DNA of 64,000 bases from an uncultured Clostridia bacterium (GTDB lineage Bacteria > Bacillota > Clostridia > Oscillospirales > Acutalibacteraceae). Shown one piece after another: positions 1 through 64,000 of the stretch (within the stretch, counting starts at the first letter, position 1; the number at the start of each line of letters is the position of its first letter). Where the stretch lies: contig CAMHAH010000001.1 of the NCBI GenBank assembly GCA_946183365.1, positions 1 through 64,000 of the forward strand, read 5' to 3'. A model generated the notes under the pieces. The model did no database searches and was not told the DNA's origin. It worked only from the letters and a program-made list of their open reading frames with translations. The translations under genes were made by a program, and so were the position numbers.

Positions 1-3
1 TAT

Positions 4-155
4 CTAAGTAGCAATAAAACACTTTAATATCTATTGCGGAGAATTCCGCATAACTGCGTTGTCAGTCTTGACAGGCGCCAGCCTGCCTGCGCCCTCCGCC
101 TTGTTCTGCGAAATTCTCCGCTAATATCTTTTTAAAGCTTTTTATTGCTACTTAG
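4..155. repeat. Palindromic intergenic repeat, copy 1
   Basis: An imperfect palindrome of about 150 bp. Its termini are exact 15-nt inverted repeats (ctaagtagcaataaa at 4-18 and its complement at 141-155). A core around 70-100 contains gacaggcgccagcctgcctg followed by gcgccctccgcc. The inner arms (gcggagaatt) also pair. Copies with the same core occur at 228-385 (opposite orientation) and 41721-41877, and solo arms at 7674 and 53994. There is no ORF, so it looks like a MITE- or REP-like non-autonomous element. Confidence 0.85.
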
Positions 156-227
156 TATTATACTCTATTCCGCGGAAATATCAACCTTTTTATTTTCTTT
201 TTCAGAAGTATCAGCGGTCTCTTTCTC

Positions 228-385
228 ATACTAATCCTTGATAAAAAGATTTAATCAGATATTAGTGATATATTTCGGATAGCGCGACGGGAGACGCAGA
301 CAGGCTGGCGCCTGTCAAGGAGCCCAACAAAGCTATACGAAATATAGCGCAATAGATGATAAAGGTTTTTATTAAGGATTAGTAT
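228..385. repeat. Palindromic intergenic repeat, copy 2 (inverted)
   Basis: A second member of the same family in the opposite orientation. The 20-nt terminal inverted repeats match at 19 of 20 positions (atactaatccttgataaaaa at 228-247 against the complement of 366-385). The complement of the core lies at about 296-320. The termini differ in sequence from copy 1, but the core and hairpin design are kept. The right terminus overlaps the 3' end of the AI-2E-type gene and supplies its stop codon. Confidence 0.8.
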
Positions 386-1361
386 CAAATACTCCCGCCG
401 TATCCAGTACGCGGTAGACCATGAACAGGCTCACGACATAGAACAGCACCCAGATATTCATGCTGACTATCGAGAAATATATAGCCGACAGGACGATCAG
501 CGGATGGACCTTGACGCTCTTTGACACTATCTTAGGCTCTATTATCTGTCTTATGATGACGGTGACGAGGAAGAACACAAGTATCGTTACGCCTGCAATA
601 TAATTCTTTTGCAGAATAAAGCTGATGGCTACGGGAGCGTATACCGCTATCGGTCCCAGCACAGGCAGGATATCGGCGACCGCGGTTATGAACGCGAACG
701 GCAGCGGGAACTCGACCTTGGTCAGCCAAAAGATGAACGCAGCCTCTATAAAGGTTATGAGGTACAGCACCAGATACGAGCTGATGAAGCTGCGCACGGT
801 GCGGTAAGCGATACCGAACACCCTCGAGAGCAGCGGGGCGTAGCTCTCCCCCGCCCTTTTGAGCAGTCTGTCGCGGAAAGCCTCTAATCGGTGCAGGAAG
901 AATACCGACAGCGCGAAGGTCACGGCTACAAAGGTCACAGAGAGAGGCACAGCCTGAAAGAGAGTACCTATCACCCCCGTCGCGGTATCGAAGAGCCTGC
1001 CCGAGAGCAGGTTATCTCTGAGCGTTTCAAACAGCTCGGGCGACTTTATATAATCCTTTATCATGTAGCCGTAGGCGTCGTACAGGCTGAGCGCCTGTCT
1101 GATTATGAGGAACAGCAAAAAGCCCGCGACAAAGAGCAGAGCGAGGAATATCAAGAGAGTTATAGCTGTAGCCGCAAAGCTCGATTTAAAGCCGAATTTG
1201 AGCCTTAAGAGGTCATAGAGCGGCTTCATCACTACGGCTATTATCAGAGCCAGCACAAAGGGCATGACGAAGCCCGCCGCGCGTACGGCGAGGATGAATA
1301 ATAAGGTATATACCGCGAAGAAGATAAGCCGCGGCTTGTCGAATATCAGTCGGGAGCTCAT
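372..1361 (-). CDS. AI-2E family (YtvI/TqsA-like) membrane protein
   Basis: A 329-residue polytopic membrane protein of the AI-2E transporter family (PF01594), which includes the YtvI and TqsA proteins. About seven hydrophobic segments are visible, with the usual central soluble stretch (residues ~85-150) and the family's late motif DILPVLGPIAVYAP near residue 230. The length is normal for the family. The substrate is unknown; quorum-signal export is only one proposed role, and YtvI members are linked to sporulation. The start has a fair ribosome site (aggtga). The last three codons (TNP) and the stop lie inside the terminal repeat of the adjoining palindromic element, so the original C terminus has probably been altered by that insertion. 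Confidence 0.8.
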   Translation of the reverse strand: MSSRLIFDKPRLIFFAVYTLLFILAVRAAGFVMPFVLALIIAVVMKPLYDLLRLKFGFKSSFAATAITLLIFLALLFVAGFLLFLIIRQALSLYDAYGYMIKDYIKSPELFETLRDNLLSGRLFDTATGVIGTLFQAVPLSVTFVAVTFALSVFFLHRLEAFRDRLLKRAGESYAPLLSRVFGIAYRTVRSFISSYLVLYLITFIEAAFIFWLTKVEFPLPFAFITAVADILPVLGPIAVYAPVAISFILQKNYIAGVTILVFFLVTVIIRQIIEPKIVSKSVKVHPLIVLSAIYFSIVSMNIWVLFYVVSLFMVYRVLDTAGVFDTNP

Positions 1362-1387
1362 AAAATCACCTGTCGATCATCATCAGG

Positions 1388-1424
1388 GTGACTGTAGGCA
1401 GCGGTTTCGGATGCCTACGGTCAC
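1388..1424. other. Hairpin in leader of the AI-2E-type gene
   Basis: A long inverted repeat: gtgactgtaggca at 1388-1400 pairs with tgcctacggtcac at 1412-1424, with one G-T-type mismatch and an 11-nt loop. It lies just upstream of the AI-2E-type start on the minus strand. No T-run follows on either strand, so I do not call it a terminator. Confidence 0.5.
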
Positions 1425-1497
1425 TATAGGCGTTAGCATATAAATCAAATTACAACGCCATAATAACAGTATGATTATTTTTCTGCGTAAAATTCAA

Positions 1498-1525
1498 ACG
1501 ACAGGGCCCCGAAAGACCCTGCCGT
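1498..1525 (-). terminator. Probable terminator of the small XRE gene
   Basis: A GC-rich hairpin (acgacaggg paired with ccctgccgt, one mismatch) 45 nt past the stop of the XRE gene. On the minus strand it is followed by ttgaatttt, a weak U-rich tail. Confidence 0.45.
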
Positions 1526-1570
1526 CTGAAAAAACAGAAACCAAAATGCTTGGAAAATGTCGATGATATT

Positions 1571-1822
1571 TTACTGTTGAGCTCTGCCGAGCAGGAAATC
1601 CACCGAAACCTCGAGGATATCCGCGAGCGCCACAAGCTCTACGTCGGTGACAAATCTGATCTGTCCCTCGAGCTTTGAAAGACCGGAGGCGTTCATGTCT
1701 ACGCCGTTAACCTGAAGCTGAGCCAAAAGCTCCTTCTGCTTCATACCCTTTTTCTTTCTGGCTGCCTCAACGCGGGCGCCTACAAGGTTACGATCTCCTA
1801 ATTCCTGTTTACGAAGTCTCAT
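1571..1822 (-). CDS. Small XRE-family DNA-binding protein
   Basis: An 83-residue single-domain Cro/CI-type helix-turn-helix protein. The HTH spans about residues 15-70 (ARVEAARKKKGMKQKELLAQ, then SGLSKLEGQIRFVTDVELVA), and it ends in the usual VDFLLG helix. There is no effector domain. The start follows a strong ribosome site (ggggagataaaatg) and a consensus-like promoter lies ~100 nt upstream. The gene is monocistronic by spacing. The target is unknown, and the AT-rich region upstream could hold its own operator. Confidence 0.85.
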   Translation of the reverse strand: MRLRKQELGDRNLVGARVEAARKKKGMKQKELLAQLQVNGVDMNASGLSKLEGQIRFVTDVELVALADILEVSVDFLLGRAQQ

Positions 1823-1918
1823 TTTATCTCCCCAAATCTATCCATATAAAGTAAGCAAAATTTCTTTTAAATAATTCCTGACAGAAATTCTTTAAACGTA
1901 AAAAGCTGATGTATCTGT

Positions 1919-1947
1919 ATTATAATACGTTAATCGAAAAAAAACAA
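1919..1947 (-). promoter_or_regulatory. Sigma-A-like promoter for the XRE gene
   Basis: On the minus strand, TTGTTT, 17 nt, then a perfect TATAAT, about 90 nt before the XRE start codon. Confidence 0.55.
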
Positions 1948-2064
1948 CCCTTTTTTGTAAGAAAATTTAAATTTTTGATACTTTTCCTTGTTTTCGTTAC
2001 AAGTCTTTAATTTTTGCACAAGAAAATATGTCAATTTTTGTAAACTTTTTAGTCCCGCTTGTTG

Positions 2065-2093
2065 TTGACAAAATCGCATATACTATATATAGA
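2065..2093 (+). promoter_or_regulatory. Plus-strand promoter-like site with no gene after it
   Basis: TTGACA (2065-2070), 17-nt spacer, TATAGA (2088-2093). It points toward the 3' end of the RNase P RNA gene, which is on the other strand, and no plus-strand gene follows. The rest of the AT-rich stretch 1823-2150 shows no ORF. Confidence 0.4.
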
Positions 2094-2150
2094 TCTAAAG
2101 ATTATTTGAGTTTATACCAATATCAAATAAAAAGCTTTATTATAATAGAA

Positions 2151-2173
2151 AAGCTCCCTGAAAAAGGGAGCTG
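2151..2173 (-). terminator. rnpB terminator
   Basis: The hairpin agctccct/agggagct with a 5-nt loop, followed on the minus strand by ttttctatta. It sits directly after the 3' end of RNase P RNA. Confidence 0.8.
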
Positions 2174-2176
2174 TGT

Positions 2177-2532
2177 GTGAGCAAATCTGTAAGCCGGGTT
2201 CTGTCTTGGACAGTCATCTATCTTGGCCGAGCGTTGCCGCTGCGGCTCGGTGCCACCTCCACGGGACAGCCGAGCAGGCTTAGTGTCCCTCCGCGGTGTT
2301 GCTTCGGACAGGGTTTACACGGCGGTGAGGTCTCCCTCACCCCGGTGAGCTCTTACCTCACCTTTCCACCATCACACCCGCTGATATGATCAGACGGATG
2401 CAGTTATTTTCTGTTGCACTTTCCCTGGGGTCGCCCCCGGCGGCCGTTAGCCGTTATCCTTGCTCTGTGAAGCCCGGACTTTCCTCGGACAGAGCCTTTC
2501 GACTTCTGCCCGCGACTGTCCGACTTGCTCAC
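2177..2532 (-). ncRNA. rnpB: RNase P RNA, class A
   Basis: The catalytic RNA of RNase P, which matures tRNA 5' ends. Read on the minus strand it has the universally conserved 5' block (gaggaaagtccgggct), the ggaaagtgcaacagaaa region, and the conserved 3' block (acagaacccggcttac). Terminal 8-nt sequences (gtgagcaa and its complement) form helix P1, which sets the ends. The length of ~356 nt and the P-helix layout fit the ancestral type A found in Clostridia rather than the Bacillus type B. It starts 20 nt after the cca stop, so the tRNA CCA-adding enzyme and RNase P RNA are neighbours and possibly co-transcribed. Apparent ORFs inside it are not genes. Confidence 0.95.
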
Positions 2533-2552
2533 GAGTTATTATATAGTTTTAT

Positions 2553-3893
2553 CTAAGCTTTGTCAAATCCGCTTTTCGCGTAGCTGAGCAGGGCTTCTTT
2601 GTCGTTCGGCAGAGTGCCGTCTATCACCTTATCGAGCAGTATCTCGAGCATATCGCCGATCTCAGCGCCCGTATGGTAGCCTATATGTATAAGGTCGGCT
2701 CCGCTCACCGCCATCATACGCAGGTTGTAGCACTCACGGCTCTCAAGGATACGGGTCAGCTCATTGTATGAAGCGCCCAGGGTGCTTAGCTTCTCGTCGC
2801 GCATATAAGACGACTGGGCGAGTATATCGGCGCGCTGCACCTTATACAGGTTCTTCATGGCGCGCGCTCCGAGCTTTCTCAGATAACCCTTGAGCAATAC
2901 GGTATCGGGCCGGAAACGCTCGTCATGCCAGCGTATCAGAGTACAGACCTCATCGATAAAAAGGTTAGGCATACACAGCCTTTTGAGTATCTCTTTGGTC
3001 ATAGCCGCTCCGACGGTCTGGTGGTTGCGGTAGTGACAGGCTCCGTTCTTGTCGGTTGTCTGTGTGAGGGGCTTGCCGATATCATGGAACAGCATGGTCA
3101 CCCTGAGCATAGGGTCGGGCTCGATATTGCGTACGGCCGCTACGGTATGACGGTATACGTCGCGGTTGTGGTGTTTTGTATTCTGTTCAAAGTCAAAGGT
3201 TCCCTTGAGCTCCGGGATTATGACGGCGATGACCGAACGGTATCTGCGCAGGACAAAATCAGCCTTCTCACCGCAAAGGAGTTTCAAGAGCTCATCCCTT
3301 ATTCGCTCGGGAGATATACCTCCGAGCAGCTTGCGGTTCCTGAGTATCGCGTCAGAGGTCTTTTGCTCTATGCTGTAGCCGAGCACCGCCGCGAACCGAA
3401 GCGCTCTGAGTATCCTCAAAGCGTCCTCGTTAAATCTCTCGTCGGGGTCTCCGACACAGCGGATAACGCCGTACTGCAGGTCGCCGCGGCCTCCGTTGAG
3501 GTCAACGAGACCGTCCCTCTCGTTATAAGCCATGGCGTTCACGGTAAAGTCGCGGCGCGAAAGATCGGCTCCTATCTCGGAAGCGAAGCTTACCTCGTCG
3601 GGATGGCGGGTATCGCTGTAATCGCCGTCTACCCTGTAGGTGGTGATCTCATAGTGTACTCCGTCCCTTATGACAGCTATAGTGCCGTAGCGCTTGCCGA
3701 TATCAAGGGTCTTGTGGTCGTCAAATACCCGCTCGATATCCCCGGGCAGAGCAGATGTAGTGAAGTCCCAGTCGTGAGGCTCCCTGCCCATCAGGCTGTC
3801 GCGTACACAGCCGCCTACGGCGTAGCAGTCATAGCCCGCGCTCTGTAAACGATCTATAATGAATTTTACATTTTCAGGTAAAACTATCCGCAT
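2553..3893 (-). CDS. cca: CCA tRNA nucleotidyltransferase
   Basis: A 446-residue class II tRNA nucleotidyltransferase that adds or repairs the 3' CCA of tRNAs. The N-terminal polymerase-beta-type fold shows the GGCVRD nucleotide-binding loop (residues ~27-32) and the catalytic DWDF acidic pair, then RRDFTVNAMAYN and the RFNEDALRILRALRFA motif of the neck domain. A C-terminal HD domain is present (MLFHDIGKP, ~residue 265), as in the cca subgroup with phosphohydrolase activity. The ATG follows gagggtg, and a TTGTAA-N17-TATACT promoter lies 30 nt upstream. rnpB follows immediately. Confidence 0.95.
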   Translation of the reverse strand: MRIVLPENVKFIIDRLQSAGYDCYAVGGCVRDSLMGREPHDWDFTTSALPGDIERVFDDHKTLDIGKRYGTIAVIRDGVHYEITTYRVDGDYSDTRHPDEVSFASEIGADLSRRDFTVNAMAYNERDGLVDLNGGRGDLQYGVIRCVGDPDERFNEDALRILRALRFAAVLGYSIEQKTSDAILRNRKLLGGISPERIRDELLKLLCGEKADFVLRRYRSVIAVIIPELKGTFDFEQNTKHHNRDVYRHTVAAVRNIEPDPMLRVTMLFHDIGKPLTQTTDKNGACHYRNHQTVGAAMTKEILKRLCMPNLFIDEVCTLIRWHDERFRPDTVLLKGYLRKLGARAMKNLYKVQRADILAQSSYMRDEKLSTLGASYNELTRILESRECYNLRMMAVSGADLIHIGYHTGAEIGDMLEILLDKVIDGTLPNDKEALLSYAKSGFDKA

Positions 3894-3922
3894 GATACAC
3901 CCTCAAAGTCTCATTTTACCAC

Positions 3923-3951
3923 AGTATAACATCAATTCCCCAAGGTTACAA
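3923..3951 (-). promoter_or_regulatory. cca promoter
   Basis: Minus strand TTGTAA, 17 nt, TATACT, with the ATG about 30 nt downstream of the -10 box. Confidence 0.6.
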
Positions 3952-3970
3952 TAGAATATGAGTAATTTTG

Positions 3971-3997
3971 TTTATAATTCTAAAATTGAATTATAAA
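3971..3997. promoter_or_regulatory. AT-rich inverted repeat between cca and spoIVB
   Basis: Perfect 10-nt arms TTTATAATTC and GAATTATAAA separated by 7 nt, in the divergent intergenic region. It could be an operator for either gene; the regulator is unknown. Confidence 0.4.
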
Positions 3998-4158
3998 TGA
4001 CAAGTCAATTATTTACAGCTCTCATATATTCAACTGATTTGAAAGCAGAAATACCTTCCTTTATTATATGACTGTTATCATAGCATAATAAAAAAGGAGC
4101 GCTCCGACACCGCCTTCGGCTTGATCGTGAGAGCTCCGCGTGAATAAAGGAGGGACGT

Positions 4159-5160
4159 ATGGATAAGTTGAAGAAGCCTCTGTGCGCGCTGATAGCGGTC
4201 GTGCTGCTGTGTCCCGTATTCACGGCAAGCGCCTATAACAGCCACAAGAGAGTTATCTTAGGCGGTGTGCCGTTCGGACTGACCATGTATACCAACGGCG
4301 TTATAGTAGTCAACGTAGACGACAGCTACAACTCGCCCGCGTCTGAGGCAGGAATTAAAGAGAACGATATAATCACAAAAGCGAACGGAACAAAGATCGC
4401 GTCAAACGAACAGCTCAGAGAGATCATCAATTCGACCGACGGGGAGGATATTGAATTATCTGTTTTAAGAGGTAAGAGCCCAATATCCCTTAGTATAACC
4501 CCCGAGCGAAATGACGACGGAGTATACACCGCGGGTATGTGGGTGCGCGACTCCACGGCGGGTTTGGGCACGATAACCTATTTTGACGAGAGCACGATGT
4601 CATTCGGCGCTTTAGGTCACGGTATATGCGACAGAGATACCGGTATGCTGATGCCGCTGGGCAACGGAAAGATAGTCAAAGCCGAGATAACCTCGATAAA
4701 CAAAGCTCAAAAGGGCGTCGCGGGCGGTCTCAACGGCTATATGACCGAGGAGCCGATCGGAGTGATGACCGTCAACAGCAGCTACGGAGTATACGGCCGC
4801 TACAGCTGCACACCCGACGGCGAGAGGATGGTATGCGCCGACAATGACGAGATCACGACCGGCGGCGCGTATATCTACACCACCCTTGACGACGGCGAGC
4901 CTCAGCGGTACAAGGCTCAGATAGAGAACCTGAACCTTGATAATAACACGGGTCAGAATATGGTGATACGGGTGACTGACGACAGACTGCTCGAAAAGAC
5001 CGGCGGCATAGTACAGGGCATGAGCGGCTCGCCGATAATCCAGGACGGCAAGCTCATCGGCGCTGTCACCCATGTTTTCGTCGGCTCTCCCGACAGGGGC
5101 TACGGCATAAGCATATCCAATATGCTCAGGTGCTATGAAGAGAACTGCGGTATAAAGTAA
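4159..5160 (+). CDS. spoIVB: SpoIVB-type sporulation serine peptidase (S55)
   Basis: A 333-residue secreted or membrane-tethered protease. In B. subtilis SpoIVB is made in the forespore and triggers pro-sigma-K processing by cleaving SpoIVFA/BofA-complex components. Visible parts: an N-terminal hydrophobic signal (residues 8-25), a PDZ domain (~45-115, SPASEAGIKENDIITKANG), then the S55 domain with catalytic His in FGALGHGICD (~153) and Ser in GIVQGMSGSPII (~295), followed by GAVTHVFVGSPDRGYGI. The start follows aaggaggg. It lies directly upstream of spo0A, the standard spoIVB-spo0A synteny. A CATAATA sequence at 4084 resembles a sigma-G -10 box, but I see no good -35. It is shorter than the Bacillus protein (~425). 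Confidence 0.93.
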   Translation: MDKLKKPLCALIAVVLLCPVFTASAYNSHKRVILGGVPFGLTMYTNGVIVVNVDDSYNSPASEAGIKENDIITKANGTKIASNEQLREIINSTDGEDIELSVLRGKSPISLSITPERNDDGVYTAGMWVRDSTAGLGTITYFDESTMSFGALGHGICDRDTGMLMPLGNGKIVKAEITSINKAQKGVAGGLNGYMTEEPIGVMTVNSSYGVYGRYSCTPDGERMVCADNDEITTGGAYIYTTLDDGEPQRYKAQIENLNLDNNTGQNMVIRVTDDRLLEKTGGIVQGMSGSPIIQDGKLIGAVTHVFVGSPDRGYGISISNMLRCYEENCGIK

Positions 5161-5221
5161 CCGTATAAAGCCTTGATGTCAGACTGTAAAAGCGCGCCGG
5201 GACTGAGGTTTATTGGCAGGC

Positions 5222-5238
5222 TGTCGAAATATGTCGGA
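5222..5238 (+). promoter_or_regulatory. Tandem Spo0A boxes upstream of spo0A
   Basis: TGTCGAA at 5222-5228 is an exact match to the 0A-box consensus (TGNCGAA). A second near-match, TGTCGGA, lies at 5232-5238, exactly one helical turn (10 bp) later on the same face. They sit ~30 bp upstream of the -35 of the spo0A promoter, so autoregulation is likely. Confidence 0.65.
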
Positions 5239-5268
5239 TAATTCTTTTCACTTTTTTATTATTTTCTC

Positions 5269-5297
5269 TTGCCAATTTTACCAATTTATGGTAAACT
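5269..5297 (+). promoter_or_regulatory. spo0A sigma-A promoter
   Basis: TTGCCA, 17 nt, TAAACT, with the expected start near 5304. A ggag ribosome site and the ATG at 5329 follow. Confidence 0.65.
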
Positions 5298-5328
5298 GTT
5301 TTCACAATAAAAAACAGGAGATGTAAAA

Positions 5329-6108
5329 ATGACAGAAAGAATTAGGCTCTTGATGACTCAGGATAACGCTGACAATATTACCGACGCAAAAACAACTCTC
5401 GAGAAATACGGTCTTGATGTAAGCTTCTGTATGAAGGACGGCGAAGAGGTGATCGCCCGTACTCTCTCCGATCGCCCCGATGTTGTGATAATGGATCTGT
5501 TCATGACCCACATCGACAGCATAGGGGTCATGAGGGCAATCAAGAAACAGAACCCCGAGAAGCCGCCTATGTTCGTGGTATACTCAAGCTTTGACAGTCC
5601 CGTGCTCGAGCGCGAGGTCATGAGCTCGGGAGCGACCTACTTTGTGCTCAAGCCCTTTAACCTCAGCGACCTTGCCGAGAACATCATCAGGCTCAACAAG
5701 CGCCACAGGGCAAAGAGCAAGGGCGGTATCAAACAGGCGGGCTTTGACAGCTATCAGCTCGAGGTCAAGGTGACAGAGATCCTGCACCAGATAGGAGTTC
5801 CCGCTCATATCAAGGGCTACCATTATCTGCGTGACTCGATCATCATGTCTATCGAGAAGCCCGAGATAATCAACGCCGTCACAAAGCAGCTCTATCCCTC
5901 TGTAGCCAAGAAGTACTCCACCACCTCGTCAAGGGTCGAGAGGGCTATCCGCCACGCTATAGAGGTAGCGTGGGACAGAGGCGATGTAGAAGTGCTCAAC
6001 TCTTACTTCGGCTATACCATCCAGAACAGCCGCGGTAAGCCCACCAACAGCGAATTCATAGCGATGATATCAGACAAGCTGAGACTGCAGATGCGCTCGG
6101 CAAGCTGA
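5329..6108 (+). CDS. spo0A: Sporulation master regulator Spo0A
   Basis: A 259-residue response regulator that starts sporulation when phosphorylated. The receiver domain (1-120) keeps the phosphoacceptor Asp in VVIMDLFM (~55), the Ser of the switch (VVYSSF) and Lys in FVLKPF. The acidic pocket reads TQDN instead of DDN, and the usual IMPH reads FMTH, so the receiver is divergent. The C-terminal effector domain (~145-259) is almost canonical: [16 protein letters not shown], the recognition segment [17 protein letters not shown], and [17 protein letters not shown] at the end. It is preceded by 0A boxes and a sigma-A promoter and followed by a strong terminator, so it is probably its own transcription unit besides read-through from spoIVB. 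Confidence 0.97.
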
Positions 6109-6124
6109 AGCGAATAAAGTTTAT

Positions 6125-6161
6125 CAGAGCTGCCGAATTCTTTCGGCAGCTCTGTTGTTTT
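6125..6161 (+). terminator. spo0A terminator
   Basis: A 13-bp stem cagagctgccgaa/ttcggcagctctg with a 4-nt loop and a ttgtttta tail, 16 nt after the spo0A stop. Confidence 0.85.
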
Positions 6162-6184
6162 AAAGGAAACTATCATTAATTATA

Positions 6185-7327
6185 TCAATTCGCTTTTATA
6201 CGTTTATAAAATATGATACAAGCATTTTTCAATAAATCACAAAGCCTTTTGATGCCTATCGGGATGAATATTCCTGCCGCTAAATACAGCATACCGTATT
6301 GCTGCAGTCCTTTCGGAATATAATAATACCAAATGCTTGACCTCATGAACTGAGCGTTGAAATCAGGGAACCAATTCGTCATAAGGCTTAACGCGTAAAA
6401 CAGCCATTTGACGAACATGAAGCCGAACATCTGATGGATCATTATGCTGTAGGTATTATTCGAGATCAGCTTAACGATTTTATTATCCCTGATCATCGGC
6501 GCGAGTAATTTAGTTACTCTCAGCCAAAAGGCTATCCCGGTAAATGAAGATATATAAGGGACGACCGAACCGTTATCAAAGGCGCTCATTGCCGACGGAG
6601 CGTATTCAAGGTTATCAAAGAACGTCAGCAGCAAAAGCTGTACAGCAAACAATACGGCAAAATAAACCGCGCTGTTCAGTTTATCCCTCTTCTCTAACCA
6701 TGAATTGTAAAACCGGCCTGCCTGTAGCCACGGCAGAAACATCATCGTTCTCGTGATGAGCTTCATGACCCCTGTGTTGTGTCCGCCTATCGCAAGCTGA
6801 ATACCGAAGATACCGACGGCTGAATACACGGCGAGTATTATTAAGTCGTTCCTGATTTTTAATAAGCCCGTCGCTCTGCAAAAAAGCACGTTGAAAACAC
6901 AGGCTAAAAACAGCGGGTACACAAACCAAGAGCCGAGATTGTATTGGAACGCCTCGCCGTCAACAAATGGCATCACAAAAAGATTATATAAATTGACCTT
7001 TGCCCCGATGGTGTAGCCAAGGTTCTTCATTAACAGAATAAATAATCCATAGGCTATGTTCCACAGATAGGCGGGGATAACAAGCCGTTTAAAGCGCTTC
7101 CATATGTATTTAAAGACGGAGCGTTCATATTCGGGCTTATAAAAATAACCGGATATAAAGACAAACAGCGATACATTAAAGGAATAGATAGGAAACCACT
7201 CATAGGCAAGGGATATACCTCCGCGATAGCAATGCCCGGAGACTATTATTATTATCCCTATCGCGGACAACAGCTTGAATTGTAGATTTTGATTATCCGC
7301 GCCTATTTTTAAAGCTCTCTCTTCCAT
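6185..7327 (-). CDS. Membrane acyltransferase (acyltransferase_3 family)
   Basis: A 380-residue integral membrane protein with ~10 hydrophobic segments, of the acyltransferase_3/OafA-like family (PF01757). These proteins transfer acetyl or other acyl groups to cell-surface polysaccharides or lipids. Family features seen near the N terminus: IIIVSGHC (catalytic His, ~residue 27), NVSLFVFISGYFY, and RFKRLVIPAYLWN. The start has a caggtacattatg context. A TTGACT-N17-TATTAT promoter sits in the divergent region shared with an XRE gene, and an 18-nt palindrome covers the expected transcription start. Repression by the neighbouring regulator is therefore likely. The substrate cannot be told from sequence. 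Confidence 0.82.
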   Translation of the reverse strand: MEERALKIGADNQNLQFKLLSAIGIIIIVSGHCYRGGISLAYEWFPIYSFNVSLFVFISGYFYKPEYERSVFKYIWKRFKRLVIPAYLWNIAYGLFILLMKNLGYTIGAKVNLYNLFVMPFVDGEAFQYNLGSWFVYPLFLACVFNVLFCRATGLLKIRNDLIILAVYSAVGIFGIQLAIGGHNTGVMKLITRTMMFLPWLQAGRFYNSWLEKRDKLNSAVYFAVLFAVQLLLLTFFDNLEYAPSAMSAFDNGSVVPYISSFTGIAFWLRVTKLLAPMIRDNKIVKLISNNTYSIMIHQMFGFMFVKWLFYALSLMTNWFPDFNAQFMRSSIWYYYIPKGLQQYGMLYLAAGIFIPIGIKRLCDLLKNACIIFYKRIKAN

Positions 7328-7354
7328 AATGTACCTGCTGTCATTTGTAGCCTT

Positions 7355-7372
7355 TAGTACTTATAAGTACTA
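7355..7372. promoter_or_regulatory. 18-nt perfect palindromic operator
   Basis: tagtacttataagtacta is a perfect 18-nt palindrome placed at the expected start point of the acyltransferase transcript. A degenerate second copy (atagta...tactat) at 7408-7427 touches the -35 box. It is likely bound by the adjacent XRE protein. Confidence 0.65.
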
Positions 7373-7379
7373 CAAAAGG

Positions 7380-7408
7380 ATAATAGCATAATAATGTGCT
7401 AAAGTCAA
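7380..7408 (-). promoter_or_regulatory. Acyltransferase promoter
   Basis: Minus strand TTGACT, 17 nt, TATTAT, lying between the two palindromic half-operators. Confidence 0.6.
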
Positions 7409-7439
7409 TAGTATCAAAAAGTACTATGGCGGTGTTGTT

Positions 7440-7655
7440 ATGTATTTTAAAAGGTTGCGCGATCTGCGCGAAGACAATGATTATAAGCAGTCGAAAATCG
7501 CTGAATATCTCGGGATAGCTCAAACGGTTTATTCGAGATATGAACGGGGATATCAGACTATCCCCGTTGAGCATTTGATAAAGCTGTCAAAGCTGTATCA
7601 GGTCTCGACCGATTATTTATTAGGCTTAACAAACTCTATAAATAATACCGATTAG
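7440..7655 (+). CDS. XRE-family repressor, single domain
   Basis: A 71-residue Cro/CI-type HTH protein. The HTH covers residues 2-60 (RLRDLREDNDYKQSKIAEYL, then QTVYSRYERGYQTIPVEHL), ending in STDYLLGLTN. There is no sensor domain. It is divergent from the membrane acyltransferase, with palindromic sites in the shared intergenic region, which argues for autoregulation plus control of that neighbour. The ribosome site is modest (ggcggtgttgtt before ATG). A terminator hairpin follows at 7725. A solo arm of the palindromic repeat family lies just after its stop. Confidence 0.88.
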   Translation: MYFKRLRDLREDNDYKQSKIAEYLGIAQTVYSRYERGYQTIPVEHLIKLSKLYQVSTDYLLGLTNSINNTD

Positions 7656-7673
7656 AATACCTTTTGGTTTCAT

Positions 7674-7687
7674 ACTAAGTAGCAATA
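7674..7687. repeat. Solo terminal arm of the palindromic repeat
   Basis: actaagtagcaata matches the terminus of copy 1 at 4-16. No partner arm or core is visible nearby, so it may be a deletion remnant. Confidence 0.5.
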
Positions 7688-7724
7688 CATTTCATTAGTA
7701 CACGAAACGGTAATGATACACGAA

Positions 7725-7754
7725 AGCGGACGCGCTCGGCGTCCGCTCTTTCTT
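7725..7754 (+). terminator. Terminator after the XRE repressor
   Basis: A 9-bp perfect stem agcggacgc/gcgtccgct with a 5-nt loop, then ctttcttg. Confidence 0.75.
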
Positions 7755-7755
7755 G

Positions 7756-7785
7756 TTGACATAGCTGATACAGAAATGTTATAAT
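7756..7785 (+). promoter_or_regulatory. Promoter of the DUF4364-like gene
   Basis: TTGACA, 18 nt, TATAAT: both boxes match consensus perfectly. Confidence 0.75.
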
Positions 7786-7814
7786 GATATAAGAATTATC
7801 AGGGAGGTGCAGGC

Positions 7815-8411
7815 ATGGCTTTTGATACCTTTGACGAAGGCATTTCTTTAGGCGGTATGCGCTCTAAAACCGAGATAAGGACGCTCATCTGCTATATGTT
7901 CAGGAGCGTCGGTTCGCCTATGCGCAAGGATACCGTAGTCAACGCCCTTATGGAAAAGGGCTTGGCGAATTACTTTGAGACCAGCTCGAGCTTTGACGAC
8001 CTCATAAGAAACGGCAATATTGAGCTTGTCGACGCCGATAGGGAGCTGTACTTCAACACGAGCAACGGCGACATGATCGCCACCCAGCTCGAGGACACCC
8101 TCGCCCCTACCGTCAGAGAGAGAGCCACTGAGTGCGCCCTGAGCCTGCTCAAGCAGGAACAGGTCGAGAGCGAGAACAAGGTGACCATCGCTAAATGCGA
8201 AAACGGCTTCAATGTCACCTGCTCGATATCGGGCGGCGATATGAACCTGCTCAGCTTCACCCTGTATGTGCCCGATATAACTCAGGCGAGGCTTATCAGA
8301 AAGAACTTTTATAAGGATCCCGATATGTTCTACTCGGTCATGATCGCCATGCTCACACGCAACAAGCGCGGCGTCACCGAGATACTCGACGCCCTCGGCT
8401 CGGTCATCTGA
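7815..8411 (+). CDS. DUF4364-like predicted transcriptional regulator
   Basis: A 198-residue soluble protein that resembles the DUF4364 family of Clostridia. The N-terminal ~90 residues read as a winged-helix domain (KTEIRTLICYMFRSVGSPMR, then ELYFNTSNGDMIA), followed by an alpha-beta region with the ISGGDMNLLSFTLYVPD segment. No catalytic motif is seen. It has a strong ribosome site (gggaggtg) and a consensus promoter, so it should be well expressed. The converging bofA-like gene ends 12 nt away. The family assignment is from memory of its pattern and moderately sure; the function is unknown. Confidence 0.65.
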   Translation: MAFDTFDEGISLGGMRSKTEIRTLICYMFRSVGSPMRKDTVVNALMEKGLANYFETSSSFDDLIRNGNIELVDADRELYFNTSNGDMIATQLEDTLAPTVRERATECALSLLKQEQVESENKVTIAKCENGFNVTCSISGGDMNLLSFTLYVPDITQARLIRKNFYKDPDMFYSVMIAMLTRNKRGVTEILDALGSVI

Positions 8412-8423
8412 GGTAATCCCAAC

Positions 8424-8675
8424 TCAAAGGACAGAGAGCAGAACAAGCAGCGCCGCTCCGGGTACTCCGCCCGCCGCGGACACAAGCAGCGTGAGCTTGG
8501 TAACAGGGACATATACCCCCGTGAGCCCCGAGAGCAGATCGACGCATATCAATACCGCTAACCCGAGCAGCATAGAGATCAAAGCCCTTTTGAAGGGCTT
8601 TTTCTTTTTGGCGGCGTAATGGATGAATGAAAAGACAAGAAAGGTAGAGACCGCACCGATGAATAGAAACAGCAT
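8424..8675 (-). CDS. bofA: BofA-family sigma-K checkpoint protein
   Basis: An 83-residue membrane protein with two hydrophobic hairpin segments (residues 2-20 and ~33-52) and a C-terminal amphipathic region, TKLTLLVSAAGGVPGAALLV, matching the conserved end of BofA (GxPGxxLLV). In Bacillus, BofA sits with SpoIVFA on the SpoIVFB protease and holds it inactive until SpoIVB signals. A SpoIVB gene (4.2 kb) and an M50 SpoIVFB-like gene (47.6 kb) are in this same window, which supports the call. Start after ggagttgtt. Confidence 0.75.
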   Translation of the reverse strand: MLFLFIGAVSTFLVFSFIHYAAKKKKPFKRALISMLLGLAVLICVDLLSGLTGVYVPVTKLTLLVSAAGGVPGAALLVLLSVL

Positions 8676-8702
8676 AACAACTCCATAAACAATTATCGAT
8701 TT

Positions 8703-8830
8703 CTAAACAAGAAAGCGTGCGCGTGGAGCGCGCGCTTTGCGCATAGCCATCGCCCGTGCGTATATAAAGCGCGCTATCGGGCGGGCGCTATAAATCTTTT
8801 GCTTTACGGAAACGAGAAGTTCCCTGTAAA
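8703..8830. repeat. Second dispersed intergenic repeat, copy 1
   Basis: It shares ordered blocks with 51415-51560: aaacaagaaag, tttgcgc, gcatagc and atcgc, gcgggc, then ttttgctttac..aaacgag..gtt.cct. The blocks are in the same order and orientation. It is GC-rich and self-complementary in part (gcgcgcgctttgcgc), with no ORF. Confidence 0.6.
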
Positions 8831-8831
8831 A

Positions 8832-8862
8832 CAAAAAGACTACCGGTTTTACCCGATAGTCT
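8832..8862 (-). terminator. secG terminator
   Basis: On the minus strand, a hairpin agactatcgggt/accggtagtct followed by tttttgtttt, ~27 nt after the secG stop. Confidence 0.8.
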
Positions 8863-8888
8863 ATTCTATGTTAGTTTGTCTGAAATTA

Positions 8889-9218
8889 TTATTCAGCCTG
8901 AGCTGTTGTAGCGTCCTGAGCTACCTCTGAAACAGATGTTGTATCTGTTGCGGTATCAGCTGTGTTGCTGCCGGTGGTGTAATAAGCGATGATATTAAGA
9001 GCAAGTACGATAACTACAAAACCGATAGCGAACCACTTAGTAGCGCGAGAGAGGAACGCGTCATATGAACGCGCCTTGTTCTTTGAGAAGAATGTATCGG
9101 CGCCGCCGGAAATAACGCCAACGCCCTGCTGGTTACCCTCCTGAAGAATAATAACTACAACCAATACTATAGAAGCGAGAAGAAGGAGAGCTCCTAAGAT
9201 GATCTCTACGACTGACAT
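8889..9218 (-). CDS. secG: Preprotein translocase subunit SecG
   Basis: A 109-residue SecG, the small membrane partner of SecYE. Two transmembrane segments (residues 2-23 and ~60-80) flank the typical loop with VVIILQEGNQQGVG, GGADTFFSKNKA and FLSRAT. A Thr/Asp/Ala-rich low-complexity tail follows. I use the internal ATG at 9218 because it follows aaggaag and begins directly with the first membrane helix; a longer frame upstream lacks this. It has its own promoter (TTGCAT-N17-TACAAT) and terminator. Confidence 0.93.
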   Translation of the reverse strand: MSVVEIILGALLLLASIVLVVVIILQEGNQQGVGVISGGADTFFSKNKARSYDAFLSRATKWFAIGFVVIVLALNIIAYYTTGSNTADTATDTTSVSEVAQDATTAQAE

Positions 9219-9265
9219 AATGTATCTTCCTTTCAAATGCGATAATATACTCAAATGCAAAGATT

Positions 9266-9294
9266 ATTGTATCATACAAAAATCAATAATGCAA
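9266..9294 (-). promoter_or_regulatory. secG promoter
   Basis: Minus strand TTGCAT, 17 nt, TACAAT. Confidence 0.6.
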
Positions 9295-9322
9295 GCATTT
9301 TTTGACATTATCTGAAATTTTG

Positions 9323-11563
9323 TCATATTATCGATAGCTGCTCAGCCTCATCCTCAGCCGACGGCAGCGCTCCCGCGGCGGGCAGGGTGCGTGTACGGTA
9401 GCGCGAGGGCTTAGAGAACCTGCCCTCTTCATACGGAGCTATAGACATCACGCGGTGACCCTTTCTCAGCTTCATTACCGCTACGCCCTGAGTGTTCTTA
9501 GTGGTCTTGGGAGCTACGGCGCCGCTGTGGAAGAGCAGCATACGGCCCGCGGAGGAAGTGAGCAGAAAATCTCTGTCTGCCTTGCAATAATCTATACCCG
9601 CGAGCGGTGATTTATCCGAATAAGCGTTGATGAGCTTCTTGCGGTTGGTCTTGGTCTCATAGGCGTTCAGCGGAACCTTAGCCACCTTGCCGTTCTCAAA
9701 GGCAAACAGCATATAACCGCTGTAGTCTTTGGTCTTGAGCACAAATACCGCCTTTTCGCCCTCGTCCATGCCGAGCCTCGCGGGGATATACTCGCCGTAA
9801 GCGCTCGCCTTGGTATCGGCGATCTCGCTGACCTTGGTCTTGTATACCTGACATCTGTCGGTAAAGAACAGCAGATCGGTGTTGTTGGTGGTCTCGGTAG
9901 TATAGACGATCTCGTCGTCGTCCTTGAGCTTCTGCTCGCCGCTCATCCTAAGGCTCTGGGGAGTTATCTTCTTGAAGTAGCCCTCCTTAGTGAAGAACAG
10001 GTGGACGGGATAATCGGGTATCTCCTCTTCGATATTGACGTCGGCGGGGATATCGTCGACATGGAGCAGCGGACAGAGGCGGTCCTTGCCGTATTTATCG
10101 GCGACCTCTTTGAGCTCTTTGACGATGATAGTCTTTACGCGCGCCTTTGAGTTGAGGATAGCCTCAAGCTCCTCTATATCCTTGATTAGCTGTTCTATCT
10201 CGGCTGTACGCTTCAAGATATATTCACGGTTGAGGTGTCTGAGCTTTATCTCAGCTACATACTCAGCCTGTATCTTGTCTATTCCGAAGCCGATCATCAG
10301 GTTTGGTACTACCTCAGCCTCCTCCTCGGTCTCGCGGACTATTTTTATCGCCTTATCGATATCGAGCAGTATCAGCTTCAAGCCCTCTAACAGATGGAGC
10401 TTATCCTGCTTTTTATGCAGGTCGAAATAGGTGCGTCTGCGTATGCACTCTATGCGGAAGGCGATCCACTCGCTCAGTATCTCCCCTACCCCAAGGGTCA
10501 TCGGCACGCCGCCGATAAGGATATTGAAGTTGCAAGAGAAGCCGTCTTCGAGGGTGGTATGCTTATAGAGCTTCTGCATGAGCTTGTCGGGGTCGGTACC
10601 GCGCTTGAGATCTATCGTGATCTTCATGCCGTCAATACCCGTCTCGTCACGGATATCGGATATCTCCTTTATCTTGCCGTTCTTGACAAGATCGATAACT
10701 CTCTCGATGATGATCTCGGTAGTTGTGGTAGGCGGGATATGGGTGATATCTATGCAGTTCTGCTTTTTGTCGTACTCATATATAGAGCGTACCTTGATAG
10801 AACCGCGGCCTGTGCGGTAGACCTCGCGGATAGTCTCTTCGTTATAGATTATCTGAGCTCCTCCCGAGAAATCGGGAGCAGGCAGAGTGGATATGATATC
10901 GTGATCCTTATCTCTTATCAGAGCGGCAGTGGTCTCGCATATCTCTCTTAAGTTGAATGAGCAGATATTCGACGCCATACCTACCGCTATACCGGTATTG
11001 GCGTTGACCAGTACCGACGGGAATGAAGCCGGCAGCAGGGTCGGCTCCTTCATGGTATTGTCGTAGTTATCGACGAAGTCAACGGTATCCTTGTCGATAT
11101 CCTTGAACAGCTCGTTGCATATCGGGTCGAGCTTGGCCTCGGTATAACGTGAAGCCGCCCACGCCATATCGCGCGAGTAGAATTTACCGAAGTTGCCCTT
11201 GCTGTCGACATACGGGTGCAAGAGAGCCTCATAACCGCGGCTCAGACGCACCATGGTGTCATAGATAGCGCTGTCGCCGTGGGGGTTGAGCTTCATGGTA
11301 GCGCCGACTATGTTAGCCGACTTTGTACGCGCTCCTGTCAGCAGACCCATCTTATACATCGTATAAAGCAGCTTGCGGTGAGAGGGCTTGAAGCCGTCTA
11401 TCTCGGGGATAGCTCTCGACATGATAACGCTCATCGCGTAGGGCATGAAGTTCTCTTCGATAGTCGAGGCTATTCGCTGCTCTACTATATCTCCCGCTCC
11501 CGCGATAACGCCGTTCGCTATCGGTCTTACGGCGGGCTGTTTTGTCTGTTTTTTCTTTGCCAT
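9323..11563 (-). CDS. parC: Type II topoisomerase subunit A (ParC/GyrA-like, second type)
   Basis: A 746-residue DNA-cleaving subunit of a topoisomerase IV/gyrase-like enzyme. The winged-helix region holds NPHGDSAIYDTMVRLS (the quinolone-resistance region) and the catalytic tyrosine in AASRYTEAKL (~138). Then come the tower, the coiled-coil DNA gate (~400-490) and a short C-terminal beta-propeller region (~510-720). I see no GyrA-box (QRRGGKG), which favours a decatenating ParC-type enzyme. Paired with the B-type subunit 49 nt upstream and read in the same direction, so the two are co-transcribed. It is likely in addition to the housekeeping gyrAB, which is not in this window. Confidence 0.88.
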   Translation of the reverse strand: MAKKKQTKQPAVRPIANGVIAGAGDIVEQRIASTIEENFMPYAMSVIMSRAIPEIDGFKPSHRKLLYTMYKMGLLTGARTKSANIVGATMKLNPHGDSAIYDTMVRLSRGYEALLHPYVDSKGNFGKFYSRDMAWAASRYTEAKLDPICNELFKDIDKDTVDFVDNYDNTMKEPTLLPASFPSVLVNANTGIAVGMASNICSFNLREICETTAALIRDKDHDIISTLPAPDFSGGAQIIYNEETIREVYRTGRGSIKVRSIYEYDKKQNCIDITHIPPTTTTEIIIERVIDLVKNGKIKEISDIRDETGIDGMKITIDLKRGTDPDKLMQKLYKHTTLEDGFSCNFNILIGGVPMTLGVGEILSEWIAFRIECIRRRTYFDLHKKQDKLHLLEGLKLILLDIDKAIKIVRETEEEAEVVPNLMIGFGIDKIQAEYVAEIKLRHLNREYILKRTAEIEQLIKDIEELEAILNSKARVKTIIVKELKEVADKYGKDRLCPLLHVDDIPADVNIEEEIPDYPVHLFFTKEGYFKKITPQSLRMSGEQKLKDDDEIVYTTETTNNTDLLFFTDRCQVYKTKVSEIADTKASAYGEYIPARLGMDEGEKAVFVLKTKDYSGYMLFAFENGKVAKVPLNAYETKTNRKKLINAYSDKSPLAGIDYCKADRDFLLTSSAGRMLLFHSGAVAPKTTKNTQGVAVMKLRKGHRVMSIAPYEEGRFSKPSRYRTRTLPAAGALPSAEDEAEQLSII

Positions 11564-11612
11564 ATTATATTCCTTATCACTTATTCAGCCTTATCTTTAA
11601 GAGGAAGGCCGG

Positions 11613-13613
11613 TTACGATACATCGAGGTTATCGGTATAATTCGCGCCGAACTCTACTATAAAGTCCTTTCTGCCCTGCAGGTTATCGCCGAGCAGTACG
11701 TCGAATATATGCGCCGTGCGCTCTATGTCGTCGGGCATGACCTTGATAAGACGGCGGGTCTCGGGGTTCATCGTTGTCAGGCTCATCATATCGGGCTCGT
11801 TCTCACCCAGACCCTTTGAGCGCTGGATAGTGAACTTAGAGTTGCCTATCTCGTTTATATACTTCTCTTTCTCAGCCTCGGTATAGGCGAAATAGACCTT
11901 ATCCTTGGCGGTTATCTCATAAAGCGGAGACTCGGCTATGAACACCTTACCCTCCTTTATCAGATCGGGAGTGAGGCGGTAGATCATAGTCAGCAGCATT
12001 GTGCGGATATGGAAGCCGTCAACGTCGGCATCGGTACAGATGATGACCTTGTTCCAACGCAGATTGTCGATATTGAAGGCGTTGATATCCTTCTTCTTCG
12101 ACTTAGCCTTGGCGGTATCGACCTGTACTCCGCAGCCGAGTATCTTTATAAGGTCTGTGATTATCTCGCTCTTGAAGATACGGTCATAATCGACCTTGAG
12201 GCAGTTGAGTATCTTGCCGCGGATAGGCATGATCGCCTGAAAATCGGGGTTGCGAGCCTGTACGCACGCGCCCTTAGCCGAGTCGCCCTCTACTATGAAC
12301 AGCTCTCGCTCCTCGACGTTCTTTGAGCGGCAGTCGGTGAACTTGGCTATCTTAGAGGTGATATCCATGTTCGCTGTCAGGTTCTTCTTGATGCGCACAC
12401 GGGTCTTTTCGGCGTCCTCTCGAGAGCGCTTATTGATGAGCACCTGGTTTGCTATCTTCTCGGCCTCAAGGGGGTTCTCGATGAAGTAGACCTCGAGCTG
12501 GTGACGCAGGAAGTCGGTCATAGCGTCCTGGATACCCTTGTTGGTGATAGCGAGCTTGGTCTGGTTCGCGTAGGAGGTGACGGAAGAGAATGACGAGATA
12601 ACGATGACAAGACAATCCGCTACGTCGTCATATTTGATCTTGCTCTCATTCTTGTTGTATTTATTCTGAGCCTTGAGATAGTTGTCTATCTGATATACAA
12701 AGGCGTTTCTGACAGCCTTATCGGGTGAGCCGCCGTGCTCAAGCCACGAAGAGTTGTGATAATACTCGGTGACCGCGGTCTTGTTTGAAAAGGCAAGGGC
12801 TACGTTTATCTTGCACTTATACTCGTCCTTATCCTCACGGTCGCGGCACATACGCTCGCCGTTCCACGACTGGACGGTGGTGAAGCCCTCTTCGCCTATC
12901 AGCTCCGCTACATGGTCGGCGATACCGTTCTCATAATAGAATTCCTCAGTCTCAAAGGAACGACCCGCCTGCTTGCGAAAGATGAATTTTATGCCGGGAT
13001 TGACGATAGCCTGACGGCGTATCATCTCAGTGAAGAATTCAGGTTCCATCTTGATATCGGTAAAGACCTCGAGATCGGGCTTCCAGCGTATTTTAGAGCC
13101 CGTGTCTCTGCCGCTGTAATCAACTGATTGTAAGCCGCCGATATTCTCGCCCTTCTCAAAATGGAGGGTGTATTTCTTATGGTCGCGCTTTATCTCTGCG
13201 TCCATATACTCGGACGCGCACTGGGTCGCGCACAGTCCCAGACCGTTGAGACCGAGAGAGAACTCGTAGTTCTCGCCGCTGGTATTGTTATACTTACCGC
13301 CTGCGTACATCTCACAGAACAGGAGCCTCCAGTTATATTCATCTTCAGCCTTGTTGTAATCTACAGGGATACCTCTGCCGTGATCCTCGATCTCGACCGA
13401 GCCGTCGTTATAAACGGTGAGCACGATCTCTTTACCGTAGCCCTCACGGGCTTCGTCGATCGAGTTTGAGAGTATCTCGAATACGCTGTGCTGACAGCCC
13501 TCGATACCGTCGGAACCGAAGATTACCGCGGGGCGCTTGCGCACACGGTCGGCGCCCTTCAGTGAAGCGATACTGTCGTTGCCGTATTCAACCTTTTTCT
13601 TTGCTTTTGCCAT
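11613..13613 (-). CDS. parE: Type II topoisomerase subunit B (ParE/GyrB-like, second type)
   Basis: A 666-residue ATPase subunit. The GHKL ATP site is visible (ILSNSIDEAREG, EDHGRGIPV, LNGLGLCATQCASEY), followed by the transducer domain. The TOPRIM domain reads ELFIVEGDSAKGACVQARN where the classical form is EGDSAGGSAKQ, and ICTDADVDGFHIRTMLLT carries the metal-binding DAD motif. IQRSKGLGENEPDMM closes the catalytic core. The altered EGDSA motif marks it as a divergent branch common in Clostridia. The start follows aaggtg. It lies between uvrB and parC on the same strand. Confidence 0.88.
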   Translation of the reverse strand: MAKAKKKVEYGNDSIASLKGADRVRKRPAVIFGSDGIEGCQHSVFEILSNSIDEAREGYGKEIVLTVYNDGSVEIEDHGRGIPVDYNKAEDEYNWRLLFCEMYAGGKYNNTSGENYEFSLGLNGLGLCATQCASEYMDAEIKRDHKKYTLHFEKGENIGGLQSVDYSGRDTGSKIRWKPDLEVFTDIKMEPEFFTEMIRRQAIVNPGIKFIFRKQAGRSFETEEFYYENGIADHVAELIGEEGFTTVQSWNGERMCRDREDKDEYKCKINVALAFSNKTAVTEYYHNSSWLEHGGSPDKAVRNAFVYQIDNYLKAQNKYNKNESKIKYDDVADCLVIVISSFSSVTSYANQTKLAITNKGIQDAMTDFLRHQLEVYFIENPLEAEKIANQVLINKRSREDAEKTRVRIKKNLTANMDITSKIAKFTDCRSKNVEERELFIVEGDSAKGACVQARNPDFQAIMPIRGKILNCLKVDYDRIFKSEIITDLIKILGCGVQVDTAKAKSKKKDINAFNIDNLRWNKVIICTDADVDGFHIRTMLLTMIYRLTPDLIKEGKVFIAESPLYEITAKDKVYFAYTEAEKEKYINEIGNSKFTIQRSKGLGENEPDMMSLTTMNPETRRLIKVMPDDIERTAHIFDVLLGDNLQGRKDFIVEFGANYTDNLDVS

Positions 13614-13684
13614 ATTTTCACCTTGGTTTCTGTTTTATTGCCTTTTGATAACAAACAATGCTTTTGTCGCTTATGAAGGCTCTT

Positions 13685-15646
13685 TTATTTAACACCCTTG
13701 AGTTTCTTTATCTGGTCGCGCAGGAAAGCGGCGTGTTCGAACTCAAGCAGCTTTGACGCGGCGTGCATCTCCTTGGTGAGCTGCTTTATCATCTCATTGC
13801 GCTGCTCGCGCGACATACGTCCGACAAGCTCCATTTCCTCGTCGGTATGGGTGGATATCTCTATTATATCGTTGACCTTTTTGATGATGGTCTGAGGGGT
13901 TATGCCGTGCTCCTCGTTATACTTCTGCTGTATACCTCGGCGGCGGTTGGTCTCGACGATGGTATTCTTCATCGACTCGGTTACGCTGTCGGCATACATG
14001 ATTACCGTGCCGTCGGCGTTTCGGGCGGCTCTGCCGACCGTCTGGATAAGCGAGCGCTCAGATCTTAAGAAGCCCTCTTTATCAGCGTCGAGTATCGCGA
14101 CCAGAGAGACCTCGGGGATATCGAGACCCTCTCTTAAGAGGTTGATACCGACAAGCACATCGAATTTGCCCAGACGCAGGTCGCGAACGATCTCCATACG
14201 CTTGACCGTATCTATATCGTGGTGCATATAACGCACCTTGATATCCATGCTCTCGAGGTATTCGGTCAGATCCTCAGCCATCTTCTTTGTAAGGGTGGTG
14301 ACCAAAACGCGCTGACCCTTCTCGGTGCGCATATTTATCTCAGATATAAGGTCGTCGAGCTGACCCTCGGTAGGTCTGACGGATATCTCGGGATCAAGCA
14401 GTCCCGTAGGTCTGATGATCTGCTCAGCTACCACGGCGCTCTTCTCGAGCTCGAGGTCTCCCGGCGTAGCGCTGACGAACACCGCCTGATTAAGTCTCTC
14501 ATAAAACTCGTCGAAGTTCAAGGGTCGGTTATCGTAAGCCGACGGCAGACGGAAGCCGTAATCTATAAGGCTCTTTTTGCGGGCGTGATCGCCGCCGTAC
14601 ATACCGCGAACCTGCGGCAGGGTTACGTGGCTCTCGTCCACGAACAACAAGAAATCCTTGGGGAAATAGTCAAGGAGCGTGAACGGAGCCGAGCCGGGAG
14701 CTCTGCCCGACAATACGCGGGAGTAGTTCTCAACGCCGGGACATATCCCTATCTCCTGCAGCATCTCGATATCGTAATGGGTGCGCTGTTCGATACGCTG
14801 AGCCTCGAGCAGTTTACCGTTCTCTCTGAAATACTTCAGCCGTTCTTCAAGCTCTCTTTCAAGCTCCGCTATGGCTCTGGTCATCTTGTCGCCGTCAACT
14901 ATATAATGCGAGGCGGGATAAATAGCCGCGTGTCTGAGAGTAGCTATCAGCTCGCCTGTAAGGGGATTGATCTCGGTGATCCTGTCTATCTCGTCGCCGA
15001 AGAACTCAACTCTGATAACGCGATCGGATGAAGCGGCAGGAAATATCTCTACTATATCTCCTCTTACCCTGAACTTATCGCGAACAAAGTTGATATCGTT
15101 GCGCTCATACTGCAGCTCAATCAGCTTGCGGATGAGGTCGTCACGGCTCTTCTCCATACCGGGGCGCAGCGAGATGACCATGTTGCGGTAATCTATCGGG
15201 TCGCCGAGCGAATAGATGCACGATACAGAAGCGACTATAATGACGTCTCTGCGCTCCGACAGCGCCAGAGTAGCGCTGTGTCTGAGCTTATCTATCTCAT
15301 CATTGATAGCCGAGTCCTTCTCTATATAGGTATCACTCTGAGGAATATAAGCCTCGGGCTGGTAATAATCGTAATATGATACAAAATACTCGACCGCGTT
15401 CTCAGGGAAAAACTCCTTGAACTCAGAACAAAGCTGAGCGGCGAGGGTCTTGTTGTGGGCGAGTATCAAGGTAGGTCGGTTGACCTGAGCGATGATGTTC
15501 GCCATAGTAAAGGTCTTGCCCGAGCCCGTAACGCCGAGCAGGGTCTGTTCACGATTGCCCGCGTTTATGCTGTCGACGAGCTTTTGGATGGCGGCGGGCT
15601 GGTCGCCGGTAGGCTGATATTCAGATACGAGTTTGAATTTATCCAT
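13685..15646 (-). CDS. uvrB: Excinuclease ABC subunit B
   Basis: A 653-residue DNA helicase-like damage verifier of nucleotide excision repair, working with UvrA and UvrC. Motifs: Walker [11 protein letters not shown] (~residue 40), the beta-hairpin region [20 protein letters not shown], helicase motif II DESHV, motifs V and VI ([28 protein letters not shown]), and the C-terminal UVR motif that binds UvrC (~615-650). Normal length. Start after aaaggtg. It is 21 nt downstream of radC and upstream of parE, forming a DNA-maintenance run. Confidence 0.97.
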
Positions 15647-15667
15647 AAAACACCTTTGGTAATTAAA

Positions 15668-16345
15668 CTATATCATTCCGCACTCCGCCAGCGATACGCA
15701 ATCGTGGTCAGCGACAATATAATGGTCGAGCAGAGATACGCCGACAAGCGACAAAGCCTTTTTGACGTCTCTGGTAAAGTAGATATCCTCTTTAGACGGC
15801 AGAGCGAGGCCGCTGGGGTGGTTATGAGCGATAAACGCCGAGTACGCGGTATAATTCAGCGCGAGGCTGACTATCTTGCGTATAGATATACCGGCTGAGT
15901 CGAGATCGCCCGTGCTTATCATCGAGCTGAATACCTCTTTGCCTTTCTTATCGAGCAGCACAAGGAGTATGTTCTCTTCCTTCTCATATCCGATAAATCT
16001 GTCTACTATATACTCGGGAGCGCGGGTCAGGTCAAACACCCTGTCGGGATTATCATACTTATCCATGAGATACAGGCGGGTAACGTCGGGAAACAGCCTC
16101 AGATACTGAGCCTGATGCTGAGTAAGCCCTGCGTTCATCAAAGCCTCTAAAGAAGCGTCGAATACCGCCGACAGAGAGCCGAACTTATCAAGCAGGTTCT
16201 TAGCTATGTCATTAGTATTGCGCTGAGGTATCGCGTAATACAAAAGTATCTCGAGCACCTCATGCGCTTCAAAGGCGTCGAGCCCCTGCTCAAGCAGTTT
16301 CTTTTTCATTCTGGCGCGGTGTCCGCTGTGATCGGCTTTCTGCAT
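15668..16345 (-). CDS. radC: RadC/JAB-domain protein
   Basis: A 225-residue RadC-family protein. The N-terminal helix-hairpin-helix region (residues 8-80) includes EVLEILLYYAIPQRNTNDIA. The C-terminal JAB/JAMM domain carries the zinc-binding signature AHNHPSG...PSKED (~170-186). The family's biochemical role is unsettled; it is named for DNA repair but probably not directly involved. I take the ATG at 16345, which has gagggg 8 nt upstream, over an upstream TTG overlapping that site. The promoter TTGCAA-N17-TAAAAT lies ~100 nt upstream, and this is probably the first gene of the radC-uvrB-parE-parC run. Confidence 0.9.
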   Translation of the reverse strand: MQKADHSGHRARMKKKLLEQGLDAFEAHEVLEILLYYAIPQRNTNDIAKNLLDKFGSLSAVFDASLEALMNAGLTQHQAQYLRLFPDVTRLYLMDKYDNPDRVFDLTRAPEYIVDRFIGYEKEENILLVLLDKKGKEVFSSMISTGDLDSAGISIRKIVSLALNYTAYSAFIAHNHPSGLALPSKEDIYFTRDVKKALSLVGVSLLDHYIVADHDCVSLAECGMI

Positions 16346-16446
16346 TATTGTACCCCTCAAACGAAATATGATGATCGTCGTATCAAACGGAAAATGCCTA
16401 TGGTTATAAATAACGGCAAAACCCTATATGTAGCCATTATATATAG

Positions 16447-16475
16447 ATTTTATCACAAATTATGGTGGATTGCAA
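16447..16475 (-). promoter_or_regulatory. radC promoter
   Basis: Minus strand TTGCAA, 17 nt, TAAAAT. The rest of 16346-16556 holds no gene. Confidence 0.6.
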
Positions 16476-16556
16476 GAATTATGATCGTTTTTTTACACAT
16501 ACGAACACAGCAAGTTATCATTGAGCGGTTACAGCTGTTTTCTTAAAAGTAAGAAA

Positions 16557-16588
16557 GGCAAGACTTCTGATATGTCAGAAATCTTGCC
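16557..16588 (-). terminator. Terminator at the end of the SipW locus
   Basis: A long stem ggcaagacttctgata/tgtcagaaatcttgcc (one mismatch), followed on the minus strand by tttcttactttt. It ends the 22-kb minus-strand locus. Confidence 0.75.
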
Positions 16589-16606
16589 AAAGCATTTTCA
16601 ATTCAG

Positions 16607-17212
16607 TTACTTTTTCTTTTTAGAACGCTTTTTACCTGCGCTGTTAGATAAGTCGGCAGCTTTAATATCCATTTCTACACTGTCCTCGACCTTTTTATAT
16701 CCTATGATCAGAGAGATTATCTCATAACCGAACAAAATCATGATAATCAGAATAAAAATAATCAAACCTGTCGGAGAAAGGAAAAACGTATACGCCTTAT
16801 TCAGGAACGAAAGCTTAGTGATATACTTTCCTTTTACCTGAGAGAAAGATATTTCGGGATCAGGTATCGCTCCCTCGGCGACTCCCTGAGTAGACAGAAC
16901 AGTATCACCGCCGGAAGAATGCGGCGCAGTTATGACGCTGTGCGTTATCAGCATACCGTCATAATTTCCCTCATCACCGAGGTAAGTAATTATATCGCCG
17001 ACCTTTATTTCATCAGCATCGACTTTGTGAGAAAGAATGACATCCCCGACTTCAAGCACCGGAGACATACTGCCGGATGATATCCTGTAAACCTGATAAC
17101 CAAATAATTCAGGTACACCGCCCGAAGCTCGTGTTAAAAAAACCGCTATAACAATAATTATCAGCACAATCAATAAAACTGTGCTGATAATATTGATAAT
17201 CTTTTTGACCAA
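16607..17212 (-). CDS. SipW-type signal peptidase I (first)
   Basis: A 201-residue membrane signal peptidase of the SipW/ER type (Ser-His rather than Ser-Lys). N-terminal membrane helix (residues 5-27), the catalytic Ser in SSGSMSPVLEVGD (~45-57), GDIITY, and the His in MLITHSVI. A second membrane helix lies near 150-170, and the tail is Lys/Arg-rich (KKRSKKKK). SipW-type enzymes process TasA-like substrates whose signal ends in a TYAWF-type pattern, as carried by many proteins upstream in this locus. The start is TTG after gaggag with 9-nt spacing. It is the last gene of the locus, 13 nt after the 203-residue protein. Confidence 0.88.
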   Translation of the reverse strand: MVKKIINIISTVLLIVLIIIVIAVFLTRASGGVPELFGYQVYRISSGSMSPVLEVGDVILSHKVDADEIKVGDIITYLGDEGNYDGMLITHSVITAPHSSGGDTVLSTQGVAEGAIPDPEISFSQVKGKYITKLSFLNKAYTFFLSPTGLIIFILIIMILFGYEIISLIIGYKKVEDSVEMDIKAADLSNSAGKKRSKKKK

Positions 17213-17225
17213 ATCAAAATACTCC

Positions 17226-17837
17226 TCAATTATATAATAGAGTTATATTACTTTTTTTAAACTTGAATGAGTCGCCCTCACACTTCACAAAGAACTCGAC
17301 ATACAGCTTACCGGGATCGACATCAGTTGCTACGTATTTCTTGACATAAGCGTTTCGTACAAGGTTTACATTATTTGTTGAATCAGTATACTTATGACAC
17401 GCGCTGTTGGGCTTGACAATTCCTACGGTTGTGTTTGCGGGTACAGCCTTGTTGAAATACAACGAAATATTAGAGGCGTTAGCCGTATCCGCATTTAAAA
17501 CCTCTATTCTGAAGTAAAACAAGCCGTCCGGGTGCTCTGCGTTGTTAACATTAGACACAGTGACATCGGTATCAGTAATCTCATCACTCGGTGAATAATC
17601 GATCTCTCCGTAGTCGGGGTTTTCAGTAGTGGCCTCTGCTTGCGTGCGCATATTTCCTTGATAAAGCTTGAACGAACATTTCTCAGAACGAATTCTGTCA
17701 TCCTGAACAAAGCTCATACCAATTCCTGTCTCAACCTTAGGTGAGAACCATGAGTAAGAAGCGGTTATTATATTAATAGCAAGAATGAGAGCCGCTAATA
17801 TGGAAATAATGATTATTCCACGCTTATTCTTCATCAT
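17226..17837 (-). CDS. Small exported protein with SipW-type signal
   Basis: A 203-residue protein with one N-terminal membrane segment (GIIIISILAALILAINIIT) ending in ASYSWFSP, the style of SipW-dependent signals in TasA/CalY-like proteins. The mature part is beta-rich, with one Cys-containing strand near the end (YVEFFVKCEGDSF) that may be a weak relative of the W-x-EG-x-D motif in its neighbours. I use the ATG at 17837, placed 8 nt after aggagg; an upstream GTG overlaps that site. It lies between the giant surface protein and the first signal peptidase, a common position for a SipW substrate. Function unknown; fibre or matrix subunit is the best guess. Confidence 0.75.
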   Translation of the reverse strand: MMKNKRGIIIISILAALILAINIITASYSWFSPKVETGIGMSFVQDDRIRSEKCSFKLYQGNMRTQAEATTENPDYGEIDYSPSDEITDTDVTVSNVNNAEHPDGLFYFRIEVLNADTANASNISLYFNKAVPANTTVGIVKPNSACHKYTDSTNNVNLVRNAYVKKYVATDVDPGKLYVEFFVKCEGDSFKFKKSNITLLYN

Positions 17838-17860
17838 AATTCTCACCTCCTGATTTGATA

Positions 17861-20800
17861 CTAATTGTTGAACGCCGCAAATGAACCGCTGATCTCACTA
17901 TTATCTATAGTATCAGCAATAAATACCTGATTCGCAGCGATATCAATATTAGATGACGCCGAATAATAGTATACATGACGACCGTTATAGGTCTCATCGA
18001 CATTATCGACATCAGTCGAGAACTTGTCGGGATACATAAGGTAGAAACGAACCCTTGTAGCCGCTGCCGGAATCATAACTCTGTACAGATTACCGGAAAC
18101 AGGAACCATCGTAGACCATACACTGTTATCAGCTATAGTAAATCGAGCAACTAAGTTGTAAGCTGAAAGATCTACCCTATCTGTTTTGAAATACAATACA
18201 CTATCTCCGCTGTTGTTGCTAAGACCGAATACGGTCTTTTGCTCTCTCGAGTCTTCAGCGTTATCATCGCTGACTGTGGTCTTGAAATAATTGACTCCCT
18301 CAAAATTATAATCCGAATACGTGACATTTAATTTACTCAGAATAAAGCCGGTAATGTTTTCGATCGTGGTCTGTTCGTGAGTAGGAGTACCGGTTAATTC
18401 TGTATAGTCGTTATTGTTATGCAATGAATACGAAAAACTTACATTCGGGTTATCTATGCCGAAGCCCTTTGATATTACCTTAAGCGCAATAGTAGTTGCC
18501 GCCGATGATGTGCCTTTGAATGAATCGGGGTTAAAAAGTCTTTGAATCGCCTCAAAGCTGCGAAGCTCAAACATACTTACTTTAACCAGATAATATTTGA
18601 CACTACGAGTGTAATCAGAAGTAACCTTTACAAACGCGTAGTTTGGTTCGTTATCAGCAGGGGTCGGAGTGATTCTAAGATAACCGTTTCCGTATGAGAA
18701 ATCACAGGTGCAACCGTAAATCTTGTCGATCGTGAGAGAATTCACATTATCACAATCGTATCTGAATACTGCGGCGCTGTTCTTGCCGGCGATCTTTTGC
18801 TGAGCGTCATACTGTGTATAATCACCCGCGCTTCCGACTGTACGATAATCCGGATAATTAAGCGTCCAATCGTTACTCATGGGTCTCGGATTAGTTGTAG
18901 CAGTCGAGTCAATATCCGAAGAAAATGCGTTATTTGCAGTAGTCAGCGCCTTATACTCGGAATAAACCGGTGAGAGATAAGTGCGTGTTGCTCCTGTATC
19001 GGCCTCGGGATCATAACCGGTATTGAACATTACATAATTGTAGGTGTAGGGAATATCCGCATAATAGATGTTCTTCTGATCCTCATTAACATAGAGGAAT
19101 GTCATCTTAACATTATGCAGATCACGATAAGAATTCCCGCTGCCGTTATTCTCTGCGGCAACCTTGTAATCCGAATCAGAATTTGAATAATGTACATACA
19201 GAGTATGATCATAAGTTCCGCCGGATTGAGTCAGATTGCCCCAATTCTTGTTATCGGTAAAGAATATACGACGATAATCCACACCTTCAACCGCAGGCAT
19301 ATCCGCGCTCTCAAAGGCGTAGCTGATATTTGCTGAGAAGACTGTGTCGCCCTTTATATTGTAGTTGATAAAATCAACGCCGCTCGCGGGAAGCAGATTT
19401 GCTCCGCCGCTCTGAATAGCATTATTATTAGCGGTAATGGAATTCAAAACCATTACGGGATCTGTATGCGCAGAGCCGCCTGACCAGTGCTTATAAGTAC
19501 CGGATGTGTCCTTTACCGCATGGACCTGAAGCTCTGTATTGAATTCTACCGTATCGCCGTTGAAGTAGTATCTTAGATCTCCTTCGGCGGTGCTTCCTGT
19601 CGTTACATAAACAGAACCGTATTGAGGCTGCTGGATATTGATAACAGGATTAGCAGCGTATTTTACGTTTACGATAACATCATCATCTTTGATCCTCAAG
19701 CCTGTGATCGTATAGCTGCCATGATTATAAGCAGGCAACGTATCATGATCGTTGGATGTAACCGTAACCTCACTCACATAATAGCCTGTAGGAGGAGTGA
19801 TCTCAACCGTTTGCGGATCATTATAATCATAAGAATACTTTGTGTCGAACTGCTTCGTAACATCACTGATTTTCAGCGTACCGTCGTTGGTGCAGCCCGG
19901 AGGTTTGTCGGTGATTGTAACCGTCAAACCGCGGTTGCTGTTGATAACAGCTGCCAAAGTAACGGTACCGGTATGTGTAACATTATTTATTGAAGCGGTA
20001 ACCGCGTTCTTAGTAGGAGGCGTAGGACTCAGCGTCATCCCAGCGCTGGGGCTCGCGGTGATATTATCTACATAATACCCTGTTGACGGGGTGACCTTAT
20101 AGGTCAGGTTTGAGCCGTAATCGACATAATAAGAACCGGCTGAAGACGCTGTAACACTCTGTCCCTCTGAACGATAGACAAACTGATACTCAGAAATATT
20201 ACTGTCAGGCGTCAATGTGATCTGAGGCTTATGGGCAATATTATAGGTGACAACAATATTACCCGTAACCTTAGTTATTACAGACAAATCAGCAAAATCA
20301 CTATTCAAATAGGCGGTATTATCGTTGAGACTATATACCGTTGTACCGCCCATAGATACAGTTACAGAGCTGATATAATAATCAGACTTTGTAGCGGGTC
20401 TGTCGATTTTAAGATTGAGCTGAGTTCCTCCGAGAACTTGATTATTATCAATGACAGTGGTCTCATCCGAACCGCCGCTGCTGTCATGCTGTGTTAGGGT
20501 CTCGGTACCCTTAACACCGGTGTTATTAACTGTAACCGAATAATAAACTTCGTACTTATCTACATAAACACCGGTAATCTCTTTCTCACCGGTATAAGTA
20601 TCAGTACCATTCGTAGATGTAGAAACTACCTTGAATGAATAGGTCTGCTTAGCTTGAGGAGGCATCCATGATGTAGGATCATCAATAAGAGTATAGTTGC
20701 CGTTACCTATTTTATAATAGTACTTATAAGTATAAGCGCTGCTTACACCGCCCTCAGTTGACGCGGTGAATACAAAAGTAGACGCGTTTGTCGCTTCTTC

Positions 20801-23224
20801 AACACTTGTGTCCGGATTAGAATAGGTATAATTTAACGTGACAACCGGCTTCTGAGTGTAACGGGCATAATAGGTAACGTTTGAAGCTCCGAGTTTAAAA
20901 CTGTAGCTTTCAGTATCAGAGACTTTAGTGCTACCCTTATATATTCCGTCAAATTGATAATAAGCTTCGGGAACTATACTAAGATTGACAGTAGTGTCAT
21001 AATTCAAGGATTTTTTATAATTATTACTGCTGTTTACTGGTGTGTCATTGATCTTGAACGTAGGAGCGGGAGAAGGCTCAGTATAAGTATATGTACTGCT
21101 GCCGCTGCGATACTGTCCCCGGAAAGTCACATCATAAGAATTGATGGTCCACTGAGCGTACAGATTAAACGTAGCGTCTTCTTTATCCCAAGTCAGGTTA
21201 CTTGTACCATCAGCTTTATAATACATATCAGCATTATTGCCTCCGGTACGCGTAGTATAGAAGCCTCTCAGAGTGTAGCCGGTACGCGAAGGAACGTGTG
21301 AAGCAATGGAAGGCATAGCCGCATCATATGTAGCCGTTACTGTAGTAATAAGAGTATTATCTGAGTCATTGTAGTTTTGATAAATATTTACAGTAGAAGT
21401 TTTGGGAGTCCACTTAGCATATAGTGTAGGATTATTGTTTGTTTTATTCCACTTTTTATTGTTATACGCGGTACCGTTTGCGTTATAATACTGATTACCC
21501 GATCCGTTCTGTCCGTCGTAATAACCGGCAAAATTATAACCTGTGCGAGTGGGTAAAGAGGTTATTTTCGGCATAACAGCATCATAAGTTGCCGAAACTG
21601 TAGAAGTCGCAGGAGTTCCGGACCCGTTATTGAGAGTTACGGTATAGCTTTTTGCTGTCCACTTAGCGTAAACGGTAGTATCCTGAGTTACTGCTGTGCT
21701 GAAATCATACGCAGTAGTACAATCACTATCAGTATACCAACCGCCGAATGTATAACCGGTCGCAGTAGGAGCAGCAGGTTCAGTAGCTGTCTGACCATAA
21801 GTTACAACCGCGGAGGTATTTGTGCCGCCGTGACCGTTCTTGTTAAAAGTAATTATGTTGGGATAATAAATCCTGATGTTTTTAGCGGAAGGATTAAACT
21901 CAAAAATATAATCACCCGCAACATCGGCAACTACGCCTATATTTCCCTTGCCGGCCGCGGTATTCATAGTCCACGGTCCGCTGTTTGAGCGGGTCATATC
22001 ATAACCGGTGCCATCATGACCGTACCATGTTGTATTCTTTTGTGTGAAAACCTTAAAGCCATCATTACCGCTATTAGAGTAAGTCTGCTCTGCCAGAGAG
22101 TAAGTAAGTCTATACTTGCCGTCAGATTGCTTTGTCATTTTTCTGTCAGAAACCATACGACCGTTAGTGTCGCTGCCCCAATATGACTCGCCCGTGCCGA
22201 AGCCTAAAAGATAATAGGCGTCATCGCCGGTAACGGTAATAGTTTTTGTAGCAGTCGCGGTCTTTGTAATACCGGTGAATTTCTTCGGGTTATAAGTTAC
22301 GGTTGCCGTAACTTTATAAGTACCCGCAGAAGAAGCGGTGAACTCACCTGAAGAAGAAACAAAGCCGGCAGAATTAGGATTGGTAGATACAGTGTAGGTA
22401 GTGCTCTTTATCTCATTGTAAGTCGCGTTAGAAGTAAGAGAGGGGGTCAGCTGAACGCTTGTTCCGGTCGTTGTGGATGAAGGGCCTGACAAAGACGCGG
22501 TAGAAGTCTCTTGATAATTTTCCTGGAACTGACCGCCCCAACCATCGTTGCTATGCGAGAAGAACACAGCGTTATTAGTCACTCCGTTAAGGGTCACAGA
22601 GTATCCGCCATTTGGATCATACCATGAATCATTACCCTTAAACTGAGCTTTATTGTTATCATCATATACCTGAACACGATACATATAATAGGTTCTGCCA
22701 TCATGATCATATGTATCCAAATAGGTACCTGACTTAACTCCTCCGGAAGTACCGCCCCAGAAGTTAAAACCGTACTTCGACGAGTCTTTATAATGTTCGT
22801 AATTATAACTGATACCGACATAAATGTATCTTAGCGCTGCCGCGCCGGTAACGGCAAGATCAGAATCAGCGCCTGTCAGCGCGATATCGGAATCTTTTTC
22901 AGCCAAAGAGCTGTTGTCAGAAGCCTCGATACTATCTTCAGAAGCATTATCAGCCTGAGCCGGCTCGATATCCGCGGCAGAACCGCTTTCACCGTTGCTG
23001 ACAGCCTTTGACCTGACGCTCATTAAGAGTGGACCATCGTCAGGCAGGATATTTTGAGAGGAAATATATGAAAAGGAGATGGTGACAACGCCAAAAGCAA
23101 GCAACATAATCAGCACAGCAATTAAAACATGGCGCGACAACATGAGCCTGAGCTGAGGCATAGCCTTAGCGCGAGCTTTGTTGTAACCCTTGGATTCATT
23201 TTTCCTTTGGTTATTACGGCCCAA
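17861..23224 (-). CDS. Giant surface protein with InlB-type repeats
   Basis: About 1787 residues. A basic cytoplasmic N terminus (~30 residues) precedes a membrane segment (LIAVLIMLLAFGVVTISFSY), then an acidic Ser/Asp/Ala linker. Next come two aromatic-rich beta modules (~130-235 and ~335-455, the latter YYLLGFGTGESYW...DYIFEFNP, resembling starch-binding modules of the SusE/F or CBM type) with an Ig-like (BIG_2-like) domain between. Three to four InlB/Listeria-Bacteroides repeats follow (~457-695, each ending in LYAKWT or VYAKWT after GYTFGGWYTD-type cores), then several Ig-like modules to the C terminus. There is no LPxTG sorting signal; anchoring would be by the N-terminal segment unless SipW cleaves it. 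The TTG at 23224 follows aaaggag, while the upstream ATG (23260) lacks a ribosome site. It has its own promoter. Likely an adhesin or matrix protein. Confidence 0.85.
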   Translation of the reverse strand: MGRNNQRKNESKGYNKARAKAMPQLRLMLSRHVLIAVLIMLLAFGVVTISFSYISSQNILPDDGPLLMSVRSKAVSNGESGSAADIEPAQADNASEDSIEASDNSSLAEKDSDIALTGADSDLAVTGAAALRYIYVGISYNYEHYKDSSKYGFNFWGGTSGGVKSGTYLDTYDHDGRTYYMYRVQVYDDNNKAQFKGNDSWYDPNGGYSVTLNGVTNNAVFFSHSNDGWGGQFQENYQETSTASLSGPSSTTTGTSVQLTPSLTSNATYNEIKSTTYTVSTNPNSAGFVSSSGEFTASSAGTYKVTATVTYNPKKFTGITKTATATKTITVTGDDAYYLLGFGTGESYWGSDTNGRMVSDRKMTKQSDGKYRLTYSLAEQTYSNSGNDGFKVFTQKNTTWYGHDGTGYDMTRSNSGPWTMNTAAGKGNIGVVADVAGDYIFEFNPSAKNIRIYYPNIITFNKNGHGGTNTSAVVTYGQTATEPAAPTATGYTFGGWYTDSDCTTAYDFSTAVTQDTTVYAKWTAKSYTVTLNNGSGTPATSTVSATYDAVMPKITSLPTRTGYNFAGYYDGQNGSGNQYYNANGTAYNNKKWNKTNNNPTLYAKWTPKTSTVNIYQNYNDSDNTLITTVTATYDAAMPSIASHVPSRTGYTLRGFYTTRTGGNNADMYYKADGTSNLTWDKEDATFNLYAQWTINSYDVTFRGQYRSGSSTYTYTEPSPAPTFKINDTPVNSSNNYKKSLNYDTTVNLSIVPEAYYQFDGIYKGSTKVSDTESYSFKLGASNVTYYARYTQKPVVTLNYTYSNPDTSVEEATNASTFVFTASTEGGVSSAYTYKYYYKIGNGNYTLIDDPTSWMPPQAKQTYSFKVVSTSTNGTDTYTGEKEITGVYVDKYEVYYSVTVNNTGVKGTETLTQHDSSGGSDETTVIDNNQVLGGTQLNLKIDRPATKSDYYISSVTVSMGGTTVYSLNDNTAYLNSDFADLSVITKVTGNIVVTYNIAHKPQITLTPDSNISEYQFVYRSEGQSVTASSAGSYYVDYGSNLTYKVTPSTGYYVDNITASPSAGMTLSPTPPTKNAVTASINNVTHTGTVTLAAVINSNRGLTVTITDKPPGCTNDGTLKISDVTKQFDTKYSYDYNDPQTVEITPPTGYYVSEVTVTSNDHDTLPAYNHGSYTITGLRIKDDDVIVNVKYAANPVINIQQPQYGSVYVTTGSTAEGDLRYYFNGDTVEFNTELQVHAVKDTSGTYKHWSGGSAHTDPVMVLNSITANNNAIQSGGANLLPASGVDFINYNIKGDTVFSANISYAFESADMPAVEGVDYRRIFFTDNKNWGNLTQSGGTYDHTLYVHYSNSDSDYKVAAENNGSGNSYRDLHNVKMTFLYVNEDQKNIYYADIPYTYNYVMFNTGYDPEADTGATRTYLSPVYSEYKALTTANNAFSSDIDSTATTNPRPMSNDWTLNYPDYRTVGSAGDYTQYDAQQKIAGKNSAAVFRYDCDNVNSLTIDKIYGCTCDFSYGNGYLRITPTPADNEPNYAFVKVTSDYTRSVKYYLVKVSMFELRSFEAIQRLFNPDSFKGTSSAATTIALKVISKGFGIDNPNVSFSYSLHNNNDYTELTGTPTHEQTTIENITGFILSKLNVTYSDYNFEGVNYFKTTVSDDNAEDSREQKTVFGLSNNSGDSVLYFKTDRVDLSAYNLVARFTIADNSVWSTMVPVSGNLYRVMIPAAATRVRFYLMYPDKFSTDVDNVDETYNGRHVYYYSASSNIDIAANQVFIADTIDNSEISGSFAAFNN

Positions 23225-23361
23225 CTTTAATTCTCCTTTCGAATTATATCTGCGTCTCATTTAAATATTGAGAATAAACCGAATATTAATATCCGATATA
23301 ATGAACACTGAACAGCGCGACATAATCCATCAATACGGTCATATTTGACCCTTATTAACAA

Positions 23362-23390
23362 ATTATAGCACAAATAATACTGAATATCAA
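23362..23390 (-). promoter_or_regulatory. Promoter of the giant surface protein
   Basis: Minus strand TTGATA, 17 nt, TATAAT, ~140 nt before the TTG start. It splits the locus into two transcription units. Confidence 0.65.
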
Positions 23391-23441
23391 CAACATATAG
23401 ATCTGATAAGCGAGATTTTTTGTATCAACTTATCAAAGATA

Positions 23442-25919
23442 TTAAGAGCCCGCTAAACTATGAGGCGCCTCAACAACAGTATAATAAATACCTGTACTGA
23501 GATCATGTTCCAACTTGAATTCAGCCTTTGTAGTGCCGGCGTCATTATCGTTTGTATACGCCGTGAACCAATAATATACAGTAGACTTGGTGGTGTCTAA
23601 ATTAGGAACGCACCAACGATAATCGTCTATCTTTATCATTGTATTCTCAGCTGTCTGAGTAGGCGGAGTCTCGGAATCAGTATATGTGAACAGTAATTTT
23701 GCGGGTCCGTTATTACCGCCGTTCTCAGTCAGAATCTTATTTATAATATTGTCTCTGGTACCGTCGATCAGGACAGCAACATTCCAGTAACCCAAGGCTG
23801 TAGTATTGCAGTTAACAGGATAGTATGTCGTGCTTGATCCTCTCTCTGACGCGCTCCATGTAGCTGAAACAGACGACGCGGAGCTTGTGCTGTACTGCTT
23901 AAAGCCGATCGATGTAGCAGATGACGGTACAAAAGCGAATGAAACCGTAGAATCATCAGCCTTGCCTGCCATATAATATGAAACAGAATTATAAGTCAGC
24001 AAATAACGATGCTCGTTGCTGCTTAAATGATCTACAAGCTTTGTAGAAAGGTCGATCTCTGTTATTTCACCCCATGTACCGATACCGTTGACACCGTTGA
24101 CACCTGAAGGAGACTGGTTGCTGAGCGATCCGGTACCGATATAACCGAGAGCTTTATAAATAGGATCGGTCTCGGGTACAGAGTTTGCGTCACTCTTGAA
24201 CTGAACCTTATATACGGTGTCGTAAGCGCCGCCGGTATAAGTGAAATAGAAATCATCAGCCAAAGCGGTCGAAGGCAGATAGCCCTTATAATAACCGTCT
24301 GTGGAATCATAAGACATTGTAACAGTCGTAGACGCGCCCTCAGTGCCTAAAGATGAACCGGTCGACATGAACACAGGATTCGGAGAAGCGCTCTGAGTCG
24401 CTGTGCCCTCAATCGGCTCAAATCCGGTTGTATTATACGCGCTGTCTTCACAAGATACCATCTTGTCATCGAAGCAGATCAAACGCGGCTGAACCGAAGA
24501 AGTACGCCACATACCGTAGCATCCGGCCGCGTCATATGTATCATTTCCTGTGTAGCCGTAGACTACATAGATATTCGCGCCGTCAGCTCCGTCTGAAGCG
24601 ACAGGCTGAGAATTAAGCTTCCACTTCTTAATACTTCCGGTCGGAGATCCATCACTGAGAGCTCCGTAGAAGAAATACGATTGATTATAATACGCGGATT
24701 TTTTTAAGTTCTCACGCATATCGGCGTCGATAAGATCCGCGGGACGACCATTGGCGTCTGCGGTTCTCCAGACAGTATATCCGGTCGCGCTCTCATCTTC
24801 AATGGGAACCATATTGATATATGATGTAGTTGTACCGTTACTGTACGCAAAGTACATACTTCTGCTATCATCGCCGTCGAGAAGACTTGACTGCTTTGAC
24901 AATCCGGAATAATCATGCAGATAGAAAGACCTTACATCAGAGGAAGCGTTTGTCAGCTCAATATCAATAGAAACCGTAGTATTATTCAGAGCTTCCTTAT
25001 CTTCAAGGGATAACGCCTTATAAGCAGGATCATTGAACTCAAACCATATTCTGAAAGTCAAAGTACTGTGAGCGTCAGAATCCGCTGTGCAGACCACATA
25101 ATGATTATCTCTGTCCGCTTTATTCTCACTGAAAGAATAATCATTGGGAATATATACTTTGGGCTGAGCCTTTGTTGTTGAGTCGGTAGATTTAACTGAA
25201 GTTGAATTAGCTGTATAATGAGTGCGATAACGCATTTGCTTAGTGTTTGTTCCGTCATTCGAATAAGAAGCTTCACTATCATAATTCGCAAAAACAATCG
25301 TATTGCCTACGCTGCCTTGCTGAACAGAAAAACGAAAACATTTTTCAGCCGCTTTATTAACATCACTATCGGGACCGGAAACCGTAAACAGTTTTTCAGT
25401 TTGTTTTAAATAATAGTTAAAGCTCTTTGAAGTTGTATTATATATATCAATATCGAAGCAATAATAGGCGGTATTGATATCTGTAGTATCACCAAGGCGA
25501 TAATCACCATTGATAACATCTGCGTTTTCAGCCTTTAAAGTGCTGTATTTGGGGAAATAAAGCTTCTTACCGTCGGGAGAAGACGCTTTAGCGAACTGAT
25601 AAAAGGCAACATCGTCAAAATACTTATGAAGATCAACAGTACCCTTATCATTGCCGTCGATCTTCATCTGGAAATATCTGCCACCGGTTATCTCAAGGCG
25701 CTCGCCTTTAATGATCAGAGATGACGAATTCTCGATCCAACTGAAGGTGGATATCACAACCAGGATTATAGCTTCGATCAAAGCCACAATGACAACAAGC
25801 ATCTTAAGCGTAAAGCTTCGTTTATTCTCTTTGCGCTCGGCAGCCAACTCAGGAGAGTTGACGCGAAGAATAGCCGCACCTTTTGAACGGGCATTAGGTT
25901 TTCCTTTGCTTTTACTCAT
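23442..25919 (-). CDS. Large exported protein, TasA-like N-terminal module (825 aa)
   Basis: An 825-residue protein with a basic N terminus and one membrane segment (~37-60) ending in ISTFSWIENSS, a SipW-type variant. The following module shares order and spacing with its neighbours: DGKKLYFPKYST, a sheet with NTAYYCFDIDIYN, a KCFRFSVQ strand, and RIWFEFNDPAYKAL near 325, which corresponds to the W-x-EG-x-D signature of the paralogs in a degenerate form. The rest (~400-825) is Ser/Thr/Tyr-rich beta sequence without a family I can name. I choose the ATG at 25919 after aaaggtggtg. It is 38 nt downstream of the 998-residue gene and so co-transcribed with it. Confidence 0.78.
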   Translation of the reverse strand: MSKSKGKPNARSKGAAILRVNSPELAAERKENKRSFTLKMLVVIVALIEAIILVVISTFSWIENSSSLIIKGERLEITGGRYFQMKIDGNDKGTVDLHKYFDDVAFYQFAKASSPDGKKLYFPKYSTLKAENADVINGDYRLGDTTDINTAYYCFDIDIYNTTSKSFNYYLKQTEKLFTVSGPDSDVNKAAEKCFRFSVQQGSVGNTIVFANYDSEASYSNDGTNTKQMRYRTHYTANSTSVKSTDSTTKAQPKVYIPNDYSFSENKADRDNHYVVCTADSDAHSTLTFRIWFEFNDPAYKALSLEDKEALNNTTVSIDIELTNASSDVRSFYLHDYSGLSKQSSLLDGDDSRSMYFAYSNGTTTSYINMVPIEDESATGYTVWRTADANGRPADLIDADMRENLKKSAYYNQSYFFYGALSDGSPTGSIKKWKLNSQPVASDGADGANIYVVYGYTGNDTYDAAGCYGMWRTSSVQPRLICFDDKMVSCEDSAYNTTGFEPIEGTATQSASPNPVFMSTGSSLGTEGASTTVTMSYDSTDGYYKGYLPSTALADDFYFTYTGGAYDTVYKVQFKSDANSVPETDPIYKALGYIGTGSLSNQSPSGVNGVNGIGTWGEITEIDLSTKLVDHLSSNEHRYLLTYNSVSYYMAGKADDSTVSFAFVPSSATSIGFKQYSTSSASSVSATWSASERGSSTTYYPVNCNTTALGYWNVAVLIDGTRDNIINKILTENGGNNGPAKLLFTYTDSETPPTQTAENTMIKIDDYRWCVPNLDTTKSTVYYWFTAYTNDNDAGTTKAEFKLEHDLSTGIYYTVVEAPHSLAGS

Positions 25920-25957
25920 TGTGACACCACCTTTCTGTGCTGTTTTAAAATAATTGA

Positions 25958-28954
25958 TCAACTACTATGCCATGAGCCATGAATATTACTGAAATCCCAA
26001 TCGGGCTTTCTATAAATACCGTACGCGGTATTATCGAGCGAATTCCAGTATTTATTAGTAGCTGTCTCGCTTGAATAATTCCAATCTCCGCCGTTAGAAA
26101 CGATATTGCCGTTATATTTCTTTACTTTAATGACAGTGCCGTTGGCTTTGGAAGTTTCATAACTGTCGGAATACTTATCGGTTCCGTCTACATTGACTTT
26201 GATCTGGATCTTCTCATACTGACTTGTATTGATACCGTAATAGAATATTTTTTTAGCGTCACTGCCATTATCATTCTTAACATAATACATCTCAGTAAAA
26301 TCCATTTTACCCTTATTTGCCGTGTATGCCTGAATGTAAGGATTATTACTGAACAACCAATCAGCTCCTTCAAAGAAGTAATACCTATAGTAATTCTTCA
26401 ACTCAACTATATTACCGTTGTTCAGCGTATTATTATATTTATTATCAGTTCTTAAAGTTGAGGTTATTGTAGTATTATTAGCTAAGGTATCAGTAAAACT
26501 ATAGAACGTATTAGGATTTTTTTCATCATACCATGAGCTATAAGTATTCAGTCTCTTGTACCAGTTATAATAAGCGGTACGCGCGACACAAGTTCCGTTA
26601 TTATCCTGTGTTTCAACTCTATACCAATTATACCTGTTGTCACAAGGTACTACGCAAGCGTACGCATACTTATTGTTACTTTCCTTAAAGCTGCCGTCTT
26701 TGTAGCATCTTGTATAATAAGCGTTTTGCTCATCTACCGAGTTTGTATTATTGTACCTCCTGAAGAACTTGACCATTACTTTTGTATTATTAGCGTCTGA
26801 ATCATAGCCCGAAGCATCGTTATTAGCTTTGATGATCAGGAAATCAGTACCCCAATAATTATGATTATCACTGCTCTCACCGATTTGGTAATATTTGCCT
26901 GATACCTTATTGGCATTCCACTCAGAATCAAATGTAATATTCGGGTTCTTATCAAGTGAGTTTATAGCGTAATCATCATCGAAATTATAATATCGACGGA
27001 ATGTAACGGACGGACGCTGACTATCACCGTAAGAAAGCAATGCGGAAGGCATTACAAAAACATAACAATGATTATCAGTACCGGAAGCCTTATACTCGAT
27101 CTGTTGACCGTCATAACTATATTTAACTGTCAAACAACCGCCGTTATCACCAAAGTAATGATTCTTTGTAGCGTCATATACGGTCACATACTCCATCGAA
27201 CTGCTGTAATCGCCCCACAGTCCTCCGCAGGATTTCTGTGTGGTATAATAGTCGACCGTACTTGAGCCATCTTTGTACTTTAACGGAGAACCATCGGCAA
27301 AAATAGTAAAATGTGTTCTGTCAAGGGCGCCGTTAGTTACTATATTATTTTCAACTGTTCTGTCAGATACATGTGTCAGTTTGCCCGACGGTATCGTCTG
27401 AGCGTCCCAATAGTTCCAAACCTCGGATTCATCCATTGGGTTAACACGGCGAAACTCATATTTATGATTCGCAAACTCAGCGGGAGCTTTTACCTTCCAT
27501 GTTTTTGCTTTGTTATTCACTCCGGTATAGTTTGAAGGAGTCATAAGATATCCGCGCTTCAGATCGAGGTCATAAAGCTGCATAACGGGATTATAAGGGA
27601 CTCCGTTGACTTTCTTGATATCGGGCAGCCATGTTTCTTTTGTTGCGTCATGAAGAACAAACTCGATCTTGTCTTCCTTTTGGTCATCAGACTTTGACAG
27701 GACGAGGTTTACGTTTATATTCTTACCCTCATAATAATCTTCAACACAGTTTGCGTCAGTACCTTCAAGCCACATGATCATAGTCATGTATTTTGTCTCA
27801 TGGGCTTTGATGCTGAACAGCGTACCTGTACTCTGTCCGGGTACATAGTTAAAATAGTCGTCTATCGAAGAAGCGAACGCGGAAACTATATTTGTAGGCT
27901 TTCCTGTTGAATTGTCTATAGAAGTAACGGGAGCATAGGGGCGCTGGAAGCCTGTAGAAACACCCGGAGCAATAACAGCGTAACCTGTACTTGAAACAAG
28001 ATTTGAATAAGGAACTAAAGAACAATTATAAAGGCCGCCGTCGCTTGTTGTCGGGGTATAAACATTTCCTTTTTTCAACTCAAGGTCTTTAGTTTTCTTT
28101 TTTGCTAAAGTCTGGCTTGTTGCTGTTCCGTCATGAAACAGAATATGATCATATTTATTACCTGGATTTTCAAACTGAAAGTAATACTGATCTCCTGAAA
28201 CATGAGTAAGCGGAGTACCGGGCCAATTCTCAAAATTATCCTTAGGATTAGATGTAGAATCATTATCCCATATATATACATAAGGAGTATTGCCGCTGCT
28301 TGCCCAACCGAGATTATCATTAAAGTATACGGTCTGATAAGTTGTAGACGCAGCCTCTGCGGTCTTTAAAATATTTGAGCTAACCTTGCCCGCCTTGTTA
28401 TCATTTTGATAAAACGCTATACGAAGAGCCCGACCGGTAGTTTCTGTATCGCTGTTTGAAGAGGAACCACCCGAAACATCAAACGATGAATCGTTGTTGA
28501 GATATACGTCAACATCGCCGGAACCCTCATTGGTAAGAGTAAAGTCAATAGAAACATACTTTGAATTCACATCATTGACAGTACCCTCACGGAACTTCAT
28601 ATTATTCGTATCAGTCTTATCAAAGGTACCGGTAGTCGGGAAAAAAATATTCCTGCCATCGACAGATGTAGCCGGCTCAAACACGAAATCATTAAGATAA
28701 TTTCGAATATTTATATAGTTAGATTCATCGGCTTTATCAAAATCAATTTTCAAACCGGAGTCAGGAGATACCGACAAAGAACCGTGCATTTTCTCCTTAC
28801 CGGCAATAGAAAACCAGGCATAGGTAACAGCAACAATCAAAGCCAAAACCTCAACTATTGCAATAACAACAATCAGAGGCGAAGAATTGAAAATATTAAC
28901 TTTTTGAGCTTTTACAGAGTTGTTATCAACATTTGCCTTAGCAATCTTACTCAT
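25958..28954 (-). CDS. Large exported protein with CBM26-like insertion (998 aa)
   Basis: 998 residues. One membrane segment (26-46) ends in VTYAWFSIAG, a textbook SipW-type signal. Residues ~50-200 form the shared locus module (DGRNIFFPTTGT, KYVSIDFTLTNEG, RALRIAFYQND). Residues ~205-298 look like a CBM26-type starch-binding module: TVYFNDNLGW, YVYIW, ENWPGTPLTHV, YYFQFENP, HILFHDGT.TSQT. This insertion interrupts the shared module, which resumes with YMTMIMWLEGTDANC (~389-403). The remaining ~600 residues are Tyr/Asn-rich beta sequence with many aromatic pairs. It lies 16 nt after the 371-residue gene. Likely a surface glucan-binding or fibre protein. The CBM call rests on motif similarity only. 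Confidence 0.8.
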   Translation of the reverse strand: MSKIAKANVDNNSVKAQKVNIFNSSPLIVVIAIVEVLALIVAVTYAWFSIAGKEKMHGSLSVSPDSGLKIDFDKADESNYINIRNYLNDFVFEPATSVDGRNIFFPTTGTFDKTDTNNMKFREGTVNDVNSKYVSIDFTLTNEGSGDVDVYLNNDSSFDVSGGSSSNSDTETTGRALRIAFYQNDNKAGKVSSNILKTAEAASTTYQTVYFNDNLGWASSGNTPYVYIWDNDSTSNPKDNFENWPGTPLTHVSGDQYYFQFENPGNKYDHILFHDGTATSQTLAKKKTKDLELKKGNVYTPTTSDGGLYNCSLVPYSNLVSSTGYAVIAPGVSTGFQRPYAPVTSIDNSTGKPTNIVSAFASSIDDYFNYVPGQSTGTLFSIKAHETKYMTMIMWLEGTDANCVEDYYEGKNINVNLVLSKSDDQKEDKIEFVLHDATKETWLPDIKKVNGVPYNPVMQLYDLDLKRGYLMTPSNYTGVNNKAKTWKVKAPAEFANHKYEFRRVNPMDESEVWNYWDAQTIPSGKLTHVSDRTVENNIVTNGALDRTHFTIFADGSPLKYKDGSSTVDYYTTQKSCGGLWGDYSSSMEYVTVYDATKNHYFGDNGGCLTVKYSYDGQQIEYKASGTDNHCYVFVMPSALLSYGDSQRPSVTFRRYYNFDDDYAINSLDKNPNITFDSEWNANKVSGKYYQIGESSDNHNYWGTDFLIIKANNDASGYDSDANNTKVMVKFFRRYNNTNSVDEQNAYYTRCYKDGSFKESNNKYAYACVVPCDNRYNWYRVETQDNNGTCVARTAYYNWYKRLNTYSSWYDEKNPNTFYSFTDTLANNTTITSTLRTDNKYNNTLNNGNIVELKNYYRYYFFEGADWLFSNNPYIQAYTANKGKMDFTEMYYVKNDNGSDAKKIFYYGINTSQYEKIQIKVNVDGTDKYSDSYETSKANGTVIKVKKYNGNIVSNGGDWNYSSETATNKYWNSLDNTAYGIYRKPDWDFSNIHGSWHSS

Positions 28955-28970
28955 TATTATCTCCTAAAAG

Positions 28971-30086
28971 TTAACCTGCACTTAAATCAAGTTGAATATA
29001 AAACTTACCGCCGGCAATAGCTCGACGAGCTTCATCATCTGTACCCTCGATCCAAATATTAACACGGGCTTTACCGTAATACTCGGTCTTTCCGGTGCTC
29101 TCATTTAAATGAGGAGTACTTAAAGTTGCAAATGGTTTTGACGATGCTTTAGCGGGATCTGTTACGGTACCGGAATCATATACATACGATTTTGTTCCGC
29201 CAACACCGATATCCCAATATCTGTGAGTATATGTATCAATAAAACTGTGTGAATCATAAGTGACCTTGTGATCCTCGTCAGCTGTCAAATTCGGCACATC
29301 TGTAAGTAGAGTCATGGGATCAGTCTTTGCCGGACCCTGGTACAAGCATACATCCGGTCTGGGAAGCCAAACTAAGGACGGCACAGTATTCAAATGAGAA
29401 TCATCAGCTATGTCGGAATAGATATCAGAATAAGTTAAGTTTTCGGGGTTCTGATAACCGACAAACGCTACGCGAACCGCTCCGACAACCGCGTCGGGAG
29501 AAAACGCACCGTACTTCGCCGCTTGCGCAGAGGTATAATCAGTCGTTAAACTGCCGTCTCCTGGCTCAGTCTCGCAATCAGCCAAAACATAGGCTTCATC
29601 ACCAAGATAGACTCGACAGTTCTGAGCTTCGGATCTGAAGATCAGATCAAACGAAAGATACTCTTTATTAGGTGTAATCTCCTGATAATTCGACGCTGTT
29701 TCGTTGATTATTTTTTTGCCTGAAACACTGTCGTTTTGTAAAATAGGGATATAAAGCTTTCGTCCGTCACCGGTAACATCCTTAGGGTTGTAATCATACA
29801 AAAGGCTGTAATCCTTGTTCTCGCCGTTTTCATTTACAGTAACGTGCTCAAAATCCATATTGGAAGCGAATTCAGACACCTTATACTCGCCCTGTGTTTC
29901 TCTTGTTGAAAAACCAACGGCAACATCAAACTCAACACCTTGTTTGGTAGAAGCGTTGATCGTGCTTGCGTAAACAGGTGGAGAATTCATCGTAAACCAT
30001 GAATATGTAAAAGCAAAAATAAGAACAAGCAAAGAGAGCAATACCATGATACCCTTCGCCATCAATGAATGCCGGGTGATTTTCAT
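28971..30086 (-). CDS. Exported TasA-like family protein (371 aa)
   Basis: 371 residues with a membrane segment (11-28) ending in FTYSWFTMNS, a SipW-type signal. The mature part is a compact version of the locus module: DGRKLYIPILQ, EYLSFDLIFRSEAQN, GAVRVAFVGYQN, and at the very C terminus VNIWIEGTDDEARRA followed by a final beta strand (FYIQLDLSAG). It is the cleanest single-module member, so a fibre subunit is plausible. Start after aaaggagcgat. It is co-transcribed with the 798-residue coiled-coil gene upstream (52-nt gap) and the 998-residue gene downstream. Confidence 0.8.
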   Translation of the reverse strand: MKITRHSLMAKGIMVLLSLLVLIFAFTYSWFTMNSPPVYASTINASTKQGVEFDVAVGFSTRETQGEYKVSEFASNMDFEHVTVNENGENKDYSLLYDYNPKDVTGDGRKLYIPILQNDSVSGKKIINETASNYQEITPNKEYLSFDLIFRSEAQNCRVYLGDEAYVLADCETEPGDGSLTTDYTSAQAAKYGAFSPDAVVGAVRVAFVGYQNPENLTYSDIYSDIADDSHLNTVPSLVWLPRPDVCLYQGPAKTDPMTLLTDVPNLTADEDHKVTYDSHSFIDTYTHRYWDIGVGGTKSYVYDSGTVTDPAKASSKPFATLSTPHLNESTGKTEYYGKARVNIWIEGTDDEARRAIAGGKFYIQLDLSAG

Positions 30087-30138
30087 AATATCGCTCCTTT
30101 CTTTTTGTTAATCAATAAAAACAATCAATTATTATATA

Positions 30139-32535
30139 TTACTTATAATCTTTAGCCTCGGGAAGATCAAGAAGAGCCTGTGGCTTATCATCAACAAGCA
30201 CTTTCGCCTTCTTAACAAACTTACGAGCCTTCTTGGTAGCCTTAGCGAGTTTAGTATTATAATCCTTCTGGATAGCTTTCTTCTCAGCGTTCAGACGAAC
30301 TGTATACTTCTGGTCATCAGTGAACTTGCAAGCGGCAACAGTCTGAGCCTCGAGAGCCTCGATCTTTGCTTCATATTCAGACGCCTGAGCCTTAAGCTTT
30401 GCCTCATACTCATCTCTGACAGCCTGAATACCGGCGTCCTTGGCAACATTAGCGGCATAGACCTGATCCTTAAGATCGGCGATCTCTTTCTCTCGGTTAG
30501 AAGTGGACGCTACGAGATTAGCGATAGAATTATTGAGTCTGAGGTTCTCAGTCTCGATATCCGCGACCTTATCACGGGCGTTTCTGATCTCGGACTGAGC
30601 CTTGGCTTCAATAGCGTCAACACCGTCTATACGCTCGGTAAGAGCAGACTTTTCATCACGAAGAGTAGAGATTATCGCGTCTTTAGCTGAGATAGTGTTC
30701 AGGTGAACTCTGATCTGATGCTGCAGCTCGCGGTTCTCGTCATTACCCTCGTTGATAGTATTCTGCAAATCATTCAACTCACGCCGGAAGTTAGAATACT
30801 TATCCTTGAGGTCATTATGCTCGTTCTGCAGATTAGTGAGCTTACCGTCGAGCTTAGCTATCGTATTATTATTGCTCTCGATAGTGGCGGTCTTTGCGGC
30901 TATATCATCAGCCTGTTCACTTATGGTATGCTCCTGATCAGAGATCGTATTCTTTAATGTTGAATTCTCGGCTGTGAGACTGCCGACCGTATTAGTCAGG
31001 GCGGCAACATTGGAGTTCAAGCTTGTGATCTCCTTCGCCTGATCGGCTATCGTATTCTCCTGCTGTTTGATGAGCTCAGCCTGTTCAGCGATCTTAGCTT
31101 TTAGCTGCTCGATCTCGGCATTGAGCTTATCAATAGTAGCATTGAGCTCAGCGATGTTAGCTTCGAGAGCCGCAATAGTAGCGAGGTGAGCGGCGATCTG
31201 AGCCTCGAGTTCTGCGATCTTTGCCTCAAGCTCGGCAATCTTAGCTTCGAGCTCTGCGATACGCGCCTTGAGCTGTTCGACCTCTTTCTCGAGATCCATG
31301 ATACGGATCTGAGCCTTGCGGAGCTCTTCGCGAACCTCTTCGAGCTCTTTCTTAAGAGTAACTATTGTGGCCTCAAGCTCTTTGATCTTGATATCGCGAA
31401 TACGAATCTGTTCTTTAGCCTGTTCGAGCTCAGACGTCAACTTAGAGATGATTACCTCACGCTCACGAACCTCTTTGAGTCTGAGCGCCATCTCTTCACG
31501 ACGAACCTCGTAAATTTTATCTTCGATATATCGCGCCATTTCTTCCTCGGGCTTGTTTGCCTCAGCGGCACGGCGCGCGTTTTCAGCATCATACTCCGCT
31601 TTCAGTTTTTCGCGAAGAGCTGTGTTGGTGTTCATAGTGGCGACGAAATGCTGGAAAGCCATTACGTCATACATATCCTTTTGAACATCCTCGGGCATCT
31701 GGCCCTCAAAAACGTTCTTCTCAAGGACATATCCGGTCTTGCGGTATGCTTCTATAAACACCCACAGATCATAGCATTGCTTGAACGCGGGATCCTGTTT
31801 TATACAATTTGTTTTATTTATGGGAGATTTTACCTTGATACAACCGTTGAGCGACTTGATCAGGTCTGTATTACAAAAATCATCAAGCGTCATACGAATA
31901 CGCTCTATACGCTCATAGTCTGTCAAAGCGGAGAGATCCTCGTCACGGTCGATTTTATCACGCTCATGCTTCTCCGCGTGGTGATCGAAAACGAAGCCCA
32001 TCTTTTCATGACCGATCGCGAGCTCTCGCTCCATGTGCATCTTACTGGATGAATCATTCGGAGCGTCCTGCAGCGCACGGAAACGAGCTTCAACAAACAA
32101 AATACAGTTATGTATCAGCGTATGGAGAAAACGGTTTTCATAGGTCGCGAAGCTGTCTTCACGGTGAGTATTGAGAAGTCTCTCGGGAATTACGCTTCCG
32201 TCGTCCTCTATAGCCATAATAAGGTTAGCGTGTTGAGTAAGGTGCTGAACCGCGTCCTTGCCGACCTGCTTTACCTTATCTATACGGTCTACCTCTTTAT
32301 ACTCTTCAATGAACTTTCTCTGTTCATCGATGGCCTTTTCGATATAGGGCAGCTTACCCTCGATCATCTCGACCCATTCCATATCGATAACACGGTTATA
32401 CGCGTTACCGGAAAGTTCATCATTGCCCTTGTCGGCGTCAGCCATTGCTGATGTCAGATAATCATGCGCGTAATCGCCGTCGAGAGTTTCTTTCATTTCG
32501 GCATAAGCTCTGTAATATCTGCTATAGTCAATCAT
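30139..32535 (-). CDS. Long coiled-coil protein, DUF2357/McrC-side-like N terminus
   Basis: 798 residues, no signal or membrane segment, so cytoplasmic. Residues 1-300 are a helical domain with TYENRFLHTLIHNCILFVEA (~133) and DPAFKQCYDLWVFI (~248), features I associate with DUF2357 proteins that partner McrB-like ATPases. No PD-D/ExK nuclease motif is visible. Residues ~305-745 are one long coiled coil with heptad runs such as KIAELEAKIAELEAKIAELE; a basic tail follows (~745-798, KKARKFVKKAKVL). Neighbour of the McrB-like AAA+ gene, which fits a two-component pair. I place the start at the ATG 8 nt after aaaaggag rather than the GTG overlapping it. The family link is tentative. Confidence 0.7.
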   Translation of the reverse strand: MIDYSRYYRAYAEMKETLDGDYAHDYLTSAMADADKGNDELSGNAYNRVIDMEWVEMIEGKLPYIEKAIDEQRKFIEEYKEVDRIDKVKQVGKDAVQHLTQHANLIMAIEDDGSVIPERLLNTHREDSFATYENRFLHTLIHNCILFVEARFRALQDAPNDSSSKMHMERELAIGHEKMGFVFDHHAEKHERDKIDRDEDLSALTDYERIERIRMTLDDFCNTDLIKSLNGCIKVKSPINKTNCIKQDPAFKQCYDLWVFIEAYRKTGYVLEKNVFEGQMPEDVQKDMYDVMAFQHFVATMNTNTALREKLKAEYDAENARRAAEANKPEEEMARYIEDKIYEVRREEMALRLKEVREREVIISKLTSELEQAKEQIRIRDIKIKELEATIVTLKKELEEVREELRKAQIRIMDLEKEVEQLKARIAELEAKIAELEAKIAELEAQIAAHLATIAALEANIAELNATIDKLNAEIEQLKAKIAEQAELIKQQENTIADQAKEITSLNSNVAALTNTVGSLTAENSTLKNTISDQEHTISEQADDIAAKTATIESNNNTIAKLDGKLTNLQNEHNDLKDKYSNFRRELNDLQNTINEGNDENRELQHQIRVHLNTISAKDAIISTLRDEKSALTERIDGVDAIEAKAQSEIRNARDKVADIETENLRLNNSIANLVASTSNREKEIADLKDQVYAANVAKDAGIQAVRDEYEAKLKAQASEYEAKIEALEAQTVAACKFTDDQKYTVRLNAEKKAIQKDYNTKLAKATKKARKFVKKAKVLVDDKPQALLDLPEAKDYK

Positions 32536-32592
32536 CGGGCTCACTCCTTTTCAGGGTTGGTTATAAGTTGATTTATACTGAGAGATTGCTTT

Positions 32593-32639
32593 CAGCAACC
32601 CTCCGGCACTTCGTGCCACCTCCCTTGGGAAAGGGAGGC
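32593..32639. repeat. Small double-hairpin repeat inside the operon
   Basis: Two adjacent hairpins, ccggcacttcgtgcc and cctcccttgggaaagggagg, preceded by cagcaaccct. This arrangement is typical of short dispersed repeats in gut Ruminococcaceae genomes. It sits in the 116-nt gap between the AAA+ and coiled-coil genes and could act as a processing or partial termination site. Confidence 0.6.
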
Positions 32640-32651
32640 TGATTAATGTTA

Positions 32652-34199
32652 TCAGGTCATCTTCTGGAGCATGCGGACATACTCTTTACACTCGTTCATG
32701 TTCTCGCGTCCGAAAAGCTGATCAAGCTGCTGAACCAAACCGTCGATCTCATCACGGATATAAGAAATATTCAGCGCCTCAAACTTACGGAATACTTTCT
32801 TGCACAGCGCGTAATCTATACCGTCTACCTCTGTACCGCCGCAGCCAACGAAAGCGGGAACGAAGGAGTTGATCTGCTTCATAACACGGTTACCGAAAGC
32901 AACACGGAAGTGCTCGATTACGTAGTCGTCAAGGATCTCGATCTTCTTGAGGTTCTCCTCACTGATCGGATTAGCCTTGACAGCGTCTTCAAGAAGCTTG
33001 GTGAAATGCTTATAGTTGATATGACAGGGCGGTGTGTCGGGGGCGTCAAAGGGCTTACCCTTTGTATTGATATCGATAGGCATCGCACGGTCATAAACCT
33101 TATCGGTGATAGCGAATGTAGAGTCATCGTTGTTCGCGGTGCCGACATACCAGATGTTATCGGGAATGGTCAGCTTACCGTGATCAAGGTGCTTAGGATC
33201 ATCGGGCCAGGGAGCGGCGACGATCTCTACGATCCACTCGTCGTGAGCAGGCATTTCAAGGATAGAGAGCATCTCAGCGAAGTAGTACTCAACACGGGCG
33301 ATGTTCATCTCATCGAGGATAACTACATATACGTTCTCGTTGTATGAAGCCTCATACAGAGCGCGGAGAAGCTCAGTCTCATTATATCTCTTTGTGAATT
33401 CGTTGTAGTAGCCGAAGAGCTCGGTACGGTCACGCCATGAAGGCTGAACAGACGCGATAACTGCGGGGTTGCATACATACTTACCGAAAGCGTAAGGCAG
33501 TGAGGTTTTACCTGTACCGGAAATACCTTGCAGGATGGTCAGACGACCGGAAGCAAAGCCTGCTACGAAGCAGCGGAGCAGCTTGATCTCATACCAATAA
33601 TGCATTCTTGAGCAAGCAAAATTGCGGAAGTTGGTAACAAACTCGGGAAGAGTAACGTCCCAGTCGTAGGGCTCGGGCTGATAATCCGCCCACTCTTCGT
33701 CGATAGTGACAAGCTTGTTGAAACGGCCTGTTGACACTTCTTCCTCTTCCTCTCCTGCGTTGAGAGCCTTCAGCTCCTCTCCGGTGAGCTCCGCGATCTC
33801 GTTCGGATTGAGGCCGATCTGAGAAACCTTCATAGAGAGGATCTTATCCTTCTCAAGGTTAAGACGCATTACCTCTTTATTAAGAGCGTTGACTTCATTG
33901 ACAAGGTCATTAGTGTCCTTAGCCTTTTTCTTGAACTTTATGAGCTTCAGGATACCCTTGACAATAAAGAATATGATAAGTCCGAGAACGGCAGCCATAA
34001 GGAGCATAGCGATAATAGCGATTACCCATGCGACGCCCTTGCCGAGCTGTCCCTGACCTGTGAAGTTCTCGATGATCTCAACGTACTTCGGGAAATTGAA
34101 GGCGCCGACGATACCGGTGAATATACCGGCTATCGCGCTCCATAACGAGCCGAAGAACTGCTTAAGGAACTCAAATAAGAATTTAAATATAGTATCCAT
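32652..34199 (-). CDS. Membrane-anchored McrB-like AAA+ ATPase
   Basis: 515 residues. An N-terminal amphipathic region and a membrane helix (~56-82, VAWVIAIIAMLLMAAVLGLI) are followed by a basic stretch, a short coiled coil (~92-120) and an acidic linker. The AAA+ domain has Walker A GISGTGKT (225-232), the McrB-typical VQPSWRDRTELFGYYN, Walker B VVILDEMNIARVEYYF (~292-307) and sensor-1 GTANNDDST (~353). These match the McrB subfamily, normally the GTPase/ATPase motor of restriction systems. Here there is no DNA-binding domain and no nuclease partner, and the protein is tethered to the membrane among export genes. A motor for assembly or export is the likely role (inference). Start after aaggag. 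Confidence 0.85.
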   Translation of the reverse strand: MDTIFKFLFEFLKQFFGSLWSAIAGIFTGIVGAFNFPKYVEIIENFTGQGQLGKGVAWVIAIIAMLLMAAVLGLIIFFIVKGILKLIKFKKKAKDTNDLVNEVNALNKEVMRLNLEKDKILSMKVSQIGLNPNEIAELTGEELKALNAGEEEEEVSTGRFNKLVTIDEEWADYQPEPYDWDVTLPEFVTNFRNFACSRMHYWYEIKLLRCFVAGFASGRLTILQGISGTGKTSLPYAFGKYVCNPAVIASVQPSWRDRTELFGYYNEFTKRYNETELLRALYEASYNENVYVVILDEMNIARVEYYFAEMLSILEMPAHDEWIVEIVAAPWPDDPKHLDHGKLTIPDNIWYVGTANNDDSTFAITDKVYDRAMPIDINTKGKPFDAPDTPPCHINYKHFTKLLEDAVKANPISEENLKKIEILDDYVIEHFRVAFGNRVMKQINSFVPAFVGCGGTEVDGIDYALCKKVFRKFEALNISYIRDEIDGLVQQLDQLFGRENMNECKEYVRMLQKMT

Positions 34200-34270
34200 A
34201 TGCTCTACTCCTTGTGCGAATTTTATTCTGAAAAGGATTACATCCTGTATTTATTATTTGATCAAGTATT

Positions 34271-35209
34271 TTAAATGTCTTCTTCTTCGATATTAAAGAA
34301 CCACATCAGTTTTACATAACCGCCGCGGATAGCGTCGATACACTCGGGATCTTCGCCCTCGATCCACATTACTATCGTGTACTTATCGGTCTGGCCGGGC
34401 TCTAAGCCCTCGTATGTAGTGTTAAATACCGTCTCGTTATCGATAAAGGGCTGAATAACGATCTCTTCATCGGTGTGGTCAACGAGCTCCTTGTTCTGGA
34501 TCTGCTCCTCGGGAGGAGTAAGGCTCTCCGGCGGGGTGTAGTTTGAGGGGACGACCTTCTTAAAGATCTTCTCAAAATCACTGCCGTCGCGGTTTGATTT
34601 AGCGAACACCTCGGGCTCGCCGTTCTTATAAACCATTACTCGGCAGGCTTCGTCAGCGTCTTTAGCAGCCCTGACAGACTGCAGCTGGCTCTGATAATTG
34701 AGTATCTCCTTACCGTTGTTGGTAAGATAGAAGGTATACGCGAGATAGTTCCTGCCGTTATGCGAGCCGTCCCACTCAAGGTCGAGTGTGGCGGGCAGCC
34801 AGTCATATGTGATATTGGTTACTTCGTTGACCATGTTGGCTGAGAGCTTGAAGGTCGCTCCGCTGTCTTCTCCGTCTGACAAGGACGCCGGGTTCTTCTC
34901 GGATATCGAGATACCGTGCTTAGCGGCTCCGCTGTCAACCGTGATAACCAGATCGCCGACTGTTGTCAGCAGCCATGAGATTATCCATACCAGCAACAAA
35001 ACAAGCACCAATACTGTGAGGGCTATGCCCGCACGGCGTTTCCAGACGACCTCTTTTGCGAGGTCCTTTGCGTCACGTCTGGCGTGATATCGCTGGAATA
35101 TGCCCTCTTTATGGCGCTGCTTTTGAACTTCCTTATCGCCCTGATTTTCAAGTTTTTCGAGCTGTTCGGGAGAGAAAGGCTCTTCAGTTTTTTTAGTTTT
35201 CCTGCTCAA
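34271..35209 (-). CDS. Membrane-anchored TasA-like family protein (312 aa)
   Basis: 312 residues. A long charged cytoplasmic N terminus (~60 residues) precedes a membrane helix (~62-85, IALTVLVLVLLLVWIISWLL) without the AWF-type ending, so it may stay anchored rather than be cleaved. The extracytoplasmic part follows the locus pattern: LAYTFYLTNNGKE, ACRVMVYKNGE, a Pro-rich linker, then YTIVMWIEGEDPECIDAI and a final strand (VKLMWFFNI). It could be the membrane base or platform for the exported paralogs. The start is TTG, 9 nt after aaggag. Next to the AAA+ gene. Confidence 0.78.
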   Translation of the reverse strand: MSRKTKKTEEPFSPEQLEKLENQGDKEVQKQRHKEGIFQRYHARRDAKDLAKEVVWKRRAGIALTVLVLVLLLVWIISWLLTTVGDLVITVDSGAAKHGISISEKNPASLSDGEDSGATFKLSANMVNEVTNITYDWLPATLDLEWDGSHNGRNYLAYTFYLTNNGKEILNYQSQLQSVRAAKDADEACRVMVYKNGEPEVFAKSNRDGSDFEKIFKKVVPSNYTPPESLTPPEEQIQNKELVDHTDEEIVIQPFIDNETVFNTTYEGLEPGQTDKYTIVMWIEGEDPECIDAIRGGYVKLMWFFNIEEEDI

Positions 35210-35288
35210 TTGTAACAGCTCCTTTTCATATGTAATACCCGATTAATATTTCTGTGACAAAGCAATCGTCCGTTCAATTCCTGTCAAA

Positions 35289-36152
35289 TCACGCTTGCTC
35301 TGTATTATCTTCTGTAGTGTCCTTATTTTCTTCTATACTTTTCTGCTGCCTTTGGAACTCAAGGAATTGCTTGAACTGTTCCATCTGCTCGGGGCTCATA
35401 TTCGAGATCCCTTCTGCATTCTGCTTACCGGCGGTAGCCTCGGCGACTGCCGCGTTCACAGCGGCCTGACGATCTTCTTCCGCTTTTGCTTTGCGGTAAT
35501 TTGTAGCATTGAGTACAACGCGGATAAGCTCATACATGAAGAAGATGATCATCGGCAGAAGCACGACTAAAAAGAAGCCCTGCTGGGTCCTGAGATAATC
35601 CAGAGCGGTGCCCACGCCCTTAATGATGATACCCTCATAATCAGACGAGTAATACAAGGAGCCGATATCGCCGGCTCTCAGATAATCCTCGACATCCTGT
35701 TGATCGGGGAGGGTGTCCATTTTTCTGTTATCGCCCCACGTCTGGTAGCGCAGATCTCCGTTTTTGTCTTTCGCGACATCTACGATTCTATGGACGATCA
35801 ACATTGTCGAATTATCTGTATCCGTCTTAGCATACGTAACGATATCTCCGACTTCATACTTTTCGCCGATATCAAAGTCAGTCGCTTTGGCAATCATCAG
35901 GTCGCCCTTCTCAAATTCCTTGCCGCCGTAACCGTCGGGTGATCCGCCCTTCATAGAGTCAGATTGAATCGACTGGATCGTGTAACCGAAAATCGTGGAA
36001 ATACCGCTGGATTGTGAGGTCAGCGCCATAACAGCGATCAGTAACGATGTAATCAGAACGATCACGATAAGAATATTAATAATGACATTTAATACCGTTT
36101 TAAGGACTTTCAGCCCTTTTTTGTTCTGTGTTTTTGTTTCATTCTCTTGCAT
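35289..36152 (-). CDS. SipW-type signal peptidase I (second)
   Basis: A 287-residue signal peptidase of the SipW/ER type. N-terminal membrane helix (~18-44), catalytic Ser region IQSIQSDSMKGG (~60), GDIVTYAKT, His in MLIVHRIVDV, and TWGDNR. A second membrane helix lies near 185-205, then a long cytoplasmic tail rich in Gln/Glu (to 287) that the first enzyme lacks. The start at 36152 follows ggagag; the longer frame upstream is non-coding by context. Two such enzymes at opposite ends of one locus suggest different substrate sets. Cleaves presumably the AWF/SWF-type precursors. Confidence 0.87.
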   Translation of the reverse strand: MQENETKTQNKKGLKVLKTVLNVIINILIVIVLITSLLIAVMALTSQSSGISTIFGYTIQSIQSDSMKGGSPDGYGGKEFEKGDLMIAKATDFDIGEKYEVGDIVTYAKTDTDNSTMLIVHRIVDVAKDKNGDLRYQTWGDNRKMDTLPDQQDVEDYLRAGDIGSLYYSSDYEGIIIKGVGTALDYLRTQQGFFLVVLLPMIIFFMYELIRVVLNATNYRKAKAEEDRQAAVNAAVAEATAGKQNAEGISNMSPEQMEQFKQFLEFQRQQKSIEENKDTTEDNTEQA

Positions 36153-36723
36153 ATAATCTCTCCAAAATAGCTTTAATCTCTGCAGATAATCTGAGGTATT
36201 CACACAGATTAGAGCTATGCTCTGTATTCGCGAAGAAAGGAATAATAGGGGCGTGCGCGGGCGAAACTGCCGTTCCGCCCCTACACTCCATTTTCGCATA
36301 GTTCAAAACGTTTTGACCTCTGCTCAGGGAGCGAGAGGCAGTTGGACTGACTACTTAGGAGAAATAAGAGTGAAGAAATATGAAATAAGAAATAACTACT
36401 CAAGAATAGTTCTTATCTCTTATTTCTCAGTTCTTATTTAACAACTCCCGCCTCCTTGTCAGACCGGAGGAGGCAAGTTAACGACTCCGAATAAGCCTAT
36501 CGAACGACCGACGGCCGTCGCCGCAGGGCGACCGACCGCTCATACAGAGCCGGATCTTATCAGAAACAAGTATAAAACCCTCACGGGAATTATCCTATGC
36601 GGCGCGGGCGTGTGTTTGCCACCCGCGCCGCCGTTTATGATAATTTAAAAGAGAAATCTCTTATGTATGTCCCGCAATTTTAAACAAGTAAAGGACATAA
36701 TTGTCAATCCGTCAAAAAGAGTA
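36153..36723. other. 570-nt non-coding region inside the locus
   Basis: No supported gene. It holds a hairpin from gaaataaga-type inverted repeats (about 36380-36427), a gcctcc/ggaggc hairpin near 36450-36475, and a strong GC-rich hairpin ggcgcgggcg/cacccgcgcc near 36600-36630, just past the stop of the 294-residue gene. On the minus strand the last could slow or partly end transcription after that gene, giving it a higher mRNA level than downstream genes. Confidence 0.5.
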
Positions 36724-37608
36724 TCATTCGGCCTTTTCTACTTTAAAGGTAAACGAAATTTCGGAACCAGCTTTGCTGTCGACGCAATCAAAGTCAGTAC
36801 CCTCAATCCATACGTAAACATCATAGGCTACGATAGCGGCTTCGCCTTGACCGGGATCAAACTCGCCGATCGTATGTGCAGCAGAAAGGCTGTTATGAAG
36901 CGTTGACGGAGTAGATGTCACTTCAGCAGCAGTTCCCTGATTATATTTAGTTTCTGCAGCAGTCCACATAGGCTGAGCAGTATCATCTTGATCGGCAGCA
37001 TTCCACTTGGTAGCAGAACGATCATTAAGTGCGCCATCGTACCAGATAACGGGTTTAGTATCCAATTTCTGAGTGATAGTAGTATCATTGGCAGCAATCG
37101 GTACAAGAGCTAAACGAACCATTTTTCCGGTTTTTTCGTCAGACGTACAAGCAGGAGTGATTTTAATAGTCTGCTTTGTAGTGGACTTGATGTAGAGCTT
37201 GCTGGTCTTAACTTCAGATACAGTGCTCTTAGATGCACCCTCATAATCAGCGGTTGCATAACCAGAGTTGGAATCAGCAGCTTTGACCTTATACCAATCA
37301 GTGAAGTTTTTAGTAGTGACAGGAATAAGGTCAGTCCTATCACCAAGAGTCGCTAATTTTCCGCTGGTAGTATTAAAGCTGTCAGCAGAAAAGTGAAGGT
37401 CATGAGTATACGGAGAAAGCGTACTACCGGCATCTTCGGACAAGGTGATGTCAGAGCTCTTGGTTGTTTTAGCGGTAATCGTCTTAGCCGATGCTTCATT
37501 TTGAGTGTTGAACCATGCGAATGTTGCGGAACCGAGAGCTACGAGAGCTACAAGGAGCATCGCAACGGAAGAGAGTAACGCTCTCTTTCTGAATTTTGTG
37601 TTTGTCAT
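36724..37608 (-). CDS. Exported TasA-like fibre-type protein (294 aa)
   Basis: 294 residues. A classic N-terminal signal (residues 1-32) ends in SATFAWFNTQN, followed by a Thr/Lys/Ser-rich mature part. The locus signatures are present: KMVRLALVPIAAND, and YDVYVWIEGTDFDCVDS near the C terminus, then a closing strand (ISFTFKVEKAE). Strong ribosome site (aaggaggattctct), a leader hairpin at 37667, and an apparent attenuating hairpin after the stop all suggest high expression. Of the set, this is the best candidate for a major fibre subunit, as TasA is for Bacillus biofilm. Likely cleaved by one of the two SipW-type peptidases. Confidence 0.8.
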   Translation of the reverse strand: MTNTKFRKRALLSSVAMLLVALVALGSATFAWFNTQNEASAKTITAKTTKSSDITLSEDAGSTLSPYTHDLHFSADSFNTTSGKLATLGDRTDLIPVTTKNFTDWYKVKAADSNSGYATADYEGASKSTVSEVKTSKLYIKSTTKQTIKITPACTSDEKTGKMVRLALVPIAANDTTITQKLDTKPVIWYDGALNDRSATKWNAADQDDTAQPMWTAAETKYNQGTAAEVTSTPSTLHNSLSAAHTIGEFDPGQGEAAIVAYDVYVWIEGTDFDCVDSKAGSEISFTFKVEKAE

Positions 37609-37666
37609 AGAGAATCCTCCTTAAAATATAGTTGTCCCAAACACCAGGACATAATTACTATTTAAT

Positions 37667-37683
37667 CAAGCGTTCTGCGCTTG
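37667..37683. promoter_or_regulatory. Leader hairpin before the 294-residue gene
   Basis: CAAGCG/CGCTTG with a 5-nt loop, ~60 nt before the start codon in the 5' leader. It could stabilise the mRNA. The rest of 37609-37862 holds simple gaag-type repeats and a gggcgggc/gcccgc hairpin, no gene. Confidence 0.4.
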
Positions 37684-37862
37684 TTTAAACCGGATAGTTT
37701 AGGTGAAGGATGAAAGGTGAAGAGTAAAGGGTTAAGGGCGGGCTCTGCCCGCACCCAAAATACTAAATAGATCTCTTCACAGTATTCAGTGATGATACCA
37801 GCATTCTTTTTGTCGAATCCAACACCTGTTTTAATTTATCAAACTTTTCACCGCCCGTAGGC

Positions 37863-38678
37863 TCATTCAACCGACATATTGTTCTCATCCGTACCGCCGA
37901 AGAGCATCTCAAACGATACGTTTGAATCCTGAACGTTGTTGATACACTCGGGATCCTCACCCTCTGCCCAGATCCTGACTGTGATCTGCTTGGGGGTAAG
38001 CTTATCGACATGGAAAATACGGGTATCGTTAACGAACGAAGTACCGACATCAAAGGTCGACTGACCCGCTACAGCGGAACCCTTGTTGGGCTCCCAGATA
38101 GCGGCGGTGCCGTTATCCTCAAACGAAACGCGTACAGCTCTTACGACGTCAGCCTTAACGCCTGTTTCGGTGGTCGTGCAGGCGGTAGTGGCGTCATTGC
38201 CCTCAACCTGTACCGTCTGACCCGAAAGGTGAACCCACATATCCGCGGTAGCGATAAACCATACCTTGAACTCCATGAACGAGGTATCGTTAGCGTTACG
38301 CGAAGCGCCGGACTGGCTCGCGAAGGAGATACCGTTGGACGAGGTGACAGGGTCGAGTATCTGGTCGGCGATCACCGGAGCGTTGACAGACCTCAAATAT
38401 GTATTGATCATATCGTTGGTGAGAACCTTTTTGTAAAGTGAAACATCACTGCCGTGGTTCTCGATATCCAGATACAACTCGGGAGCTGTAGATATCTTAA
38501 GATTGATATCATTGACAGCCGCAAAGTTGCTCAGAGTAAACCAAGCCAAGGTCGCGGTAATCAGCACCAGCATCGCGATAATGCTGAGCATAAAGGTAAA
38601 CTTGCGCTTGATGCGAGCCTGTGCCTTTTTGAGTTTATTTAATTCCTGAATAAGCTCTTGCCTTGTCTTTTCTTCCAT
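37863..38678 (-). CDS. Exported TasA-like family protein (271 aa)
   Basis: 271 residues. A charged coiled N terminus (EEKTRQELIQELNKLKKAQA) precedes a membrane segment (~28-46) ending in TATLAWFTLSN, SipW-type. The mature part carries FMEFKVWFIATADMWVHLSG, VVRAVRVSFEDNG and VRIWAEGEDPECINNV with a final strand, the same signatures as the paralogs. I take the ATG at 38678, with ggtgat upstream; the longer frame overlaps the promoter. First gene of the locus, behind a TTGATT-N17-TATAAT promoter with a ~100-nt leader. Confidence 0.8.
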   Translation of the reverse strand: MEEKTRQELIQELNKLKKAQARIKRKFTFMLSIIAMLVLITATLAWFTLSNFAAVNDINLKISTAPELYLDIENHGSDVSLYKKVLTNDMINTYLRSVNAPVIADQILDPVTSSNGISFASQSGASRNANDTSFMEFKVWFIATADMWVHLSGQTVQVEGNDATTACTTTETGVKADVVRAVRVSFEDNGTAAIWEPNKGSAVAGQSTFDVGTSFVNDTRIFHVDKLTPKQITVRIWAEGEDPECINNVQDSNVSFEMLFGGTDENNMSVE

Positions 38679-38783
38679 AATATCACCGTAAAAGCCAAAA
38701 TAGACGTTTGATTTATTCGTGTTTTGCCGCGCTGAAAGCACATAAACATACTTTTTTAGCATTGCTATATTAATCTCACATTG

Positions 38784-38812
38784 ATTATAGGACAAAATTT
38801 GTAAAAAATCAA
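38784..38812 (-). promoter_or_regulatory. Promoter of the 22-kb locus
   Basis: Minus strand TTGATT, 17 nt, TATAAT (near-consensus), ~100 nt upstream of the first gene. The AT-rich remainder 38813-39008 has no gene. Confidence 0.65.
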
Positions 38813-39008
38813 TAATATTTTTCTCAAAGCGCCGCCTCTTTTATTTCTAATCAAGAAAATTAAAGCTGTTTTATGTTTATTATAGACGTATTTTCTTATC
38901 GTAAATTAGTCAAAATGCCTATTCGATATACAAAACAAACAAATAAAACTTTAATATTTTGTTAATAAACAGACACGTTTAGGGCAACTAAATATCGTGA
39001 TCGCTTTT

Positions 39009-39030
39009 CAGTTGCATATTAATACGCAAC
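39009..39030. repeat. Flanking palindrome, left copy
   Basis: cagttgcatattaatacgcaac: arms GTTGC/GCAAC around an AT core. It matches 20 of 22 positions with the copy at 41662-41683, on the other side of the phage-like cassette. Confidence 0.6.
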
Positions 39031-39087
39031 AATCCCTCTTATATCGTCATTAACAGAGAGGCAATCTTCATGAAAGGAAGTGAATAT

Positions 39088-40764
39088 ATGAGCATAGCAA
39101 GTCAAATCGCACGAATAAACGATAATATCGCCTCGGCATATCAGGGGCTGTCTGTAAAAGGCGCCAGTATGCCCGCTGAGCGGAACAGCGCGAACCTGAG
39201 GAGAGCTATCGACAGCATCCAAGCTACAGACGACGCGGTACGCTTCTATGATTATGACGGAACTATACTCTATATGATGTCGACGGCAGCGGCTTTGAGC
39301 ATGACCGATCTGCCTGAGCCACCGTCACACGAGGGATTGACGACCGTAGGGTGGAACTGGACCAAAGAAGAGATAATAAGCAGTGTCCGGAACAACGAGA
39401 CCGTGGACGTGGGCTGTGAATATGTCACCTCTGACGGCGCTATGCACGTTTATGTCAGATACGACTCCGATATGGAGAGCGAAATATCCACCGACGGCGG
39501 CACAGTGACCGGGGCTATGATAACTCTCGGATTTTATTTTGACAATCACGGAGCGACAGTAGACTGGGGCGACGGCGAGCAGGTATTCTATGATACCTCT
39601 ACCCCAAGGGTATATGACGACGATCTGTATATTTATACTGTATCCCATATTTATACAGACTGCCCCTCCGAGCATATTATAAAGATTTATTCGGAGGGTA
39701 CTATAAAGATCGGTACAAAGAATAACAAATCGTTCTTCAGAAATGACACCGCGAGAAGAGCTGTATATAAAATCGAGTTGTGTGAGAATATCATAATAAA
39801 CAACTATGCGTTCGCGTACGGAAAAGCGCTCGAGACAATAGCCTGCGCGTCAGTTAATGTCAGTAACGGAACGCTGTACGGGTGTCACTCTCTTAAGTGT
39901 ATCACCTGCAGTCTAAAAAGCGGCAGCAGAAACGACGGATGGTCAGCTCCTACGGAATACTGCACCTCGCTAAAAGCGATTTGTTCAAAAAAGCAAACTC
40001 TTTTATCGAGTATGTGCCACTTTTTTCTCAGATCTAATTACAGTATAAAAAGGCTGAACAATACAGCAAGGTACAATTATATATACTCAAGCGCGTTCAG
40101 AAGCACGAAGATATCGGGTACTGTCAATCTGGAAAAGTGCAGAGAGATAGACAGCTACGCATTCACGGGAAAGAGTATATCAAGAATCATCGGACTGCAG
40201 GATTGCGAGTTCATCAGAGCCTATGCCTTTGATGGCTGCTCAGTACTGAGATCCATAGACACGCTTACGTCCTGTACCGTAATAGAGAACTACGCCTTCT
40301 CGGGGTGTCAGGAACTGAACACGGTAGAGTTCCCCGCGGTCGAGAGGATAGGCTCATACGCGTTCTCCAATTGTCATACTCTGGATCATATCATCATCCC
40401 CGATACCGCGACGACGATAGGAGCGTCTGCTTTTTACGGATGCGTTTACGCAAGATATATAATCCTGCGAATGGCATACAATTCAAACGGAGGCATCAAT
40501 CAAAACGCGTTCACCACAATAACCAACACCGGTGAAGGGTTAAACTCAATGCTCGAGTGGGTAGACCTCACTCACTACACAACTGCCGAGAGCATACCGA
40601 AACTCAACTGTGAATTCAGCAGTGCTTTTCTGACAACTAACGCCAAAGGCAAACGAATTCCGTATTATGTCGCGAGCGAAGAGATGAAGACCGCTTTTTC
40701 AAGCGCGACCAACTGGTCGACAGGCGCTGATTACTTCACGGTAGGCACACCCCCCGCGGTATAA
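39088..40764 (+). CDS. Leucine-rich-repeat protein with phage tail-type N terminus
   Basis: 558 residues, no signal peptide or membrane segment. The N-terminal ~45 residues (SIASQIARINDNIASAYQGL, then AERNSANLRRAIDSI) are the module found at the start of many Firmicute phage tail or tail-fibre proteins. The middle has a PKD-like segment (GATVDWGDGEQVFY). The C-terminal half (~330-470) holds BspA-type LRR_5 repeats (IDSYAFTG, IRAYAFDGC, IENYAFSGC, IGSYAFSNC, IGASAFYGC). The start at 39088 follows aaaggaagtg; an ATG at 39070 is possible (gagagg upstream). Converges with the holin-like cassette across a shared terminator. Likely a phage-derived receptor-binding or tail protein, or a domesticated one. 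Confidence 0.75.
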   Translation: MSIASQIARINDNIASAYQGLSVKGASMPAERNSANLRRAIDSIQATDDAVRFYDYDGTILYMMSTAAALSMTDLPEPPSHEGLTTVGWNWTKEEIISSVRNNETVDVGCEYVTSDGAMHVYVRYDSDMESEISTDGGTVTGAMITLGFYFDNHGATVDWGDGEQVFYDTSTPRVYDDDLYIYTVSHIYTDCPSEHIIKIYSEGTIKIGTKNNKSFFRNDTARRAVYKIELCENIIINNYAFAYGKALETIACASVNVSNGTLYGCHSLKCITCSLKSGSRNDGWSAPTEYCTSLKAICSKKQTLLSSMCHFFLRSNYSIKRLNNTARYNYIYSSAFRSTKISGTVNLEKCREIDSYAFTGKSISRIIGLQDCEFIRAYAFDGCSVLRSIDTLTSCTVIENYAFSGCQELNTVEFPAVERIGSYAFSNCHTLDHIIIPDTATTIGASAFYGCVYARYIILRMAYNSNGGINQNAFTTITNTGEGLNSMLEWVDLTHYTTAESIPKLNCEFSSAFLTTNAKGKRIPYYVASEEMKTAFSSATNWSTGADYFTVGTPPAV

Positions 40765-40840
40765 CACGAATACTCCTCATACCCATATACTATATGATAT
40801 AGTTATTTGCCGCGCAATAGAATAAGCATTTAACAAAACA

Positions 40841-40890
40841 CCTCCGGCAACGCGGATTATTTGACGTTGCCGGAGGTTCTCCTTTTTTAT
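40841..40890. terminator. Bidirectional terminator
   Basis: A perfect 12-bp stem cctccggcaacg/cgttgccggagg, followed by ttctccttttttat on the plus strand and tgttttgtt on the minus strand. It separates the converging LRR and holin-like genes. Confidence 0.85.
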
Positions 40891-40908
40891 GCTGTTTTAA
40901 AGGGTCTT

Positions 40909-41208
40909 TTACGCGATACGCTCAAGGTCATTGAGCCTGTGGTTGGCGACCTTGATATCCCTTTCAATGATATCGACCTTCTTCTCGACCGCGTAGGTAC
41001 GTTCGACAAGCTGATTGTGCTTATCCATCTTCTTCTCGAGCTGCTCGATGCGCTGAGCCTGCAGAGCGTCGCGCTTATCCATCTCAAAGAGCACCTGACT
41101 GTGCTGTGACCTCGACTGGATTACCGCGACGATTATCGCCGCGACAGCGCCGAACACTCCCGATACCAGAGCGCTGAACAGCGGGATATAAGGTTCCATA
41201 TCATTCAT
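40909..41208 (-). CDS. Phage holin-associated-type small membrane protein
   Basis: 99 residues: one N-terminal membrane helix (~7-29, LFSALVSGVFGAVAAIIVAV) and a C-terminal coiled coil ending in HNQLVERTYAVEKKVDIIERD...ANHRLNDLE. That layout and tail are typical of small phage lysis-module proteins of the XhlA/holin-accessory kind in Clostridia phages. It overlaps the 56-residue gene upstream by 8 nt, so they are translationally coupled. No endolysin is found next to it. Confidence 0.7.
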   Translation of the reverse strand: MNDMEPYIPLFSALVSGVFGAVAAIIVAVIQSRSQHSQVLFEMDKRDALQAQRIEQLEKKMDKHNQLVERTYAVEKKVDIIERDIKVANHRLNDLERIA

Positions 41209-41371
41209 CCTCGATTATGCCGTAGCGCTTGAGCAGCAGCTCGACCTCGGGGATCTTGATAATCTTCTTCTGCTGGCCCTGATTAAGGCTGTCAAATATC
41301 AGCTTAAGGGCTGACTTTGTATCGCTCTTTGTTTTATCTACGTTCTGCTGTAATCTTTCCTTAGTTATCAT
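41201..41371 (-). CDS. Small phage-type protein (56 aa)
   Basis: A 56-residue ORF starting ATG ATA ACT AAG and ending in GIIEDE. Soluble and charged, with no recognised domain. Ribosome site ggag 9-10 nt upstream. It overlaps the preceding gene by 11 nt and the following one by 8 nt, so it is a true member of the cassette despite its size. In position it resembles the tiny XkdX-type or tail-accessory genes between tail and holin genes of phages; the function is unknown. Confidence 0.65.
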   Translation of the reverse strand: MITKERLQQNVDKTKSDTKSALKLIFDSLNQGQQKKIIKIPEVELLLKRYGIIEDE

Positions 41372-41609
41372 CCGTATCAACTCCTAAATCACTGAGCATA
41401 GAGAGAGTATCCTCGATCGTCAGATCGCTTTCGGGACTGTCAACGGGGATATCGGTCTCGGAATATACATAACCGCTGTTCTCAACATCTATCGCCTCTG
41501 AATAGAGCTCATCGGTGCCGTTCTTTTTTATCATCACGTTCTTATCGCTGTAGGTACGGCTGAGCTTTACTCCGTCGGCGCGGGTGCCGTAATACTCTGA
41601 AAAAACCAT
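41361..41609 (-). CDS. Small phage tail-region protein (82 aa)
   Basis: 82 residues starting MVFSEYYGTRADGVKLSRTY, with the DELYSEAIDVEN segment and an acidic C-terminal half. Proteins with this start are common in the tail/lysis region of Firmicute phages. The ATG at 41609 is chosen because aaaggag is 6-7 nt upstream; a longer frame includes that site. First gene of the three-gene overlapping cassette. Function unknown. Confidence 0.65.
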   Translation of the reverse strand: MVFSEYYGTRADGVKLSRTYSDKNVMIKKNGTDELYSEAIDVENSGYVYSETDIPVDSPESDLTIEDTLSMLSDLGVDTDDN

Positions 41610-41661
41610 ATAATGTTCTCCTTTCATATAATACCTCTCACAAATGACGATAAAAGCTCGG

Positions 41662-41683
41662 CAGTTGCGTATAAATACGCAAC
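41662..41683. repeat. Flanking palindrome, right copy
   Basis: cagttgcgtataaatacgcaac: near-perfect palindrome GTTGCGTA/TACGCAAC, 20 of 22 identical to 39009-39030. It sits upstream of the 82-residue gene. Confidence 0.6.
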
Positions 41684-41720
41684 CGATATATCAATATATA
41701 CAAAAAGGACCGCCACCTCA

Positions 41721-41877
41721 TACTAAATTCAAATAAAGCCCTTTAACATCTGTTGCGGAGAATTCCGTATAACTTTGTTGTCGGACTTGACAGGCGCCAG
41801 CCTGCCTGCGCCCTCCGCCGCGTTCTACAAAATTCTCCGCTAACATCTTATTTAAGCTTTTTATTTGAAATTAGTAT
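41721..41877. repeat. Palindromic intergenic repeat, copy 3
   Basis: The same core as copy 1 (gacaggcgccagcctgcctg at ~41789) and the same inner arms gcggagaatt / aattctccgc. The termini are tactaaattcaaataaa and its approximate complement tttatttgaaattagta. Same orientation as copy 1. Lies between the phage-like cassette and the FAD oxidoreductase gene. Confidence 0.85.
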
Positions 41878-41895
41878 AAGTGACAGTCCAAATCA

Positions 41896-43479
41896 TCATG
41901 AAACTATTATTCTCTCGGCTACCTTTATGCCGTCCACGGCGGCTGATACTATACCGCCCGCGTAGCCCGCGCCCTCGCCGCAGGGGTAAAGGCCGATAAG
42001 GCTCACGCTCTGCATATCCTCGCCGCGGAGGATGCGTATCGGCGACGAGCTGCGGCTCTCGACCGCGGTAAGAACAGCGTCGGGATGATTGAAGCCGCGA
42101 AGCTTTCTGTCTAAAAGCGGCAGAGCCTCTCTCAAAGAGCCCGTTACAAACTCAGGCAGAACGCTGTCAAGGTCGGCAAAGCTCGTGCCGGGCTTATAGC
42201 TGGGCAGCACCTCGCCGAAGCGGGAGCTCTTTACTCCCTTTATAAAATCACCCGCTCGCGCGACGGGAGCGCTGTAATCTCCGCCGCCAGCGATAAAAGC
42301 CTTTCTCTCGAGCTCACGCTGGAAGTACATACCCTTGAGCGCCTTATCGGAAATGATATCGTCGGGGTTCACGGTGACCAGCAAAGCGGCGTTTGAGTTC
42401 ACCTTATCGCGGGCGAATTCACTCATGCCGTTAGTGACCACGCTGCCGGGCTCGCTCTGAGCCGCTACTACGACGCCGCCCGGACACATACAGAAGGTAT
42501 ACACTCCCCTGCCGTCTTTAAGATGCACGCTCTGCTTATAATAAGCGGAGGGCAAGCTCTTGTGCATATCGCCGTACTGAGAGCGGTCTATGCTCTCTCT
42601 TAGGTGCTCTATGCGTACGCCGACCGAAAAAGGCTTTGGCTGCGTCATGATACCCATGCCGTGTATCAGCTCAAAGGTATCTCTCGCGCTGTGACCTACG
42701 GCGAGCACGAGCTCTGTACAGTCAATAAGACGCTTTGAGCCGTTATGCTCGACCTCGGCGGCGTATATCCTGCCGTCGCGGGCCTTGATATCGCTTAGCT
42801 TTGTATCAAAGTATATATCCGCGCCGAGTTTTATCAGCTCCTTGCGGATATTTCTGACAGTCTCGCGCAGCTTATCGGTGCCGATATGCGGCTTTGCGTT
42901 ATAGAGTATCTCTTCGGGCGCTCCGTGAGCGGCGAACTCGAGCAGTACCTTTCGCGATCTGCCGTCTTTTGTGCCGGTATTCAGCTTACCGTCTGAGAAA
43001 GTACCCGCTCCGCCCTCGCCGAACTGAACGTTGCACTCGGGATCCAAGACGGCTTTGGTCCACATGGCTTGTACAGCCTTTGAACGCTCCTCTACCCTTG
43101 AGCCGCGCTCAATGATTATCGGCTTGATGCCGCTCTGAGCAAGGGTAAGAGCGCAGAACAGACCCGCGGGACCGCTGCCGACGATGAGCGGCCGCTTGCT
43201 CTTGTCCTTCGGGGTAAGCGGGATATATCTGTACTCTTCGGTCAAAGAAGCGTTCTTGCTCTTTGATTTACCGAGAGCGGACTTCTCGTTGATATTGAGA
43301 TAAACGTCTACACTCGTCGTATAATGTATGCTGTCCTTATGACGAGCGTCTATCGAGCGTCGGTAAAGCGAGGCTCTGTCGATAGCCTTTGTCGGTACTC
43401 TCAGCTCTCTCGAACAGGCTTTGAGAATATCCTCATCCGTATAGTTTATCGGGAGCTTGATACTATTGACGCGTATCAT
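41896..43479 (-). CDS. FAD-dependent oxidoreductase (COG2509 type)
   Basis: A 527-residue uncharacterised FAD-dependent dehydrogenase family protein (COG2509). The N-terminal ~85 residues form a small alpha-beta domain (RELRVPTKAIDRASLYRRSI). It is followed by a Rossmann FAD site PLIVGSGPAGLFCALTLAQSG (~97), then NVQFGEGGAGTFSDGKLNT, a family hallmark, and GLYPCGEGAGYAGGIVSAA.DG near the C terminus. Substrate unknown. It overlaps the upstream flavoprotein gene by 4 nt (ATGA), so the two are translationally coupled and probably act together. Confidence 0.85.
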   Translation of the reverse strand: MIRVNSIKLPINYTDEDILKACSRELRVPTKAIDRASLYRRSIDARHKDSIHYTTSVDVYLNINEKSALGKSKSKNASLTEEYRYIPLTPKDKSKRPLIVGSGPAGLFCALTLAQSGIKPIIIERGSRVEERSKAVQAMWTKAVLDPECNVQFGEGGAGTFSDGKLNTGTKDGRSRKVLLEFAAHGAPEEILYNAKPHIGTDKLRETVRNIRKELIKLGADIYFDTKLSDIKARDGRIYAAEVEHNGSKRLIDCTELVLAVGHSARDTFELIHGMGIMTQPKPFSVGVRIEHLRESIDRSQYGDMHKSLPSAYYKQSVHLKDGRGVYTFCMCPGGVVVAAQSEPGSVVTNGMSEFARDKVNSNAALLVTVNPDDIISDKALKGMYFQRELERKAFIAGGGDYSAPVARAGDFIKGVKSSRFGEVLPSYKPGTSFADLDSVLPEFVTGSLREALPLLDRKLRGFNHPDAVLTAVESRSSSPIRILRGEDMQSVSLIGLYPCGEGAGYAGGIVSAAVDGIKVAERIIVS

Positions 43480-44693
43480 AGGCTGTCACCCGCGCACATT
43501 CCGCTCGCGAACGCAAACTGCAGATTATAGCCGCCGCAGTCGCCGTCTATATCGAGGGCTTCACCGATTATATACAAGCCCCTGTGCTTTTTGCTCTCAA
43601 ATGTACGGTGATCTATCTCGCTGAGCTTTACACCGCCCGCGGTGACCTGAGCCTTGTTGAAGTCCCGATTGGGCTCGCATTTGAAGCGCCAGTTGTTTAT
43701 GGTATAGCTTATCCTTTTTAATTCTTTATCAGAAATATCACTACACGGAGCCGAGGGCTTTATCCCGCAGGTTTTAAGGAGAGCTATGCCGATATTCTTA
43801 TGGAATATACCCACGAACAGCTCGCTTATCGGAGCGTTCTTGCTCCGTGAAGCTCTGTTTGAGAGCTCTGTATATATCTCGTCGGTGTCGAGCTCGGGCA
43901 GGAGCGAGACCGCTATCTCACAGCCGCCCTTATTAGCCTCGCGCGACAGATTGAATACGCAGATACCCGACAGAGCGCCGTCGGTGAACTGGACCTCACC
44001 GCTCTCGGATTTAATTACCTTGTTATCCTTTATCAGGCTGACCCGAGCCAAAGCTCTGATACCCTTGAGCGAACGCAGGATATCGCTCTTGACCTTAACG
44101 GGAGAGAGCGAGGGATAGAGCTTGGTAACGCTCAGTCCCGGCATACGCAGGATATCCGCGCTGCCGCTCTCTCTGCCTGCATGATCGGCTCTTCCGCCCG
44201 TGGCGATCACCAGCTTATCGGCGATAATACGCCTGTCGGGAGTGACTATCTCATAGCCCTTAGAGAGCTTTTGTATCCCGGTTATCTCAGCACCGCAGTA
44301 TTCTTCTATTCCTAGCTCCGCTATTCTCTTGCGCAAAACGTCGAGGACCGAGCTTGCCTGATTGGACAGAGGATATACCCTGCCCTCGCTGTCGGCGTGG
44401 GTGAACAGTCCGAGGCCTCGAAAACAATCCGTTACAGTCTTATCATTATATTTCTTAAAAAGAATATTTATCAATTCTTTACTGCCGTCGCCGTGATAGC
44501 TGTCGGCTGACGCTCCGAGATGGCTCAGATTGCACCTGCCGTTGCCTGTGACCAAGAGCTTCTTACCGACGCGGTCAGCCTTCTCAATGATCATCACGCT
44601 CTTATCGCCGTGCTTTTCGGCGGCTCTTACGGCGCACATCATACCTGCCGCGCCGGCGCCGATTACAGCAGCGTATACTCTTTGCTTATTCAT
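43476..44693 (-). CDS. HI0933/YhiN-family flavoprotein
   Basis: A 405-residue NAD(P)/FAD-dependent oxidoreductase of the HI0933/YhiN (BaiN-like) family. FAD-binding GxGxxG in VIGAGAAGMMCAVRAAE (~11), the family motif GKKLLVTGNGRCNLSH (~48-63), a central insertion domain, and GGYNLQFAFASGMCAG at the C terminus. Physiological substrate not established for most members. It lies 1 nt downstream of the small export-type gene with no clear ribosome site, consistent with translational coupling. Confidence 0.85.
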   Translation of the reverse strand: MNKQRVYAAVIGAGAAGMMCAVRAAEKHGDKSVMIIEKADRVGKKLLVTGNGRCNLSHLGASADSYHGDGSKELINILFKKYNDKTVTDCFRGLGLFTHADSEGRVYPLSNQASSVLDVLRKRIAELGIEEYCGAEITGIQKLSKGYEIVTPDRRIIADKLVIATGGRADHAGRESGSADILRMPGLSVTKLYPSLSPVKVKSDILRSLKGIRALARVSLIKDNKVIKSESGEVQFTDGALSGICVFNLSREANKGGCEIAVSLLPELDTDEIYTELSNRASRSKNAPISELFVGIFHKNIGIALLKTCGIKPSAPCSDISDKELKRISYTINNWRFKCEPNRDFNKAQVTAGGVKLSEIDHRTFESKKHRGLYIIGEALDIDGDCGGYNLQFAFASGMCAGDSL

Positions 44694-44694
44694 C

Positions 44695-45177
44695 TTATTT
44701 AGGAGCGAAGATCGCGCCTATCGCACCGAAGATACCCATCGAAGCCAGACCCATTATCACGCCTGCGATGATGACCCCGAGCATGACGGCGATAACGCTC
44801 TTCTTGAAATCCATATCGAGCATAGAAGCGGCGAGGGTACCCGTCCACGCGCCTGTGCCCGGCAGCGGGATACCGACAAAGAGCATGAGGGCTACATAAA
44901 GACCCCTGCCGGCTTTAGACTGCAGCTTCTTGCCGCCCTTCTCGCCCTTCTCGAGACAGAAGGTAAAGAACTTTCCGATATACTTCTTATCCTTGCCCCA
45001 TTCAAGTATCTTTCTCGCGAAAAGATAGATGAACGGTACGGGCAGCATATTGCCGATTATGGCGACGATATACGCGATCACCATATTACAGTTCATACCT
45101 ACGGCATAAGGGATAGCTCCCCTGAGCTCGATAAGCGGCACCATTGAAATAAGAAACACAACAATATAATGTATCAT
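44695..45177 (-). CDS. Small multi-drug export family membrane protein
   Basis: A 160-residue membrane protein of the PF06695 (small multi-drug export, COG2426) family. ~4 hydrophobic segments with MVPLIELRGAIPYAVG near the start, the GNMLPVPFIYLFARKI helix and VGIPLPGTGAWTGTLAA. The transport role is by name only and weakly supported experimentally. The ATG at 45177 is preceded by aaggag; an upstream frame lacks this. First gene of a three-gene minus-strand unit behind a TTGAAA-N17-TATAAT promoter. Confidence 0.82.
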   Translation of the reverse strand: MIHYIVVFLISMVPLIELRGAIPYAVGMNCNMVIAYIVAIIGNMLPVPFIYLFARKILEWGKDKKYIGKFFTFCLEKGEKGGKKLQSKAGRGLYVALMLFVGIPLPGTGAWTGTLAASMLDMDFKKSVIAVMLGVIIAGVIMGLASMGIFGAIGAIFAPK

Positions 45178-45210
45178 GATTGACTCCTTGTTCACAAAAC
45201 TTACCATAGC

Positions 45211-45239
45211 ATTATAACTGAAAAAACCATACTTTTCAA
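45211..45239 (-). promoter_or_regulatory. Promoter of the export/flavoprotein unit
   Basis: Minus strand TTGAAA, 17 nt, TATAAT. Confidence 0.65.
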
Positions 45240-45278
45240 CACTTATTTGAACGATACATAAAACTTATATTAATACAT

Positions 45279-45307
45279 TTGACATCTTATGACTAATTGA
45301 TTACAAT
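45279..45307 (+). promoter_or_regulatory. Promoter of the VanZ-to-HAD unit
   Basis: TTGACA, 17 nt, TACAAT, with the start codon ~25-40 nt downstream. Confidence 0.65.
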
Positions 45308-45331
45308 AATTCAGGATTAACCTTGATTATC

Positions 45332-45829
45332 ATGAGGTGTGATTTGAAGGATAAAAAGCTATTGACGGCGCGGATAATAATGACCGCGCTGACGGTCGCG
45401 GCGATCGGATTTATATTCGGTAACTCATCCATGAGCGCCGAGGTCTCTGCCGAAGAGAGCAGCTATGTGATGGAATTCATTAATAGAGTGCTGTGCTCTA
45501 TAAACTCCGACTGGAGCCTGAATGATTTTGTCGTCCGCAAGCTCGCTCACTTCACCGAGTTTGCGATATTGGGCGCTCTGCTCACGATTACCGTGTATCT
45601 GTATACAGGCAAAAGGCTCAAAAGCCTTGTCATATCCGTCCCTATCGGGATATGTATCGCCGTAAGCGACGAGCTGATACAGACCGCGTCCGAGGGCCGC
45701 TCGTGCGAGATCAGAGATATGCTGATAGACAGCTCGGGCGTGATAATCGCCGCTCTGTGCGTGATACTGATAATCACACTGATATCAAAGCGTAAAGAAA
45801 AACTGACGGAAGGTGTAAAAATTGACTGA
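45332..45829 (+). CDS. VanZ-family membrane protein
   Basis: A ~165-residue VanZ-like protein (PF04892) with four hydrophobic segments. Family marks: IFGNSSMSAE (~22), VVRKLAHFTEFAILGALL (~70), and SDELIQTASEGRSCEIRDMLIDSSG (conserved E/R region, quoted in part). VanZ gives low-level teicoplanin resistance in enterococci; most homologs have no known role. The start is uncertain: ATG at 45332 has a distant agga, while a TTG at 45344 has gaggtg close by. First gene of the plus-strand run; its end overlaps the MATE gene. Confidence 0.82.
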   Translation: MRCDLKDKKLLTARIIMTALTVAAIGFIFGNSSMSAEVSAEESSYVMEFINRVLCSINSDWSLNDFVVRKLAHFTEFAILGALLTITVYLYTGKRLKSLVISVPIGICIAVSDELIQTASEGRSCEIRDMLIDSSGVIIAALCVILIITLISKRKEKLTEGVKID

Positions 45830-47213
45830 AGCGCCGAATAAAATGGGCGTAAAGCCTATGCTGCCGCTCTTGTTGAGCATGTCGCTGCCCGCGATGTTCT
45901 CGATGATGATACAGGCACTATACAACGTAGTAGACAGCATATTCGTAGCGAGGTTCCACCCCGACGCCCTGCAGGCGGTCTCGCTCGCGTATCCTTTACA
46001 GATGATACTTATATCCTTCGGAGTAGGTACCGCTGTAGGCGTGAACTCGTTGATAGCACGCAGACTTGGAGCTAAGAATTATCAGGAGGCGAACAACGCC
46101 GCTACGACGGGTCTTGTACTTGCTGCCTTCAACTGGATATTGTTCCTGATAATCGGTCTGGTATTCTCAAGGCCGTTCATATCGATGTTCACAAAGGATC
46201 CCACCGTCGTGAGCTACGGTACTCAATACCTGACTATCGTGTTGTGTGCCTCATACGGTATGACCACCTCGGTCATGGGTGAAAAGACCCTGCAGGCGAC
46301 GGGCAATATGATATTCCCTATGCTCACTCAGCTGTTGGGCGCTGTGGTCAACATCATCCTCGACCCTCTCATGATATTCGGTATCGGCTTCTTCCCGAGG
46401 ATGGGCGTAGCGGGCGCCGCCGTAGCGACGGTCATCGGTCAGTTCTGTTCAATGACTTTCGTACTGATAATCCTCTTTAAGAAAAAGCACGATATAAAGA
46501 TAAGTTTCAAGGGCTTCAGTTTGAAGAAAGAAACGCTCAAGAACATATACGCGGTAGGCTTTCCGGCTATCATCATGCAGAGCATAGGCTCGGTAATGGT
46601 ATCGGGCATCAACGCGATAATCTCAATAGCCGACGTTACCGCTGAGACCGCCGCGGCATACATCAACGCGTTCGGTATATACTTCAAGCTGCAGAGCTTT
46701 GTATTCATGCCCGTATTCGGACTTAATCAGGGCGTGTCGCCGATCATCGGCTACAACTACGGCGCGAGGAACAAAGAACGCCTGTACTCAGCATTCAGGC
46801 TCGGTCTGATAATCGCCGCGGTAATAATGGCGGCGGGTACTCTTTTGTTCCAGCTCGCTCCCGAATGGCTTCTCTCTCTGTTTGAATCTGACGCCGCCGC
46901 GGACGCTTCTGCAAATATTATGCTGACAGAGGTCGGCGCGCCTGTTCTCAGGATAATCAGCATATCGTTCATGTTCGCCGCCTGCGGTATCATGTTCGCT
47001 ACACTCTTTCAGGCGGTCGGCAAGGGCTTATACAGCATGATAATGTCTGTGGGCAGACAGCTCGTGATACTTCTGCCGGTAGCGTACCTCTTGTCTAAGA
47101 TCAACCTCGAAGCAATGTGGTACTCCTTCCCTATCGCCGAGATAGTCTGTCTCGGAATAGCGGTAGTATTCTTCATAAAGCTGCGTAAAAACGAGCTGAG
47201 CAAGCTCGACTGA
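45822..47213 (+). CDS. MATE family efflux transporter
   Basis: 463 residues, twelve predicted membrane helices, MATE family (PF01554), a Na+- or H+-coupled exporter of cationic compounds. Typical segments: SLPAMFSMMIQALYNVVDSI (~20), GVGTAVGVNSLIARRLGAKN (~60), QGVSPIIGYNYGARN (~300). The start is TTG, 8 nt inside the end of VanZ, with ggaaggtg upstream. Normal length. Substrate cannot be told. Confidence 0.92.
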   Translation: MTEAPNKMGVKPMLPLLLSMSLPAMFSMMIQALYNVVDSIFVARFHPDALQAVSLAYPLQMILISFGVGTAVGVNSLIARRLGAKNYQEANNAATTGLVLAAFNWILFLIIGLVFSRPFISMFTKDPTVVSYGTQYLTIVLCASYGMTTSVMGEKTLQATGNMIFPMLTQLLGAVVNIILDPLMIFGIGFFPRMGVAGAAVATVIGQFCSMTFVLIILFKKKHDIKISFKGFSLKKETLKNIYAVGFPAIIMQSIGSVMVSGINAIISIADVTAETAAAYINAFGIYFKLQSFVFMPVFGLNQGVSPIIGYNYGARNKERLYSAFRLGLIIAAVIMAAGTLLFQLAPEWLLSLFESDAAADASANIMLTEVGAPVLRIISISFMFAACGIMFATLFQAVGKGLYSMIMSVGRQLVILLPVAYLLSKINLEAMWYSFPIAEIVCLGIAVVFFIKLRKNELSKLD

Positions 47214-47258
47214 TACATAAATAAACTTGTCGCCTCATATTGTATATGGGGTGACATA

Positions 47259-47618
47259 ATGAGCGAAATACATAAAAGCGAGATAATCTATGAAGAGGGC
47301 TGGCGAGAGACCGCGCCGTCCGCTGAGGCGGAGCCTCTGCCTGTCGACGAGACGCCCATAGAGAATACAGCCGAGAAGCATACCGAGACCAAGCCGCTGC
47401 TCATAAGCATACAGCTTGTACTGTGTCTGCTGCTGGCCTTGGCGCTGTTCCTGCTCAAAAGCATGGACAGCGAGATATATCACGATTTCATCGATTATTA
47501 TCACGACGAGCTGAAAAAGCCGATGGTATCTCAAGGGGTCTTTGATACCTTGGATGTGACTAAGCTCTTCCAAAGCCCCGAGGTACAATCAACTCCCGAT
47601 GAAGCTGAGGATAGGTAA
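47259..47618 (+). CDS. Bitopic protein in the SpoIVFA position
   Basis: 119 residues: an acidic cytoplasmic N terminus (~45), one membrane helix (LLISIQLVLCLLLALALFLL, 46-65) and a short outer part (~50 residues). It overlaps the M50 protease gene by 20 nt. In many Clostridia the gene before a SpoIVFB-type M50 protease is SpoIVFA-like, a bitopic protein with a LytM domain outside. Topology and position match, but the LytM domain is missing. It may be a reduced SpoIVFA or an unrelated partner. Ribosome site ggggtga. Confidence 0.6.
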   Translation: MSEIHKSEIIYEEGWRETAPSAEAEPLPVDETPIENTAEKHTETKPLLISIQLVLCLLLALALFLLKSMDSEIYHDFIDYYHDELKKPMVSQGVFDTLDVTKLFQSPEVQSTPDEAEDR

Positions 47619-48168
47619 GCTAAAGCTCGTCATCGGATATGAGGCGGTCGCCGCTATGACGGCAGTGCTCATACTTGACAGAGAGAACTATGTCATCTGC
47701 TGTTTCTTGGCTGCTATGCTCCACGAAATGGGACATATACTGATGATGCTCTTATTCAAGGTCAGGATAAGAGAGATAGATCTAAGGCTGTTTGACATAC
47801 TTATCCGCGGCGATGAGCCGAGAAGCCTAAAGGCGGATATATCCATAACCCTCGGCGGAATAATGATGAACCTGGTATCGGCTGTCGTCTTACTGCCGAT
47901 AAGCGTGAAGCTCTCTCTGCCGAATATCGCTCTCGCGGTCTTTAATATCCTGCCTGTTATGAGCCTTGACGGAGGGCATCTCTTATATATCCTGTTGTCA
48001 AGGCGATTTGACGCCCGCTTTTGTGATAATGCCCTCAGACTAACTACGTTTATTTTTATCCTGCCGTTTATGACGGCGGGTATTTATATACTCATCAACA
48101 GCGGATATAATTATTCTTTATTAGCAATATCATTGTATCTGCTGACGGTTTTATTCATCAGGAAATAG
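47599..48168 (+). CDS. spoIVFB: SpoIVFB-like M50 intramembrane metalloprotease
   Basis: A 189-residue site-2-type zinc protease. The HExxH motif is in AAMLHEMGHILMM (~43-47) within a membrane helix, and the second metal-site motif NILPVMSLDGGHLL (~118-131) corresponds to NxxPxxxLDGG. Four to six hydrophobic segments; no CBS domain, so it is shorter than Bacillus SpoIVFB (~288). SpoIVFB cleaves pro-sigma-K in the mother cell. With SpoIVB and BofA in the window this is the expected role, though other S2P roles are possible. It overlaps the upstream bitopic gene and is 8 nt from the radical-SAM gene, matching the usual Clostridial order. Confidence 0.82.
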   Translation: MKLRIGKLKLVIGYEAVAAMTAVLILDRENYVICCFLAAMLHEMGHILMMLLFKVRIREIDLRLFDILIRGDEPRSLKADISITLGGIMMNLVSAVVLLPISVKLSLPNIALAVFNILPVMSLDGGHLLYILLSRRFDARFCDNALRLTTFIFILPFMTAGIYILINSGYNYSLLAISLYLLTVLFIRK

Positions 48169-48176
48169 GTGTTTAT

Positions 48177-50021
48177 ATGTATCCCAAAGAAATCGAAAGA
48201 CTGCTCCTCAAGGTACAGAAGCCCGGCCGCTATGTCGGCGGAGAGCTCGGAGAGGTGATAAAGGACAAGCGTGACGTAGAGGTTCGCTTCGCGTTCTGCT
48301 TCCCCGATACATACGAGATAGGTATGTCTCATCTGGGTATCAAGATACTCTACAGTCTATTCAACGAGAAGCCGTATATCTGGTGCGAGCGCGTGTTCGC
48401 TCCGTGGATAGATATGGAGGCTCAGATGAGAGAGCATGATATCCCGCTCTACGCCCTCGAGTCGGGCGACCCTCTGTATGACTTCGACTTCATCGGCTTC
48501 ACCCTTCAATATGAGCTCAGCTACACCAATATACTGAATATGTTGTCGCTCGGCGGAATACCGCTTTTGAGCAAGGACAGGCACGGGCTCGAGCACATAG
48601 TCGTCGCTGGCGGTCCCTGCGCCTGCAATCCCGAGCCAATCACCGACTTCATAGATATATTCTTCCTCGGCGACGGAGAAGAGGTCGACCTCGAGGTCAT
48701 CGAACTATACCGCGAGTGCAAGAAAGAGGGTTGCGACAGGGCTGAGTTCCTGCGCCGCGCCTCACAGATAAAGGGCGTTTATGTTCCCTCTCTGTATGAC
48801 GTAAGCTATAATGACGACGCTACCATCCGTTCCGTAACGCCGAGGGACGGAGCTCCCGCGGTCATCGAGAAACGCGTCATGATGAACATGGACGAAAGCT
48901 ACTATCCCGATAATTTTGTCGTACCTAATATCGAGATCGTTCACGACAGAGCTGTCGAAGAGATATTCCGCGGCTGTATACGCGGCTGCCGCTTCTGTCA
49001 GGCGGGCTTTCTATACCGCCCCGTAAGAGAGAAATCGGTCGAGTGCATCAGCAAGCAGTGTCACGCTCTGTGCAGGAACACAGGCTATGACGAGGTATCT
49101 CTCTCGTCGCTGAGCTCGAGCGACTACTCTCAGGTAGTGCCTATGCTGAAGGAGCTGAACTCATGGGCTAAGCCTGAGAACGTAAGTCTCTCTCTGCCTT
49201 CTCTGAGGGTCGACGGCTTCTCTGATGATATCCTTGACGAAATAAAGACCGTGCGCAAAAGCGGTCTCACCTTTGCTCCCGAGGCGGGTTCTCAACGTCT
49301 CAGAGACGCTATAAACAAGAATGTACACGAGGACGAGCTCATCAACACCTGCCGCGTTGCCTTTGACGGCGGCTATACGACGGTCAAGCTGTATTTCATG
49401 ATAGGTCTGCCCACAGAGACTATGGACGACGTCGCGGATATAGCGAACCTCGGCAGAAAGGTCGTAGACACCTTCTACAGCGCCGAGGGACGAGTTAAGG
49501 GCAAGTCCCCGAGGGTCACCGTCTCAGCTTCTTCATTTGTGCCGAAGCCCTTTACCCCATTCCAGTGGGAGCCTCAGGACACTATGGATGTGCTCAAGGA
49601 GAAGCAGCAGCACATCAAGAATTCTATCACGACCAAGAAGATAACATATAATTATCACGCCTCGGACACTTCGTTCTTAGAGGCTGTATTCGCCCGAGGC
49701 GACCGCAGGCTGAACAAGGCTCTCCTGCTCGCTCATGAGCGCGGTATACGCTTTGACGGCTGGAGCGACTGCTTTGACTTTCAGGCGTGGCTCGATGTTC
49801 TCAGCGACAGCGGTATCGATCCCGCGTTCTACGCTAACCGCCGCCGCTCGTTCGACGAGGTTTTGCCGTGGGATCACCTTGACTACGGCGTTACAAAGAG
49901 CTTTTTACAGCGCGAGTGCGAGCGCGCTTACCGCTCAGAGGCTTCGCCCAACTGCCGTGAGAAGTGCATGGGCTGCGGAGCTATGAAATACGGCGGAGGT
50001 GTTTGCTATGAAGAACGTTAG
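48177..50021 (+). CDS. TIGR03960-type B12-binding radical SAM protein
   Basis: A 614-residue radical SAM protein with an N-terminal B12-binding-like domain (~1-200; LGIKILYSLFNEKPYIWCER) and the radical SAM core starting with the cluster motif RGCIRGCRFCQAGF (~263-275, CxxxCxxC), then VSLSSLSSSDY and PEAGSQRLRDAINKN. A C-terminal Cys-rich end (CREKCMGCGAMKYGG) may hold a second cluster. Function is unknown; in Clostridia it is almost always paired with the DUF2344 protein that follows here. Ribosome site aggtg. Confidence 0.92.
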   Translation: MYPKEIERLLLKVQKPGRYVGGELGEVIKDKRDVEVRFAFCFPDTYEIGMSHLGIKILYSLFNEKPYIWCERVFAPWIDMEAQMREHDIPLYALESGDPLYDFDFIGFTLQYELSYTNILNMLSLGGIPLLSKDRHGLEHIVVAGGPCACNPEPITDFIDIFFLGDGEEVDLEVIELYRECKKEGCDRAEFLRRASQIKGVYVPSLYDVSYNDDATIRSVTPRDGAPAVIEKRVMMNMDESYYPDNFVVPNIEIVHDRAVEEIFRGCIRGCRFCQAGFLYRPVREKSVECISKQCHALCRNTGYDEVSLSSLSSSDYSQVVPMLKELNSWAKPENVSLSLPSLRVDGFSDDILDEIKTVRKSGLTFAPEAGSQRLRDAINKNVHEDELINTCRVAFDGGYTTVKLYFMIGLPTETMDDVADIANLGRKVVDTFYSAEGRVKGKSPRVTVSASSFVPKPFTPFQWEPQDTMDVLKEKQQHIKNSITTKKITYNYHASDTSFLEAVFARGDRRLNKALLLAHERGIRFDGWSDCFDFQAWLDVLSDSGIDPAFYANRRRSFDEVLPWDHLDYGVTKSFLQRECERAYRSEASPNCREKCMGCGAMKYGGGVCYEER

Positions 50022-50673
50022 GGTCATTTATGAGAAGAACGGTCCGTGCAAGTATATCTCTCACCTCGACACCAACCGCGTCATGCTGAGAGCTATCGGC
50101 AAGAGCAAGCTGAATATCTGGTATACCGAGGGCTTCAACCGTCACGCGTATATCACCTTTGCTCTGCCGCTCTCGCTCGGCTTCGGATCGACCTGTGAGA
50201 GCATGGACTTTCGTATCCTCGACGATAACGAGGACCTCTCAGCTATCCCCGAAAGGCTCAATTGCTGTCTGCCAAAGGGTATCAGAGTGCTGTCCTGCAA
50301 AGAAGCCGTGTACAAGCCCGCGGATATAGAGTCCGCCGAATATGATATTACCCTTGAGGCCATGGACTCGAATGATATTTCTGAAAAAGAATTATCAATT
50401 AAGCTGAACGAGTTTCTCAGCCTTCCCGAGATCATCGTTGAGAAGAAAACTAAAAAAGGCATTAAGAACGTAGATCTCAAGGGCTATATACTCCGCTTTG
50501 AGCTCAGCGACGGCGACAAGGTAGGTTTCAGCCTCACTCTGCCCGCTGGATCATCGCTCAATATCAATCCCAATCTGCTGATAAACGCGTTCTCGGACTA
50601 TATCGGGACGGAGCTTTATGCCGACATCACACGGACAGGCGTATTTATCAAAGGAGGCAAGAGCTTTGAATAA
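50008..50673 (+). CDS. TIGR03936/DUF2344 radical-SAM-linked protein
   Basis: 221 residues of the DUF2344 family (TIGR03936). It opens with VRVIYEKNGPCKYISHLDTNR and continues with AYITFALPLSLGFGSTCESMDF, the family's two best-conserved blocks. The start at 50008 follows ggaggtg; it overlaps the end of the radical SAM gene by 14 nt. The pair often occurs as a fusion elsewhere, so the two proteins probably form a complex. The biochemical role is unknown; RNA or tRNA modification has been suggested for such families, without proof here. Confidence 0.9.
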   Translation: MKNVRVIYEKNGPCKYISHLDTNRVMLRAIGKSKLNIWYTEGFNRHAYITFALPLSLGFGSTCESMDFRILDDNEDLSAIPERLNCCLPKGIRVLSCKEAVYKPADIESAEYDITLEAMDSNDISEKELSIKLNEFLSLPEIIVEKKTKKGIKNVDLKGYILRFELSDGDKVGFSLTLPAGSSLNINPNLLINAFSDYIGTELYADITRTGVFIKGGKSFE

Positions 50674-51361
50674 GCGCTATGATATCGTCCTGCTCGACGC
50701 AGACGAGACGGTATATGACTTCAAGCTCGCAGAAAAAACAGCCGTAAGCGAGACACTGAGGAAATTCGGAGTTGAGCCGACTGACGATACGGTAAGCCTG
50801 TACAGCGATATCAACCTGAGCTGTTGGAAGGCTCTCGAGCGCGGCGAACTAAGCAGAGACGACTTAAAGCCGTATCGCTTCAAAAAACTGTTTGAGACCA
50901 TAGGCGCCGAGCCATGTGATTTCAACGAGGTGAACTCCGCCTATGAGCACAGGCTCTCTCAATGCTCATTTCTGCTTGACGGCGCTCTTGAATTCGTCAA
51001 AAAGCTGCATAAATTCTGCAAAATATACCTCGCCACAAACGGTCTGACCATACCCCAGACGGGCAGGTTTGACCGCGCCGCTATCAAGCCCTATGTAGAC
51101 GGCATCTATATCTCTGAACAGATAGGCGTAAGCAAGCCCGACAAGGGATATTTCGACTACATTTTCAACGATCTGGGCGTCACGGATAAAAGCCGCGTCA
51201 TCATGGTAGGCGACAGCCTGACCTCAGATATGCTCGGCGGCAGAAACGCGGGCATCGACACCTGCCTGTATCTCGGCTCATCCGAGCCCACAGGTAGCGA
51301 GCTGTGCGATCATGAGATCAGGGAGTACGACGAATTCTTTGATATTCTGCTGTATGACTGA
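50666..51361 (+). CDS. YjjG-like HAD-family nucleotidase
   Basis: A 231-residue HAD hydrolase of the YjjG type, which dephosphorylates (non-canonical) pyrimidine nucleotides. Motif I is DIVLLDADETVYDF (the nucleophile Asp and, two residues on, Asp), motif II is YLATNG, the Lys is in VSKPDKGYF, and motif IV is IMVGDSLTSDM. Here motif I reads DADET rather than DxDGT, as usual in YjjG. The TTG at 50666 follows aaaggagg and overlaps the upstream stop by 8 nt; any longer frame lies inside the previous gene. Last gene of the plus-strand run. Confidence 0.85.
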   Translation: MNKRYDIVLLDADETVYDFKLAEKTAVSETLRKFGVEPTDDTVSLYSDINLSCWKALERGELSRDDLKPYRFKKLFETIGAEPCDFNEVNSAYEHRLSQCSFLLDGALEFVKKLHKFCKIYLATNGLTIPQTGRFDRAAIKPYVDGIYISEQIGVSKPDKGYFDYIFNDLGVTDKSRVIMVGDSLTSDMLGGRNAGIDTCLYLGSSEPTGSELCDHEIREYDEFFDILLYD

Positions 51362-51414
51362 CAGCCGTCGGATCGGTTGCTATACAGCGCTCATCTTAAT
51401 GATTGAAACAAGTA

Positions 51415-51560
51415 ATAAACAAGAAAGAGCGCTTTACGCATACGGTTACAAGGAAGCTCTCTTTGCGCGCATTTCGCATAGCTATCGCTCGTTGCCGCAC
51501 AGTTGCAAACTGAGCGGGCATACAATTTTTTTGCTTTACTCAAACGAGCTGTTTCCTATA
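51415..51560. repeat. Second dispersed intergenic repeat, copy 2
   Basis: It shares ordered blocks with 8703-8830 (aaacaagaaag, tttgcgcgc, cgcatagctatcgc, gagcgggc, tttttgctttac, aaacgag, gtttcct). The central part differs in length. Confidence 0.6.
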
Positions 51561-51570
51561 AAGTAAAAAA

Positions 51571-51600
51571 ACAGGGTATCGGATGATACCCTGTTTTTCA
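51571..51600 (+). terminator. Terminator of the VanZ-to-HAD unit
   Basis: A perfect stem acagggtatc/gataccctgt with a 4-nt loop, then tttttca. Confidence 0.85.
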
Positions 51601-51602
51601 AT

Positions 51603-51784
51603 GGCGTAGAGTGAGGATGCTGATATGTACGACTGTATGGATATCGTCTTAGGATCGCCCTGCGGAAGGAGAACCTCGATCAACTCTCTCGTTAAAAATG
51701 TTTCACCGAATCATTTTTACCTTCGGTTCTTCGCGCGGCTCGAACCTCGGCACACTCGCCTTCAAATCCCTCACTCTGCGCTGA
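51603..51784. repeat. Segment bounded by tRNA-Ser 3'-end fragments
   Basis: On the left, tggcgtagagtgagg (51603-51617) repeats the 3' end of the adjacent tRNA-Ser gene in the same orientation. On the right, ttcaaatccctcactctgcgc (51752-51772) is the T-arm and acceptor end in the opposite orientation with one change. Between them is non-coding DNA with short inverted repeats. It could be an integration scar or a dispersed element that uses tRNA 3' ends. ORFs here look spurious. Confidence 0.5.
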
Positions 51785-51790
51785 TAAAAG

Positions 51791-51823
51791 CAAAACGCCC
51801 GCACCCAAAGGGTACAGGCGTTA
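51791..51823 (-). terminator. tRNA-Ser terminator
   Basis: Stem aacgcctgtaccc/gggtgcgggcgtt on the minus strand with a 3-nt loop and a tttgcttttat tail, 7 nt past the tRNA end. Confidence 0.8.
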
Positions 51824-51829
51824 TTACTA

Positions 51830-51918
51830 TGGCGTAGAGTGAGGGATTTGAACCCTCGGTACCAGAATGGTACACAGCATTTCCAGTGCTGCTCCTTCGG
51901 CCGCTCGGACAACTCTAC
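51830..51918 (-). tRNA. tRNA-Ser (GGA)
   Basis: An 89-nt class II tRNA on the minus strand with an encoded CCA. Acceptor gtagagt pairs with actctac; D-arm ttgtccgagcggcc; the anticodon loop ctGGAaa sits in a gcagca/tgctgt stem; a long variable arm (gtaccattctggtac) as in serine tRNAs; T-loop ggttcaaatccc. It reads UCC and UCU codons. A terminator follows. Confidence 0.95.
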
Positions 51919-52054
51919 ATACGGTCAAATTGAATTCTTTTCTTCAATTGCTAAACTATTATATACAATTCTCCGAAAAAAATCAAGACTTTTTTTAAAA
52001 TATCTTTTCAGTCTATCATCAGACGCTGCTCTCATATGACATTCCAACTCCCTA

Positions 52055-52083
52055 TTGAATATTCAGATCATTTATTGTAGAAT
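52055..52083 (+). promoter_or_regulatory. Promoter of the MATE-HATPase gene
   Basis: TTGAAT, 17 nt, TAGAAT, ~70 nt before the start. Confidence 0.5.
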
Positions 52084-52151
52084 AATAGAAGATTGATATA
52101 TTCGCAGTCAATGTGTGTTCGGATAATATTAGGGATAAGGCAGGATATATT

Positions 52152-53939
52152 ATGGAAATGATCAACGGAACAAAAGCGGAGAACAAGATAATCCGGCGAC
52201 TGTTTCACAAGTCGGAGATATCATGGGGAGTTTCGGACTTCTCAAAAGCCATCGGTCCTATGATAGATCTGGTATTTGTCAGCCAGTTCATAGGCGTAGA
52301 CGGCGTGACCGTGCTCGGATTTATGTCGCCGCTCATCATGTTCTTTGAGCTGCTGGGCTCGGCTGTCGCGAACGGCGCCAGAAACAAGGTCTCTTCGATG
52401 ATAGGCGCGGGCAAGCTGAATATCGCCAATCGTGTGTTCTCAGACTCGCTGATAATGGGCGGCGGTCTGTCTGTGATTATGTCTGTTTTGGCGTTCATCT
52501 TCTGCTCGGGGCTGGCTTTCATCCTCGGAGCGAGAGAGCCCGCGATAGCCGAGATGACCAAGCAGTATATCACGGGTTACCTGATAGGATTTCCGTTCTA
52601 CACGCTGACGAGAATCCTCACACCGTTCTTACAGATAGAGGGTCAGTATAAACGTGTGAACACCACATCTGTGATGACCACCGTCATAGATATAGCGGCT
52701 GACGCCGCGGTCGTCTTTGTATTACACGGCGGGATGTTTGAGATCGGTCTGGCGACCTCGCTCGGTTATATCATCCCGTTCTTTGTGAGCGCGTCATATT
52801 ACGCGGGCAGGAAGAACACATCTGTTTTCAAGCTGAAGCTAAAGGGCTTCAGCCCCAAGCTGTGTCTCGAGATATTCGGTCTCGGCGCGCCGATGGGCGT
52901 TACAAAAGGCAGCAACGCTATCGCAGGACTTGTCATAAACAATCTTTTGACCACCTTCAATATGCCGTATCTTGTCGCGGCCCACGGCGTTTTCTCTCAG
53001 ATAACGGTGTTCGTGAGAGCGGCGTGGTATGCTCCCGCAGACACTCTGATGGCGTTCGCGGGGGTATTCGTGGGCGAAGAGGACCGTGACGCGATAAAGC
53101 TCTCTTATAAAATATCGCTGGTACATTCGCTTATTATGACAACGCTCCTTACGGTCTTGCTGTATTTCAACTGTGACGCCGTAGTTACTCTCTTCCTTAA
53201 ATCGGACAACCCCGAGGCGCTGAAGCTCGCCTCGCAATGTATTCGCATATCCTGTCTGTCTCTGCCGTTCCATACGATAGTATACAACTTCAACAATTAT
53301 CTCATGGGTATCAAAAGACTGCGCTTTGCCTGCATATACAGCTTCCTTATAGAGTGCGGCAACCTGATACCTATCACCCTGCTAATGCTGCGCTTTATCG
53401 GCTATCAGGGCGCGTGGATATCCAAGATCGCGAATATGATAGGACTGTCACTGATTGCGATCATATATGTATTGAGAAATAAAGAGGCTGATAATTTCAG
53501 CGACAAAATGCTGCTTATGCCGCGGGACTTCGGCACAACGCCGGAGAATGAGATCGCGGTGATAGCCTCTTCCGCTCAAGAGATAGAGGAGCTCTCAAAG
53601 ATAGCTGTCTCGTTTGCCATGGAGCACGGAGCGGACAGAAAACGCGCAATGAACTATGGGCTTATCACCGAGGAATTGTCTTTGTTCTTGGCTGAGCACG
53701 GCTTTAAGGACGGAAAGGAGCACCATATCAACATGAGGCTGGTCGCTAAAGACGGCGATCTTATCGTCCGTATGCGAGACGACTGCAAGCCCCTTAACCT
53801 TAAGGATTACTATCAGACGCTGATCGAAACACCTGAGATAGAGGACGACGAGATAACCTTAGCGATCATCTTCAAGAAGGCTAAGGACATCAAATATACA
53901 GCAACCTTCGGCGCGAACAACCTTATCATCAGGGTATAG
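52152..53939 (+). CDS. MATE transporter fused to a HATPase-like domain
   Basis: 595 residues. Residues 1-~445 are a twelve-helix MATE transporter (KAIGPMIDLVFVSQFIGVDG, LLGSAVANGARNKVSSMIGA). After a linker (~455-475) the cytoplasmic C terminus (~480-595) resembles a Spo/Rsb-type serine-kinase/anti-sigma HATPase: IEELSKIAVSFAMEHGADRK, MNYGLITEELSLFLAEHGF (N-box-like), and LIVRMRDDCKPLNLKDYY (D-box-like). Such fusions occur in Clostridia; the link suggests transport governed by, or signalling through, a partner-switch module. A PP2C phosphatase lies 1 kb away on the other strand. I take the ATG at 52152 after ggcagga. Confidence 0.8.
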   Translation: MEMINGTKAENKIIRRLFHKSEISWGVSDFSKAIGPMIDLVFVSQFIGVDGVTVLGFMSPLIMFFELLGSAVANGARNKVSSMIGAGKLNIANRVFSDSLIMGGGLSVIMSVLAFIFCSGLAFILGAREPAIAEMTKQYITGYLIGFPFYTLTRILTPFLQIEGQYKRVNTTSVMTTVIDIAADAAVVFVLHGGMFEIGLATSLGYIIPFFVSASYYAGRKNTSVFKLKLKGFSPKLCLEIFGLGAPMGVTKGSNAIAGLVINNLLTTFNMPYLVAAHGVFSQITVFVRAAWYAPADTLMAFAGVFVGEEDRDAIKLSYKISLVHSLIMTTLLTVLLYFNCDAVVTLFLKSDNPEALKLASQCIRISCLSLPFHTIVYNFNNYLMGIKRLRFACIYSFLIECGNLIPITLLMLRFIGYQGAWISKIANMIGLSLIAIIYVLRNKEADNFSDKMLLMPRDFGTTPENEIAVIASSAQEIEELSKIAVSFAMEHGADRKRAMNYGLITEELSLFLAEHGFKDGKEHHINMRLVAKDGDLIVRMRDDCKPLNLKDYYQTLIETPEIEDDEITLAIIFKKAKDIKYTATFGANNLIIRV

Positions 53940-53993
53940 CAACAAGATGACCTTTAATGCCGCAAGACAGTATATCCGCTGATACATAATATA

Positions 53994-54016
53994 CTAAGTA
54001 GCAATAAAAAGCTTTA
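53994..54016. repeat. Solo arm of the palindromic repeat
   Basis: ctaagtagcaataaaaagcttta matches 23 nt of the right terminus of copy 1 (complement of 133-155). No core or second arm follows. Confidence 0.6.
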
Positions 54017-54040
54017 TATTCAAACGATCTTTTCAACGAA

Positions 54041-54068
54041 AAATCGGCAGGAACGCTCCTGCCGATTT
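54041..54068. terminator. Bidirectional terminator
   Basis: A 12-bp perfect stem aaatcggcagga/tcctgccgattt with a 4-nt loop between the converging MATE-HATPase and L,D-transpeptidase genes. Confidence 0.8.
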
Positions 54069-54111
54069 TCTGTTATCCGGTTATTATGTTGTAGGGTAGT
54101 AACGGCGCTTA

Positions 54112-54870
54112 TCAGTCATCTAACGCTCCGTTCATTTTTTCGAGGGAGTCTATGGTTATCTTGCAGCCGGGCTTTACGTGCTGCATGATGAACTTCATGA
54201 TATTCTCGGGCACTCCCACACAGCCGCCCGTATAGGTTCTGTTGACGCGGAAACAGTGCAAGAAGAACGCAAAGCCCTTCTCTTCTTCACACTCGCTGTT
54301 GTAGCCCATATTGAGAACATACCGATAGGCGTAGTCGAAGTCTGAGATATGCTCGCTGTCCTCGGTGTTCAGCCCGGGGACATCCTTGATATTGACAAGC
54401 TCGTTGAAGTGCATACCCTCGCGGGCGTCGCCCGACCAGTAGTAGTCCTCGTTGACCTTTGTGTACTCCATCTGACAACCGGGATCGTCAGCGAGACCGA
54501 ATGCCTTGTCAATAGTGAAGGTGCCAACAGGCGTAAAGCAATCGTTGATATTGGCGTTGCCTAAGCCGTCAAGCCCGATAAAGCCCGGGGTAGCTATGAT
54601 CTGTTCCCACTCGCCGCTATTGTTCTTTTCGTGCATGGTGACATAGGCTGTGGTCTTGTCAACACCGGCTACTACGATCAGCTGGTCGGCGTCCTGAGCA
54701 GCCTTGAGCTTAGTGACCCACTCCGGTGACTTGCGTACCTCCTGCCGAGTGAAATACAGAGCGTCGGACGCTGCCTGAGCGGTATCAGAGGTCGCCTTGT
54801 CAGAGCCGCCGCAGGCGCAAAGTGAAACTGTCATCACTACGGCGAGCAACAATGCGAATAATCTTTTCAT
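54112..54870 (-). CDS. L,D-transpeptidase-like (YkuD) lipoprotein
   Basis: 252 residues. A lipoprotein signal with lipobox LCAC-GG (Cys ~19) is followed by a Ser/Ala/Thr linker and a YkuD-type domain (~60-250). The catalytic block reads FFLHCFRVNRTYTGGCVGVP: His, then TGGC with the nucleophile Cys, a variant of the usual HGxxxx..S/T-x-GC. L,D-transpeptidases make 3-3 cross-links in peptidoglycan or attach proteins to it. I start at 54870 after aaaggag. It is 50 nt downstream of the PP2C gene, so probably co-transcribed. Confidence 0.8.
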   Translation of the reverse strand: MKRLFALLLAVVMTVSLCACGGSDKATSDTAQAASDALYFTRQEVRKSPEWVTKLKAAQDADQLIVVAGVDKTTAYVTMHEKNNSGEWEQIIATPGFIGLDGLGNANINDCFTPVGTFTIDKAFGLADDPGCQMEYTKVNEDYYWSGDAREGMHFNELVNIKDVPGLNTEDSEHISDFDYAYRYVLNMGYNSECEEEKGFAFFLHCFRVNRTYTGGCVGVPENIMKFIMQHVKPGCKITIDSLEKMNGALDD

Positions 54871-54920
54871 AATGATCTCCTTTGTTCTAACAATCAAAGC
54901 AGTCTGCGTACGGGTACGCC

Positions 54921-56654
54921 TTATGCTTGCTCTTCGCTGCCTTTAAAATCTATACACAGCATCGTCAGATCGTCGAACTGCTCAGCGTCTTTCACGAAGC
55001 CGTCAACCGCCTTGCGGACATTTTTCAGGATATCCTCGGGTTTCGCGTCATGGTCTGAGTTCAGAGCCTCGAGCATACGGTCGGTACCGAAGAGCTCGTC
55101 GTTAGCGTCGGTAGCCTCGGGAACGCCGTCGGTATATAAGAACAGCTTAGCGCCGGGGGTCAACTGCATCTCATACTCCTTGTATTTAACGCCGTCCATA
55201 CCGCCGATGACAAATCCGTGCTTATCCTTATACAGTTCAAATTTGCCGCCCGCCTGCATGAGCGCGGGATACTCATGACCCGCGTTTGAGGCTTTGAGCT
55301 TACCTGTAGACAGCTCAAGGATACCGAGCCATACGGTAACGAACATATCCTCTCTGTTATTGGAGCAGATAGCGGTGTTGGTATCGGTCAGTATCTGAGA
55401 CGGAGACTTGCCCATCTTAGCGTTATTGGCAAGAATAATTCTCGAAGCCATCATGAACAGAGCCGCGGGTACGCCCTTTCCCGATACATCGGCAATCACC
55501 ATACACAGGTGGTCGTTGTCTATCAGGAAGAAGTCATAGAAGTCGCCGCCGACCTCTTTAGCGGGATCCATTGAAGCATAGATATCGAACTCGGTCTTTT
55601 CGGGAAAAGCGGGATATATACTCGGAAGCATATTCGCCTGTATCCTCGTAGCAACAGACAGCTCAGTGCTGATACGCTGTTTCTCTGCCGTGATCTTGGT
55701 CAGATTTTCCTCATAGTCCTTAAGGTCGTGTTCCATATCCGCCATAACAAGGCTAAGGTTCTCTACCTCATCGCCGGTGCGGATATTGAGCTTAGAGAAG
55801 TGGTCTGTATCCTTATCGCCATTCCTGCGGTCGGATACATAGATCTCAGCCGCCTGAGCGATCTTGTTGATGGGAGCGACCAAAGTCTTCTTCATATGCC
55901 TTGTCATTATGATCGCGACGGCATTAACAAGGATTATCATTGATATGAAGAATATGAGCGAAAACGTCTTCATACCGTTGGCGACATTCTTGAGATATAT
56001 TTCCGAAAGGACATATGCTACGACCTCTCCCTTATCATTCTTTATCGGAGCGCCGCTGCTGCACAACCAACCGTATTTCTTAACATTCTCTATGATGTAA
56101 TCTTCTTTCTCACCGGTAAAGCTAAGTAACTTATCTCTCTCTCTTTCGCCTAAGAGATCCCAATCCAGCGGCATTACACAGGTTTCGGGATCTTCGTCCA
56201 GATCGACCATATATATCAGCGCGTTATGCTCGGGATCATACGTTGCCAGATAGATGTCTTCGATATCTACAGCGTTCCCCAAACTTTCGAGCACCTTATG
56301 TATCTCCTTAAAATCCTCACGTTTCGTATAATGCGAGAAGCGTTCACGGTATTCCGGAGTGTATACCTGCTCTCTCTCGGCGTCTGTCATCGCGCGGAAG
56401 TCAGCCATTATGCTATTAGTAAGCTTTTCAACATATTCGTTATCCTTCAGTATCTCGCAGGCGCTTTTTGAGATATTGTACGCCTCTGTGATATACTGAT
56501 GTACCAACGCGTAGGTATAAGCTCCGAGACCGATTATCAAAGCTGCAAAGCCCAATACGATAGCGCCTATGATCGTACTTCTGAAGGTTTTCGACTCAAG
56601 AGAGTAATGCTTTCTTTCGAGCTTGCTCATCTCTCTGACGGTTTTTTTCGGCAT
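54921..56654 (-). CDS. Membrane PP2C-type phosphatase (RsbU/SpoIIE-like)
   Basis: 577 residues. Two membrane helices (~27-52 and ~230-255) flank an extracellular sensor domain (~53-228, dCache/PAS-like). A HAMP-like segment (~257-330), a coiled-coil linker (ATRIQANMLPSIYPAFP, ~352) and a C-terminal PPM phosphatase domain follow: EVGGDFYDFFLI, VIADVSGKGVPAALFM, NAGHEYPAL, LFLYTDGVPEATD. The metal-binding Asp residues are all present. Such proteins dephosphorylate anti-anti-sigma (STAS) proteins in partner-switch pathways. No STAS gene is in the window, but the MATE-HATPase fusion nearby has a candidate kinase domain. Strong ribosome site aaggagg. Confidence 0.9.
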   Translation of the reverse strand: MPKKTVREMSKLERKHYSLESKTFRSTIIGAIVLGFAALIIGLGAYTYALVHQYITEAYNISKSACEILKDNEYVEKLTNSIMADFRAMTDAEREQVYTPEYRERFSHYTKREDFKEIHKVLESLGNAVDIEDIYLATYDPEHNALIYMVDLDEDPETCVMPLDWDLLGERERDKLLSFTGEKEDYIIENVKKYGWLCSSGAPIKNDKGEVVAYVLSEIYLKNVANGMKTFSLIFFISMIILVNAVAIIMTRHMKKTLVAPINKIAQAAEIYVSDRRNGDKDTDHFSKLNIRTGDEVENLSLVMADMEHDLKDYEENLTKITAEKQRISTELSVATRIQANMLPSIYPAFPEKTEFDIYASMDPAKEVGGDFYDFFLIDNDHLCMVIADVSGKGVPAALFMMASRIILANNAKMGKSPSQILTDTNTAICSNNREDMFVTVWLGILELSTGKLKASNAGHEYPALMQAGGKFELYKDKHGFVIGGMDGVKYKEYEMQLTPGAKLFLYTDGVPEATDANDELFGTDRMLEALNSDHDAKPEDILKNVRKAVDGFVKDAEQFDDLTMLCIDFKGSEEQA

Positions 56655-56722
56655 ATGGGATACCTCCTTATATTTATAGTAATGCTGATTTCAGATCAGC
56701 TCTATCCAATCATTTATATGTA

Positions 56723-58618
56723 TCACGGAAGCTTGATGATGACCGTCTCAAAGGGTCTGAGACCGTAATCAAGGCGATAGGGTCTGCCGTCGCGCCACTC
56801 GCTTACGGGGCGCATGACCGGACAGCCGCCCATCTCTTCGGGACCGCCCTGTCCGGGGATATTATCATATGTACTGAATATCCTTGTATACTCGCCGTCT
56901 GTCGGCACGCCGCATGAATAACCGTTGTGATACCACGGCGAGAAGTTGCAGATGACAAGGACCGCTCCGCTGTAGTTCCACGGATTTTTGCGAATATAGC
57001 TGATGATATTCGCATCGCTGAAATCCTTGGTCACCCACTCAAAGGTCGAGCTGTCCTTAGAGTCGGTATAGAGGGTCGGGGTCTCTTTGTATATAGAAAG
57101 CAACCGTCTGACGGTCAGCGTAACATCCCTGTGGCTGAAATCCTCGGTGAGACGCCAGTCGAGAGATCTGTTGAAATCCCACTCAGCGTCCTGGGCGAAG
57201 TCAAGGCCCATGAACAAAAGCTTCTTGCCGGGGAAGGTGAACTGAAAAGCGTACAGCGCCTTAACGGAGGCGAGCTTCTCTTCATAGCTGCCGAACAGTC
57301 TGTCGGATATGGAACCCTTACCGACGTTGACCTCGTCGTGCGACAGTACCAGAATGAAGTTCTCACTGAAGGCATAGTCGGGGATATGAGTTAGTTCACC
57401 GTGGTGATAGCGGCGCTCATGAAAATCGTATGACAGATACTTTAAGGTATCATACATCCAGCCCATGTTCCACTTAAGGGTGAAGCCGAGACCTCCGATA
57501 TGTACGTCGTTGGTGATACCCTGCTCTATAGATGAATCCTCAGCTATGAGATAACCCTTGGTGCGCTGAGTAAGTTCGCTGTTTATCATCTTGAGGAAAT
57601 CCGTGCTCTCGAGGTTGATGTGACCGCCGTGGATATTCGGTCTCCACTCTGTGCGGCTGAAATCAGCGTACTGCATAGCCGCTACGGCGTCGACGCGCAG
57701 GGCGTCGATATGGAACTCGTTTATCCAGTAAAACGCGCTCGATATCAAAAATGAGCGAACCTCCGGCTTGCCGTGATCGAAGGCGTATGTGCCCCAGACG
57801 GGGAACTCAGCCCTGAGAGGATCAGCCGACTCATATAAGGGAGTTCCGTCAAAGCGCCCCAGAGCGAATTCGTCCTTAGGGAAATGAGCGGGTACCCAGT
57901 CAAGGATAACTCCGATACCGCTTTGGTGCAGGCGGTCTATAAGATACCTAAGGTCATTAGGCGTGCCGTATCGGGCAGTCGGCGCGAAATAACCCGTTAC
58001 CTGATAACCCCACGATGGGTCGAAAGGGTATTCGCATATGCCCATGAGCTCTACATGAGTATAGCCCATGTATGAGACATACTCAGCCAGCTGATCGCCG
58101 AGCTCACGGTAATTCAAGAAGCCGTCGGGGTCATCCTCGCCCTTATAGGCCTTCTTCCAAGAGCCGAGGTGGACCTCATATATCGCCATAGGTCTGTCGA
58201 TAACGGCGGTGTTGTCAATACGGCTCATATACTCAGAGTCGTTCCACTTATAGCCTCTGATCGGACATACGACCGAGCCGTTATCGGGCCTGAGCTGATA
58301 TCTGAACGAGTATGGATCGCTCTTATGATGCGTCTCTCCGTCGGGGCCCGTGATCGCGTAGCGGTAAACGTCGCCGCTCTTCAAATCGGGCACAAAAGCC
58401 TCCCAGATACCATCGGTAGTCCTCTCCATCGGGTGCTCGATGACATCATCGCCGAGCTCACAAACTACGCTGACACAAACGGCGTTCGGAGCCCACAGTA
58501 CGAAGCGAACGCCCTTGAGGTCACCTTCGGTAACGATGTGAGCGCCCATCTTCTTATATGCTTCGCAGCTTGTCCCCTGATGGAACAAATAATTATCAAC
58601 ATCTGTAAAATAACCCAT
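56723..58618 (-). CDS. glgB: 1,4-alpha-glucan branching enzyme
   Basis: A 631-residue GH13 enzyme that forms alpha-1,6 branches in glycogen. CBM48 N-terminal domain (~30-110, GVRFVLWAPNAVCVSVV), then the catalytic barrel with GVILDWVPAHFPKDE (region I), DALRVDAVAAM (region II, nucleophile Asp), LIAEDSS (region III, acid/base Glu) and VLSHDEV (region IV), with GYQVTGYFAPTARYGTPND and a beta C-terminal domain. The ATG at 58618 is preferred: aaggg is 9 nt upstream, while the first ATG is only 3 nt from it. No other glg genes are next to it. Confidence 0.95.
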   Translation of the reverse strand: MGYFTDVDNYLFHQGTSCEAYKKMGAHIVTEGDLKGVRFVLWAPNAVCVSVVCELGDDVIEHPMERTTDGIWEAFVPDLKSGDVYRYAITGPDGETHHKSDPYSFRYQLRPDNGSVVCPIRGYKWNDSEYMSRIDNTAVIDRPMAIYEVHLGSWKKAYKGEDDPDGFLNYRELGDQLAEYVSYMGYTHVELMGICEYPFDPSWGYQVTGYFAPTARYGTPNDLRYLIDRLHQSGIGVILDWVPAHFPKDEFALGRFDGTPLYESADPLRAEFPVWGTYAFDHGKPEVRSFLISSAFYWINEFHIDALRVDAVAAMQYADFSRTEWRPNIHGGHINLESTDFLKMINSELTQRTKGYLIAEDSSIEQGITNDVHIGGLGFTLKWNMGWMYDTLKYLSYDFHERRYHHGELTHIPDYAFSENFILVLSHDEVNVGKGSISDRLFGSYEEKLASVKALYAFQFTFPGKKLLFMGLDFAQDAEWDFNRSLDWRLTEDFSHRDVTLTVRRLLSIYKETPTLYTDSKDSSTFEWVTKDFSDANIISYIRKNPWNYSGAVLVICNFSPWYHNGYSCGVPTDGEYTRIFSTYDNIPGQGGPEEMGGCPVMRPVSEWRDGRPYRLDYGLRPFETVIIKLP

Positions 58619-58711
58619 TTTCATTTACCCTTGCCATTAATTCTAAAGCTGTTAAGTAGGCAATGATCAATTCGGGTGCGTGAATTAATCATTGGCTGCT
58701 TATGACTTACT

Positions 58712-58740
58712 ATAATAGTTTGCATTATTAAAGAGTTAAA
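58712..58740 (-). promoter_or_regulatory. Possible glgB promoter
   Basis: Minus strand TTTAAC, 17 nt, TATTAT, ~95 nt before the start. The gap 58619-58807 holds no gene. Confidence 0.4.
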
Positions 58741-58807
58741 GTCAAGAGCAAATCCGGATATTTTTTTATGAATTCCATAATGGAATAGGTCACGCGGGTG
58801 ATAAAGC

Positions 58808-61800
58808 TCACCATACCTTTACCTCGGCGCTGTGGCGAATAGAATAGATCAGACACTCCTTGACCGGCAGCCCCAGACACTGTGTGAGAGCGTCCTTATA
58901 CAGCATGAGCTGCTCACTGTACATTTCGGCAAGCTCAGAGGGATGCTTAACACTATCGGTCTTATAGTCTACGATAACGAGCTCGCCATCCTCGACGAAG
59001 GCAAGATCGACCGCGCCCTGTAATATGACGGGCTCGTCCTTATATCGTTCGTCTATATCGGGGTCGACCCTGACAGCGGGTATCTTGATATTGAACCTGT
59101 ATTCCTTATAGACCTTGTCGGACTTAAGACAACGCGTAACGAGAGGGCTGTTGATAAAGCTCTCGGCGCGCTCTAAATCAATACTCTCAGCCTGAGCCGA
59201 CGTTAGATAGCCGCCGTCGGTCAAAGCCCTGAGCTGAGCAGAGATATCCGCCCGAGCCAAGGAGAAATCTGCAAATTGCATGAACGCGTGCAGGGCTGTA
59301 CCCTTCTCGGCAGAGGTGAGCCGCTCATTTTGAAGAAAAGCGGGACGCGAGAGGTATCTGTCATAGCTCTTGTCTGAGAAGCGGTGAGAGAGCGCCGACG
59401 CCGCTACCTTTACGGGCAGGCCGCGCAGTCCGTCATAAGGATATATAAAATCAACGTTTTTCTTAAGCTCTTTTATAAGAGCGCTGTCTGCTTTGATAAC
59501 AGGTAAGGTATCCGATACCTCGTCGGTCTGTTCGTTATCGGTATCGAAGGGAGTATCTATCACCCGACAAAGCATTTTGAAGCTGCTTTCGCGTTCATAA
59601 TTCGTCTCGACAGCGGCGTAGTCCCTGATGGGCTGCCCGTCGGGATGGAGCAGAGCGCACATAACGATCCACTCTGAGAGCGAAGAAGCCGAGCGAACCG
59701 CGAACGGAGATATGGTTCTCTGTCCCGCGAGCTTCTTTGACGCCGCGGAGATATGGCTCACGGCAGAGCGCGACGGAGTAGAGACCATAATCAGCTTCTG
59801 TTTAGCTCGGGTCATGGCTACATACAGCACCCTGAGTTCCTCGCTCATCTCGTCTCTTACAAGCTCCATACCTACAGCCGTGCGCGGCATTGTATTATAG
59901 CTGACCGACAGAGCGGGATCATAGAGCTTCTGGGCGTAGCCGCAGCGAGAGTGCAGCAGGACCGACTTAGACGCGTCGGATATGAACCGACGCGCTGTAT
60001 TGGCGATAAAGCAGACAGGAAATTCGAGACCCTTTGAGGCGTGAACGGTCATCAGCTCAACGCCGAAGTCGCCGCCGCTCTGTGATACCGCTGAGGGCAG
60101 GTCTGAGCCGTCCTCGATAAGACGGTCAAGATAGTTTATGAATGACGATAAGCCCCTGTGGGTATTCTGTTCAAACGAACGCGCGTAATCGAGAAGCATA
60201 CGCAGGTTGTCTGCCGCCGCTCCCGAGCTGTCTGTAGCAGATACCACAGACATGAAAGCCGAGCGCTCATATATCACGGTGATAAGCCTGTACAGCGGCA
60301 TTGTCGCCGATAGTCCGCGGTAATATGAGAGCTCAGAGAGAAAGCTCCTGCTCTTTTCATTGCCGCGCTCAGCGTCAAGGGTCACAGCCGAGTACAGAGA
60401 GCCGTGCTTCTTCCCTACCCTGACGCGGGCGAGGTCATCCTCATCGAACGCGAACACGGGGCTCATCAAGACTGACAGCAACTCGATATCAAGAGCGGGG
60501 TTGTTGATGACCCTCAAGAGATTGGTCATGAGCATTATCTCACGCGCTCCGAGAAAGCCCGCTCGGCTCTCTGTATGAGCGTGGATGCCGTACAGCTCGA
60601 AAACCTCTCGATATACCGCTCCGTAGGCTGAGATATTGCGCATGAGCACAGCGAAATCGCTGTAGGCCGCGGGTCGGTAGGTATCGCCGTCCTTAATAAG
60701 ATATCTGTCCGCCACAAGCTGATGGATACGCTCGGCTATGAAACGAGCCTCGGCAACAGCGGCGTCAGTCTCACCGACCGCCTCTTTGTCAATTATGTAA
60801 AGCTCTGTTTCGGGCTCGCGCTGAGGATCGTAAGGAGTGCCGACAAAGAGCTTTTCTTCATCATTGTAATCTATATCGCCGACCGCCTCGGACATGAGCC
60901 TCTCAAAGAAGAAGTTAACACAGTCAAGTATCGGCTCGGCGCTTCTGAAATTCTTTTCGAGAATTATTTTAGCGGGATAACCGGGATTATTCGGATCATA
61001 CAGAACAGCATTGTTTTTTCTGCTAAGGAATAATTCGGGCATAGCCTGACGAAAGCCGTAGATGCTCTGCTTCACGTCGCCGACCACAAACAGGTTCTCT
61101 TCATTATGAGAGATAGACTTGAATATGGCGTCCTGTACCTCGTTCGCGTCCTGATACTCATCGACCATGATACAGTCGAAGCGCGCGGCTATCTCGTCAG
61201 CCGTCTCGGTGGGCTTCATAGTCTCTTTGTCTATAACAAGGCTCAATACCCAATGCTCGATATCGGAGTAATCGGCAATACCGCGCTCCTTTTTGAGCAT
61301 AGAGAAACAGCGGTCGAATTCATTTACCGCCTTGAATATCTCCTCGGCGTAATCCTTGAGCCGCTCGATATCATAAAGGCACATATCGGCCTGCTGGGCA
61401 TAGAGCTTCTGCAGGGTCTTAACGGTATCCTTGAACATATCTCTGGCTGAAGCCGCCGCGACTTTAAGAGGGTTATCCTTATAGCCCTTGGGGGTAGTCA
61501 GCCTGCCGGCGTCAAATGAAAGCAAAACGTCGCGGATGCCATCCCAGCTGCCGCCGACAGCCCCTTTAAGGCGGTCGGTGAACACACGATAGCTGTCAAA
61601 AAGCGGGAACAGCTTATCATAGAGCTTGTCGTCAAGCGATACGGCGTCTATACCGCGCTGATACAACAGCTCCAGATACTCAGCCGCCTCGCGGGTATAC
61701 TCGCCGATTATCCTGCCCCATATCGTGTCGGATACGTCGGTGAAATCGGTATAGTAAGAGAGCTTCTCAGCCATCCATTTATCGGGGAATGGATGAGAAC

Positions 61801-62347
61801 GCAGAAAATCATAGAGCTTATATATATTATCTTCAAGCCGACTGTCGTCTCGCGCTGTAGCGAAGGTCTCGACAAGTCGGTGGAATTTTGGGTCAGCCTC
61901 GGTGTATAGGGTGTCGAGAGTGAGACGCATAGCGTCTGAACGAAGAACGCTGAGCTCGCCGTCGTCAGCGATTCGGATGTTTCTGTCTATATCCAGCAGA
62001 TAGAAATATTCCTTTACGACCGACATACAAAAGGAGTCTACCGTAGATATCTGAGCTTTAGACAGCAGGCTCTGCTGTCTTAAAAGAAACGGATTTGACG
62101 GGTCGTTGCGGATACACTTTGAGATAGCCTCTCTGAGGCGTGTTCTCAGCTCGGCGGCAGCCTTGCGGGTATATGTGACTACCAAGAGACGGTCGGCGTC
62201 AACGCCGTTCTCGGTATCGGTGATAAGGCGGATAACACGCTCGACCAATACAGCTGTCTTGCCTGAGCCGGCGGCGGCGGATACTATGACTGAGCCGCCT
62301 CGCGCTTCTATAGCGTTCTTCTGATTATCGGTCCACTTGCGTTCCAT
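58808..62347 (-). CDS. addA: ATP-dependent helicase/nuclease subunit A
   Basis: A 1179-residue UvrD-type helicase plus nuclease of the AddAB (RexAB) double-strand-break repair complex, the Firmicute counterpart of RecBCD. Walker A VSAAAGSGKTAVLVERV (~19-35), motif Ia TYTRKAAAELRTRLR, Walker B DYSDIEHWVL and FDCIMVDEYQDANEVQ, motif III GDVKQSIYGFRQA, motif V VMTVHASKGLEFPVCF-type region, and the C-terminal nuclease motif LVIVDYKTDS (~1120). The ATG at 62347 follows gaggagg and overlaps addB by 23 nt. Confidence 0.96.
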   Translation of the reverse strand: MERKWTDNQKNAIEARGGSVIVSAAAGSGKTAVLVERVIRLITDTENGVDADRLLVVTYTRKAAAELRTRLREAISKCIRNDPSNPFLLRQQSLLSKAQISTVDSFCMSVVKEYFYLLDIDRNIRIADDGELSVLRSDAMRLTLDTLYTEADPKFHRLVETFATARDDSRLEDNIYKLYDFLRSHPFPDKWMAEKLSYYTDFTDVSDTIWGRIIGEYTREAAEYLELLYQRGIDAVSLDDKLYDKLFPLFDSYRVFTDRLKGAVGGSWDGIRDVLLSFDAGRLTTPKGYKDNPLKVAAASARDMFKDTVKTLQKLYAQQADMCLYDIERLKDYAEEIFKAVNEFDRCFSMLKKERGIADYSDIEHWVLSLVIDKETMKPTETADEIAARFDCIMVDEYQDANEVQDAIFKSISHNEENLFVVGDVKQSIYGFRQAMPELFLSRKNNAVLYDPNNPGYPAKIILEKNFRSAEPILDCVNFFFERLMSEAVGDIDYNDEEKLFVGTPYDPQREPETELYIIDKEAVGETDAAVAEARFIAERIHQLVADRYLIKDGDTYRPAAYSDFAVLMRNISAYGAVYREVFELYGIHAHTESRAGFLGAREIMLMTNLLRVINNPALDIELLSVLMSPVFAFDEDDLARVRVGKKHGSLYSAVTLDAERGNEKSRSFLSELSYYRGLSATMPLYRLITVIYERSAFMSVVSATDSSGAAADNLRMLLDYARSFEQNTHRGLSSFINYLDRLIEDGSDLPSAVSQSGGDFGVELMTVHASKGLEFPVCFIANTARRFISDASKSVLLHSRCGYAQKLYDPALSVSYNTMPRTAVGMELVRDEMSEELRVLYVAMTRAKQKLIMVSTPSRSAVSHISAASKKLAGQRTISPFAVRSASSLSEWIVMCALLHPDGQPIRDYAAVETNYERESSFKMLCRVIDTPFDTDNEQTDEVSDTLPVIKADSALIKELKKNVDFIYPYDGLRGLPVKVAASALSHRFSDKSYDRYLSRPAFLQNERLTSAEKGTALHAFMQFADFSLARADISAQLRALTDGGYLTSAQAESIDLERAESFINSPLVTRCLKSDKVYKEYRFNIKIPAVRVDPDIDERYKDEPVILQGAVDLAFVEDGELVIVDYKTDSVKHPSELAEMYSEQLMLYKDALTQCLGLPVKECLIYSIRHSAEVKVW

Positions 62348-64000
62348 CGGGCTCCTCCTCTCTCTCAAGATCATCGTATACCTCGTCGGCTGACATATCG
62401 ACAGCCTCGCGGCATGGGTCGCTGTCCTCACGCAGACAAACCGCGTTATACTTACAATAAGCGCAGCCGTCATATTTGCCGCCTTTGAGCGGCAGCGCGG
62501 CTACGTCGCCGTCATACAGCGACTGAACCATCCGAGACATCAATACGTCTATACGGCGGAATATGGCTCCAAGCTGCTCTAAGGTCGCCAAGCTGCCCGC
62601 CGAGGCGGTAACGGTACCTTCCTTGAGCTTAGCGGGGATGAATATGCCCTGTCCATCGTGCTCCATGTGCTCGATAACATCGGCGTCGTTGAGTATAACG
62701 CCCTTCATGGCATATTTTTTCAGCACCTCTGAGCGTATCTTGGCCTCGGGGGTATCGCGGTCGGCGGAGACGTTCGGAGCTACGGCGGGCATATAGAGAA
62801 CACCCGCGGGGGTGATCTCTCCGTACCTATCCACACCGTTCTCACGGATAGCGTACAGATATATGAACATCTGTAAATTGAGACCGTAGATGATATCGCT
62901 CAGATTGAATTCCTTTGTGCCGGTCTTATAATCGACGACGCGGATATAGCTCTCACCGTCCGCGTCACAGCGGTCTACACGGTCTACGCTGCCGCGAACC
63001 GTAAGGCTGAGACCGCCCTTGAGGGGCACTGTATAGGACGGGATATCATCACCTACGCCGAGCTCAAAATCAACGGGGGTAAAATCGCTCTGAGACAGCT
63101 CGGATATCATATGCGCGACCAGCTTTGTCGCGGTGGATTTGATGCGTGTAAGCAGATATATGAAGCGGCTTGTCTTGCCCTCTTTGCCGCCGAAATGGGT
63201 ATCTATGTATTCATCGAGGATATCGGAGATTATCTCATGTATCCTGCTGTCGGTCATATCACAGTATTCCTCGCGCGAGTATGTACCGAAAAAGACCTCA
63301 AAGATATGGTGCATAAGAGTGCCGTATTCAAGAGCGTCTACAGCGGCTCTGCGGCGTTCTCTTATCTTAAGTCCGTACTCGCAGAAATATCTGAACGGAC
63401 ATTTATGATATACGTCTATCTTGGTAGATGACAGGCTCATGTTCTCTCCGAAGAGCTCGCGGGTAAGCTTGATATCTTTGATACGGCGGGCGCTGCGGTT
63501 CATCACCGCCTCTATAGAGCCTATGACATCGCCGTACTCCTCGTCCTGACTGAAATAATCCTTAAGCGCCGCTATGTCGTCCGACTGAGAGCGATAGCGG
63601 CTGATAAGATAATCAAAGGCGGCTCTCTTGCTGCCGATACGCTGCTCAACAGGTACAAGGTCGTAGTTCAAAAACGAACGCTCGGGCAAGCTGAGCTCAA
63701 GCTCCGATATTATATCGGAAGGCGACAACACCTCGCCCCTCATATCGGCGGAGGGATAAGAGACATAGAGCCTCTCGGCCGCTGCGGTGACAGCGGAGTA
63801 AGCGTAGTAACGCTCGGTAGCTATGAGCTCCTCGACGGTATCGGACAAGGGCAGGTCAAAGACCTCTTTGAGCCGGACCCTCTCGTCGTCGGTGAACACT
63901 CCGGCCTCGACGGGTACGCGCGGGAACTCTCCGTCTACCGCTCCCACTATAAAGACGATCTTTTTATCCGATATCAAAGTTCGGTCGGCTGTAGAGAAGT
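62325..64000 (-). CDS. addB: ATP-dependent nuclease subunit B, 3' part
   Basis: Partial: the reading frame is open to the window edge, so at least 558 C-terminal residues of a ~1150-residue AddB are seen. Visible are the helicase-fold end (KIVFIVGAVDGEFPRV), the nuclease domain and the iron-sulfur staple cysteines: CPFRYFCEYGLK upstream, and CAYCKYNAVC with a nearby C near the end. The nuclease core motif is VVDYKTGTKEFNLS. AddB directs Chi recognition and degrades one strand. It overlaps addA, as usual for the addBA operon. Confidence 0.93.
   Translation of the reverse strand, partial: FSTADRTLISDKKIVFIVGAVDGEFPRVPVEAGVFTDDERVRLKEVFDLPLSDTVEELIATERYYAYSAVTAAAERLYVSYPSADMRGEVLSPSDIISELELSLPERSFLNYDLVPVEQRIGSKRAAFDYLISRYRSQSDDIAALKDYFSQDEEYGDVIGSIEAVMNRSARRIKDIKLTRELFGENMSLSSTKIDVYHKCPFRYFCEYGLKIRERRRAAVDALEYGTLMHHIFEVFFGTYSREEYCDMTDSRIHEIISDILDEYIDTHFGGKEGKTSRFIYLLTRIKSTATKLVAHMISELSQSDFTPVDFELGVGDDIPSYTVPLKGGLSLTVRGSVDRVDRCDADGESYIRVVDYKTGTKEFNLSDIIYGLNLQMFIYLYAIRENGVDRYGEITPAGVLYMPAVAPNVSADRDTPEAKIRSEVLKKYAMKGVILNDADVIEHMEHDGQGIFIPAKLKEGTVTASAGSLATLEQLGAIFRRIDVLMSRMVQSLYDGDVAALPLKGGKYDGCAYCKYNAVCLREDSDPCREAVDMSADEVYDDLEREEEPDGTQVDR

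Follow-up and report, generated by a model that had tools for sequence, protein, structure and literature searches.

The window analysed here, a stretch of 64,000 nucleotides from an uncultured Clostridia bacterium, contains a twelve-gene operon of the CoCoPALM class, which Bell et al. named in one paragraph in 2024 and left uncharacterised (eLife, PMC11090510). With moderate confidence we read it as a membrane-anchored, nuclease-free McrBC-like machine serving a surface fibre that is exported via Sec and SipW, with c-di-GMP control in some relatives. The nuclease-free McrBC pair at the membrane, the dedicated SipW peptidases, the fast-evolving exported proteins and the partial c-di-GMP wiring together make a surface-fibre system the best reading. 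An earlier sequence-only reading had called the locus undescribed; this holds for its function, whereas the class already had a name.

All twelve open reading frames are located on the minus strand between positions 16607 and 38678, in the order given by that reading (Table 1). Eight of the 11 gaps between neighbours are 13–107 nt long, and the other three measure 217, 254 and 571 nt if the inner start of SipW-2 is used. The GC content in 2-kb steps is 0.39–0.48 across the locus, which is AT-richer than most of the window. The locus adjoins radC and uvrB. Since the same radC-uvrB flank follows SipW-1 in two other genomes (G016 and G040), it looks like a settled chromosomal operon. Promoter and terminator scans gave about as many matches as in shuffled sequence. 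A BspA-type leucine-rich repeat protein (Pfam LRR_5, E 1.8e-24), possibly a surface protein, is encoded divergently just upstream of the operon (39070–40764, plus strand).

Table 1. Genes and motif of the operon, listed in the direction of reading.
Feature	Position	Strand	Characteristics
271-aa exported protein	37863..38678	-	SipW-type signal TATLAWF; C-terminal WAEGEDPEC; syntenic orthologues
294-aa exported protein, probable main fibre subunit	36724..37608	-	WIEGTDFDC; signal region near-invariant, remainder hypervariable (alignment)
SipW-2 signal peptidase	35289..36299	-	287 aa from inner ATG at 36152
312-aa membrane-anchored protein	34271..35209	-	Helix 14-82, then beta-sandwich (model); WIEGEDPEC
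McrB-like AAA+ protein, 515 aa	32652..34199	-	N-terminal membrane segments, short coiled coil, GISGTGKTS, ILDEMN, NNDD
NNDD GTPase-signature/sensor motif, residues 356-359 of the AAA+ protein	33123..33134	-	
McrC-like protein	30139..32544	-	N-terminal DUF2357, then long coiled coil at about residues 300-700
371-aa exported protein	28971..30086	-	SipW-type signal FTYSWF; WIEGTD
998-aa exported protein	25958..28954	-	SipW-type signal VTYAWF; internal WLEGTD, then long C-terminal extension
825-aa exported protein (839 from outer start)	23442..25961	-	Variant signal STFSWI; degenerate motif WFEFND
1787-aa (1799) giant exported protein	17861..23260	-	Variant signal ISFSYI; two List_Bact repeat stretches
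203-aa (206) exported protein	17226..17846	-	SipW-type signal ASYSWF
SipW-1 signal peptidase	16607..17212	-	SipW-class profiles

The best NCBIfam match of the AAA+ protein is the McrB model NF008457 (E 4e-6, far below its cut-off), and a search of PDB sequences with the AAA+ family returned only McrB chains at E up to 0.1 (6hz4, 6ut6 and 7vsr, E 3e-6 to 7e-6). Membrane segments and a short coiled coil can be read at its N-terminus; Pfam FtsB/DivIC gave no match at E up to 0.1. Among 93 ORFs of the membrane clade, fragments included, Walker A is kept in 90 and LDE(M/L)N in 88, so that some function probably requires NTP turnover. NxD(D/E) is present in 91 of them, in 89 cases as NNDD, which can be read as NxD followed by D or literally as NxxD; the soluble, lower-scoring relatives carry N(M/L/V/Q)DE (20/23), which can be read as NxD only. 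Given the NxDE of these relatives, the protein was placed in the NxD branch of Bell et al. (PMC11090510), in agreement with its kinship in the AAA tree. In this tree (FastTree, 63 AAA domains, midpoint root) 41 SipW-linked and twin-AAA members form one clade with support 0.97; the twin group is supported at 0.96, and the SipW-linked group alone at 0.11. The AAA gene has one match in the window genome. The McrB-like ATPase pair proposed earlier is corrected to one membrane-anchored McrB-like AAA+ protein, whose partner is McrC-like.

This partner is the coiled-coil protein, whose nature the sequence-only reading had missed; profile comparison identifies it as the McrC-like DUF2357 partner of the AAA+ protein. 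Pfam DUF2357 scores 31.5 bits against the whole protein and 34.8 bits against residues 1–330 (cut-off 23.3). In hhalign its family (18 rows) matches eight soluble, nuclease-bearing McrC-like relatives with E 6.3e-10 over 86 columns, and a YENRF motif is common to several members on both sides. PDDEXK_7 is clear in all eight soluble relatives (L105, L116 and six more), whereas a PDDEXK scan of residues 1–330 and of the last 153 residues of the window protein gave no match. No nuclease or HEPN domain was found among the operon proteins, for the coiled-coil protein partly among the best 25 matches listed, in line with the nuclease-free machine suggested before. The partner varies among relatives. 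In L058, a metagenome-assembled genome labelled Tenericutes, it is only 370 aa long, is without coiled coil and adjoins SipW and AAA. In L052, L053 and L055 its C-terminal domain differs from that of the window protein and is apparently globular; that of L053 is without Pfam match.

The two peptidases belong to the SipW class, as claimed. SipW-1 scores 83.7 bits with TIGR02228 (cut-off 51.85), and SipW-2 scores 51.3 bits, just below the cut-off, or 52.1 bits in a scan with its neighbours. Both also match the Bacillus SipW profile NF046067, with E 6e-25 and 3e-18, but score far below its own cut-off. The serine and histidine are kept in 76/76 aligned SipW-like sequences. Both TIGR02228 matches of the window genome are located in this locus. 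The signals noted before can be read as well: SipW-type ends (A/S-W-F) in the 271-, 294-, 371-, 998- and 203-aa proteins, and the variant ends FSWI and FSYI in the 825- and 1787-aa proteins, respectively. No SipW-type cleavage motif was seen in the 312-aa protein.

The AAA gene was found in 46 of 98 genomes, its own included, and its neighbourhood is syntenic; hence the locus is not a chance arrangement. It occurs in 28 of 247 genomes of the order and in 13 of 293 of the class, counting the window genome and some genomes with the twin variant described below. In near relatives, where several contigs are present twice (e.g. L047 and G016), the usual gene order is 271, 294, SipW-2, AAA, DUF2357, 371, 998, 825, often followed by 203 and SipW-1, with the 312-aa gene placed before or after SipW-2. 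Many loci of other families and orders contain the core 312, 294, SipW, AAA, DUF2357, SipW, and a small subunit adjoins SipW in many of them.

Co-occurrence in other genomes had been proposed as the check on the system, and it is found. A script counted SipW genes up to 15 kb away on the AAA strand, in loci having at least 3 kb on both sides. A same-strand SipW is present in 64 of 69 membrane-AAA loci, the other five being side branches, vs 0 of 16 soluble relatives. By group the counts are 44/44 for near relatives, 12/12 for the order, 8/8 for the class, 0/4 for twin-AAA and 0/1 for other loci. Since the labels (SipW-type, twin, odd) were assigned after the neighbourhoods had been seen, and the AAA tree was built afterwards, all membrane-AAA loci were counted together. 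The loci are related by descent, and p values on SipW, EAL and riboswitch linkage treat dependent cases as independent. Phylum-wide AAA matches (52 of 398 genomes; G000 and G102 strongly, 50 weakly with E 1e-22 to 1e-36) were rejected as the same system: in the 20 examined loci of the 50 weak ones SipW was on the AAA strand in none (16 of these have full flanks). DUF2357 adjoins AAA in 9 of these 20 loci (2 of 20 with a later profile).

A sister variant, membrane AAA – DUF2357 – second membrane AAA, was observed in L140, L141, L153 and L156 and partly in L142 (one AAA only) and L143 (cut by the contig end). These genes are followed by a membrane protein of about 190–220 aa and a protein of about 1300 aa, with a transglutaminase-like core in L140, and there is no SipW nearby. 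In the AAA tree, eight domains from this group make up one supported clade. L149, L150 and L151 contain a more elaborate version of the operon, with extra SipW genes beside single-span proteins of about 200 aa, upstream of AAA.

The exported proteins diverge among relatives, whereas the machine (AAA+ and its DUF2357 partner) is strongly conserved; this opposition is new here. A WxEGxD motif is common to five proteins (271, 294, 312, 371 and 998 aa), and the 312-aa family matches the 294-aa family in profile comparison (E 1.1e-7). Also new is the fold that the models of these two families weakly suggest, a common beta-sandwich like that of donor-strand fibre subunits. For both models the archaeal bundling pilin 7ueg has Foldseek rank 1, with E 2.3e-3 and 0.068, and the best solved-structure matches, all weak, include donor-strand fibre subunits (archaeal bundling pilin, TasA). 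Searching the sequences of solved structures for relatives of the 312-aa family gave no match. The TasA/camelysin family profile had no Pfam match at E up to 0.1 in the operon proteins; TIGR04087 (E 0.061) and TIGR04088 (E 0.28) stayed below their cut-offs, and the TapA profile matched the 271-aa protein with E 0.061, far below cut-off. The 1787-aa protein matches Pfam Flg_new (E 2.6e-20, List_Bact repeats). The weak fold matches are consistent with the surface fibre that the sequence-only reading had inferred from the exported proteins.

c-di-GMP is a signal for sticking to surfaces. A link to it, absent from the earlier reading, is new: an EAL gene lies beside the operon in 14 of 19 AAA-bearing non-genus genomes. 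Of the 45 EAL matches in these genomes 18 are within about 6 kb of AAA, distances being counted by hand from coordinates, with 0.49 expected within 10 kb. The exceptions are G193 and G152, both without EAL match, G280, whose AAA gene is on a contig of 4.6 kb, and also G174 and G096. The 19 genomes come from a total of 26; the remainder are G165, G086 and the side branches without SipW (G128, G173, G183, G201, G263). A scan of flanking genes gave an EAL match in 16 of 20 proteins; as L138 and L139 score only 15–16 bits in the EAL profile, the genome-wide count is preferred. In side-branch loci an EAL gene was near AAA in 0/6 and 0/2 cases. In an alignment, the Asn of NVS and the first Asp of DDFG are gone from all six stand-alone EAL proteins encoded at operon heads, and both residues are kept in four downstream GGDEF-EAL proteins. 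From the roles that we take these motifs to have, the operon-head proteins are likelier receptors than enzymes.

A c-di-GMP-I riboswitch directly precedes operon genes in 7 of the 28 SipW-type non-genus loci scanned (the 15 loci L125–L139; G062, G078, G079 and G096; and the nine loci L145–L152 and L155), which again is new. All of these riboswitches score above the gathering score and are located on the operon strand. In L129, L130, L132 and L136 (two) they lie 7–118 nt before the EAL gene, and in L133 one overlaps the upstream-most start of this gene. L134 has riboswitches 40 and 589 nt before a pilin-like gene, and L152 has one 76 nt before the 312-aa gene, with two EAL genes further upstream. 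In G078 and G062 they lie further upstream. Of the 30 c-di-GMP riboswitches in the 19 genomes, 10, spread over 7 genomes, lie on the AAA strand no more than 10 kb upstream by the same hand count (expected 0.08). The soluble control, 8 of 20 loci scanned, yielded one c-di-GMP riboswitch (L105, 347–431), which shares the strand of the AAA gene and lies 7.4 kb before it, separated by ORFs on the opposite strand. The window's own locus lacks this link: the Rfam scan found no riboswitch in the window, and none for c-di-GMP in the near relatives L045, L047, L074 and L080 or in five genus genomes searched. Therefore c-di-GMP control is a trait of some members of the wider family and not of this copy. 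In Clostridioides difficile c-di-GMP riboswitches are reported to act on putative colonisation factors (PMC6200980). Rfam Gut-1 RNA matches were observed in L125, L130 and L134 (8908–8988, plus; 9081–9153 and 11185–11264, minus), and two of the L134 matches fall between its AAA and DUF2357 genes.

Judging by signals and linkage, pilin-like proteins would pass Sec and be cut by the two dedicated SipW peptidases. Their beta-sandwich domains would next be linked to each other, donor-strand exchange of the TasA kind being the probable mechanism. The 312-aa protein, apparently without a cleavable signal, may tether a pilin-like domain at the membrane as base or starter. Inside the cell the membrane AAA+ ring and the DUF2357/coiled-coil partner would form an NTP-driven complex, which may gate, time or cluster export and assembly where the 312-aa protein marks the site. 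Riboswitches would bring the operon under c-di-GMP control in some other genera, perhaps together with a degenerate EAL receptor encoded at the operon head.

The exact job of the machine may be that of motor, gate or scaffold, and the motor for assembly put forward earlier is one candidate role. We regard as tentative, and as somewhat doubtful, the specific version in which a restriction-type McrBC machine, now at the membrane and without its former nuclease, uses NTP and, gated by c-di-GMP, drives the assembly or export of a donor-strand fibre in anaerobic Firmicutes; if true, Gram-positive bacteria would have a fibre machine of a new kind, unlike sortase pili, type IV pili or self-assembling TasA. 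The pair might instead be a regulator or scaffold (a coiled-coil cytoskeleton or a spatial organiser of Sec and SipW), the fibre assembling without NTP as proposed for TasA. The long coiled coil of the DUF2357 partner would suit this, as would the reports that TasA joins by N-terminal donor strand exchange with TapA as probable starter (PMC9674648); however, the conservation of the Walker A and LDE(M/L)N motifs argues for NTP turnover, and we consider this explanation rather unlikely.

Two further explanations dispense with the fibre machine. That the exported proteins are separate adhesins or wall proteins, merely having the SipW export route in common, is unlikely in our judgement: the 998-, 825- and 1787-aa proteins do have long further parts, with List_Bact repeats in the last, and the fold matches are weak, but the 294- and 312-aa families have a related domain, the WxEGxD motif recurs, and a small subunit lies beside SipW in many loci from other families and orders. 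Anti-phage defence, in which exported proteins would detect phage on the cell surface, with the McrBC-like pair triggering a response inside like its restriction relatives, we hold to be very unlikely. It would account for the membership of the pair in the McrBC family, for the PADLOC result, in which the AAA+ protein is matched best by the candidate defence model PDC-M26A (E 5.5e-34), and for the hypervariable exported proteins, phage receptors often being so. Against it are the nuclease and HEPN scans, the recurring radC-uvrB flank, which is unlike a mobile island, and the c-di-GMP switches before the operon in some relatives. A defence system proper was rejected, given that no effector was found and the flank is settled.

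Under the surface-fibre reading, common gut bacteria would have taken over parts of a restriction system for building or controlling a surface fibre. A concrete, testable role for CoCoPALMs follows from their exported subunits, the lack of a nuclease and the linkage to riboswitches and EAL genes. If this reading is true, SipW-processed fibres, for which we know of no energy-using machine, would gain one, and an McrBC-like protein alone would be no mark of defence in genome annotation.

With McrBC-type restriction systems having a DUF2357 and PDDEXK_7 partner the operon shares the AAA+ partner and DUF2357 with YENRF; it differs in the nuclease domain, which was not found in the window's McrC-like protein, in the membrane-anchored AAA and in the SipW linkage. 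CoCoNuTs (types I–III) likewise have NxD-branch McrB and McrC proteins with coiled coils, sometimes without an active McrC nuclease, but then, as Bell et al. state, always with HEPN or another nuclease nearby (PMC11090510); no PD-(D/E)xK, HEPN or other nuclease was found in this operon. The TapA-SipW-TasA operon of Bacillus subtilis is similar in its SipW-type signals, its dedicated and linked SipW, its pilin-like beta-sandwich (a weak likeness) and a possible membrane-proximal starter. It differs in that our locus has no family-profile match over cut-off, two SipWs, an McrBC-like machine and many paralogues. A TasA/CalY filament system with a chaperone-like protein is reported from Bacillus cereus (PMC13082335). 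The archaeal bundling pilin (7ueg) and the thread pilin Saci_0406 (7pnb) form donor-strand fibres, and archaeal threads are reported to join by donor-strand complementation (PMC9715654); these are archaeal proteins that the models resemble only at the E-values given above, as a likeness of fold and not a demonstrated relation of sequence.

The closest known class is CoCoPALM. The main text of Bell et al. does not mention SipW, TasA, biofilm, fiber, c-di-GMP, riboswitch, EAL domain or donor strand (PMC11090510), and no further work on the system was found in the open-licence literature, judged largely by titles and abstracts. The class is described there by an NxD-branch McrB-like GTPase fused to an FtsB-like membrane and coiled-coil segment, an McrC homologue usually with a coiled coil, and linked signal peptidases. 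Of these the operon has an McrB-like protein placed in the NxD branch by its NNDD motif (also NxxD if taken literally) and tree kinship, DUF2357 followed by a long coiled coil, and two SipW genes in the window, a linkage that recurs in nearly all membrane-AAA loci; at the N-terminus of the AAA+ protein the membrane segments and short coiled coil can be read in the sequence, with no FtsB/DivIC match in Pfam.
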